From NCBI RefSeq assembly GCF_964204865.1, contig NC_135252.1:18745383-18809382 (forward strand): a stretch of 64,000 nt of DNA. Direction: 5' to 3'. The stretch is from Styela clava. Lineage: Eukaryota > Chordata > Ascidiacea > Stolidobranchia > Styelidae. Every line of letters starts with the position of its first letter. Position 1 is the stretch's first letter. Positions 1 through 64,000 of this stretch are shown in pieces. A program made the position numbers and the translations under genes. Below the pieces are notes generated by a model, which was not told the DNA's origin, searched no databases, and saw only the letters and a list, made by a program, of their open reading frames with translations.

Positions 1-1890
1 CGTCAGCCGCCCTCGACATCACATCCGGGGGAGTTCTTATGACTCTGTTTGTTTTTCTTCTATAGAACTGAGGCATCACCCAAAATACGTTGAAAACAAT
101 ATTGGTAGCGTAAATATATTGACAATGCCACAAACCATGAAACCCGGTTAAAAAAAGTCTGAAAATATATTTGCTGAAAAATATGCTTAAAAAAATACAT
201 GAAATAAATAGCAGGGTTAGTCGATACACGTATCAACTAATGGAACCGCGATTGTATCAACTAGTCAACCTGTGGCCATTTTGAAAAAAAGGCCCGTAGT
301 GGGAAGAAATCAAATCAGTATCCAGAAACATGTAGGCTGGTATGTAAGCGATATCATACACTACTGCAAAGAAATACTCGCTTGCATCGCTCATTTATAA
401 TGCCTGAAAAAATAATCAATTTACCTTGATTTGACGTTTTCACTCCAGATCTCAAAAATTGATTTTTTTCGAAAATTTTAAACGTGCTGCAACCAACATC
501 GTCAAACGACTAACAGAAAGGAAGATCATATTTTAGTTAAATATCAGGTGGCGCATCAGTTTCTTAAAGTGCATTGCACGGCCGTGAGAAGCGCTGTATC
601 ATCTAAACTACAGCATCAACTAACCTGCCTCTCCCCTACTGAGTAATTACTATTTTTAAACATGTCGGAGGCGTTTTTCTCAAATGTCACATTTTTGCAT
701 TAGTGGCGGGGATTCGTAGAAAATATCCCAAAAACTCATCAACATTTCTATCGGGACACGACATATGTTGAAACGCATTTTTCTTGAAGAAATGACTTAT
801 ATAAGTTTATGACATTGATACATAAAACTATACACAGTTATATCTGTGCTAGTTTGGAAATAGGTATCCGACTAAATAGGACTTTTTTATGGTACTCTTT
901 GATAGTGTTTGCTTAATACATGCTGAAAATGGCTCGGAATAAAAACTACACACAAACAGAAACTTATTATATGCATAGTAACTAATTGCCCATGAAAAAC
1001 TTGCTGGAATAAGGTTAATATAATTAAACGCGCACAAGGGGAAACAGAGAAAAGGTAAGCAAAGACAAGTCATTGGTGTTAAATAGCTGAACTCACCTGC
1101 ACAGTAACTCTGTATTGTTATTGTTACATAATAAAGATGTCTACCGTCGTGAGTTGAATATTCTATTTTCTGTAGTCCTAGGCTACTTGATTAAGCTTAT
1201 GTATTGAAGTAAGTCTAAATAAATTATGGGGCGGTTTGTATCGAGTTAATACAATACTGTACCATATTAGTTATTAATAGTAAATTATTATATGCAATAT
1301 TGTTGGTATAAAGTCATATTTTTAGGATGCCCATGCCACCGAAAGTGGCATTAGGATTAGAGCTATGTTTACTTCACACACTGGGAACTGGTCTGGAACT
1401 TTGTCACCATACAGCTACACGTGTTCGTGATGCAGTCTATGGGTACAACTGTACGTTAGCGCAAATATAATTCAGTAGATAGGCAATGTAGATCGTATGA
1501 TAATGCAGCTGGTTAGCAAATAACCGGTGAGAACTAACATACTTCAAGTGAAGTATTTGTAGAAAGAGGTGCCGTAAAAGAGCGAACAAAAGGTGGTTTT
1601 CAAACTCGTTGTTTATTAAGTGATTTCCACTGCAAAGGTGGTGAAGAAAGTTCGATTTGTTCGATGCGTCTATTTCCTCGTAATAAAATTGCAAATCAAT
1701 TTGTAATAGTAACGCGGTACATATTGATCTATTATGGGTTTCCTCTTCTGACTGCATCTTATGTTTGTTGAGACTATTCTCGATGGGATCCATTTTGAAA
1801 AAAAAACACGTGGCAATTTATGTCGCAATCTCGATGGAAAATTCGAGCATTTTTATACTCGCTGCTTTGTATTGTTAATTGGGCTCTCCC

Positions 1891-1982
1891 GAAGTACCGA
1901 AACCAAGATAGCGCACAACCTGAACCCTAACCTGATACAAATTCCAAGTTCAGATTGTGCGCCATCTTGGTGCACATACTTC
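1891..1982. repeat. Imperfect palindrome, MITE-like
   Basis: The outermost bases GAAGTA (1891-1896) and TACTTC (1977-1982) are inverted. The inner arms around CCAAGATAGCGCACAA and TTGTGCGCCATCTTGG match with about one mismatch, leaving a central spacer of roughly 25 bp. The element could fold into a long hairpin. Size and symmetry fit a small non-autonomous DNA element; I did not find a clear target-site duplication. Confidence 0.55.
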
Positions 1983-2560
1983 TAGAGGTCCTTTAATTGT
2001 TATCATTAAGTTTTATTTTGTGTTCATTCGGATATTTAGCTGTCTCGAGCATACTTAGTATAATTTAAACTCAACAACTTGGATCTATGCGACTTTGATA
2101 TCAATAAAACAAAAACAACATTTGGACATTTAAAAGTTTCGATTAGTCTTAGTTGGTAGAAAACTGTTATCTGTCGTAGCATTCTGGTGGCAACGATGGA
2201 GTCCAGGCGTTCAAGATAAAAGGTACAACTTCGTATTTATTCTTTGGCTATACAATAGTCATGTCTCTTGATAAGTGGTCAATTTAAATAAATTTAGGGT
2301 TCAGAGGGTCCTGAAAATAATTGCATGAATGAAACGCCACAAGAGAATATTTGAGTATGTTCGTTGTTTGATTACGTCAGTTTGAGTAAGTTTACCGGTG
2401 CTAGGGTAAAAATGAAGTAATCTGCAAAATCACTGACTCACAACTGAATTGAAACAAGCAACTCGTCGCAAACTCAATTCGGTATTTTATTATCATGACT
2501 TGTTCTATATCTTATTATTTTATATTAAGCGACCATACAGAATATTAACATAGCGCATGA

Positions 2561-2771
2561 GGTGACCGTACATTTGAACCCATGTACATTTGAACCCATG
2601 CGTATATCCACGGGTTCAATCTATATGCGGGTGCTAAAACCCATGGGTTAGGGTTAGTATGGGTTTAACTATCCGTGAAACAAAAAAAATTGCAGGTGTA
2701 AATAGGTGCAATAGCATACAGGTGCAATCGTCATGGGTTCAAATGTACGTGGGTTCAAATGTAAGGGAACC
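2561..2771. mobile_element. MITE with about 42-bp terminal inverted repeats and 9-bp target-site duplication
   Basis: The left end begins GGTGACC and the right end, read on the other strand, begins GGTTCCC. Both continue into two copies of ACATTTGAACCCA, so the inverted termini are about 42 bp long with few mismatches. The element is flanked by the direct repeat AGCGCATGA at 2552-2560 and 2772-2780, a 9-bp target-site duplication. It has no coding capacity and its centre is built from variants of ACCCATGGGTT. A 9-bp duplication with long termini is typical of Mutator-like elements, but other superfamilies are possible. Confidence 0.8.
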
Positions 2772-3148
2772 AGCGCATGAAGATAACACTCTACTCTTTC
2801 TCGACAGTGAAAACATCTAATCTTGCGTTGGGAATAGCTTCTGTAATGCTGATTACTTGAAATGAGTAACCATACCATTCTGAAAGCATTACCCCCTGTC
2901 TCTGCTCTGTATCGGTCAAATATGCAAACCTCAGATTTCAGAGGGATAAATCAGACTGAGTGGTCCCATAAACTCTCCTTTACTCATTGCGGCTTCCTTT
3001 GTGGTATTTTTGCTTCTATCTCTTCTGTAATAGCACATAAAAAATGCTCTTTAATATTACCAGCCACATTGAAGTTACCACATGCGCATACCCCGCTCTC
3101 TAAAATAGTGTGTCCCGAAAATTTCGCTGTAGGAAATTTCGCCGCATA

Positions 3149-3249
3149 GAAAAAATCGCCGCAAGAGCATATTGCTGTAAAACAAGTATTTGTGATAGCA
3201 TGAAAAATCGCTTCAAGAGCATTTTGCTGTAAAACGAGTATATGTGATA
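3149..3249. repeat. Two-copy imperfect tandem repeat, period about 53 bp
   Basis: Copy one (3149-3197) and copy two (3202-3249) share the core CAAGAGCAT, TTGCTGTAAAAC and GTGATA in the same order with a few substitutions. No coding sense is evident. Confidence 0.6.
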
Positions 3250-3276
3250 AAAACAGTTAGGTGTGTAAGGTTAGGA

Positions 3277-3345
3277 CAGGGGTCGGCAAACTGCGGGCCA
3301 AATGTGGCCCGCAAACTAATTTTTTGCGGCCCTCGAACGTCCCAA
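3277..3345 (+). mobile_element. hAT-like transposon terminus (relic)
   Basis: The sequence CAGGGGTCGGCAAACTGCGG followed by a GCGGGCCA / TGGCCCGC subterminal palindrome is the characteristic end of a widespread group of animal hAT elements. Only this end is visible. The opposite terminus and a second copy of an 8-bp duplication are not seen before the array begins at 3711, so the copy is probably truncated or very degraded. Confidence 0.65.
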
Positions 3346-3710
3346 CTTCAAGTGCCTATTACTATGATTGATTACAAATTTATCGTTGTCTTCACATGAA
3401 TTTGCGCGGTAACAAATGTAGCTGTGCGGTGCTTTTTTGCAGCGTCAGTTGTATGTCGTTTACTTGATGTTGGTTGTAATTTTTAAATAATTCAATTTGA
3501 TTTTTTAAAATATAAGAATATCCGGAAACGGAGGGAAGTTCGCGTTGAGGTCGAACATTCCGGAGTGCTTGGTCGGAAAGTATTATTTTTTTCTTGCGCA
3601 TTTAAAACCGGTTTGCTTGATATATATATGCCAAGTCAGCCATGGCACAGAAAAAACAAAGTAAATAAAAACAATGTATTGTTTAATAATATATACATAT
3701 ATATATATAT

Positions 3711-5249
3711 AGCGTTACTATATGTTTCCCATATAATGTCCATATTTGTGATGAGCACGGTGCTGAATACAATCATTTGTCTTGAGTTTGCAAGCTATAT
3801 CTATAAATAACCAGGCAATGTGAATTAAATTGGCGCTTATTTTATGTTAAGTGTTGATCGGTCTCTTCAATCCCATTCCTGATTTTATTTAAAATACATT
3901 TCTAAAGTATGTCAATAATATTTTGCCACCGTTCAACATCTCTTTGTCTGAACGTGTTGGTCCATTCCAGATAGAGAGCACGTATAAAACAACAATGCCA
4001 TGTATACAACGCCTGTTTCTGTTATTATGTCATTCAAATAGTATCGTTATCAAACTACTTTAAACTTTAAACTAACTTTAAAGTAGATTCCCTAAATGTG
4101 TATGTCTATCCTGATCAGAGGGCACGTGTACAAAACAATAATATACCTGTTTCTGTCCATTTATTAGTTTAATATTTATTATGTTGGGTATCTCAAAGAA
4201 ATAATTACAAAGTAGTAATGACAACTTAATTGCAAAGCCAACACAGTAAATTAGACTGAAAAACATCTTACTTCCTAATTATACATTATATGATTTGATA
4301 GTTTAAAGAATAAATTGATTTCCTATAAGCGTAAATTTTCTATACATTGAGTACTTTTTATTTGGATTTTAAAGTTCTATCCTATTATAGTTCTATTCAG
4401 TAGATCCGAATACAGGGCCAATTAAGATGCTCGTGGATGAGTCTTCTTCTGATGAGAAGCTGCTAAGCTCTGAAGAATAGAGCCAATTATAATATCTATC
4501 TATAAAATGAGATGAATAAATTTGTATCTCCAAGTTCAAGGACCTGCAGATCTCGCCTGGATCCACTGATATACGAGATATATATTGGGCATGAAAATGA
4601 CCTACGCATGCTGAAGAGCATGAATCTTTTGTTTATCAAACTCAAGCTGCGCCATTGCAGGAGCAATCCGATGTCTTATTAACTGTTTATAGTAGCGAGC
4701 GGCGAGGATTCATGGCCTAATTACTGATAAATAAAATTATCTCTACATTTGAAACAAATAAATAGTTCTACGTTTAAAAGATCAGAAATATTAAAATTGT
4801 AATAATGATCAGATTCGTTGTTGCTCATATAAATTAGTATACATAGCTAATTATCGATATTTCCTTAAGATGTGTCGAAATATAAGGACATTATATTGGT
4901 TAAAACTGTTCATTTCATTTTGATAAGTTTTCAAGGTTTAGTTTCTCGAATTCAGAAAATTCATTTATTCGATCGTATTTAACTTTTTACACTTTTATAT
5001 ATTGTTTGGTACAAGAATTATTGACTTGATTAAAAAAATTGTCAAATATCAGTTTTGTGAAATTTTGACACGCTTCTATTCTGGAATATTGATTTACAAA
5101 TTTAAAACGATTGAAACAGGCATGAGGTCCCCCCTACCTTGCCTAATGGTGAATTCGCACTAGACACACCACAATATTGCTCTAATGCTGTCAGACCTAG
5201 GAACACTCAGGAAATTATAAAATCCAGATTTTATGCATTTGCCGTGAAT
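3711..5249. other. Array-edge non-coding interval downstream of gene copy 1
   Basis: This corresponds to 13863-15800 in monomer 2 without the insert. It contains the diverged left edge and the duplicated CACGTATAAAAC-type motif (here partly mutated). It also holds a moderately GC-rich 4430-4700 stretch with two short open frames, one a run of Ser, Asp and Glu codons starting at the ATG at 4428. I see no gene that I can defend. Confidence 0.5.
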
Positions 5250-5255
5250 TTTATT
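5250..5255 (-). promoter_or_regulatory. Polyadenylation signal of gene copy 1
   Basis: AATAAA on the minus strand about 100 bases after the TAA stop. The 3' untranslated region in between contains a short GGTC tetranucleotide repeat (5331-5346). Confidence 0.65.
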
Positions 5256-5356
5256 TCAAAAGCAAAATATGTTAAACGCAATTGATGTAAACTCAACAGC
5301 CTAAACGATAACTAAACTAAAATGATTGTTGGTCGGTCGGTCGGTCATTGTTGCAT

Positions 5357-8300
5357 TTAAGCACATCCACAACGAATGTATTGGTAACATCTATTGCGTC
5401 TAACGATTCTGAATCTTCTGTAAGTGCTATAAAAAAGAATATATTATATAATACTAAACCATGTGCGTAAAAAATGACATTATCACTTGGAAAATTATCT
5501 TAATCTCAAAGGATTGAGCATTCGTATATTGAATATGCTTGTTTGCCGGACATGAACCAAAACCAACTTTGTTCATTGATAAATTTAGAAGAACTCACCA
5601 GAAGCGCCTGATTTTGTAGCGGTACACCCTGTAGGTAGGCAAGGCACATTTGTATCTGAAGACAACACGGATCTTTGGGACGGAGAATTTAGCACGGTAA
5701 GTGCATCTGTAAGAACAAGCGTAGTGTCTTGTGAATGTACGGATGTGTTTCCTCCATGCTCTGTCAAACTTGCGAAGTACCCTGTTTCTGTCAGATCTTG
5801 CCTTGAGTTTGTATGCATTGTAGAGTCTGCGGGCTGCACCACGGAGTCTTTTGCTGGTGTAGAATTTCATGAATTTAGCATATTGCCTCACCTTCAGCTT
5901 GTAGATCTGAAAAAGGATATCAATTAAAAATCTTTATAAAAAATCTCTAAAAAACTTTATTTATTTTGTATACCAGAAAATTATGTTTGAAAAATAAAAT
6001 ATTATTCAAAATATTATTCAAATTAATTTAACACTTACAATAGTTTACCTTGGTCAGACGTCTTGAAAGGCGTGTCCTCATTCTCCTTCTCAGTTTCTTG
6101 AGACGCCTGCTGTATTTGGTGATTCTTATTTTTCTGGTAGACAAACAACGTTTGTAACCCTTAACAACTCTGGAGATCAAACGGTTGATCATCTTCTTGT
6201 AGCTAGCAATTCTGGATTTGTAGAACTTGGTGGCTCTTGCAAGTCTTCTTGCGAGCATTTTCTTGTATTTTCTGATTGCCCTTCTCTTTTGACGACGCAA
6301 TTGTCTCTTGTATGCTGCAAACTTTCTCAAATAACGTTTAGTGATGCGTTGGGATCTGTGAACAACATAAATATTTTTGCGTGCATTCAACTCAGTCATA
6401 ACCGTCTGGAGGTGAATTATATTATACATAATGACTTCCAATATATTGATTTAGAAAACTAAATTCAACTCTTTTTGTAATGAACTCACCTGCACAAGTA
6501 AGTGGATCTGAAATAGGTTCTCAAAACTATGTGTCTCTTGTTGACAATTTTGGTGAATCTTTTCAATGCGCTCTTGTTACGTCTGATAGCAAGTTTTCTC
6601 CATGCTCTGTATTTTCTCCATGCGGCGGAAATTGCCTTGTTTCTTCTGGTTTTCAGCTTTTTGGTGAATTTCTTGACAGATACATTGACCTTTTCTAAAA
6701 TTTATTATATTATTTTAAAATAACACAAAATGTAACATAAAATATTAAAAATTCGTGGGAAATGTCTCACTGGTGTTACAAGATTTCAATTTCTTGAATC
6801 TCATTTGTCTGTACTTGAATCTGTAAGTGATCAAACGGAAGCATCTGGATCTTCTGATTTTGAATCTCCACACGTATCTGATTCTGCGGCTAGAAAATAT
6901 TAACAAATCATAAAATAAATTTCTACCAATGTTACATTCAAAATTTAGTCAAACCAGTTCAATATCAAATAAACTTTTGTCGTCTTACCAGGTACGGTAA
7001 TAACGTCTTCTTCTGAAGCACAAAGTTCCTGTTGCACATTGATAAGCACATGCGTAATTCTTCACAAGTCTGGCGGTTGCACTTCTCAGCTTGCGGCTGT
7101 ATACGCTGGCCCTTCTCAGGTATGCTCTTGTTTCACGTCTTCTGAAGACTCTGATAACTTTGCGCACGTCACGTCTTTTCCATGTTCTAGAGCCTGAGAA
7201 AAATAATTCATTTTATACTCAAGACAGATAACACACAAATATGTGGACAGGAAAGATTCGTCAATGACATTGTCACGCAGTTTTTAGAACAAGGATTGAC
7301 AAATCAAATGAGGGTGAAATAGATTAGTGGTACTACGAATTTGACAAAGCACAGTAGTCAGTTGTAAAATATTGATGATAGAAAAACAATTGTTTTTGAA
7401 AATTGAAGCCACAATTCAACACAAATGATCAATACTTTCAATTTGTTCATGATGATACTTCGAATGCCAAACAAAATGCTTTTTGTATTCAAAATTGTTT
7501 ATTTGAAAGTAAAACTACTTACAATGGACTCTAGTGAGGAGTTTCTTGAAGATGGCAACTCTCTTGGTGACGAATCTCTTCATGACCTTCTTGTACCTTC
7601 TCACATATTTGTTCATGCGTTTCTTCAAAGATCTTCTGTATTTGGTAATTCTGGTCTTGCGGTTTCTGAAGCACCTTACAGAGCTGTAAATAATATGTTA
7701 TATCATTTTGTATAGAAATCTTCATGCACATTATGTCTATCTATGAAGTTAATCATACAATCTGCGAAGTCTTCTGTGGAACTTGAGAACAGTACTGTAC
7801 ATTCTCTTCATAACTCTCTTGTAACTCTTGACTGCACGTCTGTACATTCTGCTGATAGCAGCATTGTATTTTCTGATTGCCTTACTCTTCAACTTGAGGA
7901 TACGTCTTCTCTCACGCCTTGAAGCACGACTGTAAATAACAAATTTTAAATCATGTCATGAGAATGCATTTATAAGTCGCAACATTAGTGGACTTACCGA
8001 AGGTATCTTTTGGTGTATTTGTTGACTGATCTTCTGTATTTTCTTTTGGCTGCAGACACGCGAACGCACATTACATTGTACCATTTTCTGTAGCTCTTCT
8101 TCATTTGTTTGTGGATTGAGAGGGCTCTTCTGGACAAACGAGTTCTGACAACCCGAACGAACTTCCTTTCAGACCATTCTTAAAATTTCATATAGAAAAT
8201 AATGCATAAGAAATGTCAAATGAAATTTCCTGGCTATCATCTAATTTCCTGGAGCAAATGTGCACAAATTAATAAAAATTCGAATTTGTATATTTATTGC

Positions 8301-8912
8301 TCCACACTTTATATTGTACATTAGTATTTGTGTATATATGGGGTATTTGTAGTGGTATACGTGATATTGGACGTCCTTGCAACGGCCAGTTTCTTCATTT
8401 TTTTTTCATTGACGCATCAATTTGGAAAATAATAAAGACAAAAGCTATTTCAGGGTGAAATTCTTAGAGACATTTTTATTAATATTATGTCTAATCAAAC
8501 AGACAGAAAAACTGTCAAACATGACATTGTCTGTTTCCACAAATAATGTATTATTTGGCTGAATTCCCTTTGCATGACATGGCTGTTTATAAACTTTCAA
8601 TAAAAATTACCTCTGAATTTTCGGGAGGTGCATCTCTTTCCGGGATATGAGGTCAACACAGAGCGATAGTATCTAGAAGTGCACCATGCTTGTTTGAACT
8701 TGAAGCTGAATCGGAAACACGTGGATGGGAAAGTGTAATATCTCCTGACGTTCCAGCGGACGTAACCGCAGTGACTGGGTTGAATGTAAACGGCGGCATT
8801 TGCTGCCTGAAAATGGAAGATTTTGGTTGTCAAACAAAATTGAAAACTAATTTAATACCTTAAGATCTATACTTACGGCCAAGCAGACCAAAAGTACTAA
8901 CAGAGTCTTCAT
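5357..8912 (-). CDS. Secreted, extremely basic Tyr/Cys-containing protein, copy 1 (11 exons, 652 aa)
   Basis: I do not recognise the family. Coding exons, first to last: 8877-8912, 8611-8806, 7998-8178, 7759-7929, 7523-7683, 6989-7193, 6771-6889, 6490-6694, 6049-6355, 5599-5906, 5357-5426. All introns are GT-AG (68-432 bp) and phases agree throughout, giving 1959 coding bases. Exon 1 encodes a signal peptide (MKTLLVLLVCLA, cleavage probably near residue 16). The mature part has about 36% Lys+Arg, 53 Tyr, 22 Cys and seven acidic residues (hand counts). Cys-rich segments with alternating basic/aromatic residues lie at 25-71, 297-354 and 591-652; Lys/Arg/Tyr helical blocks lie at about 78-249 and 357-585. 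Residues 433-520 form four 22-residue repeats. The motif YACxYxC occurs at 295-301 and 589-595. A secreted polycation is likely; structural, adhesive or antimicrobial roles are guesses. The exon 4 donor (GTATGA) and exon 9 donor (GTAAAC) are weak but required by phase. Confidence 0.85.
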
Positions 8913-8937
8913 GATTGTCTCTACTCGGTGTCGAATA

Positions 8938-8972
8938 AGGACTGATTTTTGCAGAAAATTTCCCAGTATATA
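8938..8972 (-). promoter_or_regulatory. Core promoter of gene copy 1 (TATA box and initiator)
   Basis: TATATA at 8967-8972 (minus strand) lies 29 bases upstream of the A in the initiator-like TCAGTCC (8945-8939). This predicts a start near 8943 and a 31-base 5' leader before the ATG at 8912. The spacing is canonical for RNA polymerase II. This copy has GATGTAG next to the TATA box where the others have GCTGTAG. Confidence 0.7.
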
Positions 8973-9849
8973 TGATGTAGAAATCCACTTCATAATTCCT
9001 GATTGTTCATTATAAATTTATCGAAGCAAACACTTCTTCGGGTTGAAGGGCTTTGTAATTTTGGGTGTGTCTTTTAGTTGTCAGGACAATATGCATCAAT
9101 ACTTTAGATTGTGCCAATAATACGCCTATATCATTGAAATAACTTTGTGTCTTAGGTCATCTTCCTTTTTTATTAGTTAATAAACACATCCCTCCTCTTG
9201 TAATAGCTAAATGATACTCGTGCTATTGCGTGTGTATAGTTTGTTGTTAGAAACAGTTTGATGCCTGGGATTATATGTTTAAAACGTAGCTCAACATTGC
9301 TTCATGTTTATATTGAGCAGACAATACCAACAATAGCCAATTCTCAAGTAGAGTCTTTTAGCATGATCGTGTTTTTAAAGATTTACCGATCATTTCGTTG
9401 CTGAAAAAAATTTATTTAATGTTATACATTTAATAAAAAATAAAAAGTCAATTATAGTTTTGCTAAACAATAAATAATTCAGATAACACCAAAGTGTTTA
9501 AAAAGTTTCCTATATCGGAACAGTATATTATTAATTTCAAGTATAAATTTGCTATATTGCCTGATTGTTACATATTCCAGTTTTCTATTTGTATTTAATT
9601 TCGAATTTCTACTAATTGGCCTTTCCGTGATAATGAAATAGGGAATAGTAAAAAATTTATGTCTTCAAAAATACACAATATATATTGTGTAAAGTAAACA
9701 AGGGGGCAAAGCTCAAATATAAGAACATAAATTCCAATACGTACGGCAAACTTCACGACTAACGCAAACGTGAACCGCCGCAAGATGCGCGATTTCTTGA
9801 TGAGGTAATCACACACTAAAAACGAATCTCATAGAGCCAACAGAAATTT

Positions 9850-10010
9850 TTGAAATGAATAAAAGTAATTGCCTAGCGACCAATACAATTTTTTCCACTG
9901 AAAATTTCAAAGCAATTGGTCCAGTAGGTAATAAAAAAAAAGTGAAGAAGGAAAGGAATACTAACAACATGATGATCAACAACAACATAATACCAAAACG
10001 CTCCATAGGT
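9850..10010 (-). repeat. Minus-strand member of a dispersed repeat also found in the 425-bp insert
   Basis: The 31 bases at 9895-9925, read on the minus strand, are identical to 14985-15015 on the plus strand (core GGACCAATTGCTTTGAAATT). Weaker similarity continues on both sides, including a GTTGTTGTT stretch before the core and TTTCAAAATTT-type sequence after it. Equivalent cores lie at 20512-20542, 31119-31149 and 41692-41722. Every complete monomer except the first therefore carries two inverted members about 5 kb apart. Confidence 0.65.
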
Positions 10011-10573
10011 ACTCTCCAATAAGGGTCATACCATATTCCAGGCTAAACGAAGTATGTATAATGATTCTTTGGTCTCGTTCAGCGTGAAGATTTAAATATT
10101 TGCTGTCGTGGGGCTGTCTATGCTGAGGTAAAGCAACAACAAGCGGGTGACCGATAATTTCAAAAGTAACGTAGCATAAAAGAGTCCAAAGATTGTACTT
10201 CCGATTACCAAGTTGAGTCGCCCGGGTTATAGCAGAATTAATGAACAATAGTGAATGAAGAATTATAAGTCAAGTATTGATAAAAACTTCATCTCTCTTG
10301 CGTTAGGACATTGCTATCTAAGAAATTAAACCACTATTTGACAAAATTTACATTAGCATACACACGCGACCTATTTCGAATAACGGGAAGCTGGTTCATT
10401 TCGATTTTTGTGTACGAAATCAAGGCGCGATTTTTGACACAGTATCTTGTTTTCCTATTACATTTGTTATATTTCTTTGAAAGATATTCATACATATGGT
10501 CATACTATTTTATATTCCTTCAATTTATCTTCATTATAACAACAACAAAATAAGACGATGATATATCACAATT

Positions 10574-11800
10574 GTAGATGCTAATTTAAAAAATAAGTTA
10601 TTTGAAAAATTGACACAGAAATTTTCATCACTACTCAAATGACTACAGTGGTGCATTTTTCTCGTAATGACAAAATTGTTGACACAATCTGATATGTTAA
10701 AGCTTAGTGCTTTGGCAGCCAAACTAAATATCTTAATAACAAAGTCTTTATACTACGCATTAGTCCTACTTGTAATATTTCAAGAAATACAAAGGGTTGA
10801 TGTTGTGGTTGAAAATAGCTGCATTGTTGTTTTATCAACAGCAGTCAGGAAGTTAAAGGCAAACAAGACAAAAGTTACAATTATCCAATTATGCATATGT
10901 GTTGGTTATCAGAACTTTTTTTTCATAATAGCAATGTACACGATATTAGTGTTTACTTTGTAAGGTTTCAATAATAATTAGGAGTGAACATATGATTTGA
11001 AATACTCATTATGTTGTTTCATCGACAAGCTTTATGACTTGATTGAAAACAATGAAATATATACATCATCTCATTATGAAGTTGTGTTGATTTATTAGCA
11101 AGCGTATGTTATTTTAATGTTTAATTTCCAAGTTTGTAATCACAGTCACTATGCAATGCCTTGATGCTGCAATTGGATATTTTGAAAGATAATAATAAAT
11201 TGCATCATGCAACCGATGTAAAATAAATAAAATAAAAAAAGGTTACAAGCTATAATTATAGGTTGAATTTCTCATTTCAACCTAACGTTCCTTTGAATGA
11301 CTACTTTGTATTTCAATCCATAAATATTTAAATAAATTGAATATTTGACGTCACAACTTTATTGCAATTTCCAGTAACGGTAAAAAATCCCGAAAAAGGG
11401 AGTCGCCGCATTACAAAACAAGTCATCAACAGAAACTTGAAACTTTGCTTGATATGTCTTATTAGTTTGTAAGTTATATGTTTACGTAAACGCTCCATCT
11501 TGTTTTTTCGCCAATTTTATCATTCATATAACAAGAAAATTACGACAATATATGCAAATAAAAAAATCGTCGAAAAAAGAAACGAAAATAAATCAAAATT
11601 TGAATACGGCTTGTGATATTAAATAAGGCTAATCAGAAAATATATTTATTATTGCTATAAGATAGTTACTTGTTTCTTTTAGCATGGTATATATGAAAAA
11701 TCTTAACAATATTTCCCATCTACCATGGAGAAGACCCTTTTTTTCTAACTTATTACTAAGAAATTAAATATGAGGTTGACCTAAGTTACAATTATTGAGA
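10574..11800. repeat. Spacer repeat R, copy A (monomer 1)
   Basis: It starts GTAGATGCTAATTTAAA and contains CACTACTCAAATGACTACAG, TTGTTTTATCAACAGCAGTC, TGCATATGTGTTGGTTATC and TTGCATCATGCAACC in order. All four landmarks recur in the same order in copy B. Relative to B it holds an extra segment of about 330 bp (around 11310-11640). A 98-codon frame at 10667-10963 lies inside it but is not preserved in copy B, so I do not call a gene. Equivalents start at 21192, 31798, 42371, 52979 and 63585. Confidence 0.7.
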
Positions 11801-11899
11801 ACATACTTATGCAATATTCAAAACATAAAATCAAAGACACTGTTGATTTATCGAGGCCAAGCTTAGCAAGGTCACCATCATATGACCATTTTAATTAAA

Positions 11900-12800
11900 G
11901 TAGATGCTAATTTAAAAATGAAATTATTTGAAAAGTTGACACAGAAATTATCATCACTACTCAAATGACTACAGTGGTGCATGTTTGGCGTATTAAGAAA
12001 ATGTTGGCATAACCTGATGTGTTGAATCTCAGTGCTTTTGCAGGTGAACCAAATATCTCAATAACAAAATCCTTATATTGCTAAGTGTAATATTTCAAGA
12101 GATGATAAGGATTGATTTATGGTTTAAAATAGCTGCCATGTTGTTTTATCAACAGCAGTCAGGACGTCAAAGACAAACAAGACAAAAATTACAATTAAAT
12201 TCAATTATGCATATGTGTTGGTTATCGGAACTTTATTTTTTTTCATAATAACAATGTTAATATACACAATATTAGTGTTTGGTTTGTAAGGTTTCAATAG
12301 AAATTGGGAATTTAAAATGTGATTGGAAATATTATAATGTTGTTTTATCGACATGATACAGGATTTGAAATGCAAACAATGAATTATGTACATTATCTCA
12401 TTATGAAGTTGTGTTGATTTATTAGCATGCGGGTGTTATTTTAACGTTTATGTACAGAGTTTGTGATCACAGCCACTATGCCAACCCTTGATGCTGTAAT
12501 TGGATGTTTTGGAAGATGATGAAACATTGCATCATGCAACCTATGTAAAATAGATAAAAAAGCTCAAAATCTCATTGCAACCTAACCTAGCTTAAAATCT
12601 CTTTGAAACCTAACGTTCCTTTGAATTCAGAAAATGTATCATTGTTATGATGCAATTACTCGTCTCTTCTTGCAAGGTATTTATGAAAAAGTATAAAAAT
12701 ATTTTCCATTCACCATGAAGAAAAGAAGATCTGTGTTCATAGTTACCTCAAACTTAGAAATTTATAACTTAGAAATGAAAGAAAAAGTTGACCTAAGCGT
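11900..12800. repeat. Spacer repeat R, copy B (monomer 1)
   Basis: Same landmarks as copy A in the same order, with many substitutions and small indels; it starts 1326 bp after copy A. Its tail contains a duplicated CAACCTAAC box that monomer 3 has lost by a deletion of about 30 bp near 33800. Confidence 0.7.
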
Positions 12801-12811
12801 CACAATCAATA

Positions 12812-13015
12812 GTTGAAGCTCACTGCTTTGGCAGCTAAACTAATAAATGAATAACAAATTTCTGATATAACGGATTAGTACTACTTATAAAATTTCCGTG
12901 AATACAAAGAATTGACTGTGTGGTTGGGAATAGCTGCACTGTTGTTTTATCAACAGAAGTTAGGACGTCCAAGGCAAATGAAACCAAAATTACAATTTCC
13001 CAATTTTTTTTCATG
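12812..13015. repeat. Spacer repeat R, copy C, truncated (monomer 1)
   Basis: It matches the centre of copies A and B: GCTTTGGCAGC, AATAGCTGCA, TTGTTTTATCAACAG and CCAATT in order. The first 120 bases or so and the tail of the repeat are missing. Confidence 0.6.
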
Positions 13016-14089
13016 TTAGCAAAATTTTTATGTGTTTTTCATTAAGGGATTATTAATTTTATTTCTGTAAATAAATATTTCTTTATAATATAAAGTGATG
13101 AGTTTCCAACTAAATTACATTTACTTTTTGGTTCCCGTGTCTCAGAAATAGCAATGAATGCTATTTTTAAATTTTGAGAAGAAAGCTTTTGAAAGTTTTT
13201 TTATCGAAATACATAAATGGTTTAATATAAAAAGTTTCATTGAGGCTCAAGATTCTATCTATTAGACATTAGTTTATTATTGCAAATTTATGAAAAATGA
13301 AGAACGTTCCATGTGTAACAGTAGAGAATAATTTCAATATGAAGTAAATTAAGTAATGTAGTATGTGGTATATTGAAAACCAAAAGGCAAAAACGAAATA
13401 TAATTCACGATGCAATGTGAAACAGCAAAACGTCTGTCAATATTGGATATTCAATAATATATCATATGGTATAATAACAACTATAACGTATAACAACAAC
13501 AACAACAGGTAATAAGCATTGAATGCCATCTTGTGCTGTTTTAGAGTTTCATTTAATCGGAAATTTACTAATATATTTAATTGAAAACAAAGTAAAATTA
13601 TACTTCTCAATTTTATAGCTGTAACACTAGTAGATATAATGGATAACCGAAACCCTGAACAAAACTTTAGAAATGAAATAAACGTTCGGTCACAATTTAT
13701 ATTCAGTGTTGTTAAAGTATTGGCACCGGGAAAGTGAGACTAATCCAACAAATAAATTTAAAGAGTTCAAAGCGACACGGATGGTTTGGTGACAAATTTG
13801 TTTTGTTAAAACAGAATAAATCACAAATTTCAGTTTGAGCTGATTGAGGTATCTATATATTGAGCGTTACTGTATGTTTTCTATATAATGTCTATATTTG
13901 TGATCAGCACGGTGCTGAATACAATCATTTGTCTTGAATTTGCAAGCTATATCTATAAATTACCAGGCATTGGGATTTAAATTGGCGCTTATTTTATGCT
14001 AAGTGTTGACCGGTCCATCTCATTCCTGATTTTATATAAAATACATTTCTAAAGTCTGTCAATAATATTTTGCCAACGTGCAGCATCTG

Positions 14090-14320
14090 TTTGTCTAAAC
14101 GTGTTGGTCTATCCCAGATAAAGGGCACGTATAAAACAACAATACCTGTATACAACGCCTGTTTCTGTTATTATGTCATTCAAATAGTATCGTTATCAAA
14201 CTACAACAACTTTAAAGTAGATTCCCTAAATGTGTTTGTCTATCCTGATCATTGGGCACGTGTATAAAACAATAATATACCTGTTTCTGTTCATTTATTA
14301 GTTTAATATTTATTATGTTG
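14090..14320. repeat. Direct duplication with CACGTATAAAAC motif, period about 131 bp
   Basis: GGGCACGTATAAAAC (14123-14137) and GGGCACGTGTATAAAAC (14254-14270) sit in two related stretches. Both start GTGTTGGTCTATCC or a close variant, and both continue into CCTGTTTCTGTTATTA or a close variant. The TATAAAA strings resemble TATA boxes but I see no gene downstream. In monomers 3, 4 and 6 the second copy reads GTACAAAAC. Confidence 0.6.
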
Positions 14321-14878
14321 GGTATCTCAAAGAAATAATTACAAAGTAGTAATGAAAACTTAATTGCAAAGCCAACAGAGTGAATTAGACAGAAAAACAT
14401 CTTATTACTTCCTAATTATACATTATATGATTTTATAGTTTAAAGAATAAATTGATTTCCTATAAGCGTAAATTTTCTATACATTGAGTACTTTTTATTT
14501 GGATTTTAAAGTTCTATCCTATTATAGTTCTATTCAGTAGATCCGAATACAGGGCCAATTAAGATGCTCGTGGATGAGTCTTCTTCTGATGAGAAGCTGC
14601 AAAGCTCTGAAGAATAGAGCCAATTATAATATCTATCTATAAAATGAGATGAATAAATTTGTATCTCCAAGTTCAAGGACCTGCAGATCTCGCCTGGATC
14701 CACTGATATACGAGATATATATTGGGCATGAAAATGACCTACGCATGCTGAAGAGCATGAATCTTTTGTTTATCAAATTCAAGCTGCGCCATTGCAGGAG
14801 CAATTCGATGTCTTATTAACTGTTTATAGTAGCGAGCGTCGAGGATTCATGGCCTAATTATTGATAAATAAAATTATC

Positions 14879-15303
14879 TTTTTTGGACACGAAGTGGACA
14901 TAACGATCGTTTCAATATTATGTTGTTGTTGTTCTTGTTCTTGTTCTTTTACACGTTTTTAAAAAGTCGCTTTTCTCTTCGAATACTGGACCAATTGCTT
15001 TGAAATTTTCAGTGGTTAAAGATTAATTTTTTCGCTAGAAGGCTATTACTCTTATTTATTTCAAAATTTTGCGTGAATTCTATGAAATTTGATATTTGGT
15101 CTAAAATTTTGCTGTGTTATTTTTTATCCATGGGAACACGGATTTTAGTCAGTGTCATGACTGGCTGTACGTTTTGATTCTGCAAAATTCTTGCTACTGG
15201 AAATTCAGAACTTTTTTGAGGGTACCGGTAGCGTCAAAGGTACCGGTAAGGACTGATTCGCTCTGGTCTAACGTGTCCATATATTTATGCGTAGCTCTCT
15301 TGT
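14879..15303. mobile_element. About 425-bp insert, monomer 2 (absent from monomer 1)
   Basis: Monomer 1 has only about 15 bases between ATAAAATTATC and AATAAATAGTTC (4733-4773), while here about 425 bp lie between. Near the ends is an 8-bp perfect inverted pair, TGGACACG (14884-14891) and CGTGTCCA (15272-15279). A core of 31 bases (14985-15015) is shared with the minus-strand repeat at 9895-9925. Two ACCGGTA boxes lie near the right end. No transposase frame is visible. Because the monomer 1 junction is not a clean empty site, either insertion here or replacement in monomer 1 is possible. Confidence 0.5.
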
Positions 15304-15800
15304 TGAAATAAATAGTTCTACGTTTAAAAGATCAGAAATATTAAAATTGTAATAATGATCAATTTGGTTGTTGCTCATATAAATTAGTATACATAGCTAA
15401 TTATCGATATTTCCTTAAGATGTGTCAAAATATAAGGACATTATTATGGTTAAAACTGTTCATTTCATTTTGATAAGTTTTCAAGGTTTAGTTTCTCGAA
15501 TTCAGAAAAATTCATTTATTCGATCGTATTTAACGTTTTACGCTTTTATATAATGTTTGGTACAAGAATTATTGACTTGATTAAAAAAATTGACAAATAT
15601 CAGTTTTGTGAAATTTTGACACGCTTCTATTCTGGAATATTGATTTACAAATTTAAAACGATTAAAACAGGCATGAGTTCCCCCCTACCTTGCCTAATGG
15701 TGAATTCGCACTAGACACACCACAATTTTGCTCTAATGCTGTCAGACCTAGGAACACTCAGGAAATTATAAAATCTAGATTTTATGCAATTGCCGTGAAT

Positions 15801-15806
15801 TTTATT
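15801..15806 (-). promoter_or_regulatory. Polyadenylation signal of gene copy 2
   Basis: AATAAA on the minus strand about 100 bases after the stop codon, in the same context as in the other copies. Confidence 0.65.
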
Positions 15807-15907
15807 TCAAAAGCAAAATATGTTAAACGCAATTGATGTAAACTCAACAGCCTAAACTATAACTAAACTAAAATGATTGTTGGTCGGTCGTTCGGTCATT
15901 GTTGCAT

Positions 15908-18900
15908 TTAAGCACATCCACAACGAATGTATTGGTAACATCTATTGCGTCTAACGATTCTGAATCTTCTGTAAGTGCTATAAAAAAGAATATATTATAT
16001 AATACTAAACAATGTGCGTAAAAAATGACATTATCACTTGGAAAATTATCTTAATCTCAAAGGATTGAGCATTCGTATATTGAATATGCTTGTTTGCCGG
16101 ACATGAACCAAAACCAACTTTGTTCATTGATAAATTTAGAAGAACTCACCAGAAGCGCCTGATTTTGTAGCGGTACACCCTGTAGGTAGGCAAGGCACAT
16201 TTGTATCTGAAGACAACACGGATCTTTGGGACGGAGAATTTAGCACGGTAAGTGCATCTGTAAGAACAAGCGTAGTGTCTTGTGAATGTACGGATGTGTT
16301 TCCTCCATGCTCTGTCGAACTTGCGAAGTACCCTGTTTCTGTCAGATCTTGCCTTGAGTTTGTATGCATTGTAGAGTCTGCGGGCTGCACCACGGAGTCT
16401 TTTGCTGGTGTAGAATTTCATGAATTTAGCATATTGCCTCACCTTCAGCTTGTAGATCTGAAAAAGGATATCAATCATAACAATTTGGATTAAAAATCTT
16501 TATAAAAAATCTCTAAAAAACTTTATTTATTTTGTATACCAGAAAATTATGTTTGAAAAATAAACTAAATTCAATGAAAAATTCCTATTCTCTAAAAATA
16601 TTACAATGTATGGGCTTCAAAATAATATTCAAATTAATTTAACACTTACAATAGTTTACCTTGGTCAGACGTCTTGAAAGGCGTGTCCTCATTCTCCTTC
16701 TCAGTTTCTTGAGACGCCTGCTGTATTTGGTGATTCTTATTTTTCTGGTAGACAAACAACGTTTGTAACCCTTAACAACTCTGGAGATCAAACGGTTGAT
16801 CATCTTCTTGTAGCTAGCAAGTCTGGATTTGTAGAACTTGGTGGCTCTTGCAAGTCTTCTTGCGAGCATTTTCTTGTATTTTCTGATTGCCCTTCTCTTT
16901 TGACGACGCAATTGTCTCTTGTATGCTGCAAACTTTCTCAAATAACGTTTAGTGATGCGTTGGGATCTGTGAACAACATAAATATTTTTGCGTGCATTCA
17001 ACTCAGTCATAACCGTCTGGAGGTGAATTATATTATACATAATGACTTCCAATATATTGATTTAGAAAACTAAATTCAACTCTTTTTGTAATGAACTCAC
17101 CTGCACAAGTAAGTGGATCTGAAATAGGTTCTCAAAACTATGTGTCTCTTGTTGACAATTTTGGTGAATCTTTTCAATGCGCTCTTGTTACGTCTGATAG
17201 CAAGTTTTCTCCATGCTCTGTATTTTCTCCATGCGGCGGAAATTGCCTTGTTTCTTCTGGTTTTCAGCTTTTTGGTGAATTTCTTGACAGATACATTGAC
17301 CTTTTCTAAAATTTATTATATTATTTTAAAATAACACAAAATGTAACATAAAATATTAAAAATTCGTGGGAAATGTCTCACTGGTGTTACAAGATTTCAA
17401 TTTCTTGAATCTCATTTGTCTGTACTTGAATCTGTAAGTGATCAAACGGAAGCATCTGGATCTTCTGATTTTGAATCTCCACACGTATCTGATTCTGCGG
17501 CTAGAAAATATTAACAAATCATAAAATAAATTTCTACCAATGTTACATTCAAAATTTAGTCAAACCAGTTCAATATCAAATAAACTTTTGTCGTCTTACC
17601 AGGTACGGTAATAACGTCTTCTTCTGAAGCACAAAGTTCCTGTTGCACATTGATAAGCACATGCGTAATTCTTCACAAGTCTGGCGGTTGCACTTCTCAG
17701 CTTGCGGCTGTATACGCTGGCCCTTCTCAGGTATGCTCTTGTTTCACGTCTTCTGAAGACTCTGATAACTTTGCGCACGTCACGTCTTTTCCATGTTCTA
17801 GAGCCTGAAAAAAATAATTCATTTTATACTCAAGACAGATAACACACAAATATGTGGACAGGAAAGATTCGTCAATGACATTGTCACGCAGTTTTTAGAA
17901 CAAGGATTGACAAATCAAATGAGGGTGAAATAGATTAGTGGTACTACGAATTTGACAAAGCACAGTAGTCAGTTGTAAAATATTGATGATAGAAAAACAA
18001 TTGTTTTTAAAAATTGAAGCCACAATTCAACACAAATGATCAATACTTTCAATTTGTTCATGATGATACTTCGAATGCCAAACAAAATGCTTTTTGTATT
18101 CAAAATTGTTTATTTGAAAGTAAAACTACTTACAATGGACTCTAGTGAGGAGTTTCTTGAAGATGGCAACTCTCTTGGTGACGAATCTCTTCATGACCTT
18201 CTTGTACCTTCTCACATATTTGTTCATGCGTTTCTTCAAAGATCTTCTGTATTTGGTAATTCTGGTCTTGCGGTTTCTGAAGCACCTTACAGAGCTGTAA
18301 ATAATATGTTATATCATTTTGTATAGAAATCTTCATGCACATTATGTCTATCTATGAAGTTAATCATACAATCTGCGAAGTCTTCTGTGGAACTTGAGAA
18401 CAGTACTGTACATTCTCTTCATAACTCTCTTGTAACTCTTGACTGCACGTCTGTACATTCTGCTGATAGCAGCAATGTATTTTCTGATTGCCTTACTCTT
18501 CAACTTGAGGATACGTCTTCTCTCACGCCTTGAAGCACGACTGTAAATAACAAATTTTAAATCATGTCATGAGAATGCATTTATAAGTCGCAACATTAGT
18601 GGACTTACCGAAGGTATCTTTTGGTGTATTTGTTGACTGATCTTCTGTATTTTCTTTTGGCTGCAGACACGCGAACGCACATTACATTGTACCATTTTCT
18701 GTAGCTCTTCTTCATTTGTTTGTGGATTGAGAGGGCTCTTCTGGACAAACGAGTTCTGACAACCCGAACGAACTTCCTTTCAGACCATTCTTAAAATTTC
18801 ATATAGAAAATAATGCATAAGAAATGTCAAATGAAATTTCCTGGCTATCATCTTATTTCCTGGAGCAAATGTGCACAAATTAATAAAAATTCGAATTTGT

Positions 18901-19529
18901 ATATTTATTGCTCCACACTTTATATTGTACATTAGTATTTGTGTATATATGGGGTATTTGTAGTGGTATACGTGATATTGGACGTCCTTGCAACGGCCAG
19001 TTTCTTCATTTCATTTTTTTTTCCATTGACGCATCAATTTGGACAATAATAAAGACAAAAGCTATTTCAGGGTGAAATTCTTAGAGACATTTTTATTAAT
19101 ATTATGTCTAATCAAACAGACAGAAAAACTGTCAAACATGACATTGTCTGTTTCCACAAATAATGTATTATTTGGCTGAATTCCCTTTGCATGACATGGC
19201 TGTTTATAAACTTTCAATAAAAATTACCTCTGAATTTTCGGGAGGTGCATCTCTTTCCGGGATATGAGGTCAACACAGAGCGATAGTATCTAGAAGTGCA
19301 CCATGCTTGTTTGAACTTGAAGCTGAATCGGAAACACGTGGATGGGAAAGTGTAATATCTCCTGACGTTCCAGCGGACGTAACCGCAGTGACTGGGTTGA
19401 ATGTAAACGGCGGCATTTGCTGCCTGAAAATGGAAGATTTTGGTTGTCAAACAAAATTGAAAACTAATTTAATACCTTAAGATCTATACTTACGGCCAAG
19501 CAGACCAGAAGTACTAACAGAGTCTTCAT
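15908..19529 (-). CDS. Secreted, extremely basic Tyr/Cys-containing protein, copy 2
   Basis: Exons, first to last: 19494-19529, 19228-19423, 18609-18789, 18370-18540, 18134-18294, 17600-17804, 17382-17500, 17101-17305, 16660-16966, 16150-16457, 15908-15977. Exon lengths and phases equal copy 1, giving 652 residues without an internal stop. Intron 9 (16458-16659) is about 60 bp longer than in copy 1. Compared with copy 1 I see two amino-acid changes: Asn160 to Ile in exon 4 (unique to this copy) and Ile474 to Leu in exon 9. All splice dinucleotides are kept. Function as for copy 1; the family is unrecognised. Confidence 0.85.
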
Positions 19530-19554
19530 GATTGTCTCTACTCGGTGTCGAATA

Positions 19555-19589
19555 AGGACTGATTTTTGCAGAAAATTTCCCAGTATATA
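19555..19589 (-). promoter_or_regulatory. Core promoter of gene copy 2
   Basis: TATATA at 19584-19589 and the initiator TCAGTCC keep the 29-base spacing seen in copy 1. Confidence 0.7.
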
Positions 19590-22500
19590 TGCTGTAGAAA
19601 TCCACTTCATAATTCCTGATTGTTCATTATAAATTTATCGAAGCAAACACTTCTTCGGGTTGAAGGGCTTTGTAATTTTGGGTGTGTCTTTTAGTTGTCA
19701 GGGCAATATGCATCAATACTTTAGATTGTGCCAATAATACGCCTATATCATTGAAATAACTTTGTGTCTTAGGTCATCTTCCTTTTTTATTAGTTAATAA
19801 ACACATCCCTCCTCTTGTAATAGCTAAATGATACTCGTGCTATTGCGTGTGTATAGTTTGTTGTTAGAAACAGTTTGATGCCTGGGATTATATGTTTAAA
19901 ACGTAGCTCAACATTGCTTCATGTTTATATTGAGCAGACAATACCAACAATAGCCAATTCTCAAGTAGAGTCTTTTAGCATGATCGTGTTTTTAAAGATT
20001 TACCGATCATTTCGTTGCTGAAAAAAATTTATTTAATGTTATACATTTAATAAAAAATAAAAAGTCAATTATAGTTTTGCTAAACAATAAATAATTCAGA
20101 TAACACCAAAGTGTTTAAAAAGTTTCCTATATCGGAACAGTATATTATTAATTTCAAGTATAAATTTGCTATATTGCCTGATTGTTACATATTCCAGTTT
20201 TCTATTTGTATTTAATTTCGAATTTCTACTAATTGGCCTTTCCGTGATAATGAAATAGGGAATAGTAAAAAATTTATGTCTTCAAAAATACACAATATAT
20301 ATTGTGTAAAGTAAACAAGGGGGCAAAGCTCAAATATAAGAACATAAATTCCAATACGTACGGCAAACTTCACGACTAACGCAAACGTGAACCGCCGCAA
20401 GATGCGCGATTTCTTGATGAGGTAATCACACACTAAAAACAAATCTCATAGAGCCAACAGAAATTTTTGAAATGAATAAAAGTAATTGCCTAGCGATCAA
20501 TACAATTTTTTCCACTGAAAATTTCAAAGCAATTGGTCCAGTAGGTAATAAAAAAAAAGTGAAGAAGGAAAGGAATACTAACAACATGATGATCAACAAC
20601 AACATAATACCAAAACGCTCCATAGGTACTCTCCAATAAGGGTCATACCATATTCCAGGCAAAACGAAGTATGTATAATGATTCTTTGGTCTCGTTCAGC
20701 GTGAAGATTTAAATATTTGCTGTCGTGGGGCTGTCTATGCTGAGGTAAAGCAACAACAAGCGGGTGACCGATAATTTCAAAAGTAACGTAGCATAAAAGA
20801 GTCCAAAGATTGTACTTCCGATTACCAAGTTGAGTCGCCCGGGTTATAGCAGAATTAATGAACAATAGTGAATGAAGAATTATAAGTCAAGTATTGATAA
20901 AAACTTCATCTCTCTTGCGTTAGGACATTGCTATCTAAGAAATTAAACCACTATTTGACAAAATTTACATTAGCATACACACGCGACCTATTTCGAATAA
21001 CGGGAAGCTGGTTCATTTCGATTTTTGTGTACGAAATCAAGGCGCGATTTTTGACACAGTATCTTGTTTTCCTATTACATTTGTTATATTTCTTTGAAAG
21101 ATATTCATACATATGGTCATACTATTTTATATTCCTTCAATTTATCTTTATTATAACAACAACAAAATAAGACGATTTATATATCACAATTGTAGATAAT
21201 AATTTAAAAAATAAGTTATTTGAAAAATTGACACAGAAATTTTCATCACTACTCAAATGACTACAGTGGTGCATTTTTCTCGTAATGACAAAATTGTTGA
21301 CACAATCTGATATGTTAAAGCTTAGTGCTTTGGCAGCCAAACTAAATATCTTAATAACAAAGTCTTTATACTACGCATTAGTCCTACTTGTAATATTTCA
21401 AGAAATACAAAGGGTTGATGTTGTGGTTGAAAATAGCTGCATTGTTGTTTTATCAACAGCAGTCAGGAAGTTAAAGGCAAACAAGACAAAAGTTACAATT
21501 ATCCAATTATGCATATGTGTTGGTTATCAGAACTTTTTTTTCATAATAGCAATGTACACGATATTAGTGTTTACTTTGTAAGGTTTCAATAATAATTAGG
21601 AGTGAACATATGATTTGAAATACTCATTATGTTGTTTCATCGACAAGCTTTATGACTTGAATGAAAACAATGAAATATATACATCATCTCATTATGAAGT
21701 TGTGTTGATTTATTAGCAAGCGTATGTTATTTTAATGTTTAATTTCCAAGTTTGTAATCACAGTCACTATGCAATGCCTTGATGCTGCAATTGGATATTT
21801 TGAAAGATAATAATAAATTGCATCATGCAACCGATGTAAAATAAATAAAATAAAAAAAGGTTACAAGCTATAATTATAGGTTGAATTTCTCATTTCAACC
21901 TAACGTTCCTTTGAATGACTACTTTGTATTTCAATCCATAAATATTTAAATAAATTGAATATTTGACGTCACAACTTTATTGCAATTTCCAGTAACGGTA
22001 AAAAATCCCGAAAAAGGGAGTCGCCGCATTACAAAACAAGTCATCAACAGAAACTTGAAACTTTGCTTGATATGTCTTATTAGTTTGTAAGTTATATGTT
22101 TACGTAAACGCTCCATCTTGTTTTTTCGCCAATTTTTTCATTCATATAACAAGAAAATTACGACAATATATGCAAATAAAAAAATCGTCGAAAAAAGAAA
22201 CGAAAATAAATCAAAATTTGAATACGGCTTGTGATATTAAATAAGGCTAATCAGAAAATATATTTATTATTGCTATAAGATAGTTACTTGTTTCTTTTAG
22301 CATGGTATATATGAAAAATCTTAACAATATTTCCCATCTACCATGGAGAAGACCCTTTTTTTCTAACTTATTACTAAGAAATTAAATATGAGGTTGACCT
22401 AAGTTACAATTATTGAGAACATACTTATGCAATATTCAGAACATAAAATCAAAGACACTGTTGATTTATCGAGGCCAAGCTTAGCAAGGTCACCATCATA

Positions 22501-25500
22501 TGACCATTTTAATTAAAGTAGATGCTAATTTAAAAATAAAATTATTTGAAAAGTTGACACAGAAATTATCATCACTACTCAAATGACTACAGTGGTGCAT
22601 GTTTGGCGTATTAAGAAAATGTTGGCATAACCTGATGTGTTGAATCTCAGTGCTTTTGCAGGTGAACCAAATATCTTAATAACAAAATCCTTATATTGCT
22701 AAGTGTAATATTTCAAGAGATGATAAGGATTGATTTATGGTTGAAAATAGCTGCCATGTTGTTTTATCAACAGCAGTCAGGACGTCAAAGACAAACAAGA
22801 CAAAAATTACAATTAAATTCAATTATGCATATGTGTTGGTTATCGGAACTTTATTTTTTTTCATAATAACAATGTTAATATACACAATATTAGTGTTTGG
22901 TTTGTAAGGTTTCAATAGAAATTGGGAATTTAAAATGTGATTGGAAATATTATAATGTTGTTTTATCGACATGATACAGGATTTGAAATGCAAACAATGA
23001 ATTATGTACATTATCTCATTATGAAGTTGTGTTGATTTATTAGCATGCGGGTGTTATTTTAACGTTTATGTACAGAGTTTGTGATCACAGCCACTATGCC
23101 AACCCTTGATGCTGTAATTGGATGTTTTGGAAGATGATGAAACATTGCATCATGCAACCTATGTAAAATAGATAAAAAAGCTCAAAATCTCATTGCAACC
23201 TAACCTAGCTTAAAATCTCTTTGCAACCTAACGTTCCTTTGAATTCAGAAAATGTATCATTGTTATGATGCAATTACTCGTCTCTTCTTGCAAGGTATTT
23301 ATGAAAAAGTATAAAAATATTTTCCATTCACCATGAAGAAAAGAAGATCTGTGTTCATAGTTACCTCAAACTTAGAAATTTATAACTTAGAAATGAAAGA
23401 AAAAGTTGATCTAAGCGTCACAATCAATAGTTGAAGCTCACTGCTTTGGCAGCTAAACTAAAAAATGAATAACAAATTTCTGATATAACGGATTAGTACT
23501 ACTTATAAAATTTCCGTGAATACAAAGAATTGACTGTGTGGTTGGGAATAGCTGCACTGTTGTTTTATCAACAGAAGTTAGGACGTCCAAGGCAAATGAA
23601 ACCAAAATTACAATTTCCCAATTTTTTTTCATGTTTGCAGAATTTTTATGTGTTTTTCATTAAGGGATTATTAATTTTATTTCTGTAAATAAATATTTCT
23701 TCATAATATAAAGTGATGAGTTTTCAACTGAATTACATTTACTTTTTGGTTCCCGTGTCTCAGAAATAGCAATGAATGCTATTTTTAAATTTTGAGAAGA
23801 AAACTTTTGAAAGTTTTTTTATCGAAATACATAAATGGTTTAATATAAAAAGTTTCATTGAGGCTCAAGATTCTATCTATTAGACATTAGTTTATTATTG
23901 CAAATTTATGAAAATTGAAGAACGTTCCATGTGTAACAGTAGAGAATAATTTCAATATGAAGTAAATTAAGTAATGTAGTATGTGGTATATTGAAAACCA
24001 AAAGGCAAAAACGAAATATAATTCACGATGCAATGTGAAACAGCAAAACGTCTGTCAATATTGGATATTCAATAATATATCATATGGTATAATAACAACT
24101 ATAACGTATAACAACAACAACAACAGGTAATAAGCATTGAATGCCATCTTGTGCTGTTTTAGAGTTTCATTTAATCGGAAATTTACTAATATATTTAATT
24201 GAAAACAAAGTAAAATTATACTTCTTAATTTTATAGCTGTAACACTAGTAGATATAATGGATAACCGAAACCCTGAACAAAACTTTAGAAATGAAATAAA
24301 CGTTCAGTCACAATTTATATTCAGTGTTGTTAAAGTATTGGCACCGGGAAAGTGAGACTAATCCAACAAATAAATTTAAAGAGTTCAAAGCGACACGGAT
24401 GGTTTGGTGACAAATTTGTTTTGTTAAAACAGAATAAATCACAAATTTCAGTTTGAGCTGATTGAGGTATCTATATATTGAGCGTTACTGTATGTTTTCT
24501 ATATAATGTCTATATTTGTGATCAGCACGGTGCTGAATACAATCATTTGTCTTGAATTTGCAAGCTATATCTATAAATTACCAGGCATTGGGATTTAAAT
24601 TGGCGCTTATTTTATGCTAAGTGTTGATCGGTCCATCTCATTCCTGATTTTATATAAAATACATTTCTAAAGTCTGTCAATAATATTTTGCCAACGTGCA
24701 GCATCTGTTTGTCTAAACGTGTTGGTCTATCCCAGATAAAGGGCACGTATAAAACAACAATACCTGTATACAACGCCTGTTTCTGTTATTATGTCATTCA
24801 AATAGTATCGTTATCAAACTACAACAACTTTAAAGTAGATTCCCTAAATGTGTTTGTCTATCCTGATCATAGGGCACGTGTACAAAACAATAATATACCT
24901 GTTTCTGTCCATTTATTAGTTTAATATTTATTATGTTGGGTATCTCAAAGAAATAATAACAAAGTAGTAATGACAACTTCATTGCAAAGCCAACAGAGTG
25001 AATTAGACTGAAAAACATCTTATTACTTCCTAATTATACATTATATGATTTTATAGTTTAAAGAATAAATTGATTTCCTATAAGCGTAAATTTTCTATAC
25101 ATTGAGTACTTTTTATTTGGATTTTAAAGTTCTATCCTTTATAGTTCTATTCAGTAGATCCGAATACAGGGCCAATTAAGATGCTCGTGGATGAGTCTTC
25201 TTCTGATGAGAAGCTGCAAAGCTCTGAAGAATAGAGCCAATTATAATATCTATCTATAAAATGAGATGAATAAATTTGTATCTCCAAGTTCAAGGACCTT
25301 CAGATCTCGCCTGGATCCACTGATATACGAGATATATATTGGGCATGAAAATGACCTACGCATGCTGAAGAGCATGAATCTTTTGTTTATCAAATTCAAG
25401 CTGCGCCATTGCAGGAGCAATTCGATGTCTTATTAACTGTTTATAGTAGCGACCGTCGAGGATTCATGGCCTAATTACTGATAAATAAAATTATCTTTTT

Positions 25501-26411
25501 TGGACACGAAGTGGACATAACGATCGTTTCAATATTATGTTGTTGTTGTTCTTGTTCTTTTACACGTTTTTAAAAAGTCGCTTTTCTCTTCGAATACTGG
25601 ACCAATTGCTTTGAAATTTTCAGTGGTTAAAGATTAATTTTTTCGCTAGAAGGCTATTACTTTTATTTATTTCAAAATTTTGCGTGAATTCTATGAAATT
25701 TGATATTTGGTCTAAAATTTTGCTGTATTATTTTTTATCCATGGGAACACGGATTTTAGTCAGTGTCATGACTGGCTGTACGTTTTGATTCTGCAAAATT
25801 CTTGCTACTGGAAATTCAGAACTTTTTTGAGGGTACCGGTAGCGTCAAAGGTACCGGTAAGGACTGATTCGCTCTGGTCTAACGAGTCCATATATTTATG
25901 CGTAGCTCTCTTGTTGAAATAAATAGTTCTACGTTTAAAAGATCAGAAATATTAAAATTGTAATAATGATCAATTTGGTTGTTGCTCATATAAATTAGTA
26001 TACATAGCTAATTATCGATATTTCCTTAAGATGTGTCAAAATATAAGGACATTATTATGGTTAAAACTGTTCATTTCATTTTGATAAGTTTTCAAGGTTT
26101 AGTTTCTCGAATTCAGAAAAATTCATTTATTCGATCGTATTTAACTTTTTACGCTTTTATATAATGTTTGGTACAAGAATTATTGACTTGATTAAAAAAA
26201 TTGACAAATATCAGTTTTGTGAAATTTTGACACGCTTCTATTCTGGGATATTGATTTACAAATTTAAAACGATTAAAACAGGCATGAGGTCCCCCCTACC
26301 TTGCCTAATGGTGAATTCGCACTAGACACACCACAATTTTGCTCTAATGCTGTCAGACCTAGGAACACTCAGGAAATTATAAAATCTAGATTTTATGCAA
26401 TTGCCGTGAAT
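19590..26411. other. Intergenic spacer between gene copies 2 and 3
   Basis: Same order of elements as the first spacer: minus-strand dispersed repeat (core 20512-20542), spacer repeat R from about 21192 to 23635, CAA run, CACGTATAAAAC duplication (24710-24910) and the insert (25496-25916). No gene seen. Confidence 0.6.
25496..25916. mobile_element. About 425-bp insert, monomer 3
   Basis: Same element as 14879-15303. It has one fewer CTTGTT hexamer and a mutated right inverted end (CGAGTCCA). Confidence 0.5.
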
Positions 26412-26417
26412 TTTATT
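26412..26417 (-). promoter_or_regulatory. Polyadenylation signal of gene copy 3
   Basis: AATAAA on the minus strand, same position relative to the stop as in the other copies. Confidence 0.65.
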
Positions 26418-26518
26418 TCAAAAGCAAAATATGTTAAACGCAATTGATGTAAACTCAACAGCCTAAACTATAACTAAACTAAAATGATTGTTGGTCGGTC
26501 GTTCGGTCATTGTTGCAT

Positions 26519-29500
26519 TTAAGCACATCCACAACGAATGTATTGGTAACATCTATTGCGTCTAACGATTCTGAATCTTCTGTAAGTGCTATAAAAAAGA
26601 ATATATTATATAATACTAAACAATGTGCGTAAAAAATGACATTATCACTTGGAAAATTATCTTAATCTCAAAGGATTGAGCATTCGTATATTGAATATGC
26701 TTGTTTGCCGGACATGAACCAAAACCAACTTTGTTCATTGATAAATTTAGAACTCACCAGAAGCGCCTGATTTTGTAGCGGTACACCCTGTAGGTAGGCA
26801 AGGCACATTTGTATCTGAAGACAACACGGATCTTTGGGACGGAGAATTTAGCACGGTAAGTGCATCTGTAAGAACAAGCGTAGTGTCTTGTGAATGTACG
26901 GATGTGTTTCCTCCATGCTCTGTCGAACTTGCGAAGTACCCTGTTTCTGTCAGATCTTGCCTTGAGTTTGTATGCATTGTAGAGTCTGCGGGCTGCACCA
27001 CGGAGTCTTTTGCTGGTGTAGAATTTCATGAATTTAGCATATTGCCTCACCTTCAGCTTGTAGATCTGAAAAAGGATATCAATCATAACAATTTGGATTA
27101 AAAATCTTTATAAAAAATCTCTAAAAAACTTTATTTATTTTGTATACCAGAAAATTATGTTTGAAAAATAAACTAAATTCAATAAAAAATTCCTATTTTC
27201 TAAAATTATTACAAAGTATGGGCTTCAAAATATTATTCAAATTAATTTAACACTTACAATAGTTTACCTTGGTCAGACGTCTTGAAAGGCGTGTCCTCAT
27301 TCTCCTTCTCAGTTTCTTGAGACGCCTGCTGTATTTGGTGATTCTTATTTTTCTGGTAGACAAACAACGTTTGTAACCCTTAACAACTCTGGAGATCAAA
27401 CGGTTGATCATCTTCTTGTAGCTAGCAATTCTGGATTTGTAGAACTTGGTGGCTCTTGCAAGTCTTCTTGCGAGCATTTTCTTGTATTTTCTGATTGCCC
27501 TTCTCTTTTGACGACGCAATTGTCTCTTGTATGCTGCAAACTTTCTCAAATAACGTTTAGTGATGCGTTGGGATCTGTGAACAACATAAATATTTTTGCG
27601 TGCATTCAACTCAGTCATAACCGTCTGGAGGTGAATTATATTATACATAATGACTTCCAATATATTGATTTAGAAAACTAAATTCAACTCTTTTTGTAAT
27701 GAACTCACCTGCACAAGTAAGTGGATCTGAAATAGGTTCTCAAAACTATGTGTCTCTTGTTGACAATTTTGGTGAATCTTTTCAATGCGCTCTTGTTACG
27801 TCTGATAGCAAGTTTTCTCCATGCTCTGTATTTTCTCCATGCGGCGGAAATTGCCTTGTTTCTTCTGGTTTTCAGCTTTTTGGTGAATTTCTTGACAGAT
27901 ACATTGACCTTTTCTAAAATTTATTATATTATTTTAAAATAACACAAAATGTAACATAAAATATTAAAAATTCGTGGGAAATGTCTCACTGGTGTTACAA
28001 GATTTCAATTTCTTGAATCTCATTTGTCTGTACTTGAATCTGTAAGTGATCAAACGGAAGCATCTGGATCTTCTGATTTTGAATCTCCACACGTATCTGA
28101 TTCTGCGGCTAGAAAATATTAACAAATCATAAATTAAATTTTTACCAATGTTACATTCAAAATTTAGTCAAACCAGTTCAATATCAAATAAACTTTTGTC
28201 GTCTTACCAGGTACGGTAATAACGTCTTCTTCTGAAGCACAAAGTTCCTGTTGCACATTGATAAGCACATGCGTAATTCTTCACAAGTCTGGCGGTTGCA
28301 CTTCTCAGCTTGCGGCTGTATACGCTGGCCCTTCTCAGGTATGCTCTTGTTTCACGTCTTCTGAAGACTCTGATAACTTTGCGCACGTCACGTCTTTTCC
28401 ATGTTCTAGAGCCTGAGAAAAATAATTCATTTTATACTCAAGACAGATAACACACAAATATGTGGACAGGAAAGATTCATCAATGACATTGTCACGCAGT
28501 TTTTAGAACAAGGATTGACAAATCAAATGAGGGTGAAATAGATTAGTGGTACTACGAATTTGACAAAGCACAGTAGTCAGTTGTAAAATATTGATGATAG
28601 AAAAACAATTGTTTTTAAAAATTGAAGCCACAATTCAACACAAATGATCAATACTTTCAATTTGTTCATGATGATACTTCGAATGCCAAACAAAATGCTT
28701 TTTGTATTCAGAATAGTTTTGAAAGTAAAACTACTTACAATGGACTCTAGTGAGGAGTTTCTTGAAGATGGCAACTCTCTTGGTGACGAATCTCTTCATG
28801 ACCTTCTTGTACCTTCTCACATATTTGTTCATGCGTTTCTTCAAAGATCTTCTGTATTTGGTAATTCTGGTCTTGCGGTTTCTGAAGCACCTCACAGAGC
28901 TGTAAATAATATGTTATATCATTTTGTATAGAAATCTTCATGCACATTATGTCTATCTATGAAGTTAATCATACAATCTGCGAAGTCTTCTGTGGAACTT
29001 GAGAACAGTACTGTACATTCTCTTCATAACTCTCTTGTAACTCTTGACTGCACGTCTGTACATTCTGCTGATAGCAGCATTGTATTTTCTGATTGCCTTA
29101 CTCTTCAACTTGAGGATACGTCTTCTCTCACGCCTTGAAGCACGACTGTAAATAACAAATTTTAAATCATGTCATGAGAATGCATTTAAAAGTCGCAACA
29201 TTAGTGGACTTACCGAAGGTATCTTTTGGTGTATTTGTTGACTGATCTTCTGTATTTTCTTTTGGCTGCAGACACGCGAACGCACATTACATTGTACCAT
29301 TTTCTGTAGCTCTTCTTCATTTGTTTGTGGATTGAGAGGGCTCTTCTGGACAAACGAGTTCTGACAACCCGAACGAACTTCCTTTCAGACCATTCTTAAA
29401 ATTTCATATAGAAAATAATGCATAAGAAATGTCAAATGAAATTTCCTGGCTATCATCTAATTTCCTGGAGCAAATGTGCACAAATTAATAAAAATTCGAA

Positions 29501-30136
29501 TTTGTATATTTATTGCTCCACACTTTATATTGTACATTAGTATTTGTGTATATATGGGGTATTTGTAGTGGTATACGTGATATTGGACGTCCTTGCAACG
29601 GCCAGTTTCTTCATTTCATTTTTTTTTTTTCATTGACGCATCAATTTGGCAAATAATAAAGACAAAAGCTATTTCAGGGTGAAATTCTTAGAGACATTTT
29701 TATTAATATTATGTCTAATCGAACAGACAGAAAAACTGTCAAACATGACATTGTCTGTTTCCACAAATAATGTATTATTTGGCTGAATTCCCTTTGCATG
29801 ACATGGCTGTTTATAAACTTTCAATAAAAATTACCTCTGAATTTTCGGGAGGTGCATCTCTTTCCGGGATATGAGGTCAACACAGAGCGATAGTATCTAG
29901 AAGTGCACCATGCTTGTTTGAACTTGAAGCTGAATCGGAAACACGTGGATGGGAAAGTGTAATATCTCCTGACGTTCCAGCGGACGTAACCGCAGTGACT
30001 GGGTTGAATGTAAACGGCGGCATTTGCTGCCTGAAAATGGAAGATTTTGGTTGTCAAACAAAATTGAAAACTAATTTAATACCTTAAGATCTATACTTAC
30101 GGCCAAGCAGACCAGAAGTACTAACAGAGTCTTCAT
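26519..30136 (-). CDS. Secreted, extremely basic Tyr/Cys-containing protein, copy 3
   Basis: Exons, first to last: 30101-30136, 29835-30030, 29214-29394, 28975-29145, 28739-28899, 28208-28412, 27990-28108, 27709-27913, 27268-27574, 26758-27065, 26519-26588. Reading phase is unbroken for 652 residues. By eye the protein equals copy 1 (Asn160, Ile474). A silent GTA to GTG change lies at the second full codon of exon 5. Intron 10 is three bases shorter, having lost one GAA next to the exon 10 donor, and intron 5 is three bases shorter; neither affects splice signals. Same promoter and 3' end as the other copies. Confidence 0.85.
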
Positions 30137-30161
30137 GATTGTCTCTACTCGGTGTCGAATA

Positions 30162-30196
30162 AGGACTGATTTTTGCAGAAAATTTCCCAGTATATA
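30162..30196 (-). promoter_or_regulatory. Core promoter of gene copy 3
   Basis: TATATA at 30191-30196 and the initiator TCAGTCC 29 bases downstream, as in the other copies. Confidence 0.7.
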
Positions 30197-33100
30197 TGCT
30201 GTAGAAATCCACTTCATAATTCCTGATTGTTCATTATAAATTTATCGAAGCAAACACTTCTTCGGGTTGAAGGGCTTTGTAATTTTGGGTGTGTCTTTTA
30301 GTTGTCAGGGCAATATGCATCAATACTTTAGATTGTGCCAATAATACGCCTATATCATTGAAATAACTTTGTGTCTTAGGTCATCTTCCTTTTTTATTAG
30401 TTAATAAACACATCCCTCCTCTTGTAATAGCTAAATGATACTCGTGCTATTGCGTGTGTATAGTGTGTTGTTAGAAACAGTTTGATGCCTGGGATTATAT
30501 GTTTAAAACGTAGCTCAACATTGCTTCATGTTTATATTGAGCAGACAATACCAACAATAGCCAATTCTCAAGTAGAGTCTTTTAGCATGATCGTGTTTTT
30601 AAAGATTTACCGATCATTTCGTTGCTGAAAAAAAATTATTTAATGTTATACATTTAATAAAAAATAAAAAGTCAATTATAGTTTTGCTAAACAAAAAATA
30701 ATTCAGATAACACCAAAGTGTTTAAAAAGTTTCCTATATCGGAACAGTATATTATTAATTTCAAGTATAAATTTGCTATATTGCCTGATTGTTACATATT
30801 CCAGTTTTATATTTGTATTTAATTTCGAATTTCTACTAATTGGCCTTTCCGTGATAATGAAATAGGGAATAGTAAAAAATTTATGTCTTCAAAAATACAC
30901 AATATATATTGTGTAAAGTAAACAAGGGGGCAAAGCTCAAATATAAGAACATAAATTCCAATACGTACGGCAAACTTCACGACTAACGCAAACGTGAACC
31001 GCCGCAAGATGCGCGATTTCTTGATGAGGTAATCACACACTAAAAACGAATCTCATAGAGCCAACAGAAATTTTTGAAATGAATAAAAGTAATTGCCTAG
31101 CGACCAATACAATTTTTTTCACTGAAAATTTCAAAGCAATTGGTCCAGTAGGTAATAAAAAAAAAGTGAAGAAGGAAAGGAATATTAACAACATGATGAT
31201 CAACAACAACATAATACCAAAACGCTCCATAGGTACTCTCCAATAAGGGTTATACCATATTCCAGGCTAAACGAAGTATGTATAATGATTCTTCGGTCTC
31301 GTTCAGCGTGAAGATTCAAATATTTGCTGTAGTGGGGCTGTCTATGCTGAGGTAAAGCAACAACAAGCGGGTGACCGATAATTTCAAAAGTAACGTAGCA
31401 TAAAAGAGTCCAAAGATTGTACTTCCGATTACCAAGTTGAGTCGCCCGGGTTATAGCAGAATTAATGAACAATAGTGAATGAAGAATTATAAGTCAAGTA
31501 TTGATAAAAACTTCATCTCTCTTGCGTTAGAACATTGCTATCTAAGAAATTAAACCACTCTTTGACAAAATTTACATTAGCATACACACACGACCTATTT
31601 CGAATAATGGGAAGCTGGTTCATTTCGATTTTTGTGTACGAAATCAAGGCGCGATTTTTGACACAGTATCTTGTTTTCTTATTACATTTGTTATATTTCT
31701 TTGAAAGATATTCATACATATGGTCATACTATTTTATATTCCTTCAATTTATCTTTATTATAACAACAACAAAATAAGACGATGATATATCACAATTGTA
31801 GATGCTAATTTAAAAAATAAGTTATTTGAAAAATTGACACAGAAATTTTCATCACTACTCAAATGACTACAGTGGTGCATTTTTCTCGTAATGACAAAAT
31901 TGTTGACACAATTCAATATGTTAAAGCTTAGTGCTTTGGCAGCCAAACTAAATATCTTAATAACAAAGTCTTTATACTACGCATTAGTCCTACTTGTAAT
32001 ATTTCAAGAAATACTAAGGGTTGATGTTGTGGTTGAAAATAGCTGCATTGTTGTTTTATCAACAGCAGTCAGGAAGTTAAAGGCAAACAAGACAAAAGTT
32101 ACAATTATCCAATTATGCATATGTGTTGGTTATCAGAACTTTTTTTCATAATAGCAATGTACACGATATTAGTGTTTACTTTGTAAGGTTTCAATAATAA
32201 TTAGGAGTGAACATATGATTTGAAATACTCATTATGTTGTTTCATCGACAAGCTTTATGACTTGAATGAAAACAATGAAATATATACATCATCTCATTAT
32301 GAAGTTGTGTTGATTTATTAGCAAGCGTATGTTATTTTAATGTTTAATTTCCAAGTTTGTAATCACAGTCACTATGCAATGCCTTGATGCTGCAATTGGA
32401 TATTTTGAAAGATAATAATAAATTGCATCATGCAACCGATGTAAAATAAATAAAATAAAAAAAGGTTACAAGCTATAATTATAGGTTGAATTTCTCATTT
32501 CAACCTAACGTTCCTTTGAATGACTACTTTGTATTTCAATCCATAAATATTTAAATAAATTGAATATTTGACGTCACAACTTTATTGCAATTTCCAGTAA
32601 CGGTAAAAAATCCCGAAAAAGGGAGTCGCCGCATTACAAAACAAGTCATCAACAGAAACTTGAAACTTTGCTTGATATGTCATATTAGTTTGTAAGTTAT
32701 ATGTTTACGTAAACGCTCCATCTTGTTTTTTCGCCAATTTTATCATTCATATAACAAGAAAATTACGACAATATATGCAAATAAAAAAATCGTCGAAAAA
32801 AGAAACGAAAATAAATCAAAATTTGAATACGGCTTGTGATATTAAATAAGGCTAATCAGAAAATATATTTATTATTGCTATAAGATAGTTACTTGTTTCT
32901 TTTAGCATGGTATATATGAAAAATCTTAACAATATTTCCCATCTACCATGGAGAAGACCCTTTTTTTCTAACTTATTACTAAGAAATTAAATATGAGGTT
33001 GACCTAAGTTACAATTATTGAGAACATACTTATGCAATATTCAAAACATAAAATCAAAGACACTGTTGATTTATCGAGACCAAGCTTAGCAAGGTCACCA

Positions 33101-36100
33101 TCATATGACCATTTTAATTAAAGTAGATGCTAATTTAAAAATGAAATTATTTGAAAAGTTGACACAGAAATTATCATCACTACTCAAATGACTACAGTGG
33201 TGCATGTTTGGCGTATTAAGAAAATGTTGGCATAACCTGATGTGTTGAATCTCAGTACTTTTGCAGGTGAACCAAATATCTCAATAACAAAATCCTTATA
33301 TTGCTAAGTGTAATATTTCAAGAGATGATAAGGATTGATTTATGGTTTAAAATAGCTGCCATGTTGTTTTATCAACAGCAGTCAGGACGTCAAAGACAAA
33401 CAAGACAAAAATTACAATTAAATTCAATTATGCATATGTGTTGGTTATCGGAACTTTATTTTTTTTCATAATAACAATGTTAATATACAAAATATTAGTG
33501 TTTGGTTTGTAAGGTTTCAATAGAAATTGGGAATTTAAAATGTGATTGGAAATATTATAATGTTGTTTTATCGACATGATACAGGATTTGAAATGCAAAC
33601 AATGAATTATGTACATTATCTCATTATGAAGTTGTGTTGATTTATTAGCATGCGGGTGTTATTTTACCGTTTATGTACAGAGTTTGTGATCACAGCCACT
33701 ATGCCAACCCTTGATGCTGTAATTGGATGTTTTGGAAGATGATGAAACATTGCATCATGCAACCTATGTAAAATAGATAAAAAAGCTCAAAATCTCATTG
33801 CAACCTAACGTTCCTTTGAATTCAGAAAATGTATCATTGTTATGATGCAATTACTCGTCTCTTCTTGCAAGGTATTTATGAAAAAGTATAAAAATATTTT
33901 CCATTCACCATGAAGAAAAGAAGATCTGTGTTCATAGTTACCTCAAACTTAGAAATTTATAACTTAGAAATGAAAGAAAAAGTTGACCTAAGCGTCACAA
34001 TCAATAGTTGAAGCTCACTGCTTTGGCAGCTAAACTAATAAATGAATAACAAATTTCTGATATAACGGATTAGTACTACTTATAAAATTTCCGTGAATAC
34101 AAAGAATTGACTGTGTGGTTGGGAATAGCTGCACTGTTGTTTTATCAACAGAAGTTAGGACGTCCAAGGCAAATGAAACCAAAATTACAATTTCCCAATT
34201 TTTTTTCATGTTTGCAAAATTTTTATGTGTTTTTCATTAAGGGATTATTAATTTTATTTCTGTAAATAAATATTTCTTTATAATATAAAGTGATGAGTTT
34301 CCAACTGAATTACATTTACTTTTTGGTTCCCGTGTCTCAGAAATAGCAATGAATGCTATTTTTAAATTTTGAGAAGAAAGCTTTTGAAAGTTTTTTTATC
34401 GAAATACATAAATGGTTTAATATAAAAAGTTTCATTGAGGCTCAAGATTCTATCTATTAGACATTAGTTTATTATTGCAAATTTATGAAAATTGAAGAAC
34501 GTTCCATGTGTAACAGTAGAGCATAATTTCAATATGAAGTAAATTAAGTAATGTAGTATGTGGTATATTGAAAACCAAAAGGCAAAAACGAAATATAATT
34601 CACGATGCAATGTGAAACAGCAAAACGTCTGTCAATATTGGATATTCAATAATATATCATATGGTATAATAACAACTATAACGTATAACAACAACAACAG
34701 GTAATAAGCATTGAGTGCCATCTTGTGCTGTTTTAGAGTTTCATTTAATCGGAAATTTACTAATATATTTAATTGAAAACAAAGTAAAATTATACTTCTT
34801 AATTTTATAGCTGTAACACTAGTAGATATAATGGATAACCGAAACCCTGAACAAAACTTTAGAAATGAAATAAACGTTCAGTCACAATTTATATTCAGTG
34901 TTGTTAAAGTATTGGCACCGGGAAAGTGAGACTAATCCAACAAATAAATTTAAAGAGTTCAAAGCGACACGGATGGTTTGGTGACAAATTTGTTTTGTTA
35001 AAACAGAATAAATCACAAATTTCAGTTTGAGCTGATTGAGGTATCTATATATTGAGCGTTACTGTATGTTTTCTATATAATGTCTATATTTGTGATCAGC
35101 ACGGTGCTGAATACAATCATTTGTCTTGAATTTGCAAGCTATATCTATAAATTACCAGGCACTGGGATTTAAATTGGCGCTTATTTTATGCTAAGTGTTG
35201 ATCGGTCCATCTCATTCCTTATTTTATATAAAATACATTTCTAAAGTCTGTCAATAATATTTTGCCAACGTGCAGCATCTGTTTGTCTAAACGTGTTGGT
35301 CTATCCCAGATAAAGGGCACGTATAAAACAACAATACCTGTATACAACGCCTGTTTCTGTTATTATGTCATTCAAATAGTATCGTTATCAAACTACAACA
35401 ACTTTAAAGTAGATTCCCTAAATGTGTTTGTCTATCCTGATCATAGGGCACGTGTACAAAACAATTATATACGTGTTTCTGTCCATTTATTAGTTTAATA
35501 TTTATTATGTTGGGTATCTCAAAGAAATAATTACAAAGTAGTAATGACAACTTAATTGCAAAGCCAACAGAGTGAATTAGACTGAAAAACATCTTATTAC
35601 TTCCTAATTATACATTTTATGATTTTATAGTTTAAAGAATAAATTGATTTCCTATAAGCGTAAATTTTCTATACATTGAGTATTTTTTATTTGGATTTTA
35701 AAGTTCTATCCTATTATAGTTCTATTCAGTAGATCCGAATACAGGGCCAATTAAGATGCTCGTGGATGAGTCTTCTTCTGATGAGAAGCTGCAAAGCTCT
35801 GAAGAATAGAGCCAATTATAATATCTATCTATAAAATGAGATGAATAAATTTGTATCTCCAAGTTCAAGGACCTGCAGATCTCGCCTGGATCCACTGATA
35901 TACGAGATATATATTGGGCATGAAAATGACCTACGCATGCTGAAGAGCATGAATCTTTTGTTTATCAAATTCAAGCTGCGCCATTGCAGGAGCAATTCGA
36001 TGTCTTATTAACTGTTTATAGTAGCGAGCGTCGAGGATTCATGGCCTAATTACTGATAAATAAAATTATCTTTTTTGGACACGAAGTGGACATAACGATC

Positions 36101-36986
36101 GTTTCAATATTATGTTGTTGTTGTTCTTGTTCTTGTTCTTTTACACGTTTTTAAAAAGTCGCTTTTCTCTTCGAATACTGGACCAATTGCTTTGAAATTT
36201 TCAGTGGTTAAAGATTATCGCTAGAAGGCTATTACTTTTATTTATTTCAAAATTTTGCGTGAATTCTATGAAATTTGATATTTGGTCTAAAATTTTGCTG
36301 TATTATTTTTTATCCATGGGAACACGGATTTTAGTCAGTGTCATGACTGGCTGTACGTTTTGATTCTGCAAAATTCTTGCTACTGGAAATTCAGAACTTT
36401 TTTGAGGGTACCGGTAGCGTCAAAGGTACCGGTAAGGACTGATTCGCTCTGGTCTAACTTGTCCATATATTTGTGCGTAGCTCTCTTGTTGAAATAAATA
36501 GTTCTACGTTTAAAAGATCAGAAATATTAAAATTGTAATAATGATCAGATTCGTTGTTGCTCATATAAATTAGTATACATAGCTAATTATCGATATTTCC
36601 TTAAGATGTGTCAAAATATAAGGACATTATTATGGTTAAAACTGTTCATTTCATTTTGATAAGTTTTCAAGGTTTAGTTTCTCGAATTCAGAAAAATTCA
36701 TTTATTCGATCGTATTTCACTTTTTACGCTTTTATATAATGTTTGATACAAGAATTATTGACTTGATTAAAAAAATTGACAAATATCAGTTTTGTGAAAT
36801 TTTGACACGCTTCTATTCTGGAATATTGATTTACAAATTTAAAACGATTAAAACAGGCATGAGGTCCCCCCTACCTTGCCTAATGGTGAATTCGCACTAG
36901 ACACACCACAATTTTGCTCTAATGCTGTCAGACCTAGGAACACTCAGGAAATTATAAAATCTAGATTTTATGCAATTGCCGTGAAT
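30197..36986. other. Intergenic spacer between gene copies 3 and 4
   Basis: It holds the minus-strand dispersed repeat (core 31119-31149), spacer repeat R from about 31798 to 34210 (copy B shortened near 33800), a CAA run one unit shorter than in monomers 1 and 2, the CACGTATAAAAC duplication and the insert at 36071-36490. No gene seen. Confidence 0.6.
36071..36490. mobile_element. About 425-bp insert, monomer 4
   Basis: Same element as 14879-15303. It lacks nine bases (TAATTTTTT) in the region after the shared core and has a mutated right inverted end (CTTGTCCA). Confidence 0.5.
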
Positions 36987-36992
36987 TTTATT
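36987..36992 (-). promoter_or_regulatory. Polyadenylation signal of gene copy 4
   Basis: AATAAA on the minus strand in the conserved position after the stop. Confidence 0.65.
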
Positions 36993-37093
36993 TCAAAAGC
37001 AAAATATGTTAAACGCAATTGATGTAAACTCAACAGCCTAAACTATAACTAAACTAAAATGATTGTTGGTCGGTCGTTCGGTCATTGTTGCAT

Positions 37094-40000
37094 TTAAGCA
37101 CATCCACAACGAATGTATTGGTAACATCTATTGCGTCTAACGATTCTGAATCTTCTGTAAGTGCTATAAAAAAGAATATATTATATAATACTAAACCATG
37201 TGCGTAAAAAATGACATTATCACTTGGAAAATTATCTTAATCTCAAAGGATTGAGCATTCGTATATTGAATATGCTTGTTTGCCGGACATGAACCAAAAC
37301 CAACTTTGTTCATTGATAAATTTAGAACTCACCAGAAGCGCCTGATTTTGTAGCGGTACACCCTGTAGGTAGGCAAGGCACATTTGTATCTGAAGACAAC
37401 ACGGATCTTTGGGACGGAGAATTTAGCACGGTAAGTGCATCTGTAAGAACAAGCGTAGTGTCTTGTGAATGAACGGATGTGTTTCCTCCATGCTCTGTCG
37501 AACTTGCGAAGTACCCTGTTTCTGTCAGATCTTGCCTTGAGTTTGTATGCATTGTAGAGTCTGCGGGCTGCACCACGGAGTCTTTTGCTGGTGTAGAATT
37601 TCATGAATTTAGCATATTGCCTCACCTTCAGCTTGTAGATCTGAAAAAGGATATCAATCATAACAATTTGGATTGAAAATCTTTATAAAAAATCTCTAAA
37701 AAACTTTATTTATTTTGTATACCAGAAAATTATGTTTGAAAAATAAACTAAATTCAATGAAAAATTCCTATTTTCTAAAATTATTACAATGTATGGGCTT
37801 CAAAATAATATTCAAATTAATTTAACACTTACAATAGTTTACCTTGGTCAGACGTCTTGAAAGGCGTGTCCTCATTCTCCTTCTCAGTTTCTTGAGACGC
37901 CTGCTGTATTTGGTGATTCTTATTTTTCTGGTAGACAAACAACGTTTGTAACCCTTAACAACTCTGGAGATCAAACGGTTGATCATCTTCTTGTAGCTAG
38001 CAAGTCTGGATTTGTAGAACTTGGTGGCTCTTGCAAGTCTTCTTGCGAGCATTTTCTTGTATTTTCTGATTGCCCTTCTCTTTTGACGACGCAATTGTCT
38101 CTTGTATGCTGCAAACTTTCTCAAATAACGTTTAGTGATGCGTTGGGATCTGTGAACAACATAAATATTTTTGCGTGCATTCAACTCAGTCATAACCGTC
38201 TTGAGGTGAATTATATTATACATAATGACTTCCAATATATTAATTTAGAAAACTAAATTCAACTCTTTTTGTAATGAACTCACCTGCACAAGTAAGTGGA
38301 TCTGAAATAGGTTCTCAAAACTATGTGTCTCTTGTTGACAATTTTGGTGAATCTTTTCAATGCGCTCTTGTTACGTCTGATAGCAAGTTTTCTCCATGCT
38401 CTGTATTTTCTCCATGCGGCGGAAATTGCCTTGTTTCTTCTGGCTCTCAGCTTTTTGGTGAATTTCTTGACAGATACATTGACCTTTTCTAAAATTTATT
38501 ATATTATTTTAAAATAACACAAAATGTAACATAAAATATTAAAAATTCGTGAGAAATGTCTTACTGTTGTTACAAGATTTCAATTTCTTGAATCTCATTT
38601 GTCTGTACTTGAATCTGTAAGTGATCAAACGGAAGCATCTGGATCTTCTGATTTTGAATCTCCACACGTATCTGATTCTGCGGCTGGAAAATATTAACAA
38701 ATCATAAAATAAATTTTTACCAATGTTACATTCAAAATTTAGTCAAACCAGTCCAATATCAAATAAACTTTTGTCGTCTTACCAGGTACGGTAATAACGT
38801 CTTCTTCTGAAGCACAAAGTTCCTGTTGCACATTGATAAGCACATGCGTAATTCTTCACAAGTCTGGCGGTTGCACTTCTCAGCTTGCGGCTGTATACGC
38901 TGGCCCTTCTCAGGTATGCTCTTGTTTCACGTCTTCTGAAGACTCTGATAACTTTGCGCACGTCACGTCTTTTCCATGTTCTAGAGCCTGAGAAAAATAA
39001 TTCATTTTATACTCAAGACAGATAACACACAAATATATGGACAGGAAAGATTCGTCAATGACATTGTCACGCAGTTTCTAGAACAAGGATTGACAAATCA
39101 AATGAGGGTGAAATAGATTAGTGGTAGGCTACTACGAATTTGACAAAGCACAGTAGTCAGTTGTAAAGTATTGATGATAGAAAAACAATTGTTTTTAAAA
39201 ATTGAAGCCACAATTCAACACAAATGATCAATACTTTCAATTTGTTCATGATGATACTTCGAATGCCAAACAAAATTCTTTTTGTATTCAAAATTGTTTA
39301 TTTGAAAGTAAAACTACTTACAATGGACTCTAGTGAGGAGTTTCTTGAAGATGGCAACTCTCTTGGTGACGAATCTCTTCATGACCTTCTTGTACCTTCT
39401 CACATATTTGTTCATGCGTTTCTTCAAAGATCTTCTGTATTTGGTAATTCTGGTCTTGCGGTTTCTGAAGCACCTTACAGAGCTGTAAATAATATGTTAT
39501 ATCATTTTGTATGGAAATCTTCATGCACATTATGTCTATCTATGAAGTTAATCATACAATCTGCGAAGTCTTCTGTGGAACTTGAGAACAGTACTGTACA
39601 TTCTCTTCATAACTCTCTTGTAACTCTTGACTGCACGTCTGTACATTCTGCTGATAGCAGCATTGTATTTTCTGATTGCCTTACTCTTCAACTTGAGGAT
39701 ACGTCTTCTCTCACGCCTTGAAGCACGACTGTAAATACCAAATTTTAAATCATGTCATGAGAATGCATTTATAAGTCGCAACATTAGTGGACTTACCGAA
39801 GATATCTTTTGGTGTATTTGTTGACTGATCTTCTGTATTTTCTTTTGGCTGCAGACACGCGAACGCACATTACATTGTACCATTTTCTGTAGCTCTTCTT
39901 CATTTGTTTGTGGATTGAGAGGGCTCTTCTGGACAAACGAGTTCTGACAACCCGAACGAACTTCCTTTCAGACCATTCTTAAAATTTCATATAGAAAATA

Positions 40001-40716
40001 ATGCAAAAGAAATGTCAAATAAAATTTCCTGGCTATCATCTAATTTCCTGGAGTAAATGTGCACAAATTAATAAAAATTCGAATTTGTATATTTATTGCT
40101 TCACACTTTATATTGTACATTAGTATTTGTGTATATATGGGGTATTTGTGGTGGTATACGTGATATTGGACGTCCTTGCAACGGCCAGTTTCTTCATTTC
40201 ATTTTTTTTTCATTGACGCATCAATTTGGCAAATAATAAAGACAAAAGCTATTTCAGGGTGAAATTCTTAGAGACATTTTTATTAATATTATGTCTAATC
40301 AAACAGACAGAAAAACTGTCAAACATGACATTGTCTGTTTCCACAAATAATGTATTATTTGGCTGAATTCCCTTTGCATGACATGGCTGTTTATAAACTT
40401 TCAATAAAAATTACCTCTGAATTTTCGAGAGGTGCATCTCTTTCCGGGATATGAGGTCAACACAGAGCGATAGTATCTAGAAGTGCACCATGCTTGTTTG
40501 AACTTGAAGCTGAATCGGAAACACGTGGATGGGAAAGTGTAATATCTCCTGACGTTCCAGCGGACGTAACCGCAGTGACTGGGTTGAATGTAAACGGCGG
40601 CATTTGCTGCCTGAAAATGTAAGATTTTGGTTGTCGAACAAAATTGAAAACTAATTTAATACCTTAAGATATATACTTACGGCCAAGCAGACCAGAAGTA
40701 CTAACAGAGTCTTCAT
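37094..40716 (-). CDS. Secreted, extremely basic Tyr/Cys-containing protein, copy 4 (most diverged copy)
   Basis: Exons, first to last: 40681-40716, 40415-40610, 39797-39977, 39558-39728, 39322-39482, 38783-38987, 38565-38683, 38284-38488, 37843-38149, 37333-37640, 37094-37163. The frame is intact for 652 residues. Changes against copy 1: Thr356 to Asn at the end of exon 7, Lys371-Thr372 to Arg-Ala in exon 8, Ile474 to Leu in exon 9 and Thr584 to Ser in exon 10. All are conservative for charge. The exon 7 donor is GTAAGA instead of GTGAGA, which supports the inferred junction. Silent changes lie in exons 2 and 3. Intron 1 has lost the G before a poly-A stretch upstream of the acceptor without touching the CAG. 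Confidence 0.85.
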
Positions 40717-40741
40717 GATTGTCTCTACTCGGTGTCGAATA

Positions 40742-40776
40742 AGGACTGATTTTTGCAGAAAATTTCCCAGTATATA
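40742..40776 (-). promoter_or_regulatory. Core promoter of gene copy 4
   Basis: TATATA at 40771-40776 and the initiator TCAGTCC, spacing conserved. Confidence 0.7.
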
Positions 40777-43700
40777 TGCTGTAGAAATCCACTTCATAAT
40801 TCTTAATTGTTCATTATAAATTTATCGAAGCAAACACTACTTCGGGTTGAAGGGCTTTGTAATTTTGGGTGTGTCTTTTCGTTGTCAGGGCAATATGCAT
40901 CAATACTTTGGATTGTGCCAATAATACGCCTATATCATTGAAATAACTTTGTGTCTTAGGTCATCTTCCTTTTTTATTGGTTAATAAACACATCCCTCCT
41001 CTTGTAATAGCTAAATGATACTCGTACTATTGCGTGTGTATAGTTTGTTGTTAGAAACAGTTTGATGCCTGGGATTATATGTTTAAAACGTAGCTCAACA
41101 TTGCTTCATGTTTATATTGAGCAGACAATACCATCAATAGCCAATTCTCAAGTAGAGTCCTTTAGCATGATCGTGTTTTTAAAGATTTACCGATCATTTC
41201 GTTGCTGAAAAAAATTTATTTAATGTTATACATTTAATAAAAAATAAAAAGTCAATTATAGTTTTGCTAAACAATAAATAATTCAGATAACACCAAAGTG
41301 TTTAAAAAGTTTCCTATATCGGAACAGTATATTATTAATTTCGAGTATAAATTTGCTATATTGCCTGATTGTTACATATTCCAGTTTTCTATTTGTATTT
41401 CATTTCGAATTTCTACTAATTGGCCTTTCCGTGATGATGAAATAAGGAATAGTAAAAAATTTATGTCTTTAAAAATACACAATATATATTCTGTAAAGAA
41501 AACAAGAGGCCAAAGCTCAAATATAAGGACATAAATTCCAATACATACTTCACGACTAACGCAAACGTGAACCGCCGCAAGATGCGCGATTTCTTGATGA
41601 GGTAATCACACACTAAAAACGAATCTCATAGAGCCAACAGAAATATTTGAAATGAATAAAAGTAATTGCCTAGCGACCAATAAAAATTTTTCCACTGAAA
41701 ATTTCAAAGCAATTGGTCCAGTAGGTAATAAAAAAAAAGTGAAGAAGGAAAGGAATACTGACAACATGATGATCAACAACAACATAATACCAAAACGCTC
41801 CATAGGTACTCTCCAATAAGGGTTATACCATATTCCAGGCTAAACGAAGTATGTATAATGATTCTTTGGTCTCGTTCAGCGTGAAGATTTAAATATTTGC
41901 TGTCGTGGGGCTGTCTATGCTGAGGTAAAGCAACAACAAGCGGGTGACCGATAATTTCAAAAGTAACGTAGCATAAAAGAGTCCAAAGATTGTACTTCCG
42001 ATTACCAAGTTGAGTCTCCCGGGTTATAGCAGAATTAATGAACAATAGTGAATGAAGAATTATAATTCAAGTATTGATAAAAACGTCATCTCTCTTGCGT
42101 TAGGACATTGCTATCTAAGAAATTAAACCACTATTTGACAAAATTTACATTAGCATACACACGCGACCTATTTCGAATAACGGGAAGCTGGTTCATTTCG
42201 ATTTTTGTGTACGAAATCAAGGCGCGATTTTTGACACAGTATCTTGTTTTCTTATTACATTTTTTATATTTGTTTGAAAGATATTCATACATATGGTCAT
42301 ACTATTTTATATTCCTTCAATTTATCTTTATTCTAACAACAACAAAATAAGACGATGATATATCAAAATTGTAGATGCTAATTTAAAAAATAAGTTATTT
42401 GAAAAATTGACACAGAAATTTTCATCACTACTCAAATGACTACAGTGGTGCATTTTTCTCGTAATGACAAAATTGTTGACACAATCTGATATGTTAAAGC
42501 TTAGTGCTTTGGCAATATATTAATAACAAAGTCTTTAAACTACGCATTAGTCCTACTTGTAATATTTCAAGAAATACAAAGGGTTGATGTTGTGGTTGAA
42601 AATAGCTGCATTGTTGTTTTATCAACAGCAGTCAGGAAGTTAAAGGCAAACAAGACAAAAGTTACAATTATCCAATTATGCTTATGTGTTGGTTATCAGA
42701 ACTTTTTTTTCATAATAGCAATGTACACGATATTAGTGTTTACTTTGTAAGGTTTCAATAATAATTAGGAGTGAACATATGATTTGAAATACTCATTATG
42801 TTGTTTCATCGACAAGCTTTATGACTTGAATGAAAACAATGAAATATATACATCATCTCATTATGAAGTTGTGTTGATTTATTAGCAAGCGTATGTTATT
42901 TTAATGTTTAATTTCCAAGTTTGTAATCACAGTCACTATGCAATGCCTTGATGCTGCAATTGGATATTTTGAAAGATAATAATAAATTGCATCATGCAAC
43001 CGATGTAAAATAAATAAAATAAAAAAAGGTTACAAGCTATAATTATAGGTTGAATTTCTCATTTCAACCTAACGTTCCTTTGAATGACTACTTTGTATTT
43101 CAATCCATAAATATTTAAATAAATTGAATATTTGACGTCACAACTTTATTGCAATTTCCAGTAACGGTAAAAAATCCCGAAAAAGGGAGTCGCCGCATTA
43201 CAAAACAAGTCATCAACAGAAACTTGAAACTTTGCTTGATATGTCATATTAGTTTGTAAGTTATATGTTTACGTAAACGCTCCATCTTGTTTTTTCGCCA
43301 ATTTTATCATTCATATAACAAGAAAATTACGACAATATATGCAAATAAAAAAATCGTCGAAAAAAGAAACGAAAATAAATCAAAATTTGAATACGGCTTG
43401 TGATATTAAATAAGGCTAATCAGAAAATATATTTATTATTGCTATAAGATAGTTACTTGTTTCTTTTAGCATGGTATATATGAAAAATCTTAACAATATT
43501 TCCCATCTACCATGGAGAAGACCCTTTTTTTCTAACTTATTACTAAGAAATTAAATATGAGGTTGACCTAAGTTACAATTATTGAGAACATACTTATGCA
43601 ATATTCAAAACATAAAATCAAAGACACTGTTGATTTATCGAGACCAAGCTTAGCAAGGTCACCATCATATGACCATTTTAATTAAAGTAGATGCTAATTT

Positions 43701-46700
43701 AAAAATGAAATTATTTGAAAAGTTGACACAGAAATTATCATCACTACTCAAATGACTACAGTGGTGCATGTTTGGCGTATTAAGAAAATGTTGGCATAAC
43801 CTGATGTGTTGAATCTCAGTGCTTTTGCAGGTGAACCAAATATCTCAATAACAAAATCCTTATATTGCTAAGTGTAATATTTCAAGAGATGATAAGGATT
43901 GATTTATGGTTTAAAATAGCTGCCATGTTGTTTTATCAACAGCAGTCAGGACGTCAAAAACAAACAAGACAAAAATTACAATTAAATTCAATTATGCATA
44001 TGTGTTGGTTATCGGAAATTTATTTTTTTTCATAATAACAATGTTAATATACACAATATTAGTGTTTGGTTTGTAAGGTTTCAATAGAAATTGGGAATTT
44101 AAAATGTGATTGGAAATATTATAATGTTGTTTTATCGACATGATACAGGATTTGAAATGCAAACAATGAATTATGTACATTATCTCATTATGAAGTTGTG
44201 TTGATTTATTAGCATGCGGGTGTTATTTTAACGTTTATGTACAGAGTTTGTGATCACAGCCACTATGCCAACCCTTGATGCTGTAATTGGATGTTTTGGA
44301 AGATGATGAAACATTGCATCATGCAACCTATGTAAAATAGATAAAAAAGCTCAAAATCTCATTGCAACCTAACCTAGCTTAAAATCTCTTTGCAACCTAA
44401 CGTTCTTTTGAATTCAGAAAATGTATCATTGTTATGATGCAATTACTTGTCTCTTCTTGCAAGGTATTTATGAAAAAGTATAAAAATATTCTCCATTCAC
44501 CATGAAGAAAAGAAGATCTGTGTTCATAGTTACCTCAAACTTAGAAATTTATAACTTAGAAATGAAAGAAAAAGTTGACCTAAGCGTCACAATCAATAGT
44601 TGAAGCTCACTGCTTTGGCAGCTAAACTAAAAAATGAATAACAAATTTCTGATATAACGGATTAGTACTACTTATAAAATTTCCGTGAATACAAAGAATT
44701 GACTGTGTGGTTGGGAATAGCTGCACTGTTGTTTTATCAACAGAAGTTAGGACGTCCAAGGCAAATGAAACCAAAATTACAATTTCCCAATTTTTTTTCA
44801 TGTTTGCAGAATTTTTATGTGTTTTTCATTAAGGGATTATTAATTTTATTTCTGTAAATAAATATTTCTTTATAATATAAAGTGATGAGTTTTCAACTGA
44901 ATTACATTTACTTTTTGGTTCCCGTGTCTCAGAAATAGCAATGAATGCTATTTTTAAATTTTGAGAAGAAAGCTTTTGAAAGTTTTTTTATCGAAATACA
45001 TAAATGATTTAATATAAAAAATTTCATTGAGGCTCAAGATTCTATCTATTAGACATTAGTTTATTATTGCAAATTTATGAAAAATGAAGAACGTTCCATG
45101 TGTAACAGTAGAGAATAATTTCAATATGAAGTAAATTAAGTAATGTAGTATGTGGTATATTGAAAACCAAAAGGCAAAAACGAAATATAATTCACGATGC
45201 AATGTGAAACAGCAAAACGTCTGTCAATATTGGATATTCAATAATATATCATATGGTATAATAACAACTATAACGTATAACAACAACAACAACAGGTAAT
45301 AAGCATTGAATGCCATCTTGTGCTGTTTTAGAGTTTCATTTAATCGGAAATTTACTAATATATTTAATTGAAAACAAAGTAAAATTATACTTCTCAATTT
45401 TATAGCTGTAACACTAGTAGATATAATGAATAACCGAAACCCTGAACAAAACTTTAGAAATGAAATAAACGTTCGGTCACAATTTATATTCAGTGTTGTT
45501 AAAGTATTGGCACCGGGAAAGTGAGACTAATCCAACAAATAAATTTAAAGAGTTCAAAGCGACACGGATGGTTTGGTGACAAATTTGTTTTGTTAAAACA
45601 GAATAAATCACAAATTTCAGTTTGAGCTGATTGAGGTATCTATATATTGAGCGTTACTGTATGTTTTCTATATAATGTCTATATTTGTGATCAGCACGGT
45701 GCTGAATACAATCATTTGTCTTGAATTTGCAAGCTATATCTATAAATTACCAGGCATTGGGATTTAAATTGGCGCTTATTTTATGCTAAGTGTTGACCGG
45801 TCCATCTCATTCCTGATTTTATATAAAATACATTTCTAAAGTCTGTCAATAATATTTTGCCAACGTGCAGCATCTGTTTGTCTAAACGTGTTGGTCTATC
45901 CCAGATAAAGGGCACGTATAAAACAACAATACCTGTATACAACGCCTGTTTCTGTTATTATGTCATTCAAATAGTATCGTTATCAAACTACAACAACTTT
46001 AAAGTAGATTCCCTAAATGTGTTTGTCTATCCTGATCATTGGGCACGTGTATAAAACAATAATATACCTGTTTCTGTTCATTTATTATTTTAATATTTAT
46101 TATGTTGGGTATCTCAAAGAAATAATTACAAAGTAGTAATGAAAACTTAATTGCAAAGCCAACAGAGTGAATTAGACAGAAAAACATCTTATTACTTCCT
46201 AATTATACATTATATGATTTTATAGTTTAAAGAATAAATTGATTTCCTATAAGCGTAAATTTTCTATACATTGAGTACTTTTTATTTGGATTTTAAAGTT
46301 CTATCCTATTATAGTTCTATTCAGTAGATCCGAATACAGGGCCAATTAAGATGCTCGTGGATGAGTCTTCTTCTGATGAGAAGCTGCAAAGCTCTGAAGA
46401 ATAGAGCCAATTATAATATCTATCTATAAAATGAGATGAATAAATTTGTATCTCCAAGTTCAAGGACCTGCAGATCTCGCCTGGATCCACTGATATACGA
46501 GATATATATTGGGCATGAAAATGACCTACGCATGCTGAAGAGCATGAATCTTTTGTTTATCAAATTCAAGCTGCGCCATTGCAGGAGCAATTCGATGTCT
46601 TATTAACTGTTTATAGTAGCGAGCGTCGAGGATTCATGGCCTAATTATTGATAAATAAAATTATCTTTTTTGGACACGAAGTGGACATAACGATCGTTTC

Positions 46701-47587
46701 AATATTATGTTGTTGTTGTTCTTGTTCTTGTTCTTTTACACGTTTTTAAAAAGTCGCTTTTCTCTTCGAATACTGGACCAATTGCTTTGAAATTTTCAGT
46801 GGTTAAAGATTAATTTTTTCGCTAGAAGGCTATTACTCTTATTTATTTCAAAATTTTGCGTGAATTCTATGAAATTTGATATTTGGTCTAAAATTTTGCT
46901 GTGTTATTTTTTATCCATGGGAACACGGATTTTAGTCAGTGTCATGACTGGCTGTACGTTTTGATTCTGCAAAATTCTTGCTACTGGAAATTCAGAACTT
47001 TTTTGAGGGTACCGGTAGCGTCAAAGGTACCGGTAAGGACTGATTCGCTCTGGTCTAACGTGTCCATATATTTATGCGTAGCTCTCTTGTTGAAATAAAT
47101 AGTTCTACGTTTAAAAGATCAGAAATATTAAAATTGTAATAATGATCAATTTGGTTGTTGCTCATATAAATTAGTATACATAGCTAATTATCGATATTTC
47201 CTTAAGATGTGTCAAAATATAAGGACATTATTATGGTTAAAACTGTTCATTTCATTTTGATAAGTTTTCAAGGTTTAGTTTCTCGAATTCAGAAAAATTC
47301 ATTTATTCGATCGTATTTAACGTTTTACGCTTTTATATAATGTTTGGTACAAGAATTATTGACTTGATTAAAAAAATTGACAAATATCAGTTTTGTGAAA
47401 TTTTGACACGCTTCTATTCTGGAATATTGATTTACAAATTTAAAACGATTAAAACAGGCATGAGTTCCCCCCTACCTTGCCTAATGGTGAATTCGCACTA
47501 GACACACCACAATTTTGCTCTAATGCTGTCAGACCTAGGAACACTCAGGAAATTATAAAATCTAGATTTTATGCAATTGCCGTGAAT
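40777..47587. other. Intergenic spacer between gene copies 4 and 5
   Basis: It holds the minus-strand dispersed repeat (core 41692-41722) and spacer repeat R from about 42371 to 44815, with a small deletion near 42514 that breaks the open frame seen in other monomers. The CAA run, the CACGTATAAAAC duplication and the insert at 46666-47090 follow. The switch between spacer haplotypes lies near 44.9-45.0 kb. No gene seen. Confidence 0.6.
46666..47090. mobile_element. About 425-bp insert, monomer 5
   Basis: Same element and same ends as in monomer 2 (TGGACACG and CGTGTCCA). Confidence 0.5.
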
Positions 47588-47593
47588 TTTATT
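47588..47593 (-). promoter_or_regulatory. Polyadenylation signal of gene copy 5
   Basis: AATAAA on the minus strand in the conserved position. Confidence 0.65.
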
Positions 47594-47694
47594 TCAAAAG
47601 CAAAATATGTTAAACGCAATTGATGTAAACTCAACAGCCTAAACTATAACTAAACTAAAATGATTGTTGGTCGGTCGTTCGGTCATTGTTGCAT

Positions 47695-50600
47695 TTAAGC
47701 ACATCCACAACGAATGTATTGGTAACATCTATTGCGTCTAACGATTCTGAATCTTCTGTAAGTGCTATAAAAAAGAATATATTATATAATACTAAACAAT
47801 GTGCGTAAAAAATGACATTATCACTTGGAAAATTATCTTAATCTCAAAGGATTGAGCATTCGTATATTGAATATGCTTGTTTGCCGGACATGAACCAAAA
47901 CCAACTTTGTTCATTGATAAATTTAGAAGAACTCACCAGAAGCGCCTGATTTTGTAGCGGTACACCCTGTAGGTAGGCAAGGCACATTTGTATCTGAAGA
48001 CAACACGGATCTTTGGGACGGAGAATTTAGCACGGTAAGTGCATCTGTAAGAACAAGCGTAGTGTCTTGTGAATGTACGGATGTGTTTCCTCCATGCTCT
48101 GTCGAACTTGCGAAGTACCCTGTTTCTGTCAGATCTTGCCTTGAGTTTGTATGCATTGTAGAGTCTGCGGGCTGCACCACGGAGTCTTTTGCTGGTGTAG
48201 AATTTCATGAATTTAGCATATTGCCTCACCTTCAGCTTGTAGATCTGAAAAAGGATATCAATCATAACAATTTGGATTAAAAATCTTTATAAAAAATCTC
48301 TAAAAAACTTTATTTATTTTGTATACCAGAAAATTATGTTTGAAAAATAAACTAAATTCAATGAAAAATTCCTATTCTCTAAAAATATTACAATGTATGG
48401 GCTTCAAAATAATATTCAAATTAATTTAACACTTACAATAGTTTACCTTGGTCAGACGTCTTGAAAGGCGTGTCCTCATTCTCCTTCTCAGTTTCTTGAG
48501 ACGCCTGCTGTATTTGGTGATTCTTATTTTTCTGGTAGACAAACAACGTTTGTAACCCTTAACAACTCTGGAGATCAAACGGTTGATCATCTTCTTGTAG
48601 CTAGCAAGTCTGTATTTGTAGAACTTGGTGGCTCTTGCAAGTCTTCTTGCGAGCATTTTCTTGTATTTTCTGATTGCCCTTCTCTTTTGACGACGCAATT
48701 GTCTCTTGTATGCTGCAAACTTTCTCAAATAACGTTTAGTGATGCGTTGGGATCTGTGAACAACATAAATATTTTTGCGTGCATTCAACTCAGTCATAAC
48801 CGTCTGGAGGTGAATTATATTATACATAATGACTTCCAATATATTGATTTAGAAAACTAAATTCAACTCTTTTTGTAATGAACTCACCTGCACAAGTAAG
48901 TGGATCTGAAATAGGTTCTCAAAACTATGTGTCTCTTGTTGACAATTTTGGTGAATCTTTTCAATGCGCTCTTGTTACGTCTGATAGCAAGTTTTCTCCA
49001 TGCTCTGTATTTTCTCCATGCGGCGGAAATTGCCTTGTTTCTTCTGGTTTTCAGCTTTTTGGTGAATTTCTTGACAGATACATTGACCTTTTCTAAAATT
49101 TATTATATTATTTTAAAATAACACAAAATGTAACATAAAATATTAAAAATTCGTGGGAAATGTCTCACTGGTGTTACAAGATTTCAATTTCTTGAATCTC
49201 ATTTGTCTGTACTTGAATCTGTAAGTGATCAAACGGAAGCATCTGGATCTTCTGATTTTGAATCTCCACACGTATCTGATTCTGCGGCTAGAAAATATTA
49301 ACAAATCATAAAATAAATTTCTACCAATGTTACATTCAAAATTTAGTCAAACCAGTTCAATATCAAATAAACTTTTGTCGTCTTACCAGGTACGGTAATA
49401 ACGTCTTCTTCTGAAGCACAAAGTTCCTGTTGCACATTGATAAGCACATGCGTAATTCTTCACAAGTCTGGCGGTTGCACTTCTCAGCTTGCGGCTGTAT
49501 ACGCTGGCCCTTCTCAGGTATGCTCTTGTTTCACGTCTTCTGAAGACTCTGATAACTTTGCGCACGTCACGTCTTTTCCATGTTCTAGAGCCTGAAAAAA
49601 ATAATTCATTTTATACTCAAGACAGATAACACACAAATATGTGGACAGGAAAGATTCGTCAATGACATTGTCACGCAGTTTTTAGAACAAGGATTGACAA
49701 ATCAAATGAGGGTGAAATAGATTAGTGGTACTACGAATTTGACAAAGCACAGTAGTCAGTTGTAAAATATTGATGATAGAAAAACAATTGTTTTTAAAAA
49801 TTGAAGCCACAATTCAACACAAATGATCAATACTTTCAATTTGTTCATGATGATACTTCGAATGCCAAACAAAATGCTTTTTGTATTCAAAATTGTTTAT
49901 TTGAAAGTAAAACTACTTACAATGGACTCTAGTGAGGAGTTTCTTGAAGATGGCAACTCTCTTGGTGACGAATCTCTTCATGACCTTCTTGTACCTTCTC
50001 ACATATTTGTTCATGCGTTTCTTCAAAGATCTTCTGTATTTGGTAATTCTGGTCTTGCGGTTTCTGAAGCACCTTACAGAGCTGTAAATAATATGTTATA
50101 TCATTTTGTATAGAAATCTTCATGCACATTATGTCTATCTATGAAGTTAATCATACAATCTGCGAAGTCTTCTGTGGAACTTGAGAACAGTACTGTACAT
50201 TCTCTTCATAACTCTCTTGTAACTCTTGACTGCACGTCTGTACATTCTGCTGATAGCAGCATTGTATTTTCTGATTGCCTTACTCTTCAACTTGAGGATA
50301 CGTCTTCTCTCACGCCTTGAAGCACGACTGTAAATAACAAATTTTAAATCATGTCATGAGAATGCATTTATAAGTCGCAACATTAGTGGACTTACCGAAG
50401 GTATCTTTTGGTGTATTTGTTGACTGATCTTCTGTATTTTCTTTTGGCTGCAGACACGCGAACGCACATTACATTGTACCATTTTCTGTAGCTCTTCTTC
50501 ATTTGTTTGTGGATTGAGAGGGCTCTTCTGGACAAACGAGTTCTGACAACCCGAACGAACTTCCTTTCAGACCATTCTTAAAATTTCATATAGAAAATAA

Positions 50601-51316
50601 TGCATAAGAAATGTCAAATGAAATTTCCTGGCTATCATCTTATTTCCTGGAGCAAATGTGCACAAATTAATAAAAATTCGAATTTGTATATTTATTGCTC
50701 CACACTTTATATTGTACATTAGTATTTGTGTATATATGGGGTATTTGTAGTGGTATACGTGATATTGGACGTCCTTGCAACGGCCAGTTTCTTCATTTCA
50801 TTTTTTTTTCCATTGACGCATCAATTTGGACAATAATAAAGACAAAAGCTATTTCAGGGTGAAATTCTTAGAGACATTTTTATTAATATTATGTCTAATC
50901 AAACAGACAGAAAAACTGTCAAACATGACATTGTCTGTTTCCACAAATAATGTATTATTTGGCTGAATTCCCTTTGCATGACATGGCTGTTTATAAACTT
51001 TCAATAAAAATTACCTCTGAATTTTCGGGAGGTGCATCTCTTTCCGGGATATGAGGTCAACACAGAGCGATAGTATCTAGAAGTGCACCATGCTTGTTTG
51101 AACTTGAAGCTGAATCGGAAACACGTGGATGGGAAAGTGTAATATCTCCTGACGTTCCAGCGGACGTAACCGCAGTGACTGGGTTGAATGTAAACGGCGG
51201 CATTTGCTGCCTGAAAATGGAAGATTTTGGTTGTCAAACAAAATTGAAAACTAATTTAATACCTTAAGATCTATACTTACGGCCAAGCAGACCAGAAGTA
51301 CTAACAGAGTCTTCAT
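47695..51316 (-). CDS. Secreted, extremely basic Tyr/Cys-containing protein, copy 5
   Basis: Exons, first to last: 51281-51316, 51015-51210, 50396-50576, 50157-50327, 49921-50081, 49387-49591, 49169-49287, 48888-49092, 48447-48753, 47937-48244, 47695-47764. Intact, 652 residues. Relative to its near-identical partner, copy 2, it has Asn160 instead of Ile and carries Ser472 to Tyr within the second 22-residue repeat of exon 9, a change found in no other copy. It shares Leu474 with copies 2 and 4. Confidence 0.85.
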
Positions 51317-51341
51317 GATTGTCTCTACTCGGTGTCGAATA

Positions 51342-51376
51342 AGGACTGATTTTTGCAGAAAATTTCCCAGTATATA
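51342..51376 (-). promoter_or_regulatory. Core promoter of gene copy 5
   Basis: TATATA at 51371-51376 and the initiator TCAGTCC, spacing conserved. Confidence 0.7.
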
Positions 51377-54300
51377 TGCTGTAGAAATCCACTTCATAAT
51401 TCCTGATTGTTCATTATAAATTTATCGAAGCAAACACTTCTTCGGGTTGAAGGGCTTTGTAATTTTGGGTGTGTCTTTTAGTTGTCAGGGCAATATGCAT
51501 CAATACTTTAGATTGTGCCAATAATACGCCTATATCATTGAAATAACTTTGTGTCTTAGGTCATCTTCCTTTTTTATTAGTTAATAAACACATCCCTCCT
51601 CTTGTAATAGCTAAATGATACTCGTGCTATTGCGTGTGTATAGTTTGTTGTTAGAAACAGTTTGATGCCTGGGATTATATGTTTAAAACGTAGCTCAACA
51701 TTGCTTCATGTTTATATTGAGCAGACAATACCAACAATAGCCAATTCTCAAGTAGAGTCTTTTAGCATGATCGTGTTTTTAAAGATTTACCGATCATTTC
51801 GTTGCTGAAAAAAATTTATTTAATGTTATACATTTAATAAAAAATAAAAAGTCAATTATAGTTTTGCTAAACAATAAATAATTCAGATAACACCAAAGTG
51901 TTTAAAAAGTTTCCTATATCGGAACAGTATATTATTAATTTCAAGTATAAATTTGCTATATTGCCTGATTGTTACATATTCCAGTTTTCTATTTGTATTT
52001 AATTTCGAATTTCTACTAATTGGCCTTTCCGTGATAATGAAATAGGGAATAGTAAAAAATTTATGTCTTCAAAAATACACAATATATATTGTGTAAAGTA
52101 AACAAGGGGGCAAAGCTCAAATATAAGAACATAAATTCCAATACGTACGGCAAACTTCACGACTAACGCAAACGTGAACCGCCGCAAGATGCGCGATTTC
52201 TTGATGAGGTAATCACACACTAAAAACAAATCTCATAGAGCCAACAGAAATTTTTGAAATGAATAAAAGTAATTGCCTAGCGATCAATACAATTTTTTCC
52301 ACTGAAAATTTCAAAGCAATTGGTCCAGTAGGTAATAAAAAAAAAGTGAAGAAGGAAAGGAATACTAACAACATGATGATCAACAACAACATAATACCAA
52401 AACGCTCCATAGGTACTCTTCAATAAGGGTCATACCATATTCCAGGCTAAACGAAGTATGTATAATGATTCTTTGGTCTCGTTCAGCGTGAAGATTTAAA
52501 TATTTGCTGTCGTGGGGCTGTCTATGCTGAGGTAAAGCAACAACAAGCGGGTGACCGATAATTTCAAAAGTAACGTAGCATAAAAGAGTCCAAAGATTGT
52601 ACTTCCGATTACCAAGTTGAGTCGCCCGGGTTATAGCAGAATTAATGAACAATAGTGAATGAAGAATTATAAGTCAAGTATTGATAAAAACTTCATCTCT
52701 CTTGCGTTAGGACATTGCTATCTAAGAAATTAAACCACTATTTGACAAAATTTACATTAGCATACACACGCGACCTATTTCGAATAACGGGAAGCTGGTT
52801 CATTTCGATTTTTGTGTACGAAATCAAGGCGCGATTTTTGACACAGTATCTTGTTTTCCTATTACATTTGTTATATTTCTTTGAAAGATATTCATACATA
52901 TGGTCATACTATTTTATATTCCTTCAATTTATCTTTATTATAACAACAACAAAATAAGACGATTTATATATCACAATTGTAGATAATAATTTAAAAAATA
53001 AGTTATTTGAAAAATTGACACAGAAATTTTCATCACTACTCAAATGACTACAGTGGTGCATTTTTCTCGTAATGACAAAATTGTTGACACAATCTGATAT
53101 GTTAAAGCTTAGTGCTTTGGCAGCCAAACTAAATATCTTAATAACAAAGTCTTTATACTACGCATTAGTCCTACTTGTAATATTTCAAGAAATACAAAGG
53201 GTTGATGTTGTGGTTGAAAATAGCTGCATTGTTGTTTTATCAACAGCAGTCAGGAAGTTAAAGGCAAACAAGACAAAAGTTACAATTATCCAATTATGCA
53301 TATGTGTTGGTTATCAGAACTTTTTTTTCATAATAGCAATGTACACGATATTAGTGTTTACTTTGTAAGGTTTCAATAATAATTAGGAGTGAACATATGA
53401 TTTGAAATACTCATTATGTTGTTTCATCGACAAGCTTTATGACTTGAATGAAAACAATGAAATATATACATCATCTCATTATGAAGTTGTGTTGATTTAT
53501 TAGCAAGCGTATGTTATTTTAATGTTTAATTTCCAAGTTTGTAATCACAGTCACTATGCAATGCCTTGATGCTGCAATTGGATATTTTGAAAGATAATAA
53601 TAAATTGCATCATGCAACCGATGTAAAATAAATAAAATAAAAAAAGGTTACAAGCTATAATTATAGGTTGAATTTCTCATTTCAACCTAACGTTCCTTTG
53701 AATGACTACTTTGTATTTCAATCCATAAATATTTAAATAAATTGAATATTTGACGTCACAACTTTATTGCAATTTCCAGTAACGGTAAAAAATCCCGAAA
53801 AAGGGAGTCGCCGCATTACAAAACAAGTCATCAACAGAAACTTGAAACTTTGCTTGATATGTCTTATTAGTTTGTAAGTTATATGTTTACGTAAACGCTC
53901 CATCTTGTTTTTTCGCCAATTTTATCATTCATATAACAAGAAAATTACGACAATATATGCAAATAAAAAAATCGTCGAAAAAAGAAACGAAAATAAATCA
54001 AAATTTGAATACGGCTTGTGATATTAAATAAGGCTAATCAGAAAATATATTTATTATTGCTATAAGATAGTTACTTGTTTCTTTTAGCATGGTATATATG
54101 AAAAATCTTAACAATATTTCCCATCTACCATGGAGAAGACCCTTTTTTTCTAACTTATTACTAAGAAATTAAATATGAGGTTGACCTAAGTTACAATTAT
54201 TGAGAACATACTTATGCAATATTCAGAACATAAAATCAAAGACACTGTTGATTTATCGAGGCCAAGCTTAGCAAGGTCACCATCATATGACCATTTTAAT

Positions 54301-57300
54301 TAAAGTAGATGCTAATTTAAAAATAAAATTATTTGAAAAGTTGACACAGAAATTATCATCACTACTCAAATGACTACAGTGGTGCATGTTTGGCGTATTA
54401 AGAAAATGTTGGCATAACCTGATGTGTTGAATCTCAGTGCTTTTGCAGGTGAACCAAATATCTTAATAACAAAATCCTTATATTGCTAAGTGTAATATTT
54501 CAAGAGATGATAAGGATTGATTTATGGTTGAAAATAGCTGCCATGTTGTTTTATCAACAGCAGTCAGGACGTCAAAGACAAACAAGACAAAAATTACAAT
54601 TAAATTCAATTATGCATATGTGTTGGTTATCGGAACTTTATTTTTTTTCATAATAACAATGTTAATATACACAATATTAGTGTTTGGTTTGTAAGGTTTC
54701 AATAGAAATTGGGAATTTAAAATGTGATTGGAAATATTATAATGTTGTTTTATCGACATGATACAGGATTTGAAATGCAAACAATGAATTATGTACATTA
54801 TCTCATTATGAAGTTGTGTTGATTTATTAGCATGCGGGTGTTATTTTAACGTTTATGTACAGAGTTTGTGATCACAGCCACTATGCCAACCCTTGATGCT
54901 GTAATTGGATGTTTTGGAAGATGATGAAACATTGCATCATGCAACCTATGTAAAATAGATAAAAAAGCTCAAAATCTCATTGCAACCTAACCTAGCTTAA
55001 AATCTCTTTGCAACCTAACGTTCCTTTGAATTCAGAAAATGTATCATTGTTATGATGCAATTACTCGTCTCTTCTTGCAAGGTATTTATGAAAAAGTATA
55101 AAAATATTTTCCATTCACCATGAAGAAAAGAAGATCTGTGTTCATAGTTACCTCAAACTTAGAAATTTATAACTTAGAAATGAAAGAAAAAGTTGATCTA
55201 AGCGTCACAATCAATAGTTGAAACTCACTGCTTTGGCAGCTAAACTAAAAAATGAATAACAAATTTCTGATATAACGGATTAGTACTACTTATAAAATTT
55301 CCGTGAATACAAAGAATTGACTGTGTGGTTGGGAATAGCTGCACTGTTGTTTTATCAACAGAAGTTAGGACGTCCAAGGCAAATGAAACCAAAATTACAA
55401 TTTCCCAATTTTTTTTCATGTTTGCAGAATTTTTATGTGTTTTTCATTAAGGGATTATTAATTTTATTTCTGTAAATAAATATTTCTTCATAATATAAAG
55501 TGATGAGTTTTCAACTGAATTACATTTACTTTTTGGTTCCCGTGTCTCAGAAATAGCAATGAATGCTATTTTTAAATTTTGAGAAGAAAACTTTTGAAAG
55601 TTTTTTTATCGAAATACATAAATGGTTTAATATAAAAAGTTTCATTGAGGCTCAAGATTCTATCTATTAGACATTAGTTTATTATTGCAAATTTATGAAA
55701 ATTGAAGAACGTTCCATGTGTAACAGTAGAGAATAATTTCAATATGAAGTAAATTAAGTAATGTAGTATGTGGTATATTGAAAACCAAAAGGCAAAAACG
55801 AAATATAATTCACGATGCAATGTGAAACAGCAAAACGTCTGTCAATATTGGATATTCAATAATATATCATATGGTATAATAACAACTATAACGTATAACA
55901 ACAACAACAACAGGTAATAAGCATTGAATGCCATCTTGTGCTGTTTTAGAGTTTCATTTAATCGGAAATTTACTAATATATTTAATTGAAAACAAAGTAA
56001 AATTATACTTCTTAATTTTATAGCTGTAACACTAGTAGATATAATGGATAACCGAAACCCTGAACAAAACTTTAGAAATGAAATAAACGTTCAGTCACAA
56101 TTTATATTCAGTGTTGTTAAAGTATTGGCACCGGGAAAGTGAGACTAATCCAACAAATAAATTTAAAGAGTTCAAAGCGACACGGATGGTTTGGTGACAA
56201 ATTTGTTTTGTTAAAACAGAATAAATCACAAATTTCAGTTTGAGCTGATTGAGGTATCTATATATTGAGCGTTACTGTATGTTTTCTATATAATGTCTAT
56301 ATTTGTGATCAGCACGGTGCTGAATACAATCATTTGTCTTGAATTTGCAAGCTATATCTATAAATTACCAGGCATTGGGATTTAAATTGGCGCTTATTTT
56401 ATGCTAAGTGTTGATCGGTCCATCTCATTCCTGATTTTATATAAAATACATTTCTAAAGTCTGTCAATAATATTTTGCCAACGTGCAGCATCTGTTTGTC
56501 TAAACGTGTTGGTCTATCCCAGATAAAGGGCACGTATAAAACAACAATACCTGTATACAACGCCTGTTTCTGTTATTATGTCATTCAAATAGTATCGTTA
56601 TCAAACTACAACAACTTTAAAGTAGATTCCCTAAATGTGTTTGTCTATCCTGATCATAGGGCACGTGTACAAAACAATAATATACCTGTTTCTGTCCATT
56701 TATTAGTTTAATATTTATTATGTTGGGTATCTCAAAGAAATAATAACAAAGTAGTAATGACAACTTCATTGCAAAGCCAACAGAGTGAATTAGACTGAAA
56801 AACATCTTATTACTTCCTAATTATACATTATATGATTTTATAGTTTAAAGAATAAATTGATTTCCTATAAGCGTAAATTTTCTATACATTGAGTACTTTT
56901 TATTTGGATTTTAAAGTTCTATCCTTTATAGTTCTATTCAGTAGATCCGAATACAGGGCCAATTAAGATGCTCGTGGATGAGTCTTCTTCTGATGAGAAG
57001 CTGCAAAGCTCTGAAGAATAGAGCCAATTATAATATCTATCTATAAAATGAGATGAATAAATTTGTATCTCCAAGTTCAAGGACCTTCAGATCTCGCCTG
57101 GATCCACTGATATACGAGATATATATTGGGCATGAAAATGACCTACGCATGCTGAAGAGCATGAATCTTTTGTTTATCAAATTCAAGCTGCGCCATTGCA
57201 GGAGCAATTCGATGTCTTATTAACTGTTTATAGTAGCGACCGTCGAGGATTCATGGCCTAATTACTGATAAATAAAATTATCTTTTTTGGACACGAAGTG

Positions 57301-58198
57301 GACATAACGATCGTTTCAATATTATGTTGTTGTTGTTCTTGTTCTTTTACACGTTTTTAAAAAGTCGCTTTTCTCTTCGAATACTGGACCAATTGCTTTG
57401 AAATTTTCAGTGGTTAAAGATTAATTTTTTCGCTAGAAGGCTATTACTTTTATTTATTTCAAAATTTTGCGTGAATTCTATGAAATTTGATATTTGGTCT
57501 AAAATTTTGCTGTATTATTTTTTATCCATGGGAACACGGATTTTAGTCAGTGTCATGACTGGCTGTACGTTTTGATTCTGCAAAATTCTTGCTACTGGAA
57601 ATTCAGAACTTTTTTGAGGGTACCGGTAGCGTCAAAGGTACCGGTAAGGACTGATTCGCTCTGGTCTAACGAGTCCATATATTTATGCGTAGCTCTCTTG
57701 TTGAAATAAATAGTTCTACGTTTAAAAGATCAGAAATATTAAAATTGTAATAATGATCAATTTGGTTGTTGCTCATATAAATTAGTATACATAGCTAATT
57801 ATCGATATTTCCTTAAGATGTGTCAAAATATAAGGACATTATTATGGTTAAAACTGTTCATTTCATTTTGATAAGTTTTCAAGGTTTAGTTTCTCGAATT
57901 CAGAAAAATTCATTTATTCGATCGTATTTAACTTTTTACGCTTTTATATAATGTTTGGTACAAGAATTATTGACTTGATTAAAAAAATTGACAAATATCA
58001 GTTTTGTGAAATTTTGACACGCTTCTATTCTGGGATATTGATTTACAAATTTAAAACGATTAAAACAGGCATGAGGTCCCCCCTACCTTGCCTAATGGTG
58101 AATTCGCACTAGACACACCACAATTTTGCTCTAATGCTGTCAGACCTAGGAACACTCAGGAAATTATAAAATCTAGATTTTATGCAATTGCCGTGAAT
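51377..58198. other. Intergenic spacer between gene copies 5 and 6
   Basis: Near-identical to 19590-26411 at +31,787: minus-strand dispersed repeat, spacer repeat R from about 52979 to 55422, CAA run, CACGTATAAAAC duplication and the insert at 57283-57703. No gene seen. Confidence 0.6.
57283..57703. mobile_element. About 425-bp insert, monomer 6
   Basis: Same as the monomer 3 version, with the CGAGTCCA right end. Confidence 0.5.
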
Positions 58199-58204
58199 TT
58201 TATT
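58199..58204 (-). promoter_or_regulatory. Polyadenylation signal of gene copy 6
   Basis: AATAAA on the minus strand in the conserved position. Confidence 0.65.
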
Positions 58205-58305
58205 TCAAAAGCAAAATATGTTAAACGCAATTGATGTAAACTCAACAGCCTAAACTATAACTAAACTAAAATGATTGTTGGTCGGTCGTTCGGTCATTGT
58301 TGCAT

Positions 58306-61300
58306 TTAAGCACATCCACAACGAATGTATTGGTAACATCTATTGCGTCTAACGATTCTGAATCTTCTGTAAGTGCTATAAAAAAGAATATATTATATAA
58401 TACTAAACAATGTGCGTAAAAAATGACATTATCACTTGGAAAATTATCTTAATCTCAAAGGATTGAGCATTCGTATATTGAATATGCTTGTTTGCCGGAC
58501 ATGAACCAAAACCAACTTTGTTCATTGATAAATTTAGAACTCACCAGAAGCGCCTGATTTTGTAGCGGTACACCCTGTAGGTAGGCAAGGCACATTTGTA
58601 TCTGAAGACAACACGGATCTTTGGGACGGAGAATTTAGCACGGTAAGTGCATCTGTAAGAACAAGCGTAGTGTCTTGTGAATGTACGGATGTGTTTCCTC
58701 CATGCTCTGTCGAACTTGCGAAGTACCCTGTTTCTGTCAGATCTTGCCTTGAGTTTGTATGCATTGTAGAGTCTGCGGGCTGCACCACGGAGTCTTTTGC
58801 TGGTGTAGAATTTCATGAATTTAGCATATTGCCTCACCTTCAGCTTGTAGATCTGAAAAAGGATATCAATCATAACAATTTGGATTAAAAATCTTTATAA
58901 AAAATCTCTAAAAAACTTTATTTATTTTGTATACCAGAAAATTATGTTTGAAAAATAAACTAAATTCAATAAAAAATTCCTATTTTCTAAAATTATTACA
59001 AAGTATGGGCTTCAAAATATTATTCAAATTAATTTAACACTTACAATAGTTTACCTTGGTCAGACGTCTTGAAAGGCGTGTCCTCATTCTCCTTCTCAGT
59101 TTCTTGAGACGCCTGCTGTATTTGGTGATTCTTATTTTTCTGGTAGACAAACAACGTTTGTAACCCTTAACAACTCTGGAGATCAAACGGTTGATCATCT
59201 TCTTGTAGCTAGCAATTCTGGATTTGTAGAACTTGGTGGCTCTTGCAAGTCTTCTTGCGAGCATTTTCTTGTATTTTCTGATTGCCCTTCTCTTTTGACG
59301 ACGCAATTGTCTCTTGTATGCTGCAAACTTTCTCAAATAACGTTTAGTGATGCGTTGGGATCTGTGAACAACATAAATATTTTTGCGTGCATTCAACTCA
59401 GTCATAACCGTCTGGAGGTGAATTATATTATACATAATGACTTCCAATATATTGATTTAGAAAACTAAATTCAACTCTTTTTGTAATGAACTCACCTGCA
59501 CAAGTAAGTGGATCTGAAATAGGTTCTCAAAACTATGTGTCTCTTGTTGACAATTTTGGTGAATCTTTTCAATGCGCTCTTGTTACGTCTGATAGCAAGT
59601 TTTCTCCATGCTCTGTATTTTCTCCATGCGGCGGAAATTGCCTTGTTTCTTCTGGTTTTCAGCTTTTTGGTGAATTTCTTGACAGATACATTGACCTTTT
59701 CTAAAATTTATTATATTATTTTAAAATAACACAAAATGTAACATAAAATATTAAAAATTCGTGGGAAATGTCTCACTGGTGTTACAAGATTTCAATTTCT
59801 TGAATCTCATTTGTCTGTACTTGAATCTGTAAGTGATCAAACGGAAGCATCTGGATCTTCTGATTTTGAATCTCCACACGTATCTGATTCTGCGGCTAGA
59901 AAATATTAACAAATCATAAATTAAATTTTTACCAATGTTACATTCAAAATTTAGTCAAACCAGTTCAATATCAAATAAACTTTTGTCGTCTTACCAGGTA
60001 CGGTAATAACGTCTTCTTCTGAAGCACAAAGTTCCTGTTGCACATTGATAAGCACATGCGTAATTCTTCACAAGTCTGGCGGTTGCACTTCTCAGCTTGC
60101 GGCTGTATACGCTGGCCCTTCTCAGGTATGCTCTTGTTTCACGTCTTCTGAAGACTCTGATAACTTTGCGCACGTCACGTCTTTTCCATGTTCTAGAGCC
60201 TGAGAAAAATAATTCATTTTATACTCAAGACAGATAACACACAAATATGTGGACAGGAAAGATTCATCAATGACATTGTCACGCAGTTTTTAGAACAAGG
60301 ATTGACAAATCAAATGAGGGTGAAATAGATTAGTGGTACTACGAATTTGACAAAGCACAGTAGTCAGTTGTAAAATATTGATGATAGAAAAACAATTGTT
60401 TTTAAAAATTGAAGCCACAATTCAACACAAATGATCAATACTTTCAATTTGTTCATGATGATACTTCGAATGCCAAACAAAATGCTTTTTGTATTCAGAA
60501 TAGTTTTGAAAGTAAAACTACTTACAATGGACTCTAGTGAGGAGTTTCTTGAAGATGGCAACTCTCTTGGTGACGAATCTCTTCATGACCTTCTTGTACC
60601 TTCTCACATATTTGTTCATGCGTTTCTTCAAAGATCTTCTGTATTTGGTAATTCTGGTCTTGCGGTTTCTGAAGCACCTCACAGAGCTGTAAATAATATG
60701 TTATATCATTTTGTATAGAAATCTTCATGCACATTATGTCTATCTATGAAGTTAATCATACAATCTGCGAAGTCTTCTGTGGAACTTGAGAACAGTACTG
60801 TACATTCTCTTCATAACTCTCTTGTAACTCTTGACTGCACGTCTGTACATTCTGCTGATAGCAGCATTGTATTTTCTGATTGCCTTACTCTTCAACTTGA
60901 GGATACGTCTTCTCTCACGCCTTGAAGCACGACTGTAAATAACAAATTTTAAATCATGTCATGAGAATGCATTTATAAGTCGCAACATTAGTGGACTTAC
61001 CGAAGGTATCTTTTGGTGTATTTGTTGACTGATCTTCTGTATTTTCTTTTGGCTGCAGACACGCGAACGCACATTACATTGTACCATTTTCTGTAGCTCT
61101 TCTTCATTTGTTTGTGGATTGAGAGGGCTCTTCTGGACAAACGAGTTCTGACAACCCGAACGAACTTCCTTTCAGACCATTCTTAAAATTTCATATAGAA
61201 AATAATGCATAAGAAATGTCAAATGAAATTTCCTGGCTATCATCTAATTTCCTGGAGCAAATGTGCACAAATTAATAAAAATTCGAATTTGTATATTTAT

Positions 61301-61923
61301 TGCTCCACACTTTATATTGTACATTAGTATTTGTGTATATATGGGGTATTTGTAGTGGTATACGTGATATTGGACGTCCTTGCAACGGCCAGTTTCTTCA
61401 TTTCATTTTTTTTTTTTCATTGACGCATCAATTTGGCAAATAATAAAGACAAAAGCTATTTCAGGGTGAAATTCTTAGAGACATTTTTATTAATATTATG
61501 TCTAATCGAACAGACAGAAAAACTGTCAAACATGACATTGTCTGTTTCCACAAATAATGTATTATTTGGCTGAATTCCCTTTGCATGACATGGCTGTTTA
61601 TAAACTTTCAATAAAAATTACCTCTGAATTTTCGGGAGGTGCATCTCTTTCCGGGATATGAGGTCAACACAGAGCGATAGTATCTAGAAGTGCACCATGC
61701 TTGTTTGAACTTGAAGCTGAATCGGAAACACGTGGATGGGAAAGTGTAATATCTCCTGACGTTCCAGCGGACGTAACCGCAGTGACTGGGTTGAATGTAA
61801 ACGGCGGCATTTGCTGCCTGAAAATGGAAGATTTTGGTTGTCAAACAAAATTGAAAACTAATTTAATACCTTAAGATCTATACTTACGGCCAAGCAGACC
61901 AGAAGTACTAACAGAGTCTTCAT
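58306..61923 (-). CDS. Secreted, extremely basic Tyr/Cys-containing protein, copy 6
   Basis: Exons, first to last: 61888-61923, 61622-61817, 61001-61181, 60762-60932, 60526-60686, 59995-60199, 59777-59895, 59496-59700, 59055-59361, 58545-58852, 58306-58375. Intact, 652 residues. I found no amino-acid difference from copy 3, its partner at -31,787, nor from copy 1. The three-base losses in introns 5 and 10 are shared with copy 3, confirming common descent of the two. Confidence 0.85.
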
Positions 61924-61948
61924 GATTGTCTCTACTCGGTGTCGAATA

Positions 61949-61983
61949 AGGACTGATTTTTGCAGAAAATTTCCCAGTATATA
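61949..61983 (-). promoter_or_regulatory. Core promoter of gene copy 6
   Basis: TATATA at 61978-61983 and the initiator TCAGTCC, spacing conserved. Confidence 0.7.
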
Positions 61984-64000
61984 TGCTGTAGAAATCCACT
62001 TCATAATTCCTGATTGTTCATTATAAATTTATCGAAGCAAACACTTCTTCGGGTTGAAGGGCTTTGTAATTTTGGGTGTGTCTTTTAGTTGTCAGGGCAA
62101 TATGCATCAATACTTTAGATTGTGCCAATAATACGCCTATATCATTGAAATAACTTTGTGTCTTAGGTCATCTTCCTTTTTTATTAGTTAATAAACACAT
62201 CCCTCCTCTTGTAATAGCTAAATGATACTCGTGCTATTGCGTGTGTATAGTGTGTTGTTAGAAACAGTTTGATGCCTGGGATTATATGTTTAAAACGTAG
62301 CTCAACATTGCTTCATGTTTATATTGAGCAGACAATACCAACAATAGCCAATTCTCAAGTAGAGTCTTTTAGCATGATCGTGTTTTTAAAGATTTACCGA
62401 TCATTTCGTTGCTGAAAAAAAATTATTTAATGTTATACATTTAATAAAAAATAAAAAGTCAATTATAGTTTTGCTAAACAAAAAATAATTCAGATAACAC
62501 CAAAGTGTTTAAAAAGTTTCCTATATCGGAACAGTATATTATTAATTTCAAGTATAAATTTGCTATATTGCCTGATTGTTACATATTCCAGTTTTATATT
62601 TGTATTTAATTTCGAATTTCTACTAATTGGCCTTTCCGTGATAATGAAATAGGGAATAGTAAAAAATTTATGTCTTCAAAAATACACAATATATATTGTG
62701 TAAAGTAAACAAGGGGGCAAAGCTCAAATATAAGAACATAAATTCCAATACGTACGGCAAACTTCACGACTAACGCAAACGTGAACCGCCGCAAGATGCG
62801 CGATTTCTTGATGAGGTAATCACACACTAAAAACGAATCTCATAGAGCCAACAGAAATTTTTGAAATGAATAAAAGTAATTGCCTAGCGACCAATACAAT
62901 TTTTTTCACTGAAAATTTCAAAGCAATTGGTCCAGTAGGTAATAAAAAAAAAGTGAAGAAGGAAAGGAATATTAACAACATGATGATCAACAACAACATA
63001 ATACCAAAACGCTCCATAGGTACTCTCCAATAAGGGTTATACCATATTCCAGGCTAAACGAAGTATGTATAATGATTCTTCGGTCTCGTTCAGCGTGAAG
63101 ATTCAAATATTTGCTGTAGTGGGGCTGTCTATGCTGAGGTAAAGCAACAACAAGCGGGTGACCGATAATTTCAAAAGTAACGTAGCATAAAAGAGTCCAA
63201 AGATTGTACTTCCGATTACCAAGTTGAGTCGCCCGGGTTATAGCAGAATTAATGAACAATAGTGAATGAAGAATTATAAGTCAAGTATTGATAAAAACTT
63301 CATCTCTCTTGCGTTAGAACATTGCTATCTAAGAAATTAAACCACTCTTTGACAAAATTTACATTAGCATACACACACGACCTATTTCGAATAATGGGAA
63401 GCTGGTTCATTTCGATTTTTGTGTACGAAATCAAGGCGCGATTTTTGACACAGTATCTTGTTTTCTTATTACATTTGTTATCTTTCTTTGAAAGATATTC
63501 ATACATATGGTCATACTATTTTATATTCCTTCAATTTATCTTTATTATAACAACAACAAAATAAGACGATGATATATCACAATTGTAGATGCTAATTTAA
63601 AAAATAAGTTATTTGAAAAATTGACACAGAAATTTTCATCACTACTCAAATGACTACAGTGGTGCATTTTTCTCGTAATGACAAAATTGTTGACACAATT
63701 CAATATGTTAAAGCTTAGTGCTTTGGCAGCCAAACTAAATATCTTAATAACAAAGTCTTTATACTACGCATTAGTCCTACTTGTAATATTTCAAGAAATA
63801 CAAAGGGTTGATGTTGTGGTTGAAAATAGCTGCATTGTTGTTTTATCAACAGCAGTCAGGAAGTTAAAGGCAAACAAGACAAAAGTTACAATTATCCAAT
63901 TATGCATATGTGTTGGTTATCAGAACTTTTTTTTCATAATAGCAATGTACACGATATTAGTGTTTACTTTGTAAGGTTTCAATAATAATTAGGAGTGAAC
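61984..64000. other. Spacer upstream of gene copy 6, cut by window end
   Basis: Contains the upstream sequence, the minus-strand dispersed repeat near 62906-62936 and the start of spacer repeat R copy A at 63585. No gene seen. Confidence 0.6.

Follow-up and report, generated by a model that had tools for sequence, protein, structure and literature searches.

A tandem gene array of Styela clava encoding a predicted secreted polycationic protein, and its less charged paralogues

The helices of apolipoproteins are built on an 11-residue repeat, and in engineered supercharged proteins the surface charge is altered and the core is preserved. To our knowledge, a one-sided charge that extends over 600 residues is rare outside chromatin and small peptides. 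As regards ascidians, sulfated galactans and other sulfated polysaccharides are reported in the body wall and tunic (excerpts of PMC3366676), dermatan sulfates are described in the body wall (excerpt of PMC5620642), and a phenol oxidase of the blood cells is stated to be secreted into the tunic (excerpt of PMC9395347). Here we analyse a tandem array of genes for a predicted secreted protein with 233 basic and seven acidic residues in its mature part. The window, i.e. the whole stretch of 64,000 nucleotides that was analysed, corresponds to positions 18745383-18809382 of C3 (contig NC_135252.1), in a genome of 376.6 Mb and 379 contigs.

The tandem array and its genes

Comparison of the window with itself shows an array of roughly 10.6-kb units that extends from about 3.7 kb to the window end. 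The repeat offsets are mostly about 10.55-10.62 kb and multiples of this length (the commonest single offset is 31787), and identity in the long repeat blocks is 98.6-99.5%. Towards the left edge of the array it falls to 97% at 4756-6009 and 94% at 3698-4742. Each unit carries one gene copy on the minus strand, a strand that had not been stated in the sequence-only reading that preceded this work. The six complete head-to-tail copies with a 10.6-kb period described there were found again both by self-comparison and by splice-aware alignment, and a seventh copy lies just outside the window (window-relative 68940-72545). In the splice-aware alignment, the copies in the window span 5357..8912 (copy 1, with an open frame), 15908..19529 (copy 2), 26519..30136 (copy 3), 37094..40716 (copy 4), 47695..51316 (copy 5) and 58306..61923 (copy 6), all on the minus strand, and each consists of 11 exons encoding 652 amino acids.

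Copy 2, which was also joined by hand, is the reference model. Its exons on the minus strand are 19529-19494, 19423-19228, 18789-18609, 18540-18370, 18294-18134 and 17804-17600 (exons 1-6), followed by 17500-17382, 17305-17101, 16966-16660, 16457-16150 and 15977-15908 (exons 7-11). All introns are bounded by GT-AG, and the open frame of 1959 bases is translated into 652 residues. The splice-aware aligner returned 11 exons and a 1959-base coding sequence with no internal stop in 7/7 copies; this aligner leans to open frames because it penalises stops, and still it reported a stop in one paralogue (see below). The array genes are modelled as spliced from the sequence, and the conserved splice sites and open phase previously claimed for six copies extend to all seven, whose introns have diverged more than their coding sequence. 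Relative to copy 2, each of the remaining six shows 2-5 residue differences. Summed over the 21 pairs of copies, variation was 0.0020 at nonsynonymous sites (pN), 0.0039 at synonymous sites (pS) and 0.0112 in introns; since these pairs are not independent and the copies have likely been homogenised recently, the figures support constraint without measuring it.

A TATA box (TATATA) is located in copy 2 at 19584..19589 on the minus strand, 29 bases upstream of the A of a presumed initiator, AATCAGTC (19557..19564, minus strand). The polyadenylation signal AATAAA (15801..15806, minus strand) follows the start of the stop codon by 104 bases. Both arrangements, including the distances of 29 and 104 bases, recur in 7/7 array copies, in agreement with the earlier proposal that the gene was amplified together with its full promoter. 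A transposon was rejected as the nature of the repeat unit on the ground that the unit carries a gene modelled as spliced and with a signal peptide. An RNA gene was likewise rejected on the lack of any Rfam match at gathering score, and prokaryote-type open reading frames on exons that are GT-AG-bounded and conserved between arrays.

Predicted architecture and processing of the protein

The protein begins with a signal-peptide-like N-terminus, whose predicted cleavage after Ala-Asn-Ala was read by eye. The mature protein of copy 2 would then have 636 amino acids, including 147 Arg and 86 Lys (together 233, or 36.6%), 53 Tyr (8.3%), 22 Cys and seven acidic residues (4 Glu and 3 Asp), and a net charge of +226. 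The original description (652 residues, a signal peptide, about 36% Lys plus Arg, about 8% Tyr, 22 Cys, seven acidic residues) was thus accurate in every item.

An N-terminal Cys cap is followed by two similar halves, each made of a long rod and then a Cys cap, and the rod stretches are rich in Lys and Arg in the window protein and of mixed charge elsewhere in the family. In copy 2 (minus strand), the end of the signal peptide and the N-terminal Cys cap, with 4 Cys and 7 Tyr, are encoded by exon 2 (19228..19423), the first helical rod and the start of the middle Cys cap by exons 3-6 (17600..18789), and the end of the second rod and the C-terminal Cys cap by exons 10-11 (15908..16457). Exon 9 (16660..16966) encodes 102 residues that are predicted to form a single continuous helix (2-101). 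When the two halves were aligned locally with each other, the scores were 235 for the C3 protein and 232 and 111 for its C16a and C17 paralogues (see below), all higher than the maxima from 200 shuffles each (164, 101 and 72, respectively). We predict an architecture of two long helical rods alternating with three Cys-rich caps, the product of an internal duplication.

The hydrophobicity pattern of the rods is consistent with helices, its strongest period being 3.62-3.72 residues in 8/8 rods tested. Against 100 shuffles, the 95% level was exceeded by seven rods but not by rod 1 of C16a (6.7 vs. 7.3). At the heptad period of 3.5 the power was 0.4-1.8, and no heptad periodicity was found. AlphaFold2 was run without alignment on exons 9 and 10, each alone. 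Exon 9 gave one 100-residue helix with a mean pLDDT of 87.5, a result to be read considering that a single sequence rich in Lys and Arg is easily predicted as a helix without alignment; exon 10 gave helices and two strands with a mean pLDDT of only 55.9.

A peptide precursor should have frequent basic cleavage sites. Compared with 1000 shuffles in which hydrophobic, aromatic, Cys, Pro and Gly positions were held fixed, furin-type R-x-[KR]-R sites were depleted (4 vs. 10.2 expected, P 0.013), as were runs of three or more basic residues (9 vs. 21.9 expected, P 0.001). Dibasic pairs were as numerous as expected (76 vs. 79.7), and R-x-x-R was slightly above expectation (43 vs. 34.3). The depletion of furin-type and tribasic sites favours a chain that would stay intact rather than a precursor of peptides.

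A family in four arrays and its divergence in charge

A search of the genome with the window protein found relatives in three further tandem arrays, for about 35 paralogues. The gene had implicitly been taken to stand alone, which proved incorrect: it is part of a family that comprises about 42 genes, distributed over four arrays. Counted by exon 10 matches, the window array comprises 7 genes; a further 14 lie at 10.61-10.73 Mb of C16 (array C16a), 11 at 11.38-11.50 Mb of C16 (C16b) and 10 at 7.27-7.40 Mb of C17, for a total of 42. With a 65-residue query from exon 2, 42/42 candidates were scored and 41 were assigned to the family (7, 13, 11 and 10, respectively), the remaining one being non-significant. 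All these are counts of at least so many genes, with a total of about 42. A distant match at C17:3636259 (E 0.37) was left out of the family count. The GC content of the loci examined is 31.5-36.2%, which does not fit the 41-42% of Lineus longissimus (PMC8593623), a candidate source that was rejected.

Eight paralogues were modelled (3 of the 14 in C16a, 3 of the 11 in C16b and 2 of the 10 in C17), which together with the window array makes 15 of about 42 genes. Another C17 stretch, L028, holds only part of a gene and is outside the modelled set. The stretch analysed for L029 ends early, which leaves its model without a proper last exon, and the last exon of L030, from C17, was set by hand. 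Gene L022 of C16a carries an in-frame stop codon within exon 6. The arrays have the number and order of exons in common, and exon lengths match save for a small number of short indels; the C3 models correspond to those of C16a/C16b in every exon, and C17 agrees over exons 1-10, its exon 11 being the hand-set one. The window protein is 39% identical to C16a and 32% to C17, and four representative sequences share 14 invariant Cys columns, of which one falls in the signal peptide, together with 27 invariant Tyr columns. Outside the coding sequence, the C17 paralogue also has the TATA/AATCAGTC arrangement, in a diverged form, and the C16a paralogue has a TATA-like stretch without AATCAGTC; in both, AATAAA is found about 96-108 bases after the stop.

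The absence of a known family, which the sequence-only reading had claimed, agrees with our searches. The window protein had no match near cut-off in Pfam or in NCBIfam, the latter being a library built for bacteria and archaea. The PDB sequence search gave no match for exon 10 of the window protein or for the whole C16a paralogue, and no description of this protein family was found among the literature titles and abstract beginnings searched. Weak profile matches below cut-offs (CHASE6_C, ANG-1, aldehyde dehydrogenase, PhaE and others) were taken as composition effects. The rods of C16a and C17 matched PF01442 (Apolipoprotein A1/A4/E) with 19.7 bits (E 7.4e-4) and 17.5 bits (E 0.0034), respectively; membership was rejected, the curated cut-off being 90, and for the window protein PF01442 did not appear among the matches listed with E up to 1. 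Such a weak match of C16a and C17 is what amphipathic 11-residue repeats would be expected to give. This family, predicted as secreted and with helical rods and Cys caps, is real and conserved, and undescribed within the literature and libraries searched.

The arrays differ strongly in charge. The mature proteins have a net charge of +226 in the window, +68 in C17, +19 in C16a and +7 in C16b. The main basic residue in the paralogue arrays is Lys, not Arg, and the six modelled C16 mature proteins carry 85-95 acidic residues each. No net-acidic type was found among the four types modelled, a sample of 15 of about 42 genes in which a rare type could be missed. Because the eight modelled paralogues are far less charged, the polycation appears as one divergent state of a helical-rod/Cys-cap protein.

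Where the window protein is aligned with C16a, it has a basic residue at 51/88 acidic sites, 70/164 polar sites and 77/109 basic sites of C16a, as compared to only 26/193 hydrophobic and 3/64 aromatic sites. Acidic sites of C16a are still acidic in 6/88 cases, and the residue class is kept at 142/193 hydrophobic, 47/64 aromatic and 19/29 Cys sites. Over the 643 ungapped sites of the three types, private basic residues number 113 in the window protein, 22 in C16a and 28 in C17, private losses of acid 18, 0 and 3, respectively, and private acidic residues 64 in C16a and 37 in C17; with three types only and an unrooted tree, these counts leave the direction of the charge change unrooted and do not prove the window type to be the derived state. 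What emerges is a pattern of surface supercharging around a preserved core, as of a naturally supercharged protein, where the placing of the changed positions at the surface is suggested by the helix pattern. We regard as remarkable the charge state of the window branch within a family unmatched in the libraries searched.

Possible functions and comparison with known systems

Our preferred reading, held tentatively, is that of an abundant tunicate matrix or granule protein that would bind sulfated polysaccharides electrostatically and be fixed by disulfides and perhaps by Tyr cross-links. The protein would fold as a rod with a surface of +226 and would be produced on a large scale, as suggested by seven genes, TATA promoters and a raised GC content at third codon positions (GC3). 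This surface would bind to strongly sulfated polysaccharides, either in the tunic matrix or in the granules of blood cells, and the bound rods might then be fixed by disulfide bonds and possibly by Tyr/DOPA cross-links made by phenoloxidase. The paralogues of lower charge would form such rods too, but with no surface for polyanions. Whatever would follow secretion is inferred, as are polyanion binding, Tyr cross-linking or a defence role of the window protein, and the sequence is as compatible with eggs, gut or blood as with the tunic as the site.

A matrix or granule role appears likeliest given the reported sulfated polysaccharides of the tunic, the secreted phenol oxidase and the 16 matches to tyrosinase-domain exons found in this genome. 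The homeobox, GH6 and tyrosinase profiles gave 0 matches in 14 control genomes. The arthropod cuticle family PF00379 had no match in the genome, which says little since the control was also without a match. COX1 had no match either. In the same searches, the best 30 homeobox loci included three on C3 at 9.67-9.92 Mb, presumably Hox4/5-, Hox10- and Hox12/13-like, and one on C18 that we take to be Cdx-like. A GH6 cellulase domain match on C9 (E 1.5e-6) lies, by eye, soon after hydrophobic membrane-type segments, which we assume to be the arrangement of the tunicate cellulose synthase (CesA-GH6); among animals, we know of cellulose synthase only in tunicates. Taken together, the homeobox and GH6 loci indicate a tunicate with high confidence.

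The main rival to the matrix or granule reading is host defence, to which we assign a low probability. Blood cells would store the protein and release it against microbes, which it would kill by binding membranes or nucleic acids like a giant cationic antimicrobial, or after being cleaved into amphipathic cationic helical peptides. The predicted helices are indeed amphipathic and strongly cationic, and peptides that contain DOPA or are antimicrobial are known from the blood cells of ascidians, according to excerpts of PMC3039461 and, for botryllin, of PMC9966394. However, a length of 652 residues with a conserved rod/cap architecture and the few residue changes among the seven copies argue against this role, as does the fact that the eight modelled paralogues are not comparably cationic. 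Cleavage into peptides also fits poorly with the depletion of furin-type and tribasic sites, although R-x-x-R is not depleted.

Somewhat less probable still is a storage polycation, a counter-ion that would condense polyanions, heparin-like or not, inside the secretory granules of blood, test or mucous cells and would have no structural role after release. Its net charge of +226 in 636 residues and the seven-gene array would suit such a task, for which a conserved Cys/Tyr skeleton and long rods are more than a counter-ion needs. We similarly consider it improbable that the basic rods of the window protein pair with the less basic C16 and C17 rods in mixed filaments, as in acidic/basic keratins. 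The nearly gapless homology and similar periodicity of the rods, and the many acidic residues of the C16 proteins, would allow such pairing, but no modelled paralogue type is net acidic (+7, +19 and +68). Finally, it is very improbable that the charge has no selected function and that Lys and Arg codons accumulated by drift or biased mutation among redundant gene copies. The copies are recent and near-identical, which speaks for this reading, but seven of seven frames are open, coding sequence varies less than introns, hydrophobic and aromatic sites are mostly kept, Arg is spread over AGA (89), CGT (24), CGC (16) and AGG (15), and GC3 is 0.51 against an intron GC of 0.27 (0.43 and 0.31 in C17, 0.41 and 0.27 in C16a).

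Returning to the matrix or granule protein, it is quite possible, though far from assured, that selection placed Arg and Lys at the surface of a whole structural protein, left its helical core, its Cys caps and its Tyr positions in place and raised the copy number of the gene, giving a polycationic rod that glues the animal's sulfated polysaccharide matrix. A secreted protein of this charge is a puzzle for folding and trafficking. As near-neutral homologues with the same architecture exist in the same genome, a natural pair is available for testing how charge influences assembly, adhesion and binding to the matrix. The strangeness of the protein is only somewhat reduced by its relatives, because their lower charge makes the charge shift more informative. 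Were it located in the tunic, it would contribute to explaining how the cellulose of the tunicate covering is connected with its protein and its sulfated polysaccharides, and would offer a template for underwater glues.

As compared to known systems, the ascidian blood-cell peptides that contain DOPA or Tyr (ferreascidin, morulin and styelins) are compatible with the window protein in Tyr content and secretion; in the excerpted description (PMC3039461) they are of low molecular weight, unlike the protein of 652 amino acids described here, and it is by this description that they are set apart. Keratins with their acidic/basic pairs, and other helical structural proteins, resemble the family in having long rods and charge-divergent paralogues; the family differs in being predicted as secreted, in its Cys caps and in a best period of 3.62-3.72 instead of 3.5, the comparison by sequence being through Pfam alone. 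Like the rods of this family, the apolipoproteins A1/A4/E have amphipathic helices whose period is near 11/3; the family is set apart by its Cys caps. Engineered supercharged proteins likewise combine a massive change of surface charge with a core that is kept, and the window protein would be a case produced by evolution.

Block duplication within the array

The copies of the 11-exon gene lying between window positions 15908 and 61923 were compared in pairs, and their introns showed no difference between copies 2 and 5 (0/1663) and a single one between copies 3 and 6 (1/1659). This identity or near-identity of the introns points to a higher-order repeat, in which two or more units were copied together to a position about 31.8 kb away.

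The spacer carries two or three diverged direct copies (77-90% identity) of an element of 0.1-0.7 kb at window 10574-13005, which is also found at the equivalent place in other units of the array.

Edges of the array

At the left edge, a stretch of about 280 bases (window ~4720-5000) is an interspersed repeat: the genome matches listed include about 30 partial, diverged copies of it (65-93%), spread over many chromosomes. Past the seventh copy, a 157-base remnant of the unit (86%) was found at G000:C3:18821377-18821533 (C3 being the contig of the window), probably close to the array end. The flanks (loci L010 and L013) contain transposase-like open frames, DDE_1 in one (E 7.2e-16) and P-element-type in the opposite one (E 1.2e-22).

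Loci elsewhere in the genome

In the C16a paralogue array on contig C16, exon 6 of the first gene (L022, ~10.61 Mb) is interrupted by an in-frame stop, so the family is not intact in every copy.

The best 30 homeobox loci included numerous mutually similar open frames on C3, C10, C13, C16 and C19 (L037, L039-L041, L043, L044, L046-L051, L053-L057 and L059), apparently a lineage-specific homeobox expansion, whose members we take to be Not-like.
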